From Aphrocallistes beatrix (lineage: Eukaryota > Porifera > Hexactinellida > Sceptrulophora > Aphrocallistidae): a DNA stretch of 64,000 bases. The position numbers and the translations under genes were made by a program. The stretch's first letter is position 1, and every line of letters starts with the position of its first letter. The notes below the pieces were generated by a model. It did not search any database and was not told the DNA's origin. It saw only the letters and a list, made by a program, of their open reading frames with translations. Location of the stretch: the NCBI GenBank assembly GCA_963281255.1, contig OY725490.1, positions 6,200,001 through 6,264,000 of the forward strand, given 5' to 3'. Shown here piece after piece: positions 1 through 64,000 of the stretch.

Positions 1-918
1 CAAGTAGACAAATTTGAGGGAGGCGATGTTGAAGAATTCATTGAGTATTTCGAAATTTGTGCCCTTGCGAATGGTTGGGAGACGGAGAAAAAAGCACTGA
101 TGATAGCTACTTGTTTGAAAGGAGAAGCACTCGAGGTATACAAGACTGTGAATACTGAGGGGAGGAAAGATTATGGAATAGTAAAGGAGACGCTTCAAAA
201 TGCTTTCAAAGCGGAGGATCAGAGATTCACTGCTCTGAGTGAATTCCATCAGAGATCTATGTTTCCTAATGAGACGCCACAGAGGTATCTTTTTCAATTG
301 AAACGTTTGCTTAATAAAGCATTTCCAGAGATGGATGATCAGGCCAAAGAGCAATTGATTTTTGAACAGTTTATCCGAGGCCTTCCGAAAGCCGTGTATG
401 AAAATATCCGTATATCCCCGGATATAAAGACTTGCCAGGATGCTTTAAAAAGAGCTCAGGTATTGATTCGAATGCACAACGAAATTCCAGAGAGTCAACC
501 AGAGCTGGTAGCGTCCGTACAGATGAAGGAAGAAGCACACAGGGTTGTTCAAGCTAGGGATGAGGGTAGTGGTACTATATCGAAAGATGCTGCTATTGAA
601 GAGGCAGTAAGCATGATCACAGCACAGTTTAAGTCGTCCAAAATTAAGGAGAGAGATTATTATACTTGTGCTACAAGGCGAGGATTTGGAAGTCGTCGGT
701 CTTATGATGGGAAACAGCGGAAATTAATTTGTTACGAATGCCAGGGTGAAGGACATTACGCAGAAGAATGTCCCAGTAGAAGAAAACCTAAAATTCGATG
801 TTACCATTGCGGTCGTTTGGGCCACATAATGCGAAACTGTACGGAATCAGCAATAGGGCAGACTTTAAACGAGAAGGGGCCTATCGGAAGAGCCGAGATG
901 AGGTCCCAGAAATATTAA
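1..918 (+). CDS. Gag polyprotein (5' incomplete)
   Basis: The reading frame is open from base 1, so the start lies outside the window; the first internal ATG is at 100. The N-terminal two thirds match the Retrotrans_gag type, with an alpha-helical capsid-like segment. Two CCHC zinc knuckles (C-x2-C-x4-H-x4-C) follow near the C-terminus, CYECQGEGHYAEEC and CYHCGRLGHIMRNC, which bind nucleic acid. The frame ends at the TAA at 916-918. The pol frame overlaps it in the -1 register, which suggests programmed -1 frameshifting as in many gypsy elements; I did not identify a slippery site. Confidence 0.85.
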   Translation, partial: QVDKFEGGDVEEFIEYFEICALANGWETEKKALMIATCLKGEALEVYKTVNTEGRKDYGIVKETLQNAFKAEDQRFTALSEFHQRSMFPNETPQRYLFQLKRLLNKAFPEMDDQAKEQLIFEQFIRGLPKAVYENIRISPDIKTCQDALKRAQVLIRMHNEIPESQPELVASVQMKEEAHRVVQARDEGSGTISKDAAIEEAVSMITAQFKSSKIKERDYYTCATRRGFGSRRSYDGKQRKLICYECQGEGHYAEECPSRRKPKIRCYHCGRLGHIMRNCTESAIGQTLNEKGPIGRAEMRSQKY

Positions 919-3190
919 ACATGGCTCGATCTGAAATTCAATTTACTTCAAGTTCCGACGATTATGTAGCTCTATGCAAGGATATGGAGTCTCTTCACAT
1001 TGTGACTAGAATTGGGGGAATCAATTGTTATACTATGATGGATAGCGGTTCCACTGTAAGTTTACTATCAATAAATAGTTTCAGGAAAATGCGGTCTGTA
1101 AATTCCTATCCTACGAAGCAATCCTTGGCTATGGCATCTGGAAATTTGATGGAAACTATCTCTGAAGCAGAATTAGAAATATATATAGGTGGTCTCCAAA
1201 CTACGCAGAAATTCATCGTTGTTTCATCCTTAATCACAGACTGTATCCTGGGGGTTGATTTCTTGGTTCGTCACGAAATACATCTTAACTTTGCGGACCG
1301 AATGGTGGTGGGACCGATTATAGGTAATTTGCATGCTGAAAAACAACCAAAGACAGCTAGTAACAGTCTATGTCCTGTCCATATAGAAGGAATATCTGAG
1401 TTTTTCTCTGTTTCTACCATCGTAGATAGTGCAGACGTGGAAGACGATTGGGAGTGTCGTTGTGCTGTTCCGAAATATGGAAAGGATCCAAAATATGAAT
1501 TACCAGTATGTAGTGAAGAATTTACGGATATTTTGGAGACGTTTCGAGACTTATTTAATTCAATTCCGAGTATTGCTAAAGTCGAGGAGTTCCGAATTCA
1601 TACATCAAATAACATTCCTGTAAGAACACCTCCAAGAATGATTCCACAAGCGTACAGATCGGAAGTAGATAAACAAATAAATGATATGTTGGATCGAAAT
1701 ATTATACGGATATCCAGTTGCCCTTACCTTTCACCACCAGTGATTGTCGGAAAGAAGGATGGCGGTATACGCTTTTGTATTGATTACCGAAACCTTAATA
1801 AAATCACACAGAAAGATGCTTACCCGCTACCATTACCCGATCAAGTGCAAGATAAATTAAATGGTATGCGTTACTTTACTAAGTTGGATTTGAATTCGGG
1901 TTACTGGCAAATTCCGGTATCAGAAGATGACCGTGAGAAAACAGCTTTTTCAGTGGGACCTGGTATGGGACTCTTTGAATTTAACGTCCTCCCATTCGGA
2001 CTTACGGGGGGCCCAGTGCCTGTCAACGCATCATGGACCAAGTCATGCATGGACTCGAACGAAATACTGACAATTTCATTGATGATATATTAATCTTTTC
2101 GCCGGACGCATTCTCTCATCGGAAAATATTGCAAGATGTTTTTCAAATACTCAGAATAAAGAAATTAACTCTTCGTGGAAAGAAGTGTGAGATAGGGAGG
2201 AGAAAGATTAATTACCTCGGACACACGTTTTCAAGTTCTGGAATGTCTCCTGATCAGTCTAAGATCGAGTCTATTGTTCAGTGGCCACGACCTTCTAATC
2301 AAAAAGAACTCAAACAATTTTTGGGGTTGGCAGGGTATTATAGAAAATACATAAATAATTTCGCTTCAATTTCAAATCCATTGAATGATTTATTAAGGAA
2401 AGAAGTAAATTTTGAATGGACTAAAAACACAGAAAGTGCATTTTTGGATCTTAAAAACAAGCTCTCTTCAGGACCTGTTTTAGTTTGTCCGAATTTCACC
2501 TGCCCATTTACACTGTGCACCGATGCAAGTTCTCTAGGTTTAGGTGCAGTACTGGAGCAGAATGGGCATGCTGTTGCTTATTATTCGCGTTCTTTAAAAA
2601 GTGCTGAAAAGAATTATAGTGTCGTCGAGCAAGAATGTCTTGCTATTGTCGAAGCATTGAAACGATTTCGACATTACTTGCTAGGGAGGAGGTTTCAGAT
2701 TCTTACAGATCACAAGCCACTCGAGTGGCTTGCTAACCAAAAAAGTATTGGTCGTCTATGGAGGTGGGCAGTAATTCTACAGGAATATGATTTTATAGTA
2801 AAATATCGTCAAGGCAAGGAAAACAATAATGCAGACGCACTGTCAAGAATACTTTCGATTGATGGCGAACCTGTAGAGTCTATACAAGCAGATAACGGCA
2901 ACAGAGAAACAAATTTCCAGATTAATAGTTGGAAGCATACGGCAGTAACTGAATTAACTAGAATACCATCTATGTCCCGAGTTCAGGCAGAACAATTACG
3001 AGATCAAAACATTTCGAGAATAATGAAGGAAATTGAAATTGTTCCGTTACCTAAACGGTTCTCTGGGTTAGAATGGGACCAGCCTGAGTTTAAAAGGTAC
3101 AAGCAAATTCAGCATCAATTACAGTTAATGAACGGTGTTTTGGTTCGCAGCTACAAGATCGAACCATTTTCCGATACCAGCAGTCGATAG
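798..3190 (+). pseudogene. Pol: protease, reverse transcriptase, RNase H (frameshifted)
   Basis: The pol frame overlaps the end of gag. The protease active site MMDSGSTVSLLS lies near 1036-1070 and the ILGVDF motif near 1246. RT begins around 1600, with the LDLNSGYWQIP block near 1885-1915. The frame breaks at the G run 2006-2011, and the catalytic FIDD box (about 2075-2090) lies in the other frame. RNase H follows with TDAS (about 2518), the YSVVEQECLAIVEAL block and TDHKPLEWL (about 2705). The frame stops at 3190 in the linker that normally leads to the integrase zinc finger. Whether the RT break is real or an assembly indel in a homopolymer cannot be told here. Start uncertain. Confidence 0.85.
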
Positions 3191-3220
3191 TTCCAGAGAA
3201 TTTGAAATTCGTCTCATAGC

Positions 3221-3394
3221 ATGGGGGAAGATACTAGTTTTTCTATGGAATCCCCGAATCAGATTATTAGTAGCCCAGGGAAATGGAACGACTCACTCAA
3301 CAGAGGATTGTCCACACCATTGAAGAGCCCTGTGCGCCGTTCGCAACGTGTTCGGAGGTTACCTAAATACTTAGGAGATTATGTTGTAGATTAA
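3221..3394 (+). pseudogene. C-terminal tail of gypsy pol, integrase core deleted
   Basis: A 57-codon open stretch starts at the ATG at 3221 and stops at 3392-3394. Its end is basic and proline-containing, RRSQRVRRLPKYLGDYVVD, the type of sequence that closes many Ty3/gypsy pol proteins. Only a few codons separate it from the pre-integrase linker, so the zinc finger and DDE core that should lie between (about 1 kb) are absent. It is probably not translated as an independent protein. Confidence 0.6.
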
Positions 3395-3740
3395 CTCGAG
3401 GGCGAGTTCGTAAATCTTGAGGAAGGAGATATATAATAATGTTAATTCAGAACTTGTTAAGTAACCAAAGTTAACTATTAAGTAGATAGGATTACTGGAG
3501 ATTATTTGAGATTTGATGATATATATATCGTAGTAATTATTGGTTGCATTGTTGATTGATATTAAAACTATAGATTATAGATCCACATTATACTTATTAT
3601 CACCATTTCTATATCATCAGGGGATTGAAGTTTCACGAAAAAACATAACTTTTTTACGGGAAGGAAGCGCCCCCCCCCTTCTATTTTTGGCAAAACACCG
3701 CTGCCTACAATGGATGACCTGATGCATCTCTAATAATGAG
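3395..3740 (+). repeat. Possible 3' LTR remnant, AT-rich
   Basis: Non-coding sequence directly after the pol tail. A purine-rich run (about 3416-3430) is followed by a TGTTAATTCAGAAC start at 3440, which would fit a polypurine tract followed by the TG of a 3' LTR. A 5' LTR is not in the window for comparison, so the boundaries are unproven. Confidence 0.3.
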
Positions 3741-3749
3741 CGACTTTCT

Positions 3750-3757
3750 TATAAATA
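3750..3757 (+). promoter_or_regulatory. TATA box of the NHL-only gene
   Basis: A canonical TATAAATA lies 58 bases before the ATG at 3815, leaving room for a start site near 3780 and a 5' UTR of about 35 bases. Confidence 0.55.
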
Positions 3758-3814
3758 GGCACGAGACTCACTTCCTAGTATTTCCAACCCGAAACTAACT
3801 CAACTATTAATCTT

Positions 3815-4708
3815 ATGTTAATGGCCATTCAAAGCCCGCAAGCGAACCAACTTATAGAACCGAGAGAAGCATGCGTGTATTTCCATTTGGAACACTTGAT
3901 AGCTGTAGGGACTCATGGACAAGCCCCGGGACATCTCAATGGTCCGGGTGGTGTGGCGATCGATACGGACACTAATAACATTTTCATCTCAGAAGGATGG
4001 TACCAACACTTCCGCGTATCGATCTTCTCAGAGCAGGGAGAGTTCCTAGACGCATTCTCGCACGAGGACATGAGTAGGCCGTGGGGAGTAGCGATACAGA
4101 AGGACAATGTCTACGTCACGGACATTGATGAGCATTGCATATTCCGTTTCAAAATGGCGCCAGATATCCGGTTTGTCTGTAGAATGGGCGGGGAAGGCTC
4201 AGGTTTTGGAGAGTTCCGTGAGCCGAGACAACTCGCGGCTTCATTCACGGAAGTCTACGTTGCTGATTGCGAAAACCACCTTGTGCAAGTATTGGATGTG
4301 GAGCTGGGTTACCTGCGCTCCATCTCACACCTCTCCCTGAGGAGACCCTGTGACGTTAAGCTGACAGCGAATGAGGTCTATGTACTTAGCTGCTCGGATT
4401 CTCGTTGCGTTCACGTATTTTCTTACTCCGGCGAGAAAATACGTTCCTTGATCACGCGTGGAAATGGAATGCAAGTTGAATATGCACTCTTTTTCTGTCT
4501 GGACGCTAGCGAGAATTTGATTATTAGCGATCGGACAGACGATCAGATTAAAATATTCACAAAAGAAGGCGCGTTTCTTCACACGTTTGGGGAGTATGAT
4601 GATGATGCGGGAGGATTTCCTGCGCCAAAAGGGGTAGCTCTGATTAACAGCTCTAAATTAGTCGTTTTGTCTTTTGGTATTTATAATTTGCAAATATTTT
4701 CTTATTAG
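3815..4708 (+). CDS. NHL-repeat beta-propeller protein, no coiled coil (297 aa)
   Basis: Single-exon gene whose whole length is NHL repeats. Typical pieces are GHLNGPGGVAIDTDTNNIFI near residue 47, then MSRPWGVAIQKDNVYVTDID and FREPRQLAASFTEVYVADCE. They predict a six-bladed propeller that binds protein, RNA or another ligand. It lacks the roughly 120-residue coiled-coil leader of the other NHL genes here and is divergent from them. There is no signal peptide or transmembrane segment. An in-frame second methionine is residue 3. A TATA box at 3750 supports this start. Function beyond scaffold or binding is unknown. Confidence 0.85.
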   Translation: MLMAIQSPQANQLIEPREACVYFHLEHLIAVGTHGQAPGHLNGPGGVAIDTDTNNIFISEGWYQHFRVSIFSEQGEFLDAFSHEDMSRPWGVAIQKDNVYVTDIDEHCIFRFKMAPDIRFVCRMGGEGSGFGEFREPRQLAASFTEVYVADCENHLVQVLDVELGYLRSISHLSLRRPCDVKLTANEVYVLSCSDSRCVHVFSYSGEKIRSLITRGNGMQVEYALFFCLDASENLIISDRTDDQIKIFTKEGAFLHTFGEYDDDAGGFPAPKGVALINSSKLVVLSFGIYNLQIFSY

Positions 4709-4764
4709 TGACTATTCATTCTATTGATTATGACTACGTTATCCGTTATTTGGGACGCTGAATA

Positions 4765-4925
4765 TTACGGAACTTGACGGAACGTTCTGAATTTAAATGC
4801 CTAATTTACGGAACTCCGTAAATTAGGCATTTAAATTCCAGAACCGTTCCGTCAAGTTCCGTAGATTAGGTACTCAGATTTTCCGAAATCGTTCCGTTCC
4901 GTTTTATTCCGTAAATTAGGTATGT
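4765..4925. repeat. Long perfect-loop palindrome plus diverged half-unit (MITE-like)
   Basis: Arms of about 48 bases at roughly 4765-4812 and 4815-4863 are inverted copies separated by 2 bases and would form a long hairpin. The following sequence to about 4925 repeats the same words (cgtaaattagg, ttccgttccg). A related sequence is at 52805-52875 and 58264-58333, so this is a dispersed repeat family. Confidence 0.75.
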
Positions 4926-5366
4926 CCCTAATTCGTACTTATAATTGTCCTTGCCATAATTAGTTCCGGCAGACCAGCTAAATCATTGCAGGGGCTATTT
5001 AGGGATGGGATAGAGTGGGATGTATCACACTCACTTTTGGATCCAAAATCTAATAGTTCGTTATGCGGCACAATAGTAGGCTGCCTTGTATGAATGGTGG
5101 ACGTTTCGTCGCATGAACATTAGTTACCGGACAACGGCGGGTAGCGGAACTTTTCTCCCGGAATTTTCGTACCAAATGAAATACTCCTTTCGCATCTACT
5201 TATTTCTCAATCAAACTCATTTTCACCCTTTCAAACAGACTCCACTCCAAAAGCCTCAACTTCCGTTCGTTACACATTAGTACCGTTTATTTTAGTCTCT
5301 AATGAAGCGAAATTCCCGTGAAACCGAGACGAAAATTCCGCTACACATTCCGGAACTAATGTTCAG

Positions 5367-5426
5367 GGGACGAAATGTCCGGCCACGAAATGTCTGTGAC
5401 GAAAATGTCCGTGCGACGAAGTGTCC
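5367..5426. repeat. Four degenerate gacgaaatgtccg units
   Basis: Four spaced variants of a partly self-complementary 13-base unit (about 5368, 5384, 5398 and 5415) lie 80 bases before the GTF3C3 ATG. The rest of 4926-5505 shows no recognisable gene. Confidence 0.6.
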
Positions 5427-5505
5427 GTTTACCGCCTTATATTACTTCCTGGACTAATGTTTATGATAATATAATATTATTGAAAATTAATAATGTGGAT
5501 CTAGA

Positions 5506-8500
5506 ATGGAAGAAAATGAAGATATTCGCATGTACTCATCGAGTGAAAGTGACAATGATTTGTACTCCAGCAATAAAGGAGGAGGAGACCAGCAGAAAGA
5601 AGAGGCTGCGCTAGCTATGAACGAATTGGGGATATTCAGCAGCGCTCTAGGAGGGACTGACCTCTCCGACTCTGACTCAGATGACAGTCAGCTCGAAGAG
5701 AATCGGAGTTTCTCAGATGGCGAGGATGGAGACGATCCAGAGTGGTTACCGGAAATGAAGCGAAAGACTGGCACTCCTGGGAAACACAGACCAGCAGTTT
5801 CCCTCGATTCAGAGTTTGAATTGTTTCGTCAGATAGAGAACGACTTGTTTCAGGACAGAATGGGGCTAGATCTTGCCCACCCTTACGAAGAAGAACTGCC
5901 TGACTCTCTGAAGGAGGAGCTTGCTCTCTGCTACGACGAATCTTACGATTCAGAGGTAGATGAAGGGGACATGAATGTGGGAGAAATCGCTGAACAAGCA
6001 TCCAAGTTTTTCAGTGAACTCCACCAGGCTGGGAAGGCTCAACGCAAACTGCTGAAAGGTTTTGATGGTCCGTTTATAAATAAAAACCCTCAGAGACTGC
6101 CCACCCACCTGGAGCCAGTAATGGGCAGTGCAAACCTTGCGATTGCGCAACAGAAATTCTCAGATGCCATAGACCTGTGTAATGAGGTCATCCGTCAAGC
6201 ACCCTGTTGTTCCGAACCGTACATCAACCTCGCTCTCATCTACAAAGAGCTGGATGACAGCGATAGATATTTCCAGTTCACTTTGTTGGCTCTGCATATC
6301 AATTCGTTTGATAGGTCACATCCGAGACAAGAAGATGCTGACAGCTGGGAGCAGCTGGGAATAATCGCGAAAGAGAGAGGGGATCTCTTGATGGCGTTAG
6401 AATGTCTCAAGAAGAGTCTGCACGCAGCTCCAAGGCGACCAGGAGTTCTCTGGCTACAGGGAGAGATCAGGCTAGAGCTGAAGCAGTATCAAGCTGCTTT
6501 GAGAACGTTTGAAAAGATTGAGAAAGTAATCAATGACAAAGCTTCGAATCAGGAAATGTGTGAGGTGACACGACGCAAGTCCCTCATACTGTTCGAGAGC
6601 GGGAACATAAGAGCTGCCATAGAGGCCGTATTCCAGCGCTTGGGGAAGGGATGGCAGGTTGAAGCGGTGGTAGAGCTGTTCAATCTCCTGCTAGAGCTGC
6701 TATTTATAGAAAAGGATTATGTGACAGCTCTGAAGACAGCTGTGATTCTCTTTGGGAGTCTATCAACGGATGTGCCTACTCCCTGTGAAGAGGTGCAGAC
6801 GCAGGATGTAGTGGAGGACATGGAACAAAATGGTGCTGACATTTCTGAAGGCATCCTCATCACTGAAGAAACTCAAACGGTGGAGAAAAAGAAAAGCTCT
6901 CTCGAATTATTTTTTAAGGATTTCTGTCTAGACTCCTCACGCGATCCAAATTTTGGAACAGATTGCACAGGAGGGTTTCTGGTGATGATAGAGGGAAATC
7001 AGGTCCTCATTCCTGTTGACAGCTTCACTGGACTGCCACTCGACCTCCAAGCTAAGCTGGCGATCCCTAGCATCCACACAGGAAATCTCGAGTTGGCACA
7101 TCACCTCATCACACACGCACTTCGAGATCTACCGATAGCAGAGCACGGAGATTTGTGGTTGGATGTGTGTGAGTCCTTGATGGACCAAGGCCAGTCCGAT
7201 CTGTCAGTTGATCTCCTGCGGACTGTACTGGAGTGTGAGAGGTACGATGAGCCCGGGGTGTGGCTGATGCTAGCCAGGTCTTTGGAAGCGGTGAGTGTGC
7301 GTGATGAAGTCTGGGAGGATTCTACTGAAAAGCCTGTCCTTGACGAGGCCATTCAATGGTATAAGAAGGTGTTGGTTGACATTCCAGAGAATGCGGAGAG
7401 TCGGATACTGCTAGCCAACGTGTATCATAGAAAAGGGATGAAAGAGGAGGCGATTTCGTTGCTGGCGGAGGGACAGCAAGGGACGAAATACTTTCTCTCT
7501 AACAAGGATAGCTTAGAGCTGAAAACACCCCCTGATATCCGTGTGATACACCGAAGGACGATGCTACACCAAGAGAATGGGGAGACAGAGCAATGTCTCG
7601 ACGGGTTTTTAACACTCCTCGACTATTACTTCAGAGAGGTATATCTATTGAAGAGTTTCCAACTCATGGTGATTCCCTTCCTGAATTCAGACAAGACTAT
7701 GAAGAAGTATGGCAAAGCAGGTAAACTCCATTCCAGATACCAAGCGGAAGAGGAGGAACAGGATCACTACCTGACCTTATCCCAGTGGTACAACGTATTC
7801 AAGAGTACCTGTCAGTTGTTAGGCAAGAGAGGGAAACGTGAAGAGCTGTTCAGACTTGTAATAGCCGCGAATATGGTGCGTAAGTTCCATAACACAGAGT
7901 ATACCTTGGATGTACAGTTGATTACAGTGAGTGTGTGCGTAATGCAGCGGTCTCTATACTATGCGTACAGGTTCTCGCGTCCTCTCTTGCAGCTAATAGG
8001 AAAGTCTAACACTTTCGCTAACCTCTTCAACTGCATCACTGAGAACCAATACCTCACGCGGAATCTCTCGATCAAAACGCTCAGGAGGATGTGGTTTGAG
8101 GATCCTAGAAACCATAGGGTAGCTCAGTTATTCGCGCTGGCCTTACTCTCTGTCGGTTCATTTCATCTCAGCTTACTCGTCCTACACGAAGCATTCAAGC
8201 TTAATCCTGACAACCCGCGTCTTCTCTTCTTCATGGCGATGGCTTATATACGACTCGCGAACAACAGAACACACGTCAACAAGAATGCTTTTATCTCTCA
8301 GGCGTTTGCTCTCATATTTAAGTATAAAGAGAAGATGGGAGATTGCGCCGAGGTCTATTATAACATTGGCAGAGCATTTCATGCCATCGGCTTCAAGCAT
8401 TGGGCTAGCCATTACTACCGCTTGGTTCTTACACAACAGAGCTTATATCGCGTTCCTACTGGACAGAAGTGTGATTCGCAGTTGATTGAGTTGAGCAGCT

Positions 8501-8598
8501 TGAAGAGAGAAGCGGGGTTCAATCTGTCGCTTATTTATGAAGAGAGCGGGTCGTTTGAGTTGTCGAGAGATATTCTACAACGTTATTGTGTTGTATAG
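5506..8598 (+). CDS. GTF3C3: General transcription factor 3C polypeptide 3 (TFIIIC TPR subunit)
   Basis: This is the TPR subunit of TFIIIC, which binds internal promoters of tRNA and related genes and recruits TFIIIB for RNA polymerase III in the nucleus. The 1030-residue frame is somewhat longer than the human protein (about 890). Residues 1-150 are acidic and serine-rich (LSDSDSDDSQLEENRSFSDG, then DDPEWLPEMKRK). The first TPR array starts near residue 205 (MGSANLAIAQQKFSDAIDLCNEVIRQ) and continues past WEQLGIIAKERGDLLMALEC. An acidic low-complexity spacer lies near 425-460. The second TPR array fills the C-terminal half and ends in the family-typical NLSLIYEESGSFELSRDILQRYC. It is uninterrupted by introns, which is unusual for an animal orthologue. 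The start is the first ATG of the frame. Confidence 0.93.
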   Translation: MEENEDIRMYSSSESDNDLYSSNKGGGDQQKEEAALAMNELGIFSSALGGTDLSDSDSDDSQLEENRSFSDGEDGDDPEWLPEMKRKTGTPGKHRPAVSLDSEFELFRQIENDLFQDRMGLDLAHPYEEELPDSLKEELALCYDESYDSEVDEGDMNVGEIAEQASKFFSELHQAGKAQRKLLKGFDGPFINKNPQRLPTHLEPVMGSANLAIAQQKFSDAIDLCNEVIRQAPCCSEPYINLALIYKELDDSDRYFQFTLLALHINSFDRSHPRQEDADSWEQLGIIAKERGDLLMALECLKKSLHAAPRRPGVLWLQGEIRLELKQYQAALRTFEKIEKVINDKASNQEMCEVTRRKSLILFESGNIRAAIEAVFQRLGKGWQVEAVVELFNLLLELLFIEKDYVTALKTAVILFGSLSTDVPTPCEEVQTQDVVEDMEQNGADISEGILITEETQTVEKKKSSLELFFKDFCLDSSRDPNFGTDCTGGFLVMIEGNQVLIPVDSFTGLPLDLQAKLAIPSIHTGNLELAHHLITHALRDLPIAEHGDLWLDVCESLMDQGQSDLSVDLLRTVLECERYDEPGVWLMLARSLEAVSVRDEVWEDSTEKPVLDEAIQWYKKVLVDIPENAESRILLANVYHRKGMKEEAISLLAEGQQGTKYFLSNKDSLELKTPPDIRVIHRRTMLHQENGETEQCLDGFLTLLDYYFREVYLLKSFQLMVIPFLNSDKTMKKYGKAGKLHSRYQAEEEEQDHYLTLSQWYNVFKSTCQLLGKRGKREELFRLVIAANMVRKFHNTEYTLDVQLITVSVCVMQRSLYYAYRFSRPLLQLIGKSNTFANLFNCITENQYLTRNLSIKTLRRMWFEDPRNHRVAQLFALALLSVGSFHLSLLVLHEAFKLNPDNPRLLFFMAMAYIRLANNRTHVNKNAFISQAFALIFKYKEKMGDCAEVYYNIGRAFHAIGFKHWASHYYRLVLTQQSLYRVPTGQKCDSQLIELSSLKREAGFNLSLIYEESGSFELSRDILQRYCVV

Positions 8599-10479
8599 CT
8601 TTAGAATTTAAAATTCTGGCCTACGTAGACTGTATTCACTTTTAATACTATTTTTTAAATATAATATTGAACTCTTCATCATTTAGAAAGGAGAGGAAAT
8701 TGGGCTAAAATGTAGAATTTCCCAATTACGACTATTAACGGTATTTTCTACTTGCTGTGTTTTAGGGATTATTACAAATGAGAAGTTTATGCAAAATGGC
8801 AGGAATTTCACTCCAACTTAAAGGTTAGAGATAATCAGGCTGTAACTTGTCAGTGTTGATATGGTGGAGGCGACTTTTTAATAATATCCTGAATCAGCAG
8901 TACGTGGATATTCATTGCACTTAATTTGGATTATTGGCGGGGTTTATTCATCACTGATGTCTAAAAGAATGAAGTGAGTTGGATATTAATATAATGTATC
9001 CAAGGGTTACAATACCAGACGTTTCTCTTGTTATGAGTCATTAAATAAATGTGCCATTCAGTTTGCATACATTAGCCTCAATAATATCCGTCGAAACAAT
9101 TTTGCACATCTAAAAAAAGTTTATTTTAGACCCATCAGAATTTATATTTGTACATATTAAACCATCTGAAATTATTGGAAAACTTTTTCACCTAAAATTT
9201 GATCCATTTACTTTCGTACCTTTCTGAAGAGCACTGCTATTAGAATGTTGAGAGGCCTTGCGCTATCCTAAACGACTTTTGATGAAAGTTCATTATTTCC
9301 AAACTATTTAATTAGACGAATATTGAGTAAACTTTGCTCCACAGCGTTTCTATGTCATATTTCATTCTTACTTGTAACATAATCACCTAGAATTGTGTCT
9401 AAATTCGTTTTCATTAGTTGACCTCTGAGCAATCACGAATCTTTCCTAGGATAGGATTACGCACACTGAAATAGATCTTTTAATGATGATAGAATTAAAC
9501 CTTCTTTGTTAGAATGATTTTTTATTTTGTTAATTAATTATTTCCAAAAAATTAAATTCTTCGTGTTATCTTATTCTCACCAATACAAGGTCATTCGACG
9601 TATATATAGTTGGTATATAATGGACTGAAATTGTAGACGAAACTGTACTAAGCACTTTAATTATACTTTTACGTTTTCAGCTTAGGTGTCTACTTGTTTT
9701 AATAATTAGGTACCACTCATCATCATGACGTCATCACATTACGTCACTGTTATATCGTGGAAACATTCTTACTCATAATTTATCAATTATGTTCAAGTTT
9801 AAAAAATCCCTGTCTTCATTCTCTAGTAATGCTTTTTTACAACTTTTGTACTCGATTACTAAAACTCTTCTTCTCAAGGGTTGAACTGCCGGGGCATATA
9901 TATATATGAACATTAATCGGGTTTTTATAGTAAGGCTGATAGTCCATTGTAGTGTGTGTCGTATGATTTATATTATGGGTGCGAAGCCATATGCTATATT
10001 GTATAGAAAAGGTGTGAAAGATTTTCCCCATTTTTTTGCAGAGGTGTAAAACTTTCGCTTAGATCTTCGAACTTAAAATCGTAGATTCTTAATATACATA
10101 CTATAAGATGTAGATTACATAAATTTTCAGGTCACACGAACCGGACCCAAATATCTTACATAGCATGCTATACTAGTAGGACAATCTCCGATATCAGTAA
10201 CTCAACAAATGCTCTTCCTTTTCCTTCAGGCTTAAGGCAGACCCCAAAGTCTCTGCCTTTTTTTAAATGATTTGAGCTTGAGCTTAAGTTTAAAATTTTT
10301 TGCATTTTCAAATATACACTAATACACGAATACAATATCTTTACATTATGAAGTTAATTAAAATATGAATGTATAGTGACTCATACTCCAAGGTGTTCTT
10401 ACAATATTTACAAAATAATCCACTAAATACAAAGAAGTTTAGCAAAGACTTAACATATGTATCCTTGTTAGGATTGGGT
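8599..10479. other. Intergenic, AT-rich, no gene seen
   Basis: No coding region could be supported on either strand. It contains a CRE-type octamer TGACGTCA at 9726-9733 with a second half site at 9741-9747, and a diverged copy of the TTAATCGAGTTTTAATAGTAAGGAT-type repeat next to a TA run near 9898-9935. Confidence 0.6.
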
Positions 10480-11544
10480 TCAGTTAGCAGTAACGATGAC
10501 AGTAGCAGCTAGCAGCACTAGCAGCATCAAGACGTTGGTGCCTATAGGAGATGCGCCACTCAAAGTAACCGCTCCAAACTGGAAAGAGGCTGGCGCCACG
10601 TAGTGGTTAGCATCTTCCCAGCCCGTGCCCAACTCTGGCGGAATCCAAAATGCAAATGCGAAATAGGCAGTTTCACCCTTGCGGAAGATAGCATCTGTGT
10701 TCTCGAGTGTGCTGAGCGGGCGTGACCATTCGTAGATGTAGTCCCCTTCAGCTCCATTAGTCCCGAAGGGATACTGCGATGAATCGATAGCGCTATGGCT
10801 CCAAGCGTACCGGATCTGATTCTGGTACTGAGTTCTCTCCTCCCTAAACTCTCTGACGTAGCTTGAACCGCTTCCATCGTCTGAGCGAAGGCATGGATGG
10901 ACAGAAAATTCGTCATCTGAGTTGCTTGTACGATCATTTCCAGTGAAAAGTCGCTCTACTGCTTGCTGGTGCGCACCTTCAGTTTCAGGATTATAATTTA
11001 CTGAATTCCCACCATCTGGAAATACATGTGGTTGTCTCCAAGGGTACTGAACACCAGGAAGTGCTCCAGGACTCGCAGTCTCCATGTGCCAGATGTCGAC
11101 CAGATGTGCAGCACAGCCACACTGCCCATTGGCGCACTTGTCCCGTACCTGAGTACAGTTAGAACTGTCCTGAACTAGGATAGAACAGCCGCCCATGTTA
11201 TTCATTGTTGCATTCTCCCCGATCTTCCACATCACGGCCACTGAATGTGCGAGTGGATTACCGCCTGTGAGGTTGAAGAAGTAGCGTCCAGTGATGGTTG
11301 CGAGCACATAAATATTCGCGTCGTCGTGGGCGAATCGAGCTCGGATCCCATTCGCAATGGATCCGCTATCTGGCAGGCCAACCTGACGCAGGTCCATCGT
11401 GATTTCATCAGTGATACAACTGCGCCAATCATCAATTTGACCATCCACATTGATGCCTGAGCAGGACCTGGCTGTCGTTTCTGGTGTTTGAGAGTTGGAA
11501 TTATAAACTAGGAGAAGAGTGATGATGATTGGGAAAATCCTCAT
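10480..11544 (-). CDS. Secreted ethylbenzene-dehydrogenase-like heme-domain protein, probably GPI-anchored
   Basis: The frame is read from the ATG at 11544; the open frame extends 15 bases further, but only to a GTG. The product is 354 residues. It begins with a signal peptide (MRIFPIIITLLLVYNSNSQ). The mature part opens with GINVDGQIDDWRSC, the start typical of the EB_dh / cytochrome c-552-like family (heme-b gamma subunits of DMSO-reductase-type enzymes). Later pieces such as FAHDDANIYVLATITGRYFF, AVMWKIGENATM, HLVDIWHMETASPG and FAFAFWIPPE fit the beta-sandwich. Several paired cysteines suggest an extracellular fold. The last 20 residues are hydrophobic after a small-residue stretch (SGASPIG), which fits a GPI signal or a membrane anchor. 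Enzymatic role unknown. Confidence 0.8.
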   Translation of the reverse strand: MRIFPIIITLLLVYNSNSQTPETTARSCSGINVDGQIDDWRSCITDEITMDLRQVGLPDSGSIANGIRARFAHDDANIYVLATITGRYFFNLTGGNPLAHSVAVMWKIGENATMNNMGGCSILVQDSSNCTQVRDKCANGQCGCAAHLVDIWHMETASPGALPGVQYPWRQPHVFPDGGNSVNYNPETEGAHQQAVERLFTGNDRTSNSDDEFSVHPCLRSDDGSGSSYVREFREERTQYQNQIRYAWSHSAIDSSQYPFGTNGAEGDYIYEWSRPLSTLENTDAIFRKGETAYFAFAFWIPPELGTGWEDANHYVAPASFQFGAVTLSGASPIGTNVLMLLVLLAATVIVTAN

Positions 11545-11612
11545 TGTGTTATAAGGCACGAACTATCAAGGTTAAATTCAATTATCTAGTCTTAGTGTAA
11601 TGCAATTTAGGT

Positions 11613-11623
11613 CTTTATATATA
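11613..11623 (-). promoter_or_regulatory. TATA box of the EB_dh-like gene
   Basis: On the minus strand the sequence reads TATATATAAAG about 70 bases before the ATG at 11544, a plausible core promoter. Confidence 0.5.
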
Positions 11624-11859
11624 CTTCAGTACAACTGAATCTAAGGTCGTTGTATACGTCATAGAAGGTATAGTGAATCAAAAAATGGTGGAAAGGAAGG
11701 ATTTACCGTAAGTCTTTTTTTCTAAGGAGTAAGGAATTTATCACCTCATTGAGGGGCGATTATTCTAGGGCCGGCTACTCTAGTTTATACGGTATTTGAT
11801 GATTTGGCCCTGTCGTGAAATTAACGTGTATTTTTGCATCTTGAAGGAACCTACATACC

Positions 11860-11962
11860 AAATTTGATAAAAAGAAAAATCGGACTATTAAATTTCGCAA
11901 AAAGCGACACAATCAAGAGGTTGACCCAACTAACTGGTGTTCTATTAAGCGGAGTCTATTGT
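11860..11962. repeat. Remnant of a pogo/mariner-type MITE
   Basis: The end ctattaagcggagtctattgta closely resembles the terminal repeat of the intact MITEs at 23946-24135 and 46678-46864. Its other end is not recognisable. Confidence 0.45.
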
Positions 11963-12098
11963 ATTTCATTGTATCTTGCAACCTCAGTAATATTGTCCGG
12001 AGTAACGGTAAGTATAAATAGAAGGGAAAGAGGACAAAATTTACAATCATTGAAAATATAGCGTACCAATCTGTCAAGAAAAATGTTAAATGCGTTAT

Positions 12099-12560
12099 CC
12101 TTACTATTAAAACTCGATTATTGTTTGTTTATATATATATATATATATATCTGTAACGAATTGATTGAAGAAACTGCCCGGCACAGAAAGCTGATTTTTG
12201 GCATGTGGGAGTCTTTTGGCTATGGCTCCAGTAAGTTCTGAGTTCAGAGCAAAATGTCGACTCATCATGGAATTATGACGTCATTGTCACATTTTTAAAA
12301 GTTAAGCAACACAGTTATTCGAGCATAACTCAGCCATTATAGGAGATAGAAGGCTGAAATTTTAATAGAATCTGTATACTACTAACATACCTCACATATG
12401 ATGCGACTTTCATCCAAAAATGATGACTCATCACTTTGTTATGACGTCATCATTACGCATAAAAAATTTTTAAATTGACAAATTTGGTGATTTTTCGAGT
12501 GAAATCGATTTTAAAACACTAAGATGGACATATTTAGAGATGTTATCTCCCTTATAATTA
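12099..12560. repeat. AT-rich dispersed repeat with TA microsatellite and paired AP-1/CRE-like motifs
   Basis: It starts with an inverted copy of the TTAATCGAGTTTTAATAGTAAGGAT-type word (about 12101-12125) and a TA run (12131-12150). Two similar blocks follow with actcatc then tgacgtca: CRE at 12276-12283, and TGACTCA 12424-12430 plus CRE 12442-12449. No gene is visible here. Confidence 0.5.
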
Positions 12561-12587
12561 ACCAATGTGACCCCAGGCGACCGAAGG

Positions 12588-12650
12588 GAGCCTCCGGCTG
12601 ACACGAAGTGTCCGCCAGCCGCGCAGCGCAAGCAAGCGAAGCGCGCTTGT
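12588..12650. repeat. GC-rich dispersed repeat (copy 1 of 3)
   Basis: A GC-rich stretch with a gacac..gtgtccgcc palindrome, then gcgcagcgcaagcaagcg. It aligns in the opposite orientation with 42471-42526, and its second half aligns with 63721-63747. It stands out from the AT-rich surroundings and is probably an end of one transposon family. Confidence 0.6.
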
Positions 12651-13177
12651 CTCTTTGAAAATTAGTGGAGGAACGCCGCGTCGAAATTTTTTTAATTTCA
12701 GTGAGTGGTCTTAACCATTTTTCCGGGACTGTTAGATAGTCTACTGATTCTACTCTATTATATATTTCTGTTTTAGATTTGCGGTTATTTTTGCTTACAA
12801 TTTAGTCTGTCAGGTTTAGTTATTTGAAAAGTGATTCCAAATATTCAAATTCGAATCATGCTCTAATTAATTTCTCAAACTTTATTGAAACAACCCACTC
12901 AAAATTCCTTGTGATAATTTTAATTTCGAGAAATCATGTTTAATTTGTCTATGAAAAGAATAGTTTATGTGATCACTTAGTAAAAAATTTAACAGTCGAT
13001 TCGTTATCCACGCACTAGACATATTTTTGCAAGATCATAATGATCAAATACTACAGTTAATATCGTATGCCTCTACGTATGATGAACTAGTTTATCTAGT
13101 TGACGCAACTAGCAAATGTGAGATTTAGTTGTGGTAAATCAACAGTTACAAATTACTTCTAACCAACTAGCAATCTT

Positions 13178-14341
13178 ATGGCCACCCAGCTCCCAGGACC
13201 AATTTCTCCATTTGATACGATCGATTATCTAAATGCTGTATCATTACAAATCAGAAGAACTTTCAACAGACTGATAGCACAATTAGTCCTGAGAAAAGAA
13301 GCACTCTTGCTAAAAGTCGCCCGAATTCGAGATGAATATCAGAGAAGGGAGGACTCTCGAAAGGAAAGACATCAGATGGCACCAAGTCCACCCAGTACAC
13401 AGTTGGATATTCCAGAAAAGGCTCTGACCAAACTGCCACATTTCCAGCATCACACATTTAGGACACTACAAAATATGATCAAAACGTTTGGAGAGGTTAG
13501 CATGTGTGAAATTCCCAACTTCTCTGAGAAAATCCGTCCTCTCTTAGCAATCGGAGGGAACGGCTATAAAATCAGGGAATTCAAGTATCCAAGAGCCATC
13601 GCCATTGATGAGGCAAACGAAAACCTCTTCATCGGAGATTGTGGTAACGGTCGCATACAGATACTTTCATTCGTAGGGAATTTTATTTCACAGTTTGGCA
13701 TGGGCGTTCTTAAATGGCCTTGGGGGATAGGTGTGACTAAAGATAAAATATTTGTCACTGATATCATCCTCCACGCTTTATTGACTTTTGATAGAAACAA
13801 TTTTCAACTGATCTCCACAGTAGGTGGCTACGGGGGGGGAAATGGTCAACTGAATAATCCTCGTGGCTTGTCGTTTGATATGAATGGTGATGTTTACATA
13901 GCAGATAGTGTGAACAACCGCGTGTCCGTATTTACTGAGCTGCTTACATTTGTTCATTGCTTTGGTGATGGACAGCTGAAAGAGCCTCAAGATGTGAAAC
14001 TAACTCTGAAGTGTGTTGTGGTGCTAGACACCAGTCCGAATTGTGTGCGATTCTTTTTGAGAAATGGAAATTTTCTGCATTCTTGCGTTTCTCAAGGAGA
14101 TCTATGCCAAGTTTGGAACCCCTTCTTCTTTTGCATAGATTCCCATCAAAATATAATAATTAGTGACTACAACCATCACGCTATCAAAATATTCTCAATC
14201 AACGGAGAGATTGTTCACACCATTGGCTGTAAAGGGCAGGAGAAGGGAGAGTTCATCTCTCCTTATGGCATCGCGTTATCTTGTTCTGGAGTGCTCTTCA
14301 TCGTGTCTGAAAATCTTAACTATGCTCTGCAAGCTTTTTAA
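13178..14341 (+). CDS. Coiled-coil / NHL-repeat protein B (387 aa)
   Basis: Single-exon gene. Residues about 15-75 form an amphipathic, charged helix (FNRLIAQLVLRKEALLLKVA) like the coiled coil of TRIM-type proteins, but no RING or B-box is present. Residues about 115-387 are NHL repeats, for example FKYPRAIAIDEANENLFIGD, then CGNGRIQILSF, LKWPWGIGVTKDKIFVTDII and LNNPRGLSFDMNGDVYIADS. The predicted product is a homodimeric cytosolic propeller protein. It is a diverged relative of the group I genes further right, keeping the leader-plus-propeller layout. The ATG at 13178 starts a full coiled-coil leader, which supports the start. Confidence 0.87.
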   Translation: MATQLPGPISPFDTIDYLNAVSLQIRRTFNRLIAQLVLRKEALLLKVARIRDEYQRREDSRKERHQMAPSPPSTQLDIPEKALTKLPHFQHHTFRTLQNMIKTFGEVSMCEIPNFSEKIRPLLAIGGNGYKIREFKYPRAIAIDEANENLFIGDCGNGRIQILSFVGNFISQFGMGVLKWPWGIGVTKDKIFVTDIILHALLTFDRNNFQLISTVGGYGGGNGQLNNPRGLSFDMNGDVYIADSVNNRVSVFTELLTFVHCFGDGQLKEPQDVKLTLKCVVVLDTSPNCVRFFLRNGNFLHSCVSQGDLCQVWNPFFFCIDSHQNIIISDYNHHAIKIFSINGEIVHTIGCKGQEKGEFISPYGIALSCSGVLFIVSENLNYALQAF

Positions 14342-14743
14342 TTTCTTTTTTAGTTTATGCTCAAGTTTGTTTTAGATCTTTCTTTATTCCAAACAGTAGT
14401 TTGATTTCGTTAAATTTTCAATAATTTTAGTTGAACCTTTTATTTCTTTTTGTAGTGTTGATTCAATCTAACATTTACACCCTTTTTTGTAATGTTTGTC
14501 TAAATTATTGTTAATTGTGTTTATTTACTACGATGCTAGGTCTAATCTACATACGTACAGACTTAAAAGTTAAAACACACATTTCTATCTTTGTTAGTTA
14601 AGCCCGACAAAATAAGAATGTTCATTATGGATCCATTATGGATGACTTTTTACTTACTACTTTTTTACCCAGCAAAAAAATCGAATCCACGTTTTATTAT
14701 AATATATATCATATACGTACGTAATTAATTAGAGGTTTAAACA

Positions 14744-14843
14744 GCCTCCCACAGACGGGAGTGAGTGTTTCCACATTCTTGGGTTGACGTCGCGTCACCA
14801 ACTCAGGAAATGTGTAAGCACACTCCCATCCCGTCTGTGGAGG
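14744..14843. repeat. Short hairpin MITE
   Basis: The left end cctcccacagacgggagtg is inverted at the right end (cactcccatcccgtctgtggagg), and the homology extends inward (gtgtttccacatt / aaatgtgtaagcac). The total is about 100 bases. Confidence 0.7.
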
Positions 14844-15016
14844 ATTTTTACTTACTGGAGGAGAGCCAATCAAGCTTTAGACTCCTGTAAAACATAGGTC
14901 CCAAGTGACCCGCATTTGAGGATCGAAACCCGCTGTCCGCATTCACTCTGAAATCTGCATCTCTCGCAAATACAAGAATCAGATATCATTAACCGGTAAA
15001 TTCATTTTATTCACCT

Positions 15017-15226
15017 CAAATTAATTATTAGTTTTTATTGTCTTTCATTCATAAAAAAAAGATCATTGAAAATGTTTCTAAAGATTCAAAAATTTTTTAG
15101 GGAATAGCATTTCATCGAGAATCAAATTAATTATTAGTTTTTATTGTCTTTCATTAATAAAAAAAGGATCATTAAAATGTTTCTAAAGATTCAAAAATTT
15201 TTTAGGCAATAGCATTTCATCGAGAA
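15017..15226. repeat. Direct tandem duplication, about 106-base unit, two copies
   Basis: 15017-15122 and 15123-15226 are near-identical direct copies starting caaattaattattagttttt and differing by a few single bases. The rest of 14342-15997 (other than the MITE at 14744) shows no supported gene. Confidence 0.85.
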
Positions 15227-15997
15227 TAAATTATAATATTTGTTTAAGAGCATGGCCATGATCCTCCAAGTATCTCACTTCAATGATTATTTCTTAATAT
15301 TCTAGGTGCCATGCTTTGGAATAGTATCAAAGCTTGGCCCAGATCAAAACTAGGCGACTATGGTTATTAGTTACTACGGTGACCCGCATTAGGCCCACTC
15401 AAACTTGAGACCTATGATAAGACAGTGAAAACCAAGACCGGAAGCGCTGAACTTGCGCTCCCGCTCGCACCCTACATGGAACTATAGGACTGTTTCCGGT
15501 TATGGCTAATGGTAATCAGACTTGAGATCCCGCACTCGAGTATCAGACTCATTCGCACCCTTAAAAATTAATAATATACGATTATTAATGGCAGTTTAAA
15601 GACTGGACAAATTACGTGATTTTCCGGATACTTAAATACAAACTCTAGTAAATAGATAGGAATGCGAGCCTCATTGAAATACACGCGATCGCATTTCCGC
15701 TCTTTGGACAACACTGCCGTAAAAGTATAGAGCGAAGTTTTCTAAATTCGCTTTTATTAAAATAAATTGATCATTTGGCTGTGGAATTTATATTAGGTGT
15801 AACACATTTTGACATCGTTTTAAGTTTTTTAAAATATAAAATTTCAAATAAAACGAGATGTGATAGGAACTCCTTGTTCTAATGATCACTGCGCCTTGTT
15901 GAAATCACAATGATATCTACTTAAAATATTGAGATACACTCTACAGGAAGTCTAACATATTTTACTTGTTATGGGCATTAGGATTATGATGGATTGA

Positions 15998-17545
15998 ATG
16001 GCGATTTTGAACCTAGACCTTCCTAACTCAATTTTCACACAAATATTCTCGATCGGTTTACTCCTATTCCTGTTAACTTGGACTTATTATTGCTTCCGTT
16101 CAATATATTCATTTTGGACTTATTGTAAAATTATATGTAAAATCCCTGGACCAAAGAGGCATCCATTATGGGGAACATTGCACAAATTTCAGCCTAATGA
16201 AGAAGGGATTGTAGGAATACACAATTACATTTTGGATCATCCAGATGAACGAATTATGCTCGCAAGTGTTGGTCCTTTTATACATTTCGTGCGGTTATTT
16301 TATCCTGAAGAAATTGAACAATTGCTATGCATGAAGCACAATATATTGCCCAAGAACAAAATGCTCTATGGGATTCTGAAACAATTTATAGGAGATGGGC
16401 TGCTTACTTCAAATTTTGACAAATGGCAGTATAGAAGGAAGCTGCTCACTCCTGGATTCCACTACGATGTCTTAATACCTTACGTCTCTGTTTTTAATGA
16501 CTCAGTTGAAGTATTCATTGACAAATGTGACAGACAGATAAAGGACGGGAAGGATTGGATCGGGATATTCGAGACCGTGACCCTCCTGACTCTAGATAAC
16601 ATGTTAAAGTGTGTCTGCTCCTATGAAAGCCATTGCCAGTGTATGCAGGAAGATGATGAGTACGTGTCAGCTCTTAAAGATAATACAGAGTTAGCTAAGT
16701 TACAAGTTTTCTATTTTCCTTACCTAATAAAACCTATCTTCTATCTTTCTCCGGATGGAGCTCGATGGAGAAAGAATTGTAAGATAGTTCAGGAACACGC
16801 TCTTAAAGTGATCCGACATAGAAGGGACCATCTACTCTCTGGTCAAGGTGATTTGACAGCTAAACCATACAAAGATTTCATTGACATACTTCTAACAGCT
16901 CGAGATGGAGAGGGTAATGGTCTCACGAATCAGGACATCGTTGAAGAGATGACGACTTTTATATTCCGAGGTCATGACACCACTGCATCTGGTGTATCTT
17001 GGACTCTCTATCTGCTAGCTGCACACCCTCATTGCCAGGATTTGTGTAGGGAAGAAATCCGAGCTATCTTGAATGGGCGTGATTCTGAAAGAATCCAATG
17101 GGAAGATCTGCCTAAACTTCATTATCTTTCAATGTGCATTAAAGAGTCATTACGTCTCTACCCACCTGTGCACGATGTGTTCCGTACTAATGTCAAAGAC
17201 ATAAATCTTGGAGGATATTTGATTCCTAAAGGGACAAACATAGATATCGGTATTGCGAGTATTCATCGCAATCCACATATCTGGGAAAATCCGGATACAT
17301 TCAACCCTCTGCGATTTGATTGTGATTCACCTGGAGGTCATCCTTTCGCTTTTATTCCTTTTTCAGGAGGTCAGAGGAACTGTATCGGGCAGAAATTCGC
17401 GTTTAATGAAGAGCTCATAACAATCGCAAGGATTATCAACCGCTACAATTTGGAATCTCTGACGAAGAGTTTCAGGAGAATGCCTGGGATCGTTTATAAG
17501 CCTGAGCAAGACATAAGGATAAAACTGTCCCAAGTGATATATTGA
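15998..17545 (+). CDS. Cytochrome P450, CYP4-clan, copy 1 (515 aa)
   Basis: Microsomal monooxygenase. Residues about 14-36 form the N-terminal membrane anchor, followed by the proline hinge (KIPGPKRHPLWG). The I-helix is FIFRGHDTTASGVSW, the K-helix ExxR is in KESLRLYPP, the PxRF-type motif is NPLRF, and the heme-thiolate loop is PFSGGQRNCIG (Cys ligand). Length and motifs match CYP4-type fatty-acid/eicosanoid hydroxylases. The glutamate that many CYP4 enzymes use for a covalent heme link (FEGHDTT) is arginine here. Intronless. Residues about 138-411 are almost identical to the second P450 while both ends differ, which points to gene conversion. Substrate unknown. Confidence 0.93.
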   Translation: MAILNLDLPNSIFTQIFSIGLLLFLLTWTYYCFRSIYSFWTYCKIICKIPGPKRHPLWGTLHKFQPNEEGIVGIHNYILDHPDERIMLASVGPFIHFVRLFYPEEIEQLLCMKHNILPKNKMLYGILKQFIGDGLLTSNFDKWQYRRKLLTPGFHYDVLIPYVSVFNDSVEVFIDKCDRQIKDGKDWIGIFETVTLLTLDNMLKCVCSYESHCQCMQEDDEYVSALKDNTELAKLQVFYFPYLIKPIFYLSPDGARWRKNCKIVQEHALKVIRHRRDHLLSGQGDLTAKPYKDFIDILLTARDGEGNGLTNQDIVEEMTTFIFRGHDTTASGVSWTLYLLAAHPHCQDLCREEIRAILNGRDSERIQWEDLPKLHYLSMCIKESLRLYPPVHDVFRTNVKDINLGGYLIPKGTNIDIGIASIHRNPHIWENPDTFNPLRFDCDSPGGHPFAFIPFSGGQRNCIGQKFAFNEELITIARIINRYNLESLTKSFRRMPGIVYKPEQDIRIKLSQVIY

Positions 17546-18054
17546 CTTCTAATATTATCCCTTTTTATTCTTGTATCCTTTTTTTACATATTAAGTTCGT
17601 ATCTATCTTTAACTACATATAACTTCAGAATATTCAAATATTCAATTAAATAATTTCAGTCCAAAATGTTTACAGATCGATCATATACACACAACATTTG
17701 TCATTGACAATCTCGATGAAGATTTCTTGCAACCTCAATAACGTTCTATGATGGCTTGTACGTATAACAAGTGCTTTTTAGAACAGGGTCGGCAACCTTT
17801 GTCCGCTGCGTGCCTAGTTTAGGTGACATTAGGAGTACTATTGGTACTCAGAAATTTCAAAGCAATAATATTGCATTAGGGTTCATACAAATTATTTTAG
17901 CTGCATGGCCTACTTAATACACGCCCGTGTATGTAACCGAGAGGCCTGAAAAATAGAAGGCCAGTTTTAACACAGTTCAAAGTTCAATTAGACCGATAAA
18001 TCAAAACCCGTATACGATATGCATTTGAAATGTATTATTACTAGTATAGTTATA

Positions 18055-18849
18055 TACAAACATCATATCAATGTAATTCAGCTGTTAAAAAGTTGATATG
18101 TCATCATGTGATTTCGCAATTGGCTCTTTTTAGAGGGAAAAATACAGCTGTTCTAGCTCATTTTAAACATCGTTATCTGCATTTATAATGCTTGATATTT
18201 TAATAAGACAACAATAGGAAGCCCTTAATATAAAAATCTTGAAATTTTAGTTGGAATGTCTGTGCATTCCTCATTTACTATGGAAACAAAAAATTGAATG
18301 TTTACACCATAACTCAAAAAGTATAGATCGTAGACACTAAGAAATTATTCCATTCAATCCGCAAGTAATTACTTCCTATATGATGATAAAATACTCTTCA
18401 TGTATTTATTTTCAATATTCTTTGAGTTATGTAGGATTTACTACGATCTATAGAGCATATTGAGATGTGTGGAAATCTTCAAATAATATTAAAAATAAAC
18501 ACTTGAACAGTATTATCATCATATGGGAAGTAATAACTTGCGGATTGAATGGTGTAATTTCTTAGTGTCTACGATCTATACATTTTGATTTATGACTTAA
18601 ACATTCAATTTATGTTTCCATAGCAACTGAGGAATGCATAGATATTCCAAATAAAATTTTCAGATTTTTTATATCATGGGCTTCCTATTGTTGTCTTAAT
18701 AAAATATCAAGCATTAGAATGCAGATAACGATGTTTAAAATGAGCTAGAACAGCTGTATTTTTCGCTCTAAAAAGAGCCTATTGCGCAATCAATGATGAC
18801 ATATCAACTTTTCGACAGCTGAATTACATACCCTGATATGATGTTTGTA
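18055..18849. repeat. Large foldback element, arms of about 340 bases
   Basis: The left arm, about 18055-18395, is mirrored as a diverged inverted copy at about 18510-18849. Matching words include tacaaacatcatatc, attcagctgtt, acagctgttctagctcattttaaacatcg, agacaacaataggaagc and gcggattgaatgg. The spacer is about 110 bases. No coding capacity is seen. Confidence 0.85.
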
Positions 18850-18857
18850 TGGTAATA

Positions 18858-19037
18858 CAGTAGAACTCGGATAAGACGTACCCCTTCGGGAAGGAATTAT
18901 TAGTAAGTAGTAAGTACTAACTGAGTTTGTACTAAATACTAGAAATCTATATTATAGATGGATTTTGATTCAGAGAAATGAGTACGTACTAAACCGATGA
19001 ACGTATTATCCGAGTACGTACTAACCGAGTTCTACTG
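18858..19037. mobile_element. Pogo/mariner-type MITE (180 bases)
   Basis: Starts cagtagaactcggataag and ends ctaaccgagttctactg, an inverted terminal repeat. TA precedes the left end. Confidence 0.65.
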
Positions 19038-19082
19038 TGATACATTTCCAAGATCTATCATATACGTAGTCCCTTACTGACC

Positions 19083-19633
19083 TTAAAACTGTGTATAACG
19101 GCCAGTACCTGTCTATATTGGCCACTACCTGCAGTGGCGGATCTAGGTGGGGGTAATGGGGGCAATTGCCCCCCCCCTTTTCTAGGAATAGGTGTTCGAA
19201 AAATCTTAGAAATTATTGGTTTGTTTTTGGTTTGATGTGATAAAAATAGCAGTAGATGGATGTTTGGGTGTTTAGGATTGAATTTTTTTTCTGGGGGGTT
19301 TACCCCTAGACCCCCCTATATTATATATACAATCGCTCACTACGTTCGCTCATTGCCCCCCCCCCTTTGACAAATCCTGGATCCGCCACTGACCTGTCTA
19401 TAACGGCCATTATCCTTTTCACCTTTTTATATGTTTATTGCAGGACCTGTTACGAACGATAAACAAGTTTCAGGTAATTACTTCAAGTAATGGATTTCTA
19501 ATTACTTGATATTTATTGCACTACGTTGATACCTTCTGGAGATTAAAACAATCACCTGTATATAACGGTCACCTGTGTATAACGGCCAATTTTGTCCAGT
19601 CCCTTGGGTGGCCGTTATATACAGGTTCCACTG
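19083..19633. mobile_element. Pogo/mariner-type MITE, left-truncated, with inserted element
   Basis: Its right part (19440-19633, ending ccgttatatacaggttccactg before TA) is a close copy of the right part of the intact element at 20572-20952. The left part is diverged, and it is interrupted at 19132-19391. Confidence 0.65.
19132..19391. mobile_element. Nested 260-base MITE with CAGTGGCGGATC termini
   Basis: The termini cagtggcggatctagg and cctggatccgccactg are inverted repeats, flanked on both sides by acctg (5-base duplication). It contains poly-G and poly-C tracts. Confidence 0.7.
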
Positions 19634-20571
19634 TATATTATAAGTAACAAATGGTAATTTTTTTCAATATGGTAGTAAAATTAAAGTGGCACGAATACTG
19701 ACACTTACAGAACCACAAAATTACCTTTCAATTCCTTTAAAAGTTTCTACCCGTTGAAAATATTAATTTTGCTGAGCCTCGCTTGCTATGGGTTGCCTAC
19801 CCCTACTATAGAAGTACACAACTCTGGTTGGTCGCCATTCAACCTCGGTTATTTGAATATCTCTATCTGATCCTAGATGTCTGTTAATAGGGTTGTACTG
19901 TGCGTATGTTTTCATAATGAGTCCGTGGTAGCCCAAATATGCCTCCTAATTGAGTAGAAAATACTGTAATACGTATTAATGGAGCAGATTCAATACAGAA
20001 TGATAAAAATTACTAATTTACTTAAAACATCGTACATGTTTGAACTTAGAAAGGTACGTATATTCATCGTCTTCCCCTGAATATGCACCACGACTAGAAT
20101 GAAAATATTGTTGTTGTTGCTCTTATTGGATATCTACTTTCAAATAATCATTTGGTGATTAACTTACTTGTGGCATTACACATACTCCAATTTCATGTTA
20201 AGCTGATAGAGGTTGAATTAGGCCAACTTCTCCATTATTTGAAATAACTCAAAATTATTCAGATTTTAAGATTTTGAATTTTTTTTCACGCAACTCTTTC
20301 TAGGCGAGACGTGACATTTAACAAACATTGGAGATTTATATGTACGAATAATTTATAAAATGAGTCAATAAATTGCTGTCCAAGGTGACTAATTTATTGT
20401 AGACAGTAATATTTATTAGATTGAAATTAATATTGAGAAAGTTTAATTAAATTATTGCTAATTTTTGCTGGTTTAGGATTTCTGAACCCATTCATATCAG
20501 ACTTTATAAAAAGTAATATTTCTAAATCAGATTTTATAAAGTAATAGTTCTAAATAGAGTAAATTCGTATA

Positions 20572-20952
20572 CAGTCGAACCTGCTATAACGGTCACCTGT
20601 CTATCGCGGTTACCAATGAACAGTCCCGTCCGAAATTCCATAATATTGAACCTGTGTATAGCGGTCACCTGCTCAACGCGACCAGCGGCCACCCGTTTGT
20701 AGTCCCATACTAATTAGCCCTAAAACTGTCTATAACGACCATCACCTTTTTGACCTTTTGTGTTTATTACAGGACCTGTTACGAATGATAAACAAGTTTC
20801 ATGTAATTACTTCAAGTAATGGATTTCTAAAATATATTTATTGCACTACGTTGATGCATTTTGGGGATTAAGACCTGTATATAACGGTCACATGTGTATA
20901 ACGGCCAATTTTGTCCAGTCCCTTGGGTGGCCGTGACATACAGGTTCCACTG
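20572..20952. mobile_element. Pogo/mariner-type MITE (381 bases)
   Basis: Begins cagtcgaacctgctataacgg and ends acaggttccactg, flanked by TA on each side. It has internal repeats of the tataacggtcacctg type. The sequence between 19640 and 20571 holds no recognisable gene. Confidence 0.7.
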
Positions 20953-21077
20953 TATATTTAATTATGGGGAACCTCGAGATCCGGCACAAGCGTCCACTCC
21001 CAACGATGTCGCATCTTAAAGGCTTACTTGTATAGAGTTTTTACTGATGTATTATATTTTAATGTTTAGTTAAATAA

Positions 21078-22634
21078 ATGGATAGGACAGCAGAGATTTT
21101 GTACTCAGAGGAGAATACGTTTATATTAACGCGGCTATTACAGACAGTCCTACTCCTCGTGGCACTACCATTTATCTTCATTATATTCCGTGCAATATAT
21201 TCATATTTCAAGTTCTATGCTATTATTCGAAAGTTACCAGGACCAAAAGCGCATCCCATATTGGGGAATTTGGATAGACATATGCCATCTGAAGAGGGCA
21301 TTATTAACACTCAAAAATATACCTTAGACCATCCAACTGAGAAAGTTGCACGGTTTAGTGTTGGTCCTTTCCTCCATTTCATTCGGCTCTGTTTTCCAGA
21401 GGAGATAAGGGAGTTGCTGTGTATGAAACCTGATGAGTTGCCTAAGAATAAATTCCTCTATGGGATTATTGAGAAATATCTGGGCGAAGGATTACTCATT
21501 TCAAATTTTGACAAATGGCAGTATAGAAGGAGGCTACTCACTCCTGGATTCCACTACGATGTCTTAATACCTTACGTCTCTGTTTTTAATGACTCAGTTG
21601 AAGTATTCATTGACAAATGTGACAGACAGATAAAGGACGGGAAGGATTGGATCGGGATATTCGAGACCGTGACCCTCCTGACTCTAGATAACATGTTAAA
21701 GTGTGTCTGCTCCTATGAAAGCCATTGCCAGTGTATGCAGGAAGATGATGAGTACGTGTCAGCTATTAAAAATAATACCGATTTGGCTAGGTTACAAGTT
21801 TTCTATCTTCCTTATCAAATAAAACCTATTTTCTATCTTTCTCCGGATGGAGCTCGATGGAGAAAGAATTGTAAGATAGTTCAGGAACACGCTCTTAAAG
21901 TGATCCGACATAGAAGGGACCATCTACTCTCTGATCAAGGTGATTTGACAGCTAAACCATACAAAGATTTCATTGACATACTTCTAACAGCTCGAGATGG
22001 AGATGGTAATGGTCTCACGAATCAGGACATCGTTGAAGAGATGACGACTTTTATATTCCGAGGTCATGACACCACTGCATCTGGTGTATCTTGGACTCTC
22101 TATCTGCTAGCTGCACACCCTCATTGTCAGGATTTGTGTAGGGAAGAAATCCGAGCTATCTTGAATGGGCGTGATTCTGAAAGAATCCAATGGGAAGATC
22201 TGCCTAAACTTCATTATCTTTCAATGTGCATTAAAGAGTCATTACGTCTGTACCCACCTGTGCACGATGTGTTCCGTACTAATGTCAAAGACATAAACCT
22301 TGGAGGATATTTGATTCCTAAAGGCGCAAACATAGTTATTTCCATCGGAGGTCTACACCATAATCCTCATGTTTGGACAGATCCACTTGTCTTCAACCCT
22401 CTGCGATTTGATTGTGATTTACCTGGAGGTCATCCTTTCGCTTTTATTCCCTTTTCAGGAGGTCACAGGAACTGTATCGGACAGAAATTCGCATTTAACG
22501 AAGAGCTCATAACAATCGCAAGGATTCTCAACCGCTACAAATTGGAACCCATAACGAAGAGTTTCAGGAGAATTCCAGTAGTGGTCTTGAAACCTGAACA
22601 AGATATAAGAGTCAAGCTGTCTAAAATAATTTAA
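21078..22634 (+). CDS. Cytochrome P450, CYP4-clan, copy 2 (518 aa)
   Basis: Paralogue of the P450 at 15998, same strand, intronless. N-terminal anchor at residues about 20-42, then KLPGPKAHPILG. The I-helix FIFRGHDTTASGVSW also carries arginine in place of the CYP4 covalent-heme glutamate. ExxR lies in KESLRLYPP, NPLRF is present, and the heme loop is PFSGGHRNCIG. N-terminal residues 1-140 and the last 100 residues differ clearly from copy 1. The middle is nearly identical at DNA level apart from one divergent patch near 21765-21835. It is probably a microsomal fatty-acid-type hydroxylase; substrate unknown. Confidence 0.93.
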   Translation: MDRTAEILYSEENTFILTRLLQTVLLLVALPFIFIIFRAIYSYFKFYAIIRKLPGPKAHPILGNLDRHMPSEEGIINTQKYTLDHPTEKVARFSVGPFLHFIRLCFPEEIRELLCMKPDELPKNKFLYGIIEKYLGEGLLISNFDKWQYRRRLLTPGFHYDVLIPYVSVFNDSVEVFIDKCDRQIKDGKDWIGIFETVTLLTLDNMLKCVCSYESHCQCMQEDDEYVSAIKNNTDLARLQVFYLPYQIKPIFYLSPDGARWRKNCKIVQEHALKVIRHRRDHLLSDQGDLTAKPYKDFIDILLTARDGDGNGLTNQDIVEEMTTFIFRGHDTTASGVSWTLYLLAAHPHCQDLCREEIRAILNGRDSERIQWEDLPKLHYLSMCIKESLRLYPPVHDVFRTNVKDINLGGYLIPKGANIVISIGGLHHNPHVWTDPLVFNPLRFDCDLPGGHPFAFIPFSGGHRNCIGQKFAFNEELITIARILNRYKLEPITKSFRRIPVVVLKPEQDIRVKLSKII

Positions 22635-22909
22635 TGATTCTATATTTATTTCCTTTTTATATGTTTTATTATTTTTAGCGACGGTGGCTACAGTATATTT
22701 TGTATCTTTTCAAACAATTATTTGTCTGTGTTAGTAACTAGATACATGTTTAATGTTTAATGTTGAAGAAGTAGTGGAAATTCTATTTAGGGGTGAGAGC
22801 ACATTAAAATCTACCGAAATAATCTATCAAACATTGTATGGTTAGAATACATTCCCTCAACAATATATACTACTGGACAGTATTTTCTCTCGAGTCGATG
22901 TGTAAAAAT

Positions 22910-23313
22910 GTGTCCTAGCACTCAGCGAAAATCGAGAATCAGGGCCCATTGCTTTTCAAATTATCTTTCTAGAGTCTTCAAATTCTAGGAAAAATTGGCT
23001 CTCACATTTTCCTCGAACACTCTAAATTTGTAGAAATATAAGATGTTTATATCAGTACATATTGAGAACCATTTGGATCAGATTTTTGGTGATGTTTAAT
23101 TAATTTTGGGTGATTTTGCAAAATGTACCAAATTTGATCTCGTGAAATAATAACTTTCTATATTTTTTGATAATGAATTCAATGGATTTATGAAATATTT
23201 CCATGGTGAATGAAAGGTATCTGGTGCTAAATCGTCATAGAACATCGATTATGAAGACTTTTTTTACAGAAGCAGTGACCTTGATTCTCGATTTTCGCTG
23301 CGAGCCAGGACAC
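22910..23313. mobile_element. MITE with about 32-base terminal inverted repeats
   Basis: The left end gtgtcctagcactcagcg continues with aaaatcgagaatc, and the right end ttgattctcgattttcgctg ends in cgagccaggacac; these are inverted copies. It is about 400 bases with no coding sequence. Confidence 0.75.
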
Positions 23314-23696
23314 TCATATCCCCCCCATAAAACTCACCATACAAAACACGGTTCCAGGTCTTAGACTCAAAAAATATTTGACTATCATTGAAAATATTCG
23401 AATTACAATCTCTAAAGCCCATAATAACTAAGATTGTTTGAGTATAAGAAATTTTATACCTAACGAAGCTTGCATCAGAACTTATGAGCCAATATATATA
23501 TACACATGCACATTAATCGAGTTTTAATAGTAAGGATGTACTATAGGTGTCATGAGTAATCTAATTATATCCAGAGAGAAATCATGACATTGTCAGATTT
23601 TAATTTCTATCTAGTAACACTGTAGAACTTTGATCAGAAATGTGAAATTTGTATTAATTAGTATTAAATTCCACATTTCTGAACAAATTTTACACA

Positions 23697-23920
23697 TTTT
23701 CTGATAGTCTCGCTCGGGGATACCATTTGTAAACTTTTTTGAGTTTTTCAATGCTGACCCATTATACATGGCATACCCAGCCTTTCTAATCACCTATAAC
23801 CATAAGTAGTTAGTTCATTAGTGACTTGATACCTTGAAAAGGTTTAGATGATAGTTCCAGATACTGCTATAGGCTTTTGTAACTCACATTTTATTCCTTT
23901 TTACATATGTATTATAATTT
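23697..23920 (+). pseudogene. Deleted sacsin-like locus: 5' flank joined to last codons of the PARP exon
   Basis: 23697-23757 matches the sequence just upstream of the sacsin-like gene (27652-27726, including tctcgctcggggataccatt). From about 23767 onward it matches the last 45 coding bases and the 3' flank of that gene (42090-42240), including the stop (ccataagtag). Everything between, about 14 kb in the intact locus, is missing. The following DNA leads into NHL gene C just as the intact locus leads into NHL gene D. Confidence 0.8.
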
Positions 23921-23945
23921 TATTGTTTATTGATAGATACATATA

Positions 23946-24135
23946 CAGTTGACTCCGCTTAATAGGGTCACTGTTTAATCGGGTCAACCGCTTAATCGGA
24001 CCACTTTTGGCAGGACCGGAATAGCTCTCATACTCGTAGAAGCTAATACAAACTATTTTCGGTTGATAGGGTCCTCCGCTTAATCGGGTCAAAAAGTCCT
24101 CTGACCGATGTGACCCTATTAAGCGAAGTCGACTG
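23946..24135. mobile_element. Pogo/mariner-type MITE with TA duplication and empty site
   Basis: The ends cagttgactccgcttaatag and ctattaagcgaagtcgactg are inverted repeats flanked by TA. The duplicate locus near 42262-42277 has the uninterrupted sequence (acatatattttgag), which proves the insertion borders. Confidence 0.9.
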
Positions 24136-24437
24136 TATTTTGAGATCAGAAAGGGTGTAATTTTACATAGTGGCTGGAACATCTGACAAAAATGTAACTA
24201 TCTAAGTAGAGTGTAAAAAAGTACATGCATATAGAGACCAAAAATACTTAATATAAATAAAACTGAAAAATACATGGATAGTTCTAAAGAAGGTTAGTGG
24301 AGTTTCAGAACATCAGAAGTTTTAATATATTTATATTTATAATCTATTAGCATAATCCAATTTTATAAATATTTACTTCAATTTATCAATCATTTAGTAT
24401 TCAAATTCTAATTGAGAGATTAAGGTCTAAATTCCAG

Positions 24438-25670
24438 ATGGCTACACATTTGGTGGAACTTCCTGATCTCGATAGAGAGAATGTGTTCCAGAGAGTGAGG
24501 AGAGAAATAGAAGAGCTATTCCATTCTCTGATAGAGAAGGTGAATGAGAGGAGAGAAGTTCTCCTGACACAGCTGAACCAATGGGAAGAAGAGTTCAACA
24601 GAACACGAGCTAGCTGTATCCAATCTTTAGAAGAGATTAAGAGAGAACGAACTGAGATGGAACAGTTCCTAGCAACGTTAAAATTAAATAAAGCTAGAAC
24701 CTCAATAGAAAAGGGAATTCTTGATCTAAGTAACGAGATTAGTGAGAAAGAACAGAAACTCCATTATCCACAAGTTCAATTTGTTTGTGACAGAAATGAT
24801 TTGAATTCAAAAATTTCCAAATTCGGATCTTTGAATAAAGAGACTGACAATGTGTTAGTCAGGAATTACACTCAACTCTCTAAACCTGTGAAAGTGTTTG
24901 GTACATTTGGGGAAGGAAAAGGAGAGTTCACTAATTCTAAAGGTGTTGTAATCGATAATGATAATCAAAGAATGTTTATTGCTGACATGTCTAACTCTCG
25001 TATTCAGGTTTGGAGTATGGAAGGAGATTATTTGTCTGAGTTTGGTAAAGACATTTTACAATGGCCATGGGATATTGTCATGTTTGATAATTCTATTTAC
25101 ATTTCAGATTGTGGTGGATATTTCTTATCTAAATGGTGTTACAATGAATTTATTCTTTTAAATAAATCTAAAACTTCTAAAAGATCTAAACCTGGTCAGT
25201 TGAATGGTCCATCAGGTCTAGATATCGATGAAGAAGAGATATTTGTTGTTGAGTATTGGAATAAACGTATTTCTGTTTTCGATTTGAATCTCAAATTCAA
25301 AAGAATTATGGCTAATAATGCAATTATTAATTCCTTTTGTTTGCGAGTGAGAAATAACACAATCTACATTGTAGAGAGTACTGGTGTTATTAAACTATTC
25401 TCTAAAACAGATCAACTCCTGAAGACTATTCCAAAGCTTCCAGTTTTCTCTAATTGTATTTATCATTTCAACTTTGATTCTCATTTGAATTTTCTCATCA
25501 CAGATTTTAGTAACAACTCTCTCTTCATCTTATCTCCAGAAGGAGATCTCATTCATTCAATCTATTTTACTGAATTTAACCTAAAGAATCCATTTGGTAT
25601 TGACATCAATAGGGACGGATGTATAGTGCTATCCTTCCAGAAAGGTTCTAAAGCTATTGCTATCTTTTGA
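24438..25670 (+). CDS. Group I coiled-coil / NHL protein, copy C (410 aa)
   Basis: Intact single-exon gene. Residues 10-105 form a charged coiled coil (NVFQRVRREIEELFHSLIEK); there is no RING or B-box. Residues 150-410 form six NHL blades. Variable loop residues relative to the five other group I copies are N166, M184-S185, W209/D212, G226/Y228, G257, Y273-W274-K276, S314, C340, F357, F386 and K402; the framework between is almost invariant. The ATG follows a conserved aattccag, which could be a splice acceptor for a 5' UTR intron. The predicted product is a cytosolic dimer or oligomer that presents a variable binding surface. Ligand unknown. Confidence 0.9.
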   Translation: MATHLVELPDLDRENVFQRVRREIEELFHSLIEKVNERREVLLTQLNQWEEEFNRTRASCIQSLEEIKRERTEMEQFLATLKLNKARTSIEKGILDLSNEISEKEQKLHYPQVQFVCDRNDLNSKISKFGSLNKETDNVLVRNYTQLSKPVKVFGTFGEGKGEFTNSKGVVIDNDNQRMFIADMSNSRIQVWSMEGDYLSEFGKDILQWPWDIVMFDNSIYISDCGGYFLSKWCYNEFILLNKSKTSKRSKPGQLNGPSGLDIDEEEIFVVEYWNKRISVFDLNLKFKRIMANNAIINSFCLRVRNNTIYIVESTGVIKLFSKTDQLLKTIPKLPVFSNCIYHFNFDSHLNFLITDFSNNSLFILSPEGDLIHSIYFTEFNLKNPFGIDINRDGCIVLSFQKGSKAIAIF

Positions 25671-26230
25671 TTGTATTTCATTCCAGAACGTTTGTTGCTA
25701 ACTTTTGCCTCAATGAACTATATTAGTAAGCTTCTTAGCATCCTGTAGTAGTACTTTGTATTCTGTATATTACTCCAATCAGTATAATATATTTGTTTCA
25801 TAGGATAGAACTCTAATTTGAGAATTTTGATTTTAATTTTCCTGCTTTACGATGAACTTTCAGACAGTTTCTGTCTCCTATTAGCATTGCATATATATAC
25901 TTGACACGTGTATTGCACTGAGTATATTTTTATTATGGTCAGTGGTGTAAACTTGGAGTTTCTTCATGGTGTACCAACATGTTACAAACCCAACCTCCAC
26001 CAACTAGACTCGATACATTTGGTAGTGGATAGAACCGATGTATTACAAGTGAATACCAGTCAAATGTGTCATAAACCTTACTCTGAAAGCTTCCCAGTCT
26101 TTCCAATTGAATTATGGTCACAAATGATTTGGTATACTATAATAGAGTCGTTAGCAAATCCCAATCTAAGTAGTATGCATGATCCTTTGCCGTTCACGAG
26201 GGTTCCGTTCTTGAGAATTGCCTAGAACGG
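25671..26230 (+). repeat. Group I 3' flank, duplicated
   Basis: The non-coding flank of copy C matches the flank of copy G (about 60380-60990), including the words gaaagcttcccagtctttcc and ttctgagaattgcc-like ends. It shows that C and G came from a common duplicated unit. No gene is supported in it. Confidence 0.75.
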
Positions 26231-26390
26231 CTAGACTAAAGGTTTGCGAAAAGCTTGGGGTTAGGTTCCTAGTATTCTAGAAGATTCATTAAGTAACATC
26301 CATAATATCCTAAATGAAAGCTTTATGTTCGTCTAGTAAAGAGACAAATAAAGCTATGGTTAATAAGATTAAGTTTAATACCATAGATCA

Positions 26391-27640
26391 GGGGTCGGAA
26401 ACTTTTCAGCTCACGGGCCAAATTGCCTAACCTCTACAACCCCGCGGGCCTGAGGAGATATCGTCTGTCTAAAATATCATATTTTATTTCAATGTTCACG
26501 TATTATTTTTCAACTTGTTGTAAAAATGTCTAACAAAGGATGCATATCCTATACTAGTAGTATTTAAGAGCTTCCAATAAGTACGTATATATGAAAATAA
26601 TTTAATTGTCTACGTACTAGTATGTCTATTACATAGTAATGCTAATGTGATGGGTGATGCTACCCTTCTTTATCAAGGCCGTAGTCACCAGGTGTGAAGT
26701 GGTCATATTGAGACTAAAAATGTCGATCGACAGACCGATAGTGCAGCTCCAGGAAGTGACTCAAAGGAACATGAAATATGAATATCGGAATACATCTGGA
26801 AATACTCATTTTAGGACATTCTAAGTGTAAACCTTGGAATCTGCATGTTAAAATACTATATAATTGCCGTTGAGAGCTCGCTTTTAGCTTAAAATATATT
26901 TTTAACAAAAGATGTGAAAATATGTATAAATCAAAATTCAATAGCTCATAAAATATTATAATTATTTCTTTCAAAGTGCGAAAATCGGAATCTAAATATT
27001 AAAATATCCTAGACTAAATAGTGGTCAAGTTGAAACCAATCCGATCGTACAAAATGGTCCCTTTTAAGGCTAAATTGGTCAAAAGTGATCAGGTTGAAAC
27101 CGGACCGGTGGCTGCAGGCTTGAAACTGACAATCGTAGTACGTCATCTAAATGTCCATCATTTAACTGTGTTCTCAACTTGCTCTTGGTTTTATTTCATT
27201 CTTGAAAAGAGCTGTTCACATACATAAGTACTTGTACTTCCAAAAAGTACTGCAACTTCCTTAGCAGATTCCAAAAGTTTTAGAAATTGCTGATGGGGTA
27301 AATACTTTTGGTAAAATTCTACTAAATTGACATCCTGAAATTTAGATTTCAGTTCACTCGAACTTTGAAATTCGATCAGTTCAATTTGTAACTCTCCTGG
27401 GGTATCATAAATGTCAACATCAAATACATTTGCGAAGTAGCTAAAAAGATGCTTATTAACAATTTAGACTATTTAAGTGGTTAGTAATATCCACCAGAAA
27501 TGCAAAATCTTCGATCCATTTTTGATCAATGAGTTCTGGAACTGCCATACCCTTTTCTCTCACAAACTTGGCTAATTCATCTCTCACCTGATATTCTCGC
27601 TACAACAACACACATTGAACATAATAGGCATCATGGCATT
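26391..27640 (-). mobile_element. Decayed hAT transposon, GTF2IRD2/DUF4371-like transposase
   Basis: The left end caggggtcggaaacttttcagctcacggg is a typical hAT terminus. On the minus strand, about 27600-27130 still reads pieces of a DUF4371-type hAT transposase: FVREKGMAVPELIDQKWIED followed by FAFLVDITNHLNSL, then a region like ELQIELIEFQSSSELKSKF, then VEFYQKYLPHQQF and a C-terminal VLFGSTSTYVCEQLFS-like stretch. Several frame breaks are present, so it is dead. The right terminus was not located. Confidence 0.7.
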
Positions 27641-27771
27641 TTCCATATTTTCTGATCAAAGCATTGTCTCGCTCGGGGATACCATTTGTAAACTTTCACA
27701 TTTTTTTGTTTTTCAATGATGACCTTTTAGATATTTTAAATTTTCATTTATTAGTGCTTATTGTTGTTTGA

Positions 27772-30700
27772 ATGGCCTCCATTAATCAAGGACATATTGG
27801 CAGTGAGTTTTATTTTTTGGAGATTTTTTCACTATGTGTGTAACTACTCTTATTTAAATATTTATTTTAGGATCTCATGGTCAGAGAGTGCCACCTCTAA
27901 TAAAAGTGATAATAAACACCCTGAAAAACTATCCAGATGGAAGTCAGATTTTGAAAGTAATTTATTATAATAACTTCCGGTTCATATACTTTCTAATTAA
28001 CTATGTACTATGTATATACTGTATTTAGATATACTGACAGATTTTAAATAAATCTCCAATCACCCACTCTATCTACGATTTTCAAGAAATTTCCAATTTG
28101 ATCATATATGAAAATGCGTACCAATGAAACTTTCGTACAACTGACCTGAGAGTTGGAAGTGAATGACAATAGACTATTTCAATAGGGCGTATGACAAAGC
28201 TGATAGGGTGGAATAATACTTCCCCCCCTCTTTTTATAATAAAAATCGACTATGGACTATGACATAATAAATCAGGGTTAAACAAGTATCATATTTCATC
28301 CCATTTAGGAGTTAATACAAAATGCGGACGACGCGTGTGCTACTGAGGTGGAGTTCCTCCTGGACGAGACGCATCACAGCACAGATCGCCTTATACATCC
28401 GGAAGTTGGTAAGTACCAGGGTCCCGCGTTGTATGCATGGAACAATGCGGTATTCCAAGAAGATGATTGGGAAGGAATCCGAGATATCAGTGTGAGTAGG
28501 AAGGAGAAGAAAGTCCTCAAAGTAGGCCGATTCGCACTTGGATTCATATCTGTCTACCACATTACTGGTAAGTTTAAGTATGATACTCCATAACGATAAC
28601 TATCAGGTTAGTAGTTGCATTATAATCAAAGATATTACTTCCTTTCCAAATCAGAAAAAAATCCGCTTAGGATAGCAAAGACATTTAGATTTTTAATTCT
28701 TAAGTCACTTCGTTATTCTAACTTTTGACAGTTCTCAAAAAGTTGAAATATTTATATTCGTATATTATAAATATTAACTGTTTTTAAATATTTTATTTTG
28801 ATATCTTCAGATTTTCCCTGCATTCTGAGCAACGAAGATGTCCTCCTACTAGACCCCCACATGGTGATAGACCCCACTGGCGGTCTCATCATAGGGTTGG
28901 AAGACTTCGTTACTAATGAACGAGTAGCCAGCCATCTCGAATCTCTACGCAGTTATTTTGGCTACAACTGTGCACGAAAATATGATGGGACTATTTTCCG
29001 TTTTCCACTGAGGACAGGTTTATATGAAACCTCTCTTCCCAATAATGTCTACAATGCGAGGAGAGTGATAAGATCTCTTTTCGAACCGTTCAGAAAGGAG
29101 GTGGAGAATTGTTTATTATTCATGAAGACTGTCCATTCAGTTAAAGTGTCAGTTAAAGACAGTTCAGGAATAAGACTACTCTATTCTGTTAAAGTTGATG
29201 CTTCATTCAGAGAGAGATTGAATCTGCACAGAAAGGAAATATTTGAATTCATTGAAAATGAATATCACATCCAGTCATCTAAAATTTTCATATCTCTATT
29301 TTCAACCAACTTCATAGACTTCGACCAAACCAAGACAGTGCGTCTCTGGCTAGTAATGAACACGCTGGGTCTACCTGATCAAGCTGGCAGATCTGGATCG
29401 AGACAATTCGAGAGTTACTTGCCTTGGTTCGCCGTTGCTCTCCCTCTCCCTCATTCCCAACACACATTGCACGCGCTTCTAGATCAGGACTGTTGTTGGT
29501 CAGAGGAATTTATCGATTCAGCTCTTTTCTTTAGTTTTATTGATAATAACATTCCTGCCATTCCATTATCCTGTGAGGTGTTGAATTTTATTGGAAATCT
29601 GTTCTGCTTCTTGCCAATAGCCGCGAGTTCTAAATTTCCATTTCATATTCACGGCTATTTTGCTCTGAGTACGAATCGTCGCTCCATTAAATGGCCTCGA
29701 TTTGACGATCTGAGTGATGAAGCGAAGTGGAACAAGGACCTGGTGGAGCAGTTAGGAACCATTTCATACGCCGTTCTGATACACTTGGCGGTCTCCAGAT
29801 TCCGCACACAGGGAAGGAGCATGCTCCATTACAGCTTGTGGTCTTGTCTCCCTTCTGATAGCGAGACAGATGAGTTGCAATCCATCATCCATTCAGGAGC
29901 TCTGCACATCCTACGGAACTCGAAATTGGTCTGTTCTAAATTAGACTCCACTTGGATAAAACTTTGCAAAGGCTACTATCTGCCTTCATCATTCGGTAGA
30001 ACTATCCCTCATGAGGAGGTGTGTACTGACCTTCTTCTCAAACTCTCTCTGCCAGTAGTTGAATTGACTCCTGAAGTGTCTAATGTCATTAGAAGTTATG
30101 AGTTCTTAGAACAACAAATTTCTGAATTGATCATTAGTCCTACTTTGATGAGACATATGTTAGTTCGATTTCAAAACGATGAAAATTTACTTGACATCCT
30201 CAGGCAAGAAGATAAGGTCTGCTCTCTGTTAGAAGTTGTTCTGTGTGATCTTAACTTTTCATCTCAAGACATTCCTAAGATGCTTAATGGTATCCGACTA
30301 ATTCCAGTGTGTAATTCAGACTTGCCAATGATATTTGGGAATAGAAGTGCTGCTAGATATTATATCAGTGAGGGATCCCAAGATTTCCTCAAAATATTTC
30401 CTGGACTGGAGAGGCTGTTTGTTAAGCGGTCGCTTCCTCATCCTATCAGGAGCTCTCTATTGGATTTGAGTGGACCTGGATTCATCAATATAGAAAACAT
30501 AACGAATATTAACACTAATCCAGAGTACTTCGTCAACTTTCTAGAATCTTCAATGAAATGTTTCTTCAATCTGGGTTCTCCTATATTCTGGAATCCAGGA
30601 ACTATCAACCAGCCAGACAAGATTTGGATAGAACAAGTGTGGAAATTCATTGATCAAGATTACAGCATAATAAACGTGTTAAAAAGACGTAGTATGCCCA

Positions 30701-33700
30701 TCTTACCAAAGCAAGCCCTCCACACTCCTCAAATAAATCTCCTCCCACTCAGTACCACAACTATGCCTTATCTCGAGCACAGTGCAGCACCTGCTCACTC
30801 AGAGATAGAACAGCTGATTGCATCGAGTGGCTGTCATGTTTGTCATCGCCACATCTTCATATTGCCTTACTATCAGTTCGTACTGCCACCAATTCCACAG
30901 GGATTACTGTCCATCCTCAAATTACCAACAATTCAAGGTTCATTTCGCCAAAAGATTTCCAATGCAGATGACTCAATTAGACAATCATTGATAAATTTGT
31001 TGCTTTCTCTCGATTTCACTGATAACAATGAAATCAATATCATAAAATCGCTTCCTCTCTTTCTTTCTATGTCGAAAGAGTGGATTACGCTCAATTCCGT
31101 GACAAGATATTGTCTGCCTCCAGACTCTGTGCTTCAGCAGATGGAATGTTATCCAACCCACTTCCTAAATCCTTTCATTAACCAGAACGTTAAACTCTGT
31201 TGGAAAGTTGGTATAAATTCTATTTCTCTTGAAGAAGCAATCCAATTTCATTTGTTACCTTTAATCTCCTCAAATTCTCTTTGGAACAAACCAAATGAAC
31301 GCAAACAACTCTCTATTTGGATTTTAAAGAATTATTCACTCTATAGTCCCAACTTCTTATCCATATTATCCACCACGAAGTGGTTACTGGACTCCTGCAC
31401 GGATTCCAAGCAAGCAATGCATATAATTCAGCTCTATTCTCCTACCAATTTATTTGACCCACAAGACGTATTGATATCTCAACTATTGCCTTCCAATATG
31501 AGAGGCGTATTCCCAAATGAAATCTATTCGAGGTATATCACTAACTTGAAATCTTCTGGATTGATGTCGAGTGCAAACTTGGATTATCAGAACCTAGAAA
31601 ATATAATCAGGCTAGCTCTTCAAAATGTTAAAAATGTCACCACAGAAAATTTTCCAAATTGGATGAGTGCTTTAGTTGAGTTATTGAGTCTATATTTTAC
31701 AGAATTTGATCTGAATCCAAGAATTTGGAATATTTTCATGCAAACCTCTTTCATCATCCCATCTCCGAGGAATCACTGTAGTTACTATCCCAGGTCGCTA
31801 CCTTTCTTCCCAGATTCCAATCATTTTTTTAAACCTAGTGAAGTCACCCTCTGCTCTGACAGGGAGTCCTGTCTGCTGGCTGGTGTTCAGCCTCTGCTGG
31901 TCGATAGATCAGATCCGAGCAAGAACTATGCAGTGATCTACCAGCGTATGGGTTTCCAGACTGACATAGCTCCATCTTTAGTTTGCAAACAGTTGATATT
32001 GATCACTCAGCAAAGTAGCTTGAAACATAGCGAGATTCATTCTTATGTAAAGAAGATTTACAAATATTTTTCACACTTAATTACTTCGAATAGAATTGAT
32101 CTTGTGTATAACGAGTTTCCTGCCAATTTTGTTTATATTCCTGAGTTTGGTTTTTATGACACTAACCACGTTGTTCTCTCATGCGATAACAAATTGTTTC
32201 CTTATGTCTTCTCTCTAGAGAAGTACTATCCTCCATACGAGGAAAATTTGACTCTATTTTTTAGACATTTTAATGTCGAATCTGAAATAAGCTTTTCCAA
32301 ATGTCAAATAATTCTCCAACAACTTCAGAACTTTCATCTTCCTCCAAATAAAGTTAGCTTAGCTGTGAGAGTTGTACAAATTTCTGCAGACTTGATTCAA
32401 ATGGAATCCCCCACCACTCATTCTTTAGTGCTAGCACAGAACTGTATGATATTCCCGGCTGGTCAGTGTGTATTCAATGATTTAGCCTGGATGAAGAGGT
32501 CTCAGTTATCTACCCACAAGCCTATCGTTCATTCAGGCGTGTCCAACACGATTGCGAGTAAGATCGGCTGCTTACCAGCAAGCCTTGAAATGACTCCAAC
32601 AGCTGAGAGCATTTCCTACTCATTCATATCGGATGCTGGACAGAGTGAGGATTTGGTCCAAAGACTGAGAGGCATTCTTGAGGGGTACCGTGTCCACTCG
32701 GATGTGTTCTTTGAACTGATTCAGAATTCAGACGATGCAGGTGCTAAACAGGTTAAAATCCTCTTCGACTACACATCTCATCCTTGCAGTTCAGTATTGC
32801 ATAAGAACATGGAAGGAGTGCATGGACCTGCTCTCTACGTGTTTAACGATTCTAGATTCACAGATCAGGATTTCGCGAGTATTCTCAAACTCTCCTCCGG
32901 AAATAAACTGAACGATACTGCTAAGATAGGTCGATTCGGTGTAGGATTCAATGCAGTGTATAACTTCACTGATTGTCCCAGCTTTGTAAGTGACCGCTTA
33001 GTCCAGATCTTCGATCCTCTTAGGGAGTACATCGGTCCTCTTAGCAGAGACTCAGGTATTAGGCTCCGTTTCACAGATGATGAAGCTGCTATCTCTACTT
33101 TCCGTGATCAGTTCCGAGTGTATCAGGATATCTTCGAGTGTGACATTCTGAACCATAATCCTTATGAATACACTCTTTTCCGTTTGCCTTTCCGAATGAA
33201 TCACAGCCAACTCTCAGATAAAGTATTTAACCCTGATGCAATAGCTAAACTTCAGGCGAGCATTCTCCGAGAACTTCCTCTGCTTCTGTTGTTTCTGCAG
33301 AATGTGAACAGAATTGAAGTTTATGAGAGAACTAGAGTTGGTATTCCTTTTAAGAAATTGCTAATTGTGTCTAAGAACGAGTGTTCAACAACACATTTCT
33401 TACAAGAAAATAGACAATATTTTGAAACTTATTTGCATCGTGTCCAGTTCAATTCTCCTAATCTTCCAATTAGTCCAATTCGTACATCCGATCTCCTGTC
33501 TATACATTGTGAGTTTCCAAATAAGAAACATTCACAGCTAGACTTCCTTATAGCCTATGCCAGTGGAGTTGGAGAATGTTTTGATGTTTTACAGAGATTT
33601 AACTATTCAGATGTTACTTTCTTGCCTTCATGTGGTGTGGCTATCCCTATAAATTTTCTACAATCACTACCAGATTATTTGATATGTAAATTGTACACAT

Positions 33701-36700
33701 TCCTACCCCTTCCTATCAGGAGCCCGATGCCTCTCCATATCAATGGATATTTTTCTCTCTCTAGCTCGAGGAAAAACTTGAGTGATGTAGACGTATCCAG
33801 TGGTGAAGAAGTCACAGATCTACGTACAGATTGGAATATTGCTATCGTCAATGATGCTCTCTCCAATGCTCTGATTTGTGCTCTCGAGGCATTGCCTCTG
33901 CTAGAACCTCTATGTAGCAGTAGACAGGCAAAACACTATGAAAACTATTATTCTCTTTGGCCTGTCAAGGACAATTCGTACATTATTTGGAAGGCTTTTC
34001 CTGAGTACTTCGCAAGACGCATTGTTGAATCGTTTCCCTCGACGAAATTGTTTTCTTGTGCTCACGATCCTTCTGTTTGGGTTTCATTTAATGAGATAGC
34101 ATTCTTATCTGTTAATCACGCACTCGACAGTGATTTTCTTCAATTTATTTATACGATAGCTTATCAACGTAGATTTTTATTCGCATACCTTCCTTCGTTT
34201 TTTATGTCAACTAAGATATACAAAGTTTTTTCAGAACTGAAACCCGAAAAAGTGTTTAATCTCAGAAAAGTTTGTGAGCTTTTCATCTTTCCTAAGTTGC
34301 CCGAGCTACCTTTAGAGATGCATACACTCATTTTTAACAGTCTCACTCCATTATGCAATGAAGACTCAGAAGATTGGTTACTGGATGCATTGTGTAATAT
34401 CGCATTCATTCCTTGTGGAAGTATTGAGTCTGGATTTCAACTAAGAGAGCCTTCAGAAGTCGTTTGTCCCAATACGAAGATAGCTTCATTGTACCAGCGC
34501 GATGAGATGAGAATTCCTGCATCAGAACTCCATGAGCACTTCGACCTTAGCAAACCAGACCTGATCCCCACCATATTGAAGAGGATGGGTGTTATCTACG
34601 ACAGACTACCAGAGTGTGAAGTCGTCAGTCGCTGTGTCATCACGTCCAATCCTGGTATTAATGACCCGATTCGACACGCTACCATTCTGATTGAGTATCT
34701 TTCTCATGAAGATGAATCCTTCTTCAATTCTATTTATCCTAAAATTAAATCAATTCCATTCATTCCAACTCATAAGGATGATCTCTTTGAAATATTTTCC
34801 ATCCCTTACATTCCATTCACCTCTCCGGACAGCTGTTACACATTCTCGCGTCGATACCTCATTTCACCCTTGCACCCATGTGCCTCTAAGTCTTGTGATA
34901 TTAGACATCTTGCGGTAAAGTTTCACATTTCAAATAACCCTTCACTTGAAATAGTTCTAGAAGTATTGGGAATTATAATATCTAATGTCGATTCTATCCG
35001 GAGTAAAAACTTTAAGATTGAGAAAAGAATCCAGGAAATCTACACTTTCATATCTAAAATTGTAACGAGAGATGAAGTTAAAATGTCAGCAGTTAAAGAG
35101 ATACTGAAAGATGAACCATGGATATGGCATCCAGACTATAAACACTTCTACACTTCTAACCAAGTAATTCTTTCTCAAGAATTCCAATCTTTAGATGAAA
35201 ACCAGTACATTATAGCTTTCCCTTTTGCAGACACTCTACGAGATGAAAATTTTAAGAGGTTTCTTATAGAAGTTGGTGTTAAGGAACACATTAATGATAG
35301 TACAATTATTGAGTGTTTGCAGAGAATCCGAGAAGAATTTAGGGATGAAGCTCTCCAAACGAATCTCGTCAGATTAGTAATAAAATTGATTGAATTAATT
35401 GAAAATTGTGAAGCTTGTTCTAGTTCTACATTCCTTCTTAGTCAAATCAATGTTCTCCATTCTCCCTCTGAACTCTATGTGACCTTATCTCCACACTTAA
35501 TGGGGGAATATTCAAACATATGTGTACATCCTCGAATCAATCAAACAAGAGCTTTACAGCTTGGTGCGAGAGTTTCAGAAGAACTGTTTTCTACCTTCAT
35601 GGATCTCGATGAAACAGATTTTGGTATAGAAGAAGAGATCACTGATAGAATTCAGAGTTTAGTTCGAGACATTCCAATGGATACTCTGGTTAAAGAACTC
35701 ATTCAGAATGCAGAAGTGCCAAGGCGACTGAAATTGTATTCATCTTAGATGCTCAGGATTACACTGGACATAGGGAAACTCTGTCACTTCCGGGAGAAGT
35801 GTATCCTTATTGGAAACATCTCCACTCCTTCCCATCTCTCTCAGTGTACAATAACAAAGGATTCACTGAGGAAGATTTCAAAGGAATTCAAGCTCTAAGT
35901 GTGGGAGGGAAAACAGAAGACAGAAATAGTATTGGAAAGTTTGGTCTGGGATTCAACTCTGTCTATCAAATCACTGACGCACCAACATTCATCACTACGC
36001 AAAATGGACAGAATGGATTGACTTTTTGTTGTTTCGATCCATTCATCAAGTACATAGGGAGTAATTTTGAACCTAGGAGTTCTAAGAAAAAGAGAGGAAA
36101 GAAGATTGACATAGAAAGTGAAAACTATGCAAAGTTTTCTGACCAGCTATTCCCTTTTAGATTCGAAAGATTTTCTGACAATCAAGAATTTGTTCACAGT
36201 CTAGCTAACATGTGGAATCATAGCGAGTTCACAATGTTTAGATTCCCTCTTGATATTGAGAGTGGATCAATACAACCTATGTTTACTCAACGGATTCAGT
36301 ATAGAAAAGAACAATCGAGAAGACATTGTTCACTTGAAAAGTTTTCTGAAATTATTATTGAAAAGATCAAGAGTAACTCAGAAATGTTACTATTCCTCAC
36401 TCACGTTCAATCTCTCAAAGTTATTAGTATAAACAGATTCGGGTGTCTCAAACTAGAATGTTCTCATCACATTAAAATGAAAGAAAAATCACTTGTACCC
36501 ATGCCATCATACTTTTCCCACACTGCAATGGGACAACCTATAATGATCCAGATAAAAGAGTGCATAAATACAGGAATCTCTAATACCTTCCTCATTTATT
36601 CCTTTCCTCAAGTGAACATTGATCAATATGTACAGTTTTCACCAGAAATTCAATGTCACTCTCTCAATTATATTGAAGAGAAAATGTGGGGATTTGGTGG

Positions 36701-39700
36701 CATTGCGGTATGCGTTTCTCATTTGTATAGAAATGTCTACTCTAGTCTATTTACATTTTTGCCAGTTGGGTCTAAAGTTAGATTTCCTGTTCATTTAAAC
36801 GCTCCTCTAATTTTTGATTCATCGAGACAACATCTTCACGATCAACTATCTCCTTGGGCCGAGGCCTGGCATTCTTCTATTAGAGAATGTATCCTCGTTC
36901 CTCTATACGTTATGCTACTAGCTGACTTACGAAAGCCAGTCCAACTTCTAAATTCTGTAGAAGATAAAAATAGGTACTTTAACTGGTTCTACTCCCTTCT
37001 TCCTGACAAGTTAGTGAGTCAACAATTCCTAGTTAAGTTGAGTGAAGAAATTTGTATCTTTCTATACGAAGAAAACATTTCTATACTATTATGTGATAAT
37101 CTTGATATGTCCGATGAGTTGATTTGGTACCCGTTACACGGGCCTGGTTGTGGTGTCTTTAAGCCAGACTTATTTTTCCCTTTAACAGAATATAAGTATG
37201 ATGTTAATACGCCATATTTAGAAGGCAGAGGAGCTACCGATCCTGCTAGTTTGATTGAGAAGAAACGAAAGGAAGATGAACTACGAAAATCTCTAATTGC
37301 TATTTTATTTCCACTCTCATTTGCTCCAGATAGTGTATACAACTGTTTCTCCAGATTTAAACTTGTAAAGTTGGATCAAACAATCCTTCTCGATTATCTC
37401 AGGAGCAATATTTGCTCTTTATTTCTTGAAAACACATTTCCGTGCAATCTAAACACTTCTGTTATTAGTTTTGCACAATTTCAAACCATTCTAGAATATA
37501 TCTTAACTGCCAATGAAGGCATATTCACAAATGCTAACATTATTCCACTGTGTATTGATGTCAACAGTAACGTTCGTTGTTTTAGGAAATTCAAACCTAA
37601 ATACCTTAATACGTTTTCTTCCCTGATTCCACATCGTTCCAACAGTTTCGTATCTCCTCTTTACAAGTTAAATGTTATACTAAAGATGACAACACTCCGC
37701 TATGTTAGGGAATTGAATAGCAATTATCTTATGAAACATTTAAATGTTAATAAATTCGAGGCATATGACCAGTATGCATTATTCTGGCGATTTGTTGTTC
37801 AGATGAAATTAAATGAAGAACAACTAGACAAGTTTGGTACACATAAACTTATTCCAGTGCATTCAAATCATGAAACGCTTTGTTTTTTCCAAGTTCAATT
37901 TTTGAAATTTATTGTTATATGTACTCCAGAAAATGAAAGAGCAGATGCCAGTTTATTCAAAGCTTTAAAAAAGTTAGGATGTCCTTGTCTCAAACTCGAC
38001 TTTTTTGCTCAGCATTCTCAACCCCTCTTATTCAAAGAAATTATAACATACCTCAACGGGATTGCAATTTCTCAAATACGTTCTGCGAATATTATTTTGG
38101 AGTCACTCTCTTTTTCCAGTAATCTCTCAGTCAGTCTAGAATCAACGGAAGCCAATAAATTATACCAAATTTTGTGCCAACTGGATCCAGCGAAGTATAC
38201 CAACACTCAACTGTCCACTATTTTTCATCTCAAGATGTTCAAAACTCATTCAGGCGAATATCTTGCTCTCAGCCAATGTGAAATTTGTTTTATCAATACT
38301 GAAAGTCTTATTCTTGGATCTGCACTACGAAAGAAACTTGTAGAGCATTATAAATTGGTTATTTTTGAATCTCATGCAGACAATTTCTTAAATTCTTTAT
38401 GTTTACGACTTGAAATTCAACTCATAGATGTTCACAACCTACTATCCTATTATGTTTTTCTACACCTCCCCAATATCCCTATTCTTGAACAGAAATATAT
38501 TATAGGTTTTATTTCACAGAAGTTAGCTGCACATGATTGTGATATCAACGTGAACGCCCTCGTAAAAACATTATGCGATATTCCTTTCATATATCATGTA
38601 GATACACATCGTCGAGTGTCGAGTTCGATATTTTTATTCTGCAGAAATTGCATTTTTCACAGAATTCTTACCCTACGAGATTCTCCCTGAAGAATGGAGA
38701 GATAAAAGTTTCAAAGATTTGTTTGATCAACTCGGACTACGGAATGAGATATCTCTGGATGATATATTGATAGTTGCAGAAAAATTTTCTAAAGACGAAA
38801 TCCCGAGCGAGAGTTTGCCCCATTTATTAGGTGCACTTGAAACGTTGTTAAGCAAGTGTGATTTTAAACTAAATCAAAAGAGCATTGAATCCCTTACACA
38901 AATTGGTCAACTGGAATTCCTTCCTGTCTGGAAGATAGAAGATATTAATTCTAATCAAAGAATTGACTCCACACAACTGGTTAGGTTTTGTGATGCCCAG
39001 TTAAACCAATTTCGAAACTGTTGCTGTACCACTGCTTGGATACATGAATATGCATTTCATATTCCTTCACAATTTTTCCAACACCTGGAAATAATGAAGC
39101 GACCAGATGTTGAGTTGGTTAAAGAACATTTAATGAAAATAACTAAGCAAATAACATTTCACCATCAGTTAACAAACATTCCTTCTTTTGTGGATCAATA
39201 TTTTTTCTCTTCTTATGGATATCTAGAGGAACATTCTTCTGATACTCCTGATCTAACATTTCATGAGTTTCACGGACTACCATGTATTCTATGGCAGAGC
39301 AAACTCTATTATCCGATTAACATGCTCTTCTCCTCGAGTGAAGACCTCTCACCATTCGTAATACAGATACCTCCTGATCTAGCCAGTCGATACAAGAAAT
39401 TTCTAGAGAAGAAGTTGAGAAAAAGGCTTGTTATAAGCACTTCGCACTTGTGTTGCTAGAAATATCTGAACATCTAAGCGCTATTAATGAAGAGTTGAAA
39501 GAGAGTGAATTCCTCAAGCAAGCTGTGACTGTGTTCAATTGGTTGATTGAAGCTCTAAGAAAATTTGATAGCTCTTCCGCACCGCTGGATCTAAACCTAG
39601 CACAGGTAATGCTACTGACCAATGATTCGAAACTGTTTCCTAGTGGAGAGGTTATATTCGGAGATAACCCATCACTTCTCTCAAGAGTAAATAAACTCAA

Positions 39701-42134
39701 GCTCCATTTCAACATTTTGAAACCGTTAGAACCAGATCAGAACAAATCTTGTGTTCCTCCTGCTTGCCTACGATTGAGGAAACTCACCGAATTCATCAAA
39801 GAAGAAATTGATCTCAAAGTGTACCACACTATGGGTATGGGTGGGTATAACTCTTTAGCGAAGGCTTTGCAAGATAAGTTGAGATCTCAAACCGTATTTC
39901 TCGCTATGAGACGTTTGTATTTTCATTTGGCAAAGAAAAATTTAGAGAACCTTTTGTTGAAAAACGGAGAAACTTGCTTTGATGATGGCCAATCTCACCC
40001 GGGATTTCAATCGGTATCCCAGCTCTTGAATACTCTCCAAGTCCTACCTGTAGCTCAGATAGATCTGATTGTTAAGGACATGCGACGCACTCCACCTCAA
40101 CAACACAGTCTCCCCAACTCATGTGGATGCTATATAGACGCTAATGGTAAATTTCTGATCTCAACTCACCCTTCTAAACAAACCTGCATTTACAAAGACA
40201 TTTCATTTGCCACCAATGCATACCTCGGAAATATATTCGCAGAAGTTCTCTCATACTTTGAGTTATGCTTCATGCTGGGTCCAAATGACATAATGGATAA
40301 GTTAGACGAATTTAATATAGATTTGGATCCTTATCCAATCCCACCACCTCCTCCTCCTCAACCTACGTTTGTAGTTACCAACTATACACCTACATATGTA
40401 GCCCCATCAGCTTCATATAGCACTTCAGGCTCAGGTGGAACCTCATCACATTATGTTTCATATCCGAAGCCAACAGGTGTATCAATCGGTGAGCCAGACC
40501 TTCCAGCCGCTAAACTCTGGTTAATGGCGTCGCAGTGTGATATTTTCGCAGCAGAGCATTTGACAACACTATCTCCTAACAATCAGCATCTGTTCCCCGC
40601 TCATTCCTGCTTTTGTAGCTTTGAAGCTGTCGTTAAAGCATTCGTCGCCGTGCTGCATTACAAAGGATCTAAGGATAGATTAGAATTTAAGCGAAATTTA
40701 CGTATTCACCTCGATTATTTAAATCTCCTTTTACCAAGTGGACTACAGAATTTCCAAGAAATTGAGCAGCTCACTATTCCTCTGATGAATTACGATATTG
40801 AAACACGTGTGCCTTCAGCTGCCTGCACTCCTGGGATGGGCTGTTATATCCCTCAGCAGATATTCACCGTTAAGCAGGCGTTAGAAGCGAGAAGAAACGC
40901 ATCTGCTATTATAGATTTGTTAATGGACATATGCCCTGAGTTGAAAGAGCTACATGCAATTATTCCTCAAAACGATCAACTCTTAAAATGTCTTCCTTCT
41001 GCCAATAACCCTCCACTACTCAGCGCAATTATAAACTGTAAGTTGCATCCATTTTATTTTTCATTTTGATGGAAATGGTTTTTTAAATAATCCATTTTTT
41101 ACATATTATTCCAATCCTCGCATTCCTGATCGGAATGCAAGAGGTGATTTAAAACCCGCGCTTTGCGAGGTGTTTTGTTGCATCATTTCCGGTTTAAGCC
41201 ATTTTGGAAGCCATGCAAGTTTGGGGTTTACTATAAATAGAAAAAAACACTGAGCCAACCGCAGGATTTATTAATAATGCTCTGCTGTGTCTTCCCACTT
41301 TGAATGTATAGTAGGCTATCAGCATAGGCGTAGCCAATGGGCCTGCAGAGCCTGCCCGCAGGCCCAGAAAAGGTTTCTGCAGGCCCAGTTTAGACGGACC
41401 GTAGCCCCTGGCAGGCCCTTGTCGGCGCCACTGGCTACGCCCCTAAGGCTATGGTATAAACTCATTTGTATTCTTCTTTGAAGATACAAATTTAAATCTT
41501 ACTCCCTTTATATCTTTCATTGTTTATACACACAAGTTTCATAATTTAATCTGTTTTAGTTAATGTTGGAACCAATTTTATCAGAATAAAACTCAGCACT
41601 GAAGATAAAGAGTTCAGAGCAGTAGCTCGTTGCTTCTTGACTTCAATGCCCTACTCTGAAGTAATATCCATTCAGAAGATCTACAATCCTACCAGCTGGA
41701 ATGCGTTCAAGCAGAACCTCATCCAGGAAACTAACAAACACCCTCAAAGCTGTCTCTACATCCGTTCTCTCTTTCATGGATCAAGTGACACAAACCCTGA
41801 TGCGATTGTAGAGGACGTAGAGGGATTCAATATGAAATTCGCGCAGAAAGGACTCTGGGGAAGGGGGATATATTTCGCTACTAATTGTTCCTATTCACAC
41901 TCGTATCGTTATTCAGCTGGGAATGGATTGTCTTGCGTGTTTCTAGCATCAGTGTTTGTCGGTTATGCAAAAGAACTTCCTGAAAATAGACGCATTACTA
42001 GCCCACCCATGATGCCGAATAGCCCGGACAAGTACCATAGCGTGCAGGGGCGACGTGGTGGAGAAGTAATCCATATTGTCTATAAGAATTGCATGGCATA
42101 CCCAGCCTTTCTAATCACCTATCACCATAAGTAG
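27772..42134 (+). CDS. Sacsin-like giant protein with HEPN and C-terminal PARP domain (five exons, three frameshifts)
   Basis: Exons 27772-27802, 27871-27956, 28309-28567, 28811-41037 and 41560-42134 are joined by GT-AG introns, giving about 4,390 codons. The ATG has an in-frame stop directly upstream. There are three sacsin/SIRPT modules with GHKL ATPase folds. Module 1 has ELIQNADDA, then GPALYAWN and [16 protein letters not shown]. Module 2 (about 32640) has [11 protein letters not shown] and [16 protein letters not shown]. Module 3 (about 35600) has ELIQNA, then [25 protein letters not shown] linker (about 40345) and a HEPN domain (40500-40960) follow, then a PARP catalytic domain. No ubiquitin-like or J domain was seen. 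Single-base frameshifts at about 35713-35718, 38631-38635 and 39405-39415 break exon 4; they are either assembly indels or real decay. The likely role is an ATPase chaperone-like scaffold with ADP-ribosyltransferase output. Confidence 0.88.
27803..27870 (+). other. Intron 1 of sacsin-like gene (68 bases)
   Basis: Donor gtgagt, acceptor tttattttag. Joining restores the frame into the [18 protein letters not shown] lead-in of the first GHKL domain. Confidence 0.75.
27957..28308 (+). other. Intron 2 of sacsin-like gene (352 bases)
   Basis: Donor gtaatt after ..QILK, acceptor catttag before ELIQNADDA; phase 0. No other feature was noticed inside. Confidence 0.85.
28568..28810 (+). other. Intron 3 of sacsin-like gene (243 bases)
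   Basis: Donor gtaagt, acceptor atcttcag, phase 1. The join gives VYHITDFPCILS, as in sacsins. Confidence 0.92.
41038..41559 (+). other. Intron 4 of sacsin-like gene (522 bases), separates HEPN from PARP
   Basis: Donor gtaagt after ..LSAIIN, acceptor ctgttttag before [10 protein letters not shown], phase 1. It carries a MITE at 41335-41445. Confidence 0.85.
41335..41445. mobile_element. MITE inside intron 4
   Basis: taggcgtagccaatg at the left and cactggctacgccccta at the right are inverted repeats. The interior is rich in cctgcaggcc words. Target duplication uncertain. Confidence 0.6.
41560..42134 (+). other. PARP/ADP-ribosyltransferase exon of the sacsin-like gene
   Basis: This last exon encodes a complete PARP catalytic fold of about 190 residues. 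The nicotinamide-pocket histidine is in SLFHGSS, the tyrosine block is [16 protein letters not shown], the conserved [18 protein letters not shown] follows, and the last strand is YPAFLITY. The third position of the H-Y-E triad is hydrophobic, as in PARP10/14-class enzymes, which are mono-ADP-ribosyltransferases. The exon is in frame with the HEPN exon across intron 4. Confidence 0.88.
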
Positions 42135-43030
42135 TTAGTTCATTAGTGACTTGATACCTTGAAAAGGTTTAGATAATAGTTCCAGATACTGCTATAGGCT
42201 TTTGTAACTCACATTTTATTCCTTTTTACATACATATTATAATTTTATTGTTTATTGATAGAGACATATATTTTGAGATTAGAAAGGGTGTAATTTTCTG
42301 ACAAAATCTGACAAAAATGTAACTATATAAGTTGAGTGTAAAAGAGTACATGCATATATAGACCAAAAATATACTTCATATAAATAAAACTGCAAAATAC
42401 ATGGATATATCTGAAGGTTAGTGGAGTTTCAGAACATCAAAGTTTTAAGATATTTATATCTATAATCTACAAGCGCTCTTCGCTTGCTTTCGATCCGCGG
42501 CTTGCGGACACTGCGTGTCCGCAGAGTTACCCAGTGGGCGCTTGGGGATATAAGAAAACAATACGTCGCTTTCTTGTTCTCTACTAAGTAAGCTGAATTG
42601 TCATTTGTCTGCAGTTACACTAATGATATCAGAACTGTAGCAGAAAATTTAGGTTCGTGAAAAATATAATTTACTTCGTATTAAGTAAACCAATCCTGAA
42701 TGTAAGGCCAATTTGAATCCACAAAGTTCACATTACTAAAGATTAACAATCAAATTATAAACTCAAAATAGCTATATTCAATCATTTATATGAAATAGAA
42801 TCGTGTGATTCGTCTCATAAAATTCTGATAATTAATTGGTTCTCACATGAACCAATGAATTTTAATCACAAATAGTCCTTTTGATTGTATGCATTCTGGT
42901 CAAACAAAAAAAACCATTGCGTTTTAATATATAAGATTAGTATAATCCAATATTCTAAATATTTACTCTAGCAATTTATCAATCATTTACTATTCAAATT
43001 CTGATCGAAGAATTCTATTCTAAATTCCAG
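42135..43030. repeat. Flank between sacsin-like gene and NHL copy D, duplicated with 23.8-24.4 kb
   Basis: The 3' flank of the sacsin-like gene to about 42470, and the last roughly 100 bases before NHL D, match the DNA before NHL C. Between them, about 42471-42930, lies extra DNA that begins with the GC-rich repeat (antisense copy, 42471-42526). No gene is seen. Confidence 0.75.
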
Positions 43031-44257
43031 ATGGCTACGCGTTTGGTTGAACTTCCTGATCCCGATAGAGAGAATGTGTTCCAGAGAGTGAGGAGAGAAA
43101 TAGAAGAGCTATTCCATACTCTGATAGAGAAGGTGAATGACAGGAGAGAAGTTCTCCTGACACAGCTGAACCAATGGGAAGAAGAGTTCAACAGAACACG
43201 AACTAGCTGTATCCAATCTTTAGAAGAGATTACGAAGGAACAAACTGAGATGGAACAGTTCCTAGCTACGTTAAAATTAAATAAAGCTAGAACCTCAATG
43301 GAAAAAGGAATTGCTGATTTAATTAACGAGATTAGTGAGAAAGAACAGAAACTCCATTATCCACAAGTTCGCTTTGTTTCTGACGGAAATTATTTGAATT
43401 CAAAGATTTCTAAATTCGGATCTTTGAGTAAAGAGTATAACAATGTGTTAGTCAGGAATTACACTCAACTCTCTAAACCTGTGAAGGTATTTGGTACATT
43501 TGGGAAAGGAAAAGGAGAGTTCACTAGTCCTAAAGGTGTTGTAATCGATAATTATAATCAAAGAATATTTATTGCTGACAAGTATAATTCTCGTATTCAG
43601 GTTTGGAGTTTGGAAGGAGATTATTTGTCTGAGTTTGGTAAAGACATTCTACAATGGCCATGGGGGATTGTCATTTTTGATAATTCTATTTACATTTCAG
43701 ATTGCAGTGGACATTTTTTATCTAAATGGTGTTACAATGAATTTAATCTTGTAAACAAATCTAAAACTTCTGAAGGATCTAAACCTGGTCAGTTGAATTG
43801 TCCATCAGGTCTAGATATCGATGAAGAAGAGATATTTGTTGTTGAGTTTTGGAATAAACGTATTTCTGCGTTTGATTTGAATCTCAAATTTAAAAGAATT
43901 GTGGCGAATAATGTTAATTCTTATTGTTTGCGAGTGAGAAATAACACAATCTACATTGTAGAGAGGACTGGTGTTATTAAACTATTCTCTAAAACAGATC
44001 AACTCCTGAAAACTATTCCAAAGCTCCCAGTCTTCTCTAATGATATTTATCATTTCAACTTTGATTCTCAATTGAACTTTCTCATCACAGATCGTAGTAA
44101 CAACTCTCTCTTCATCTTATCTCCAGAAGGAGATCTCATTCATTCAATCTCTTTTACTGAATTTGACCTAAAGAATCCACGTGGTATTGACATCAATAGG
44201 GACGGATGTATAGTGCTATCCTTCCAGATTGGTTCTAAAGCTATTGCTATCTTTTGA
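43031..44257 (+). CDS. Group I coiled-coil / NHL protein, copy D (408 aa)
   Basis: Intact single-exon gene with the group I coiled coil (residues 10-105) and six NHL blades. At the variable loops it has S, KY, W/G, S/H, C, FW-K, R, D, R, R and I in the order used for copy C. It is two residues shorter than C because of a deletion in the blade-4 turn (NNVNS against NNAIINS). The ATG again follows aattccag. It sits directly downstream of the sacsin-PARP gene on the same strand, as copy C does at the deleted locus. Confidence 0.9.
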   Translation: MATRLVELPDPDRENVFQRVRREIEELFHTLIEKVNDRREVLLTQLNQWEEEFNRTRTSCIQSLEEITKEQTEMEQFLATLKLNKARTSMEKGIADLINEISEKEQKLHYPQVRFVSDGNYLNSKISKFGSLSKEYNNVLVRNYTQLSKPVKVFGTFGKGKGEFTSPKGVVIDNYNQRIFIADKYNSRIQVWSLEGDYLSEFGKDILQWPWGIVIFDNSIYISDCSGHFLSKWCYNEFNLVNKSKTSEGSKPGQLNCPSGLDIDEEEIFVVEFWNKRISAFDLNLKFKRIVANNVNSYCLRVRNNTIYIVERTGVIKLFSKTDQLLKTIPKLPVFSNDIYHFNFDSQLNFLITDRSNNSLFILSPEGDLIHSISFTEFDLKNPRGIDINRDGCIVLSFQIGSKAIAIF

Positions 44258-44521
44258 TCATATTTCATTCCAGAACCTTTGTTGCTAACTTTTACATCCA
44301 ATTTCGTTATCTTGGTATGCATCTTAGTATCCATGTAGCTGTAAACTGCAATATCGATTTTACGAACGACTGTTTTCGAAAATCTGTCCAGGCCCAGCAT
44401 TATAATATAACTTGGGAATCACTATTATTAGTCAATAATCTAATAATTTTCGTTTTCTGATCAAATTTGACAATTATTGTCATCAGAGCAATAATACGTA
44501 TATATACGTATGTATATATAT

Positions 44522-44974
44522 CAAGGTTGAAACCGCTTCAACCAAATACCATTTTAACCGAATAATGGTCAGACCAAATAATTTGGTTAACCGAATAATT
44601 TGGTTAACCGAATAATTTGGTCAACCGAATAATTTGGTTAACCAAATAATTTGGTCAACCAAATAATACTTGATTATATTTTTGCATAAATGTTTATATA
44701 AATATTTATACAAAAATATATTCAAGTATAAGTAAGCCAATTATATTTATTTTTGTTCGGACCACTTCATGTAAGAACATGTGATTATTGTGTTGGGAAA
44801 GCATGCAAATTATTTGTTTGGCCAAATATTCGGTTGACCAAATTATTCGGTTGACCAAATTATTTGGTTCTCAACCGAATACCAAATAATGATATTTGGT
44901 TACAAACCAAATATCAATTATTTGCAAATAATATTTGGTTAAACCGAATAATCAATTATTCGGTTTCAACCCTG
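44522..44974. mobile_element. MITE with internal 17-base tandem repeats
   Basis: The ends caaggttgaaaccg and cggtttcaaccctg are inverted. 44573-44672 is about five copies of an aataatttggttaaccg unit, and 44815-44960 carries the same words in inverted arrangement. It lies in a TA-rich target. Confidence 0.7.
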
Positions 44975-45790
44975 ATATATATATATATATATATATATAT
45001 GCAGCATGTCTACGATTCTAATATTAACTCGATGAAATTCACAGATCTAATTAGTCGCTAAATGGAGAATATTGTCAATGTTTGTGCTCCTAACGCAATC
45101 AAACTTGAAATCCTAGAATTCTATGAAACTGGGTAAAAGCTGGGTTGCTTGTGAATAAACTAGCGATAAGTGGGGATGCTAGTTCGATAAGATCGCAGAA
45201 AGTGGAACGGTTAATGCCATCTCCATCAGATAGCATACAGGCTAACGTCCCGTTTTCGCGTAACGTTCCCCTTTTTCTCACTCTTCTATTAATTTTCAAG
45301 AATGTGTCTCTTCAGATTTTCGCAACAAACTATTCGCACCTCAGTTAAATTTGATCCCCCGGACCAGTTTTACTTGTAATCTATATTTTAAATTAGAAGC
45401 ATATCTACAAGATGAGTTTTATGTACATATTCGACCCGGTCACTTGTCTGAGGATGGTGTGTGTGATATAACCGATTAATATAGAGTAAGGTACGATCGG
45501 GAATCCCGGCCTGTTTCCTTTAACGGCTAACATCAGTCGATTAGACTTAAATCGTTATTTAGCTTGGATCGTCCAATCAATTTTTTCAGTGAAAATATCC
45601 CCCTTAAATGGTAAAATGGTTTTCCTTCTGACCTATCCTACCTATATTGGATGTATCATAAAAAGTTTATCATACAATGTTCATTTTTTAGTGATTTTAG
45701 TTTCAGTTTACTGACTCTATAATTAGTATAAGTAGTCGACAACTGGTTTGGTCTATGTAATTAATATTGTACAGTAACTATAAGTAGGTC

Positions 45791-45945
45791 CAGTGGCGTG
45801 GCCAGGTTAAAGAATTTGGAGGGGCCTCAAGATCAAGACGCCACATATATGCCCACTTGAAAAAGTGTAGTAGGTTAAATTAGTAAATTGTAAAATTTTT
45901 GGGGGGGCCTAGGCCCCCCCAGGCCCCCCCATAGCCACGCCACTG
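45791..45945. mobile_element. hAT-type MITE with 8-base target duplication
   Basis: Termini cagtggcgtggcca and tagccacgccactg, flanked on both sides by agtaggtc (45783-45790, 45946-45953). Length 155 bases. Confidence 0.9.
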
Positions 45946-46677
45946 AGTAGGTCTCTAAATGGGCGACCTCTTTATGTGTGGAATTTTGGGCCATCTCATT
46001 CGTTTCCATACAAATGAACCTCTAATTGTGGAGAAGTGGTGGAATTGAAAATTTCTTTAATTGGGGCCAAAGTTGTAAGAGAGCGTTTTTCTAGACACTG
46101 TTTGCAGTTTGTCATAATGTAGGTTCTTTACTTAACCAACTTGAACCAGAATCTAATTTTCAGATCATCTCGATTGCAACTTTTTGATCAAGATTAACGA
46201 AATAAATGTATTATTGGCCTAAAATGCCTAAAATGACTTGAAATTACTAATTTTTTATTTATTAAACCTTTTGGTTTAATGTTCTGTGAATAAGGTTGAA
46301 ATCATAATTAGAGAATGGAGTAGTGGCCGAGTAGGTACTTTTTGTCGCATAGAACTCCCTACTCATAGAGGTTCTACCGTAAATTGTGTAAATCAGTGAT
46401 ACTCAAGCCTTACATACCAACCGTCTCGTCTTGGCGGGACTACCCGAATTTTCCACTCTTGAACAGTTAATTTTCACGAGTGTCCCTTTTTATATGAAAA
46501 GTATCCACTATTTCCGGTATTTTTTATTCATGCTTAATACTTTTCTATTGCGTCCCGCCATGTCCCACGAAATTCAGCGCCGCGTCTCGCTTGTATCATG
46601 ACTCAAGTTGGCATGCATGTTAACCAGAATATACAAGTACGATATTATTCCTGGAGGTGCTAAGCAAGTTAGTATAC

Positions 46678-46864
46678 AGTCGACTCCGCTTAATAGGGTC
46701 ACATCGGTCTGAGGACATTTTGCTCCGATTAAGCAGAGAACCCTTTTAACCGAAAATATTTTCTATTAGCTTTTATGTGTGAGAGCTATTCCGGTCCTGC
46801 CAAAAGTGACCCGATTAAGCGGGTGATCCGATTAAACAGTGATCCTATTAAGCGGAGTCGACAG
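46678..46864. mobile_element. Pogo/mariner-type MITE
   Basis: The ends cagtcgactccgcttaatag and ctattaagcggagtcgacag are flanked by TA. It is the same family as 23946-24135. The surrounding 44975-47058 has no supported gene. Confidence 0.85.
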
Positions 46865-47058
46865 TATCTATATACGTGTGTAGGTATTTATTCATACCTG
46901 AGTTGTACTATAAAACACTGGAGATTCTTACAAACTTCCATTGAAGGATTATATTTTCAGAGATTAATTTCAGTTAAATAATCTATAAATCTTATATTGT
47001 ATGAATTTAGCTTTTATTTATTCAAATTCTAATCGAGAGATTGAAACCTGAATTCCAG

Positions 47059-48280
47059 ATGGCTACGCGTTGGGACGAACTTCCTGATCTCGATAGAGAG
47101 AATGTGTTCCAGAGAGTGAGGAGAGAAATAGAAGAGCTATTCCATTCTCTGGTAGAGAAGGTGAATGAGAGGAGAGAAGTTCTCCTGACACAGCTGAACC
47201 AATGGGAAGAAGAGTTCAACAGAACACGAGCTAGCTGTATCCAATCTTTAGAAGAGATTAAGAGAGAACGAACTGAGATGGAACAGTTCCTAGCAACTTT
47301 GAAATTAAATAAAGCTAGAACCTCAATGGAAAAGGGAATTTCTGATCTAAGCAACGATATTATTGAGAAAGAACAGAAACTCCATTATCCACAAGTTCGA
47401 TTTGTTTGTGACAGAAATGATTTGAATTCAAAAATTTTCAAATTCGGATCTTTGAGTAAAGAGACATTGTGTTAGTCAGGAATTACACTAAACTCTCTAA
47501 ACCTTTGAAGGTGTTTGGTACATTTGGGAAAGGAAAAGGAGAGTTCTCTAATCCTAGAGGTGTTGTGATCAATCATGATAATCAAAGAATATTTATTGCT
47601 GACATGTCTAATTCTCGTATTCAGGTTTGGAGTATGGAAGGAGATTATTTGTCTGAGTTTGGTAGAGACATTCTACAATCGCCATGGGGGATTGTCATTT
47701 TTGATAATTCTATTTACATTTCAGATTGCAGTGGACAGTTCTTATCTAAATGGTGTTACAATGAATTTACTCTTGTAAATAAATCTAAAACTTCTGAAGG
47801 ATCTAAACCTGGTCAGTTGAATTATCCATCAGGTCTAGATATCGATGAAGAAGAGATATTTGTTGTTGAGTATCGGAATAAACGTATTTCTGTTTTCGAT
47901 TTGAATCTCAAATTCAAAAGAATTGTGGCGAATAATGTTGATTCTTGTTGTTTGAGAGTGAGAGATAACACAATCTACATTGTAGAGAGGACTGGTGTTA
48001 TTAAACTATTCTCTAAAACAGATCAACTCCTGAAGACTATTCCAAAGCTTCCAGTCTTCTCTAATTGTATTTATCAGTTCAACTTTGATTCTCAGTTGAA
48101 CTTTCTCATCACAGATTACAGTACAACTCTCTCTTCATCTTATCTCCAGAAGGAGATCTCATTCATTCAATCTCTTTTACTGAATTTGACCTAAAGAATC
48201 AATTTGGTATTGACATCAATAAAGATGGATGTATAGTGCTATCCTTCCAGAAAGGTTCTAAAGCTATTGCTATCTTTTGA
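47059..48280 (+). pseudogene. Group I coiled-coil / NHL pseudogene, copy E
   Basis: The coiled coil is intact. A 4-base loss at about 47465 (gagacattgtg against gagactgacaatgtg) leads to a stop at once, and a 1-base loss at about 48131 (agtacaac against agtaacaac) breaks the last blades. The rest of the propeller reads well in the second frame, with variable residues N, MS, S/G, S/Q, Y, YR-K, R, C, Y, F and K. The losses look recent because the two sides remain close to the functional copies. Confidence 0.88.
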
Positions 48281-48363
48281 TTGTATTTCATTTCAGAACC
48301 TTTGTTGCTAACTTTTGCCTCAATGAATTATCTTAGTGAGCTTCTTAGCATCCTGTAGTAGTA

Positions 48364-49230
48364 CAGTCCAGAGTTGCACGTGGGCCGAAATTTGTAACCG
48401 CGGCCCGCAATTTTAAGTTAACCCGGCCCGCGGCCCGCAAGAAGCCCGCATAAATATTTTTGCCCGCTTTGTAAGTTATAAACTATAGACATATTAAGTA
48501 GACTAAATATTCATGTTTCAAAATGTGCCAAGTCCTGCTCGATGGGCAGCAGCTATAAATTCTAACGAATTGACATATTTTGGTGAAAGAAGCGACCTTC
48601 GTGAGGTTAATATCATTCCGGTGTGTGAAAAGTCACGTTCGGATTGCGCGGAAGTGGCCGGACAGCATAGAACATGTCGAGGCAGTCTTCCCAAGATGGG
48701 AAAGCGGTGTTGGACTGTGGCCCAATAGGTCAGGGGATTTTCTTCATCATAATCTGATGCAACTCCACCATTGATATATATGTCATACTCTTGCTGCAAG
48801 TTGAGCGTTGTATCCCCAAAGTGCATTACAAGTTGGACTTTGTCCCGCATAGTACCAAAGAATGATTTTCAATTACAAATAAGTGGAAACTAACAAAGTT
48901 CCATTTATGTAAGTATTCTATAATTGGTCCCTCGTGACAATTAAAAACATCGTCTCGGTTGTTGGTTGTCGCGGGGAGTCCTGCCAAGATTTCCAGCCCG
49001 AGGAGCCCGCAAACTATTATATTCGGCCCGCGTGCAACTCTGGTACAGTCAGGGTCGCTTATTGTGAACACCTTGGGGACCAAAAAGGCTGTTCATAATA
49101 GAGAGACTTCATATTAAGCGAACTCGACCTAATACAAACCCAATGGAACCTGTTGAATTGGGACCAGAGAGTTAGTTCATAATAAACGAATGTTCATATT
49201 AAGCGACTTCATAATAAGCGAACCTGACTG
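48364..49230. mobile_element. Pogo/mariner-type MITE, split by a hAT insertion
   Basis: cagtc (48364-48368) continues after the hAT insert as agggtcgcttattgtg and ends aagcgaacctgactg at 49230, between TA dinucleotides. The same flank after copies C, F and G reads gtagtactttgtattc without it, which is an empty site. Confidence 0.85.
48369..49042 (-). mobile_element. hAT element (674 bases) with transposase C-terminal remnant
   Basis: The terminal repeats cagagttgcacgtgggccg and cggcccgcgtgcaactctg are flanked by identical 8-base duplications gtacagtc (48361-48368, 49043-49050). On the minus strand about 48850-48518 encodes a hAT dimerisation domain: YWATVQHRFPILGRLPRHVL, then CPATSAQSERDFSHTG and TSRRSLLSPKYVNSLEF. 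The catalytic part is missing, so it is non-autonomous. Confidence 0.92.
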
Positions 49231-49232
49231 TA

Positions 49233-50421
49233 CTTTGTATTCTGTATTTACTCCAATCAGTGTAATACGTATATTTGTTTCATAGGATAGAACTCTAATT
49301 TGAGAATTTTGATTTAATTTTCCTGCTCTACGATGGACTTTCAGACAGTTTCTGTCTTTATCTATTAGCATTGCATATATAGTACTTGACACGTATATTG
49401 CACTGAGTTTATTTTTATTATAGTCAAGGGTGTAAACTTGGAGTTTCTTCATGGTATACCAACATAGTACAAACCCAACCTCTACCAACTAAACTCGAGA
49501 CATTTGGTAGTGGATAGAACCGATGTATTGCAAGGGCAGTGTTTTCGCGCGAATACGAGGTCTAAATTTAATGGTTTATGAGATATTCGACAAATTACCA
49601 AATGTCACCATTATGATAAATTATCTAATAACTCTTAAACCATTAAATTTGGACGTCGAAATTATATTATCGCTTAATAAGGAATAGTCTATTCGCTATC
49701 AAATTTAATTAAATTTGAATGTCTAGCTCTTGCGGTTTGCAAGATATGACCCCAACTGACCAAAATATGTTTCCATAGCAACACTGGGATGTACTAACAT
49801 TCCATGAAAAAATTCCAAATTTTTCGTATTTATTAATTAACCCATTCACATCTCAGTTCTATGCTAAAAGTTTTATGATAAAAACACTTAGAAAAGCCCT
49901 TAAACGGCCTCTGAAAATGACTAAATTTTCACAAATATAACCTATTGCGTAATCATATGATTACTAATCTAAATTTTAACAACGGATATGTGTACATTAA
50001 CACCATATTTATAATATGCTGGTAATACATACCTAAGCTCTATTGTGTTTGGTTAATGATTTAAGGCAGCTCATGTATTAGTTCAACTATCTTCTACTGC
50101 ATCCCTAGTCTAAAATCTGCAAGTTACTGTGAAGCTTTATATGCAGTAGTCTATGATAATAACTAACTGCAGTGTGGGATGTAAGTGAATCATAACATTT
50201 CGGTTCCTTCAAACGTTACGTAAAGCAAAATTCTCTGATTTTAGGCACCCCTCCCTATGTCACGCTTTTCATCTTGTAAATACAACAATGATAGGGATGT
50301 CACACTTTGCTACCCCCTACTCCCCTTGGAAACGTTACGTAACGTTTGAACCGCCCCTTTGTACAATTATAATTTGACTTTATTGTAAACTCCGATTCGA
50401 TTGTACATCCAACATTAGAAA
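49233..50421. repeat. Duplicated flank between group I copy E and group II copy I
   Basis: It matches 55160-55930 after copy F, except that about 420 bases (49863-50284) are absent from the second copy. It contains an imperfect palindrome near 49565-49670 and a perfect 16-base palindrome near 50331. No gene is supported. Confidence 0.75.
50331..50346. promoter_or_regulatory. 16-base perfect palindrome upstream of group II copy I
   Basis: aacgttacgtaacgtt lies 76 bases before the ATG at 50422 and is conserved at 55840-55855 before copy J. It may be part of a dispersed repeat (a half version lies near 50213) or a dimeric factor site. Confidence 0.4.
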
Positions 50422-51657
50422 ATGGCTAGTGCTAATGTGTTGAGAAGTGATTCATTCCTCTCTCAGGTGGAGAGAGTGAGGAGAGAAATAGGAACAAAGT
50501 TCCAGAGATATCATCAAGTGTTAGTGGAGAGGGAAACCATTATATTGTCAGAGCTGGATGAGCTGGTGATTAGGTACAGGGGGGAAGGAGTCAACCAACA
50601 GATTGAGGAGCTGAATCGTTTGAAAGAGTCACAACTATGCTCTGTGAAGGAAAACGAAAATAAAGAAACTGTGAAGAAGAGTGTGTCTGTGTTGGAAGCA
50701 CGCGTGAGGGAGATAAGAGCTAAGTTTGAGAAAGATATCGCTAGCATGCGAGGAGTAGTGTTGAAGTGGGATGAGAGTATGTTCGATAGACTGAGCGAGA
50801 TAGGAGCGGTCGAAGTGAGTGCTGTCCCTCCCTATGAATCTAAAGGAGACCCTCTCATAGTAGCCTGCAAACACAATTCTAGTATATCTACATCACCCGG
50901 AGTGTTCTTCTGTCCTAGATCAATCGCAATAGATTCTAAAACTGACAATGTTTACATCTGTGATTCATTGAACCATCGTATACAAGTGTTTACTAAAAAT
51001 CTGGAATTCTTATTTGATTTCAAAGGGAAGACTGCTTGTCCAGCTGGCATATGTATCAACCATAGCAAAGTCTATGTTACGCAATTCATGAACCATTCCC
51101 TGAATGTGTATAGTACTGGAGGGAAATTCTTAAACTTTATTGGAAAGAAAGGGAAAGGAAAACTAGAATTTAATTGGCCTAGAGGAGTTGATGTATCAAA
51201 TGAGAAAAAAAGAATTTACATTTGTGAGAGAAATAATGCTAGAATTCAATGTTTAAACTTGGATCTTACATTCCATTCATTTATTGATGATATTCGCTCT
51301 CCAAAAGACGTTAAGCTGACTTCTGATGAGGTTGTAGTGTTGACTCCGGGAGATTCTTATGTTCGCTACTACAATTATTCTCACCAGCTTATCAGACAGA
51401 TAATACCTCGTGGGGAAAGGAATCTAGTGATAAATCCATTGTACTTTTTTGTAGATAAAGTTCGCAACATTCTAATGACAGATTTTGCTACTAATTATGT
51501 GTTAATCTTCTCTAACCGAGGAGAATTGATACACAAATTCGGTCAGAGAGGAGGAGATAGAGGAAAGTTCATTGATGTTCGTGGAATAGCTCTGGACTCT
51601 GAAGATAGAATAATAGTAGCTTCTGAGAATCCCAATAATTGCATCCAACTATTCTGA
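50422..51657 (+). CDS. Group II coiled-coil / NHL protein, copy I (411 aa)
   Basis: Intact single-exon gene. The leader (residues 10-120, VERVRREIGTKFQRYHQVLV) is a coiled coil related in layout but not closely in sequence to group I. NHL blades follow from about residue 160 (FFCPRSIAIDSKTDNVYICD, then SLNHRIQVFTKNLEFLFDF, FNWPRGVDVSNEKKRIYICE). No RING or B-box. Its only close relative in the window is copy J, and the few propeller differences between them lie at or near turn positions. Predicted binding protein; ligand unknown. Confidence 0.9.
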   Translation: MASANVLRSDSFLSQVERVRREIGTKFQRYHQVLVERETIILSELDELVIRYRGEGVNQQIEELNRLKESQLCSVKENENKETVKKSVSVLEARVREIRAKFEKDIASMRGVVLKWDESMFDRLSEIGAVEVSAVPPYESKGDPLIVACKHNSSISTSPGVFFCPRSIAIDSKTDNVYICDSLNHRIQVFTKNLEFLFDFKGKTACPAGICINHSKVYVTQFMNHSLNVYSTGGKFLNFIGKKGKGKLEFNWPRGVDVSNEKKRIYICERNNARIQCLNLDLTFHSFIDDIRSPKDVKLTSDEVVVLTPGDSYVRYYNYSHQLIRQIIPRGERNLVINPLYFFVDKVRNILMTDFATNYVLIFSNRGELIHKFGQRGGDRGKFIDVRGIALDSEDRIIVASENPNNCIQLF

Positions 51658-51944
51658 CTTTAGCATTCATTTATAGTATTGTTAGGGTAGCTACATTCTT
51701 TAGAAGATTGATTCTCTCTAAACGATTATTTCTACTTTTGATTCTCATCATGTCAACTTTATATTATTTGATTGTATCTTATTTCAAAACTACCTTATTT
51801 TACACAAGTGAGGTTTACAAGTTATTAGATCCGAAAATTTGAAAATACATGTATGAATCTATCCTTACTATTAGTAAAACTCGATCAATGAGTGTATAAA
51901 TATTTACGAGTGTTAAGTTGAAATATTGAGACGGTGATCATTAT

Positions 51945-52790
51945 TCACAAATGTATTTGCCATGTCTTTGATTGAAAACTGATCAGTTTTTTCTTTAGAA
52001 TATGAAGTAAAATTACTGCATTTAAACGTGTCTGACCCATTGTGGAATGCAGATACGTTTTTAATCTTCGCATAGAAGAAAACGACGGTTCACTAATGGC
52101 ATTTGTTACCGGATTGACAATAATTATTTGTACCAGTTTAACCACTTCTGAGCAATTGCTCTTTCTTCAGAAGAAATGCCTCGCATGTAGGACAGAATAT
52201 CATGAAAATTTAATTTATTTTCATTGTTAAATTGTGATTTAAGTGATGTCAGCTGTGGAGATAAATCATCATCATCACCATAAAATTTTGTCACAGTTTC
52301 AAGATCGTTTTCAATATCTTCTCCGCGCACGGTGTTGATTGAGAAGTTTTCAATCTTTTGATACATGTGATATCCAGGCTGGTCAAACCTTGCAATAATT
52401 GTGGACAGGGGCGCCAAACTTTTCGAAATTTATGGGTAATTTTGGCGTTCTAGGGGGGGCTCAGCCCTAAAATTTGTATTGCGTCTATGGGCCATCTTCG
52501 ATTGCAGGGAGGGCTTGAGCCCCCCCAGCCCCCCCCGGGTTCGGCGCCTATGATTGTGGAGACATCATATTCCAAAACCTCGAAATAGATATCATGGTAA
52601 TATGTTTCGACCGTTGTAGGGAATTGTACTTCTTCATCAATGGTTCGAAATCGCTTAGGAATTTTCCGAGGTCGAGGAAGCCTCGGTTCTGAGACATCAA
52701 CTTCACTAACCTTTTTCTGTACTAATTCCCAAAAAAGAGTAAATTCGTCATCAGTATGCATATGTTTTATAGTCACAATTGTCATTTGTG
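51945..52790 (-). mobile_element. Decayed hAT transposase (ZMYM1/DUF4371-like), copy 1
   Basis: Minus-strand pieces read, in order, KRFRTIDEEVQFPTTVETYY then HDIYFEVLEYDVST, then IARFDQPGYHMYQKIENF, then TKFYGDD, and finally NPVTNAISEPSFSSMRRLKT then YLHSTMGQTRLNAVILLHI, the dimerisation domain. A MITE splits it at 52406-52552 and stops are present. It lies downstream of NHL copy I and was duplicated with it (57440-58240). Confidence 0.85.
52406..52552. mobile_element. hAT-type MITE inside the dead transposase, 8-base duplication
   Basis: Starts caggggcgcc, ends ggcgcctatg, flanked by attgtgga on both sides (52398-52405, 52553-52560). It is also present at 57877-58024, so it inserted before the segmental duplication. 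Confidence 0.88.
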
Positions 52791-52804
52791 CTATCCGCTG
52801 GCCC

Positions 52805-52875
52805 TCCGTCCTATCCCGGAAATTAGGTATCTAGATTTTCCGGGACGGTCCCGTCCCGTCCTGGAAATTAGGCAT
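52805..52875. repeat. Relative of the 4765-4925 palindromic repeat
   Basis: cggaaattaggtatctagattttccgggac, then ccgtcccgtcctggaaattaggca; the same order of words as 4861-4922. A second copy is at 58264-58333. Confidence 0.65.
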
Positions 52876-52887
52876 ACCCCCATCAAC

Positions 52888-53651
52888 CAGGGTTGGGTTC
52901 AATTACATTTTTCAATTACAATTACAATTACAATTACAATTACGATGCCTTTAGAATTTTAATTACGATTATGATTGAGAATCTACAATTGTAATAATAG
53001 ATTTTTGTATAATATACTGTATTGTATTGGAATTAATCGAGTTATAAACTGTCATGGGTACCAGTTTTATTATAAAGAGACACTAAATACCTACTCACTG
53101 CTGTTTTAAATATAACAAGTAATATTTGTTAATCTAAGTAGTATTTGTTTCCACTTATAAACATCAGCTCCTCGAGTCGTTTGTCGGATAGCCTAAATCT
53201 GTCCGGACGAAAAATCTTCCCAGCGATAGAAAACGAATGCTCTACTAGAGAGCAAAAGTGGTGAGCTCAGGCATGGCGTGTTTCCAACAGGGCTGCCGTG
53301 GGAAAGAAATTTCCATTCCCATTCCCACGAGATTTCCCGTGGGAATTCCCATGGGTTTTCCCATATGGGAATTCCCACGTGGAAAAATCATTTCCCATTC
53401 CCATCCCATTCCCATTCCCACGGCAACCCTGGTTTCCAATATTAAGTAGTTCTGAGTCGTCTGGTTGCAGGGTTGAGTTCAATTACATTTTTTAAATTAT
53501 AATTACAATTATAATCACTGTGGCTTAGAATTTCAATTATTATAATAATTACAATTACGGTGTCCTTAGAATTTAAATTACAATTACAATTATGCAAAAA
53601 CGTAATTAACTGTAGTTGAATTATTTACAATTATAATTGAACCCAACCCTG
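52888..53651 (-). mobile_element. hAT element with transposase C-terminal remnant, 8-base duplication (copy 1)
   Basis: The ends cagggttgggttcaattac and gtaattgaaccc..accctg-type right end (aattgaacccaaccctg) are flanked by ccatcaac (52880-52887, 53652-53659). The minus strand near 53265-53130 encodes a hAT C-terminal signature, VEHSFSIAGKIFRPDRFRLS then DKRLEELMFI. The outer parts are low-complexity caattacaattac sequence. Confidence 0.88.
53288..53431. mobile_element. 144-base palindromic MITE, present in one duplicate only
   Basis: The termini cagggctgccgtgggaa and ttcccacggcaaccctg are inverted, with an internal fill of cattccc words. Flanks are gtttccaa on both sides (53280-53287, 53432-53439). 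The second copy of the segment has a single gtttccaa (58723-58730) and no insert. Confidence 0.95.
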
Positions 53652-53849
53652 CCATCAACCATATACAAAATCAGTTTATATTTTAATCTCTAAAGACGGC
53701 TATTAGTAGAGTTTCAGAACATTAGTTGTATTGAGATAATTACATATATATGTACATAATTTGTTAGCATCCAATTCCATACATATTTACAGCAATTTAT
53801 CAATCATTTATTCAAACTCTGATTCGAAAGATTAAAGTACAAATTCCAG

Positions 53850-55082
53850 ATGGCTACGCGTTTGGTGGAACTTCCTGATCCCGATAGAGAGAATGTGTTC
53901 CAGAGAGTGAGGAGAGAAATAGAAGAGCTATTCCATTCTCTGATAGAGAAGGTGAATGAGAGGAGAGAAGTTCTCCTGACACAGCTGAACCAATGGGAAG
54001 AAGAGTTCAACGGAACACGAGCTAGCTGTATCCAATCTTTAGAAGAGATTAAGAGAGAACGAGCTGAGATGGAACAGTTTTTAGCTACGTTGAAGATCAA
54101 TCAAGCTAGAACTTCAATAGAAAAGGGAATTGCTGACTTAAATACTGTCATTAGTGAGAAGGAAAAGAAACTCCATTATCCAACATTCCACTTTGTTTGT
54201 GATCGAAATAGTTTAGAATTGGAGATTTCCAAATTTGGATCTTTGAAGAAAGAGATTGGCAATGTGTTAGTCAGGAATTACACTCAACTCTCTAAACCTG
54301 TGAAAGTGTTTGGTACATTTGGGAAAGGAAAAGGAGAGTTCTCTTATCCTAGAGGTGTTGTAATTGATAATAATAATCAAAGAATATTTATTGCTGACAA
54401 ATCTAATTCTCGTATTCAGGTTTGGAGTTTGGAAGGAGATTATTTGTCTGAGTTTGGTAGAGGTATTTTACAATGCCCATGGGAAATCGTCATTTTTGAT
54501 AATTCTATTTACATTTCAGATTGCAGTGGACATTTCTTATCTAAATGGTGTTACAATGAATTTACTCTTGTAAATAAATCTAAAACTTCTGAAGGATCTA
54601 AACCTGGTCAGTTGAATTATCCATCAGGTCTAGATATCGATGAAGAAGAGATATTTGTTGTTGAGTTTTTGAATAATCGTATTTCTGTTTTCGATTTGAA
54701 TCTCAAATTCAAAAGAATTACAGCTAATAATGCAATAGTTAATTCCTTTTGTTTGCGAGTGAGAAATAATACAATCTACATTGTAGAGAAGACTGGTGTT
54801 ATTAAACTATTATCTAAAACAGATCAACTCCTGAAGACTATTCCAAAACTTCCAGTCTTCTCTAATCGTATTTATCATTTCAACTTTGATTCTCAATTGA
54901 ACTTTCTCATCACAGATTATGGTAACAATTCTCTCTTCATCTTATCTCCAGAAGGAGATCTCATTCACTCAATCTCTTTTACTGAATTTGACCTAAAGAA
55001 TCCACTTGGTATTGACATCAATAGGGACGGATGTATAGTGCTATCCTTCCAGAATGGTTCTAAAGCTATTGCTATATTTTGA
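53850..55082 (+). CDS. Group I coiled-coil / NHL protein, copy F (410 aa)
   Basis: Intact single-exon gene of the group I type. Variable-loop residues in the copy C order are Y166, KS, C/E, S/H, Y, FL-N, K, R, Y, L and N402. The region 85-135 (KINQARTSIEKGIADLNTVI) is shared with copy G and differs from C, D, E and H, which suggests F and G are sisters with later changes in the loops. It is head-to-tail with copy E and with group II copies on the same strand. Confidence 0.9.
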   Translation: MATRLVELPDPDRENVFQRVRREIEELFHSLIEKVNERREVLLTQLNQWEEEFNGTRASCIQSLEEIKRERAEMEQFLATLKINQARTSIEKGIADLNTVISEKEKKLHYPTFHFVCDRNSLELEISKFGSLKKEIGNVLVRNYTQLSKPVKVFGTFGKGKGEFSYPRGVVIDNNNQRIFIADKSNSRIQVWSLEGDYLSEFGRGILQCPWEIVIFDNSIYISDCSGHFLSKWCYNEFTLVNKSKTSEGSKPGQLNYPSGLDIDEEEIFVVEFLNNRISVFDLNLKFKRITANNAIVNSFCLRVRNNTIYIVEKTGVIKLLSKTDQLLKTIPKLPVFSNRIYHFNFDSQLNFLITDYGNNSLFILSPEGDLIHSISFTEFDLKNPLGIDINRDGCIVLSFQNGSKAIAIF

Positions 55083-55930
55083 TTGTATTTCATTTCAGAA
55101 CCTTTGTTGCTAACCTTTGCATCCATGAACTATCTTAGTAAGCTTCTTAGTATCCTGTAGTAGTACTTTGTATTCTGTATATTTACTCCAATCATTGTAG
55201 TTTATTTGTTTTATAGGATAGAGCTCCAATTTGAGAATTTTGATTTTAATTTTCCTGCTCTACGATGGACTTTCAGACAGTTTCTGTCTCCATCTATTAG
55301 CATTGTATATATACTTGATACATATAATTGCACTGAGTTTATTTTTATTATGGTCAGAGGTGTAAACTTGGAGTTTCGACATGGTGTACCAACATGATAT
55401 AAACCCAACCTCTACCAACTAGACTCGAGACATTAAGTAGTGGATAGGACCGATGTATTGCAAAAGCAGTGTTTTCCGCGAATACGACGCCTAAATTGAA
55501 TCGTTTACGAGATATTCGACAAATTGCCAAATGTGGTCATTATGATAAAATGTCTAATAACTCGTAAACTATTGAATTTAGACGTCGAAATTATATTACC
55601 GCTTAATAGGAAATAGTCTATTTACTATCAAATGGAATTAAATTTGAATGTCTAGCTCTTGTGGATTGCAAGATATGGCCCCAACTGACCAAAATATGTT
55701 TCCATAGCAACACTGAGATATACTAACATTCCATTAAAAGATTCCAAATTTTTCGTATTTATTAATAACCCATTCACATCTCAGTTTTATGCAACAATGA
55801 TAGGGATGTCACACTTTGCTACCCCCTACTCCCCTTGGAAACGTTACGTAACGTTTGAACCGCCCCTTTGTACAATTATAATTTGCCTTTATTATAAACT
55901 CCGATTTGATTGTACATCCAACATTAGAAA
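55083..55930. repeat. Duplicated flank between copies F and J
   Basis: Second copy of the 49233-50421 segment, shorter by about 420 bases. It ends with the conserved 16-base palindrome at 55840-55855. No gene is supported. Confidence 0.75.
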
Positions 55931-57145
55931 ATGGCTAGTGCTAATGTGTTGAGAAGTGATTCATTCCTCTCTCAGGTGGAGAGAGTGAGGAGAGAAATAG
56001 GAACAAAGTTCCAGAGATCTCATCTGGTGTTTGTGGAGAAGGAAGCCATTCTATTGTCAGAGCTGGATGAGCTAGTGGTTAGGTACAGGGGGGAAGGAGT
56101 CAACCAACAGATTGAGGAGCTGAATCGTTTGAAAGAGTCACAACTATCCTCTGTGAAGGAAACGAAAATAAAGAAACTGTGAAGAAGAGTGTGTCTGTGT
56201 TGGAAGCACGCGTGAGGGAGATAAGAGCTAAGTTTGCGAAGAGTAGTGTCGAAGTGGGATGAAAGTATGTTCGATAAACTGAGCGAGATAGGAGCGATCG
56301 AAGTGAGTGCTGTCCCTCCCTATGAATCTAAAGGAGACCCTCTCATAATAGCCTGCAAACACAATTCTAGTATATCTACATCACCCGGAGTGTTCTTCTG
56401 TCCTAGATCAATCGCAATAGATTCTAAAACTGACAATGTTTACATCTGTGATTCATTGAACCATCGTATACAAGTGTTTACTAAAAATCTGGAATTCTTA
56501 TTTGATTTCAAAGGGAAGGCTGCTTGTCCAGCTGGCATATGTATTAACCATAGCAAAGTCTATGTTACGCAATTCATGAACCATTCCCTGAATGTGTATA
56601 GTACTGGAGGGAAATTCTTAAACTTTATTGGAAAGAAAGGGAAAGGAAAACTAGAATTTAATTGGCCTAGAGGAGTTGATGTATCAAATGAGAAAAAAAG
56701 AATTTACATTTGTGAGAGAAATAATGCTAGAATTCAATGTTTAAACTTGGATCTTACATTCCATTCATTTATTGAGGACATTCGCTCTCCCAAAGATGTT
56801 AAGCTGACTTCTGATGAGGTTGTAGTGTTGACTCCGGGAGATTCTTGTGTTCGCTACTACAATTATTCTCACCAGCTTATCAGACAGATAATACCTCGTG
56901 GGGAAAGGAATCTAGTGATAAATCCATTGTACTTTTTTGTAGATAAAGTTCGCAACATTCTAATGACAGATTTTGCTACTAATTATGTGTTAATCTTCTC
57001 TAACCGAGGAGAATTGATACACAAATTCGGTCAGGGAGGAGGAGATAGAGGAAAGTTCATTGATGTTCGTGGAATAGCTCTGGACTCTGAAGATAGAATA
57101 ATAGTAGCTTCTGAGAATCCCAATAATTGCATCCAACTATTCTGA
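55931..57145 (+). pseudogene. Group II coiled-coil / NHL copy J, frame broken in the coiled coil
   Basis: Near-identical to copy I, but an A run is one base shorter at about 56160 (gaaacg against gaaaacg), giving a stop at 56180-56182. A further 20-base loss at about 56236 restores the original frame. The propeller (about 56234-57145, 303 codons) is fully open. The full-length protein cannot be made; a propeller-only product from the ATG at 56234 is conceivable. It differs from I in the propeller at only four residues (T/A, D/E, Y/C, R/G). Confidence 0.88.
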
Positions 57146-57439
57146 CTTTAGCATTCATTTATAGTATTGTTAGGGTAGCTACATTCTTTAGAAGATTGAT
57201 TCTCTCTAAACGATTATTTCTACTTTTGATTCTCATCATTTCAACTTTATATTATTTGATTGTATCTTATTTCAAAACTACCTTATTTTACACTAGTGAG
57301 GTTTACAAGTTATTAGATCCGAAAATTTGAAAATACATGTATGAATCTATCCTTACTATTAGTAAAACTCGATCAATGGGTGTATAAATATTTACGAGTG
57401 TTAAGTTGAAATATTGAGGCGGTGATCATTATTCACAAA

Positions 57440-58240
57440 TGTATTTGCCATGTCTTTGATTGAAAACTGATCAGTTTTTTCTTTAGAATATGAAGTAAAA
57501 TTACTGCATTTAAACGTGTCTGACCCATTGTGGAATGCAGAACGTTTTTAATCTTCGCATAGCAGAAAACGACGGTTCACTAATGGCATTTGTTACCGGA
57601 TTGACAATAATTATTTGTACCAGTTTAACCACTTCTGAGAAATTGCTCTTTCTTCAGAAGAAATGCCTCGCATGTAGGACAGAATATCATGAAAATTTAA
57701 TTTATAAATTGTGATTTAAGTGATGTCAGCTGTGGAGATAAATCATCACCATAAAATTTTGTCACAGTTTCAAGATCGTTTTCAATATCTTCTCCGCGCA
57801 CGGTGTTGATTGAGAAGTTTTCAATCTTTTGATACATGTGATATCCAGGCTGGTCAAACCTTGCAATAATTGTGGACAGGGGCGCCAAACTTTTCGAAAT
57901 TTATGGGTAATTTTGGCGTTCTAGGGGGGGCTCAGCCCTAAAATTTGTATTGCGTCTATGGGCCATCTTCGATTGCAGGGAGGGCTTGAGCCCCCCCAGC
58001 CCCCCCCCGGGTTCGGCGCCTATGATTGTGGAGACATCATATTCCAAAACCTCGAAATAGATATCATGGTAATATGTTTCGACCGTTGTAGGGAATTGTA
58101 CTTCTTCATCAATGGTTCGAAATCGCTTAGGAATTTTCCGAGGTTTTTCTGTACTTTTTCTGTACTTTTTCTGTACTAATTCCCAAAAAAGAGTAAATTC
58201 GTCATCAGTATGCATATGTTTTATAGTCACAATTGTCATT
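57440..58240 (-). mobile_element. Decayed hAT transposase (ZMYM1/DUF4371-like), copy 2, with nested MITE 57877-58024
   Basis: Second copy of 51945-52790, duplicated with the NHL gene. It differs by small indels, including a triplicated tttttctgtac at 58144-58176. Confidence 0.82.
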
Positions 58241-58341
58241 TGTGCTATCCGCTGGCCCTCCGTCCTATCCCGGAAATTAGGTATCTAGATTTTCCGGGAC
58301 GGTCCCGTCCCGTCCTGGAAATTAGGCATACCCCCATCAAC

Positions 58342-58942
58342 CAGGGTTGGGTTCAATTACATTTTTTCAATTACAATTACAATTACGATGCCCTTAGAAT
58401 TTTAATTACGATTATGATTGAGAATCTACAATTGTAATAATAGATTTTTGTATAATATACTGTATTGTATTGGAATTAATCGAGTTATAAACAGTCATGG
58501 GTACCAGTTTTATTATAAAGAGACACTAAATACCTACTCACTGCTGTTTTAAATATAACTAGTAATATTAGTTAATCTAAGTAGTATTTTTTTCCACTTA
58601 TAAACATCAGCTCCTCGAGTCGTTTGTCGGATAGCCTAAATCTGTCCGGACGAAAAATCTTACCAGGGATAGAAAACGAACGCTCTACTAGAGAGCAAAA
58701 GTGGTGAGCTCAGGCATGGTGTGTTTCCAATACTAAGTAGTTCTGAGTCGTCCGGTTGCAGGGTTGAGTTCAATTACATTTTTTGAATTATAATTACAAT
58801 TATAATCACTGTGGCTTAGAATTTCAATTATTATTATAATTACAATTACGGTGTCCTTAGAATTTAAATTACAATTACAATTATGCAAAAACGTAATTAA
58901 CTGTAGTTGAATTATTTACAATTATAATTGAACCCAACCCTG
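58342..58942 (-). mobile_element. hAT element with transposase C-terminal remnant (copy 2)
   Basis: Second copy of 52888-53651 with the same termini; flanks ccatcaac and ccatcaat. It lacks the 144-base MITE. Confidence 0.85.
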
Positions 58943-59146
58943 CCATCAATCATATGCAAAATCAAAGTTTGCATTTTAATCTCTGAAGACGGCTATTAGT
59001 AGAGTTTCAGAACATTAGTTGTATTGAGATAATTACATATATATGTACATAATTTGTTAGCATCCAATTCCATACATATTTACTCCTAGCAATTTATCAA
59101 TCATTTATTCAAACTCTGATTCGAAAGATTAAAGTACAAATTCCAG

Positions 59147-60379
59147 ATGGCTACGCGTTTAGTGGAACTTCCTGATCTCGATAGAGAGAATGTGTTCCAG
59201 AGAGTGAGGAGAGAAATAGAAGAGCTATTCCATTCTCTGATAGAGAAGGTGAATGAGAGGAGAGAAGTTCTCCTGACACAGCTGAACCAATGGGAAGAAG
59301 AGTTCAACAGAACACGAGCTAGCTGTATCCAATCTTTAGAAGAGATTAAGAGAGAACGAGCTGAGATGGAACAGTTTTTAGCTACGTTGAAGATCAATCA
59401 AGCTAGAACCTCAATAGAAAAGGGAATTGCTGACTTAAATACTGTCATTAGTGAGAAAGAAAAGAAACTCCATTATCCAACATTCCACTTTGTTTGTGAT
59501 CGAAATAGTTTAGAATTGAAGATTTCCAAATTTGGATCTTTGAGTAAAGAGACTGACAATGTGTTAGTCAGGAATTACACTCAACTCTCTAAACCTGTGA
59601 AAGTGTTTGGTACATTTGGGAAAGGAAAAGGAGAGTTCACTAGTCCTAGAGGTGTTGTGATCGATCATGATAATCAAAGAATATTTATTGCTGACATGTC
59701 TAACTCTCGTATTCAGGTTTGGAGTATGGAAGGAGATTATTTGTCTGAGTTTGGTAGAGACATTCTACAATCGCCATGGGGGATTGTCATTTTTGATAAT
59801 TCTATTTACATTTCAGATTGTGGTGGACAGTTCTTATCTAAATGGTGTTACAATGAATTTACTCTTGTAAATAAACCTAAAACTTCTAAAGGATCTAAAC
59901 CTGGTCAGTTGAATTGTCCATCAGGTCTAGATATCGATGAAGAAGAGATATTTGTTGTTGAGAATGTTAATAATCGTATTTCTGTTTTCGATTTTAATCT
60001 CAAATTCAAAAGAATTATGGCTCTTAACGCAATAGTTAATTCTTTTTGTTTGCGAGTGAGAAATAATACAATCTACATTGTAGAGAGGACTGGTGTTATT
60101 AAACTATTCTCTAAAACTGATCAACTCCTGAAGACTATTCCAAAGCTTCCAGTCTTCTCTAATGATATTTATCATTTCAACTTTGATTCTCAATTGAACT
60201 TTCTCATCACAGATTTTAGTAACAACTCTCTCTTCATCTTATCTCCAGAAGGAGATCTCATTCACTCAATCTCTTTGACTGAATTTCACCTAAAGAATCC
60301 ACTTGGTATTGACATCAATAGGGATGGATGTATAGTGCTATCCTTCCAGAAAGGTTCTAAAGCTATTGCTATCTTTTGA
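59147..60379 (+). CDS. Group I coiled-coil / NHL protein, copy G (410 aa)
   Basis: Intact single-exon gene, a sister of copy F by its coiled coil. Variable-loop residues in the copy C order are S166, MS, S/G, G/Q, C, NV-N, R, D, F, L and K402. Its 5' flank (58960-59146) is nearly identical to that of F, and its 3' flank resembles that of C rather than F, so the unit boundaries were reshuffled. Confidence 0.9.
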   Translation: MATRLVELPDLDRENVFQRVRREIEELFHSLIEKVNERREVLLTQLNQWEEEFNRTRASCIQSLEEIKRERAEMEQFLATLKINQARTSIEKGIADLNTVISEKEKKLHYPTFHFVCDRNSLELKISKFGSLSKETDNVLVRNYTQLSKPVKVFGTFGKGKGEFTSPRGVVIDHDNQRIFIADMSNSRIQVWSMEGDYLSEFGRDILQSPWGIVIFDNSIYISDCGGQFLSKWCYNEFTLVNKPKTSKGSKPGQLNCPSGLDIDEEEIFVVENVNNRISVFDFNLKFKRIMALNAIVNSFCLRVRNNTIYIVERTGVIKLFSKTDQLLKTIPKLPVFSNDIYHFNFDSQLNFLITDFSNNSLFILSPEGDLIHSISLTEFHLKNPLGIDINRDGCIVLSFQKGSKAIAIF

Positions 60380-61549
60380 TTGTATTTCATTCCAGAACCT
60401 TTGTTGCTAACTTTTGCCTCAATGAACTACCTTTATAAGCTTCTTAGTGTCCTATAGTAGTACTTTGTATTCTGTATATTTACTCCAAACAGTGTAATAT
60501 ATTTGTTTCTTAGGATATAACTCTAATTTGAGAATTTTAATTTTAATTTTCCTGCTCTACGATGGACTTTCAGACAGTTTCTGTCTTCTATTAACATTGC
60601 ATATATACTTAACACGTACTTGTATATTGCATTGAGTTTATTTTTAGTATAGTCAAGGGTGTAAACTGGAGTTTCATCATGTGGTACCAACATGATACAA
60701 ACCCAACCTCCACCAACTAGACTCGAGACATTAGGTAGTGGATAGAACCGATGTATTGCAAGGGCAGTGTTTTATCGCGAATACCATTCAAATGTGTCAA
60801 AACCTTACTCTGAAAGCTTCCCAGTCTTTCCAATTGAATTATGGTTCCAAATGATTTGGTATACTATGATAGAGTGGTTAGCAAATCACAATCTAAGTAG
60901 TATGCATTAATCCCTTGCCTTTCGCGGGAGTTCCGTTCTTGAGAATTGCCGAAAACGGCGAGACTAAAGGTTAGCGAAAAGCTTGGGCATATGTCTCAAG
61001 AATGTGAAGAAACTTACAAAATACGTTGAATCGATGAAAATATGTAACTAAAAATAGAAAAATTATTTAATTTTGGAAGGAAATACTTGATAAGTCTGAA
61101 AATTATAGTATCAACGCAGCAGCATTCATTTTAACTAATTCGAAAAATGTTTCTTCGAATGAAAGTTGGAATATCTGTCGTTGTTATCTAAATCCTCACC
61201 TTAATAAACTAGGAATGTTAATTCGATTCATGAAATATTTTCTATTCTAAAACGACATGAATGAATAGATTGTTTATTTTTTAATAAAGAAAAATAGCAT
61301 ATTACTGTTTTAAATTATTTATGTGGTTAGTAGTTGATAGCAAAGATGCATCAGCCACTTACAAAATCAAAGTTTGTGTAATTAATCTCTGAAGATGGTT
61401 AGTGGAGTTTCAGAACATTAATTGTATTAAGATATTTACACATATACGTAATCTATTAGCATAATCCAATCTTATAAATATTTACTTTAGCAATTTATCA
61501 ATCATTTAGTATTCAAATTCTGATCGAAGAATTATAGTCTAAATTCCAG
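60380..61549. other. Intergenic: group I flank, then AT-rich DNA
   Basis: 60380-60990 matches the flank of copy C. 60991-61370 is AT-rich with nothing recognised. 61390-61549 is the conserved 5' flank of group I genes, ending in aattccag before the ATG. Confidence 0.65.
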
Positions 61550-62801
61550 ATGGCTACGCGTTTGGTGGAACTTCCAGATCCCGGTAGAGAGAATGTGTTC
61601 CAGAGAGTGAGGAGAGAAATAGAAGAGCTATTCCATTCTCTGATAGAGAAGGTGAATGAGAGGAGAGAAGTTCTCCTGACACAGCTGAACCAATGGGAAG
61701 AAGAGTTCAACAGAACACGAGCTAGCTGCATCCAATCTTTAGAAGAGATTAAGAGAGAACGAACTGAGATGGAAGAATGTCTTTCTAAATTGAAAATAAA
61801 TAAAGCTAGAACCTCAATGGAAAAGGGAATCACTGATCTTAGTAACGAGATTAGTGAGAAAGAACAGAAACTCCATTATCCACAAGTTCGCTTTGTTTCT
61901 GACGGAAATTATTTGAATTCGAAGATTTCTAAATTCGGATCTTTGAGTAAAGAGACTGACAATGTGTTAGTCAGGAATTACACTCAACTCTCTAAACCTG
62001 TAAAAGTGTTTGGTGCATTTGGGAACGGAAAAGGAGAGTTATCTGGTCCTAGAGGTGTTGTAATCGATAATGATAATCAAAGAATATTTATTGCTGACAA
62101 GTATAATTCTCGTATTCAGGTTTGGAGTTTGGAAGGAGATTATTTGTCTGAGTTTGGAAGAGGTATTCTACAATCGCCATGGGGGATTGTAGAATTTTTG
62201 TAAGATTGTAATTTTTGATAATTCTATTTACATTTCAGATTGCAGTGGACATTTCTTATCTAAATGGTGTTACAATGAATTTACTCTTGTAAATAAATCT
62301 AAAACTTCTGAAGGATCTAAACCTGGTCAGTTGAATTATCCATCAGGTCTAGATATCGATGAAGAAGAGATATTTGTTGTTGAGTCTTCGAATCAACGTA
62401 TTTCTGTTTTCGATTTAAATCTCAAATTCAAAAGAATTATGGCTTTTAACGCAATAGTTAATTCTTTTTGTTTGCGAGTGAGAAATAACACAATCTACAT
62501 TGTAGAGATGACTGGTGTTATTAAACTATTTTCTAAAACTGATCAACTCCTGAAGACTATTCCAAAGCTTCTTGTCTTCTCTAATAATATTTATCATTTC
62601 ACCTTTGATTCTCAATTGAACTTTCTTCTCACAGATTGGAGTAACAACTCTCTCTTCATCTTATCTCCAGAAGGAGATCTCATTCACTCAATCTCTTTTG
62701 CTGAATTTAACCTAAAGAATCCATGTGGTATTGACATCAATAAAGATGGCTGTATAGTGCTATCCTTCCAGAAAGGTTCTAAAGCTTTTGCTATCTTTTG
62801 A
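61550..62801 (+). pseudogene. Group I coiled-coil / NHL copy H, broken by a 19-base insertion
   Basis: The coiled coil and first NHL blade are intact. At about 62190 a 19-base insertion that repeats local sequence (gattgtagaatttttgtaag then attgtaattttt) causes a stop at 62201-62203. The remaining propeller (from about 62210 to 62801) is open in the shifted frame and retains loop residues G, KY, S/G, S/H, Y, SS-Q, M, N, W, C and K. Full-length product lost unless the insertion is spliced or is an assembly artefact. Confidence 0.87.
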
Positions 62802-64000
62802 TCGTATTTCATTCCAAAACCTTTGTTACTAACTTTTGAATCCATTAACTATCTTAGTAAGCTTCTTAGTATTTTTGTAGTAGTGTGCTTTATATTATGT
62901 ATATTTACTCTGATTTGGTGTACTATAATAGGGTCGCTCTCAAACCCTAATCTAGGCAATATATAATTAAGGACGACATACACAGTTAATGTTGATGAGG
63001 AGACAAGACATAAAAATGTCCAAAATGATCGGGCTAAGAAAAGATCGCGATCTTCCATTCGATCGTTCAACAAACAAAAGATCGCTGATCCTAATGCCCT
63101 ATTTTCATGATATGTCTCAGGCTGAGGAGTTCCACTTCTCTATTCTCCTGTTCCTCCTCCATATGATTAGTCCGATTATAACAACAGAGGAGTTTGATAA
63201 CATGGACATAGTAAACTCTGGATCTGTGATTGGTGGTAGGACTAATCCAGTCAGATACTTAACTGATAACTCATTCAACGTGAATCTTTTGACGGGGACG
63301 CTGCATTAGTTCGAATCTCAGGGTTGTCACTAGTTCGAATATCATAGGTTGTCATTAGTTCGACTCGGTTTTTGTTAATTGATTTATGAGAATACGAGTG
63401 TGTAAATATTCCATATCATTTCAATATGCATGGCCGTAGACAAGGTGGGGCTTGAGGGGCTCAGCTCAAGTCAGTGATGTTTTTGCAAATCTTTGAAGTG
63501 GGGGAACGGTCAACTTTTCAAGTATCTGATTTATTGATTTTTGAAGCGAAATTTTGGGTTATTGACGCAATCAGATAGGTATTTATAATATTAAATATCA
63601 ATTTGTGTCTGACTTTGTCACTCTTTAAGAGTGCACTTCCCAAGAATCGATGATACAATGACAACAAAACAATAGTACATCAAAAGAATACCCGAGATCG
63701 GACGTGAAGCGTTCGCAACTGCGTAGCGCGAGCAAGCGAAGCGCGCTAGTGCGTACAAAATAATTTACAGGGACAACAGGATAAATAATATGCGTAATAA
63801 TTTGACAGGGACAACAAGATACATATTAAATAATATGCGTAATAATTTGATAGGGGACAACATGGTGTTCACTATGCGTTACATAAATAACTAACAAGTG
63901 AATAAATTTAATTAACTTTAAGGGTAGGTGAAGTATCAATCACTCGTAGCATTAAGATGTATATATTTGGAAACTGTTTTCAATTGGGGTACGACACACC
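62802..64000. other. Right end of window: no recognised gene; tandem and GC-rich repeats
   Basis: After the flank of copy H there is an open frame at 62989-63309 (106 codons) that I do not recognise and that may be chance or a gene fragment. A 25-base unit containing tagttcgaatctcagggttg is repeated about 2.5 times at 63307-63367. The GC-rich repeat (copy 3) lies at 63721-63747, followed by acagggacaacaggataaat-like repeats at 63769-63860. Confidence 0.5.

What the first reader, a model, noticed from the sequence alone, without database searches (positions are those of the whole stretch)
24438..62801. Tandem NHL propeller family with variation focused on one face of the propeller
Six group I paralogues (C, D, E, F, G, H) share an almost invariant framework, yet differ repeatedly at paired loop sites in all six blades. 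In copy C numbering, with residues in order C/D/E/F/G/H: 166 N/S/N/Y/S/G; 184-185 MS/KY/MS/KS/MS/KY; 209 W/W/S/C/S/S; 212 D/G/G/E/G/G; 226 and 228 G-Y/S-H/S-Q/S-H/G-Q/S-H; 257 G/C/Y/Y/C/Y; 273-274 YW/FW/YR/FL/NV/SS; 314 S/R/R/K/R/M; 340 C/D/C/R/D/N; 357 F/R/Y/Y/F/W; 386 F/R/F/L/L/C; 402 K/I/K/N/K/K. These are the x-P-x-G turn and the AD-xx-N turn of NHL repeats. By blade topology (a-b-c-d strands) both are on the same face, the usual ligand face. This is the pattern expected of a diversified recognition surface. I know of no description of such a family; ligand and role are inference.
Basis: partly seen in the sequence, partly recalled or inferred. Interest (0 to 1): 0.93.

Follow-up and report, generated by a model that had tools for sequence, protein, structure and literature searches.

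The report
Hypervariable glass-sponge beta-propeller recognition family
A glass sponge carries hundreds of genes for related ring-shaped (beta-propeller) proteins whose copies differ most strongly at one ring of contact points on one face, and those points evolve under selection for change, as expected of a large inherited set of recognition molecules whose targets are still unknown.

Summary
All 15 residue columns listed are exact, though copies E and H are frameshifted. The nearest named relatives of the proteins come from the glass sponge Oopsacas minuta. In 29 intact group I copies the most variable sites are the residues beside the x-P-x-G proline and the two after the AD aspartate, in all six blades. 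dN/dS there is 1.75, against 0.36 in the rest of the propeller; site models agree and eight mosaic null simulations fall far short. Two further subfamilies of this genome and paralogues on Oopsacas and other glass-sponge-like contigs vary at the same positions. Of 14 published LIN41 RNA contacts, 13 fall in this ring and one beside it; the predicted fold matches the LIN41-RNA structure. Best reading: a germline-diversified family of coiled-coil-NHL recognition proteins, with at least 324 NHL places genome-wide. Against: some N-terminal sites also score as selected, and all tests compare paralogues, not alleles. Ligand, expression and role (immune, allorecognition, anti-RNA) are inferred.

The parts
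24438..25670 (+). Group I copy C: intact single-ORF coiled coil plus six-bladed NHL propeller, 410 aa
   Evidence: ORF; Pfam NHL; AlphaFold2 model pLDDT 90.3
43031..44257 (+). Group I copy D, intact, 408 aa
47059..48280 (+). Group I copy E, pseudogene by sequence (4-nt and 1-nt deletions)
53850..55082 (+). Group I copy F, intact, 410 aa
59147..60379 (+). Group I copy G, intact, 410 aa
61550..62801 (+). Group I copy H, pseudogene by sequence (19-nt insertion with in-frame stop)
24933..24935 (+). copy C codon 166 (blade 1, P-1 ring site)
   Evidence: register; entropy 1.87
24987..24992 (+). copy C codons 184-185 (blade 1, D+1 and D+2); 184 has 13 amino acids in 29 copies
25062..25064 (+). copy C codon 209 (blade 2, P-1), positively selected
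25110..25115 (+). copy C codons 225-226 (blade 2, D+1, D+2), positively selected
25206..25208 (+). copy C codon 257 (blade 3, P-1), positively selected, 10 amino acids
25254..25259 (+). copy C codons 273-274 (blade 3, D+1, D+2), posterior 0.85 and 0.82
25329..25331 (+). copy C codon 298 (blade 4, P-1), variable (entropy 2.29)
25377..25379 (+). copy C codon 314 (blade 4, D+1), positively selected, 10 amino acids
25455..25457 (+). copy C codon 340 (blade 5, P-1), positively selected
25506..25511 (+). copy C codons 357-358 (blade 5, D+1, D+2); 357 positively selected
25587..25589 (+). copy C codon 384 (blade 6, P-1), positively selected, 11 amino acids
25638..25643 (+). copy C codons 401-402 (blade 6, D+1, D+2); 401 positively selected
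50422..51657 (+). Group II NHL gene, intact, 411 aa; member of the subfamily (F3) that shows the same ring
55931..57142 (+). Second group II copy, broken (three stops inside)
13178..14341 (+). Further NHL gene, 387 aa, not analysed for selection
3815..4708 (+). Further NHL ORF, 297 aa, not analysed for selection

Best explanation
This is one array of a large glass-sponge family of intracellular proteins: an N-terminal coiled coil plus a six-bladed NHL propeller, with no RING or B-box found. Shown by sequence: tandem duplication and loss, segmental exchange between copies, and diversifying selection have produced a germline repertoire whose most diversified part is a ring of about 24 residues on the top face of the propeller, four per blade. 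Inferred: that ring is a binding site whose specificity differs from gene to gene, the targets are variable non-self or pathogen-derived molecules inside the cytoplasm or syncytium, and the coiled coil multimerises the sensor and passes the signal on.
Against: No ligand, expression, population or functional data; all tests compare paralogues, not alleles, and the non-self role rests on analogy. Selection is not confined to the ring: the group I N-terminal part also prefers M8 (2dlnL 56.6; sites 8, 10, 11 in an indel-prone tail, 77 and 95) and so does that of F3 (32.2; four sites), though not that of F2. The ring holds about a fifth of group I nonsynonymous differences, so most lie elsewhere. 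Bottom A-B loops are as variable on average as top D-A loops, though without selected sites. Ring dS is raised, in F2 twofold (0.40 vs 0.33; 0.29 vs 0.14; 0.24 vs 0.17). One of the eight null simulations (18.3) would have passed as significant, so small likelihood ratios would not count. No signalling domain was found.
Confidence: 0.65

Rival explanations
1. Allorecognition: the family polices fusion between individuals or infected syncytia, as variable WD40 propellers of HET-D/HET-E do in Podospora, with alleles and copies matched against variable self proteins.
For: Glass sponges are described as syncytial (start of the PMC5684314 abstract in a listing). Podospora HNWD propellers show four diversifying codons per repeat on the interaction face plus repeat exchange (PMC12222747 and PMC4986451 passages), the same logic as here. 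Proteins from ENA contigs include copies without an identical counterpart among the loci of this assembly that I hold, several of them mosaics.
Against: No evidence of high allelic polymorphism as such: the origin of the ENA copies (haplotype, individual or assembly) is unknown. Hundreds of dispersed paralogues are more than known allorecognition loci use (recalled). No NACHT or HET domain in copy C.
Confidence: 0.13
2. RNA-directed restriction: the propellers are sequence- or structure-specific RNA binders, as LIN41 and Brat are, diversified against viral or transposon RNA.
For: The ring positions are the RNA-contact positions of LIN41; NHL domains of TRIM relatives are established RNA binders (PMC9634614, PMC9070667 passages).
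Against: Ring net charge averages only +0.5 to +1.4, ranging from -3 to +5, whereas Brat, Lin41, Mei-P26 and Thin carry a highly positive patch on the top face. Trp/Tyr/Ser/Cys enrichment suits protein or mixed ligands as well.
Confidence: 0.12
3. Diversification for endogenous partners (adaptors for many own proteins, or gamete or reproductive proteins) rather than for non-self.
For: Ring diversification alone does not say what drives it; reproductive proteins also show dN/dS above 1 (recalled).
Against: Lineage-specific expansion and diversification and 12 broken, split or partial group I places beside 29 intact ones in the C3 array (rows, counted by hand) fit an arms race better than stable adaptors.
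Confidence: 0.07
4. No recognition role: relaxed constraint, mutation hot spots or gene conversion produce the variation.
For: Conversion or exchange is real; ring dS is raised, twofold in F2.
Against: dN/dS is above 1, not near 1 (dN > dS p = 0.0009, 0.016, 0.003 in disjoint pairs). Codons within 3 residues of the ring have dN/dS 0.33-0.65. Three subfamilies hit the same register. Mosaic null simulations give 2dlnL of at most 18.3.
Confidence: 0.03

Closest known systems
TRIM-NHL / Brat-type NHL proteins (TRIM2, TRIM3, TRIM71/LIN41, Brat, Mei-P26, Thin)
   Different: No RING or B-box found in copy C; at least 324 NHL places against 24 B-box places in the genome; ring under diversifying selection, whereas the paper reports that the majority of LIN41 RNA-contact residues are identical between species (PMC5908797 passage).
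HNWD NLRs of Podospora (HET-D, HET-E, HET-R)
   Same: Propeller face with four diversifying codons per repeat on a conserved framework, with exchange between copies (PMC12222747, PMC4986451 passages).
   Different: WD40 not NHL; NACHT-HET effector architecture; near-identical repeats inside one gene, here whole-gene arrays; fungal.
Diversified TRIM effectors of vertebrates (TRIM5, finTRIM; recalled)
   Same: Coiled coil plus a C-terminal recognition domain, gene expansion, positive selection in ligand loops.
   Different: B30.2 domain rather than NHL; RING and B-box present.
AIG1-domain tandem expansion of the glass sponge Aphrocallistes vastus (PMC10282587)
   Same: Lineage-specific, largely single-exon tandem cluster in a glass sponge, with a suggested link to pathogen recognition (passages).
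   Different: Unrelated domain; no site-level selection in the passages seen. The word NHL does not occur in the main text of that paper or of the Oopsacas genome paper (supplements not searched).

Membership tests
TRIM-NHL E3 ligases | NHL six-bladed propeller | tested here: met
TRIM-NHL E3 ligases | RING and B-box upstream of the coiled coil | tested here: not met
   No RING or B-box in the Pfam scan of copy C. A stop lies in frame within the 40 codons upstream of the ORF start in 28 of 28 copies viewed. 24 B-box places genome-wide, none in the C3:5.95-6.60 Mb array. RING was not searched genome-wide, and an upstream spliced exon cannot be excluded.
TRIM-NHL E3 ligases | Coiled coil before the C-terminal domain | tested here: inconclusive
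   Helices 16-80 and 84-107, mostly pLDDT 87-96; oligomerisation not tested
LIN41/Brat RNA-binding NHL | Conserved RNA-contact residues on the top face | tested here: not met
   Homologous positions are among the most variable ones
LIN41/Brat RNA-binding NHL | Binds RNA | not testable with these tools
   No assay
HNWD-type variable propeller sensors (works-like comparison) | Diversifying selection at the same few positions of each blade, on the interaction face | tested here: met
HNWD-type variable propeller sensors | NACHT domain and WD40 repeats | tested here: not met
   Pfam scan of copy C: NHL above its cut-off, other rows (propeller models, ATG17-like) below theirs, no NACHT or WD40
Germline-diversified immune receptor family | Multigene array with recombination, broken copies and dN/dS > 1 at ligand contacts | tested here: met
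   'ligand contacts' by homology to LIN41 only
Germline-diversified immune receptor family | Population polymorphism, induced expression or pathogen binding | not testable with these tools
   No population or expression data held

The most novel reading that the evidence does not exclude
Glass sponges, animals built as a syncytium, evolved a repertoire of hundreds of soluble propeller 'paratopes' for cytoplasmic non-self (pathogen or allogeneic) recognition: a fixed NHL scaffold carrying a ring of about 24 diversified, Trp/Tyr/Arg/Ser-rich contact residues shuffled by recombination, convergent with the variable WD40 sensors of syncytial fungi.
Probability: 0.3. Interest if true: 0.96.

Novelty: new variant of a known kind. 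Interest (0 to 1): 0.86.

Why it matters
If true, it adds the NHL propeller to the short list of scaffolds (Ig, LRR, WD40, B30.2; recalled) used for germline recognition repertoires, in an early-branching animal class whose immune and self/non-self receptors are little known. It names the likely ligand residues per gene, so binding partners can be screened directly, and it sets up a clean convergence test: do syncytial animals and syncytial fungi solve cytoplasmic non-self recognition with variable propellers?

Tried and rejected
Relaxed constraint or mutation hot spot: rejected. Recombination artefact in the site models: per-segment trees used and mosaic null simulations run; the first attempt timed out without output, one search gave 8 of 8 results, one of them (18.3) nominally significant. 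The naive posterior is unreliable under the null (12-44 sites above 0.95 at omega 1.0-1.4), so I rest on the size of the likelihood ratios, entropies and pairwise counts, not on posteriors alone. The site models are my own code with nucleotide-tree branch lengths rescaled, not PAML.

Presence/absence variation: ENA-derived proteins (P0001, P0005, P0006, P0008 and others) have no identical copy among the group I loci held (L009-L052) plus E and H, and look mosaic, but whether they come from another haplotype, individual or assembly could not be decided, so I do not claim polymorphism. P0010, P0026 and P0009 are 98.1, 99.3 and 96.3% identical to D, L038 and L019; of P0010's 7 differences none and of P0009's 15 three are in the ring.

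Upstream exon: an AG precedes the ATG in 19 of 28 group I copies but in 0 of 13 copies of subfamily F2, so a splice acceptor there is not a family feature. A spliced leader is reported in Aphrocallistes (PMC10282587, passages).

Literature: no description of such a family in the listings, nor by word search in the main texts of the two glass-sponge genome papers; subscription papers and supplements were not searched.

Rows dropped: of 44 group I loci held (L009-L052), 29 intact copies of C3:5.95-6.60 Mb were analysed for selection, 8 intact copies elsewhere were left out, and 7 broken or partial ones (L025, L028, L044, L049-L052) were left out; further places (mostly partial, one divergent open frame at C3:6455670-6456779) were not fetched. 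F2: all 13 C6:4.72-4.90 Mb rows. F3: the window copy plus 13 of 15 other unbroken full-length rows of 74% identity or more. In F2 and F3 I had seen the variable sites before I set the anchors. One search tested 9 pairs among 15 proteins, chosen after I had seen their alignment. One search used 36 of 120 listed proteins on four contigs, taken as one contig each by equal contig length; only contig 1121861 (via P0155) was checked not to be this genome. In one search I entered 94 of 103 rows, dropping nine second pieces of one gene, and none. Alignment A1, used for the structure, held copy C and 43 of the 88 proteins.
Full report
What it is. The window is G000:C3:6200001-6264000 of a 100.5-Mb assembly in 28 contigs. 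The nearest named proteins are from the glass sponge Oopsacas minuta (four at 40-53% identity), so the host is taken to be a hexactinellid; no call names the species. A DNA search with copy C lists 37 places at 80% or more identity on C3:5.95-6.60 Mb (40 rows scored of 66 candidates), and the protein search adds smaller groups on C6, C1, C11 and C18. Merging the rows of three searches gives at least 324 distinct NHL places; this is a lower bound, since only the best candidates are scored, and it may include ordinary NHL genes or broken copies.

Where the copies differ. In 29 intact copies of the C3 array the most variable sites are 184 (13 amino acids), 257, 314, 384, 209, 357, 226, 225, 340, 274, 273 and 401. 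Anchored on the proline of the x-P-x-G turn and the aspartate of the AD-xx-N turn of each blade, variability peaks at P-2, P-1, P+1, D+1 and D+2 (also D+4 in F2 and F3, and to a lesser degree P+7 and P+8 in group I) and is low at the anchors themselves. The 24 positions P-1, P+1, D+1 and D+2 have mean entropy 2.21 against 0.56 bits for the rest of the propeller. Two of the 24 (211, 315) hardly vary. For the two other subfamilies I had seen the variable sites before fixing the anchors, but the anchors are the P and D motifs. Per site the ring stands out; in total it holds about a fifth of group I nonsynonymous differences (10,400 of 50,473 over all pairs).

Selection. Trees of the N-terminal part and of the two propeller halves reject each other in 6 of 6 swaps (AU p < 0.0005), so site models were run per segment. 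M8 against M8a gives 2dlnL = 76.8 and 110.5 for the halves and 169.7 for the propeller, with selected-class omega 3.3-6.3; the N-terminal part also gives 56.6, with sites 8, 10, 11, 77 and 95. Eight mosaic null simulations of the propeller gave at most 18.3 and omega at most 1.44; one of the eight would have passed a chi-square test. Tree-free counts agree: ring dN/dS 1.75 over all pairs and 1.92 over 14 disjoint nearest pairs, against 0.36 and 0.38 for the rest of the propeller and 0.33 and 0.38 for codons flanking the ring. The dN > dS test on disjoint pairs gives p = 0.0009.

Replication in the same genome. Subfamily F2 (13 copies on C6:4.72-4.90 Mb, 28-30% identical to copy C; 83-89% to each other) and subfamily F3 (group II: window copy 50422 plus 13 on C12, C1 and C11) repeat the pattern: ring entropy 1.82 vs 0.28 and 1.72 vs 0.40, ring dN/dS 2.10 and 2.36, M8 strongly preferred in both propeller halves of each. 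The N-terminal part prefers M8 in F3 (32.2) but not in F2 (2.1, p = 0.15). Of 49 propeller sites with posterior above 0.95 in the three subfamilies, 39 are in the ring, 4.5 expected, and every blade of every subfamily has at least one. Three more sit at P-10, before blades 3 and 6.

Replication elsewhere. Among nine protein pairs from Oopsacas and other glass-sponge-like contigs, the ring holds an excess of differences in all nine (Fisher p 1e-3 to 4e-9; pairs share proteins and were chosen after I had seen the alignment). Group I copies of this genome (37), of Oopsacas (3) and of contig 564171 (4) each form their own clade (support 0.87, 0.99 and 0.98), so the ring diversified separately in each. 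Four contigs with 7-13 group II-like copies each show the same (ring 1.12-1.36 vs 0.30-0.42 bits); for one of them the best match in this genome is 58%, so it is another genome, and the other three were not checked.

What the ring looks like. Ring residues are enriched in Trp (12x), Tyr (4.8x), Arg (2.8x), Met (2.6x) and Cys (2.3x) against the rest of the propeller, depleted in Val, Ile and Pro, and carry a mean net charge of +0.5 to +1.4. Such a composition recalls antibody paratopes (recalled comparison). All ring strings are distinct within each subfamily, differing on average at 15-17 of 24 positions.

Mechanism. Shown: a conserved scaffold, a diversified top-face ring, exchange between copies, broken copies (E, H, L025, L028 and others; 12 broken, split or partial places in the C3 array by my count of the rows). 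Inferred: each copy binds a different target through the ring; the coiled coil oligomerises; non-self or pathogen molecules in the cytoplasm drive the selection. No RING or B-box was found in copy C; 24 B-box places exist genome-wide, none in the array, so these are not TRIM proteins by that test. Most copies start with MAT or MAS, with a stop in frame close upstream in 28 of 28 viewed, and Oopsacas entries start in the same way.

Relation to the known. It works like the variable WD40 propellers of Podospora HNWD proteins but shares neither repeat family nor domain architecture. It is related in fold to TRIM-NHL proteins; in LIN41 the majority of RNA-contact residues are identical between species, the opposite of what is seen here. 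No paper in the listings of my searches (library limited to open licences) describes it, and the main texts of the two glass-sponge genome papers do not contain the word NHL.

Verdict. Observation confirmed; interpretation of a diversified recognition surface supported and extended to three subfamilies and to other glass-sponge-like genomes; biological role open.

Noticed in passing
window 28798-42134: Large sacsin-like ORFs (Pfam SACS, two ORFs) and, further on, a separate ORF with a PARP catalytic domain sit between group I copies C and D.
   Followed up: partly
window 100-3190: Overlapping ORFs of a retroelement (zinc knuckle, protease-like, reverse transcriptase, RNase H) at the window start. 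Described only.
   Followed up: no
window 15998-17545 and 21078-22634: Two tandem cytochrome P450-like genes (first one Pfam p450; second not scanned) share a long near-identical middle while their ends differ, suggesting gene conversion (read).
   Followed up: no
window 10480-11559, minus strand: ORF matching Pfam ethylbenzene dehydrogenase (EB_dh, E = 4e-10), with a signal-peptide-like start and hydrophobic end (read).
   Followed up: no
L053-L065, upstream of the ATG: The 45 bases before the ATG are almost identical in all 13 copies of subfamily F2, although ring codons differ strongly; group I copies instead often have AG just before the ATG (19 of 28).
   Followed up: partly
group I residue 248; F2 241 and 377: A recurrent selected position ten residues before the x-P-x-G proline, on the loops joining blades 2-3 and 5-6, loops reported as variable among human TRIM NHL domains (PMC9634614 passage).
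   Followed up: partly
P0001, P0005, P0006, P0008 (ENA contig of 683,317 bases): Group I proteins without an identical copy among the loci held, mosaic by segment; may reflect a second haplotype with other copies.
   Followed up: partly
group I residues 77 and 95; F3 residues 91, 94, 129, 135: A few selected sites outside the propeller, in or near the helical N-terminal part.
   Followed up: no
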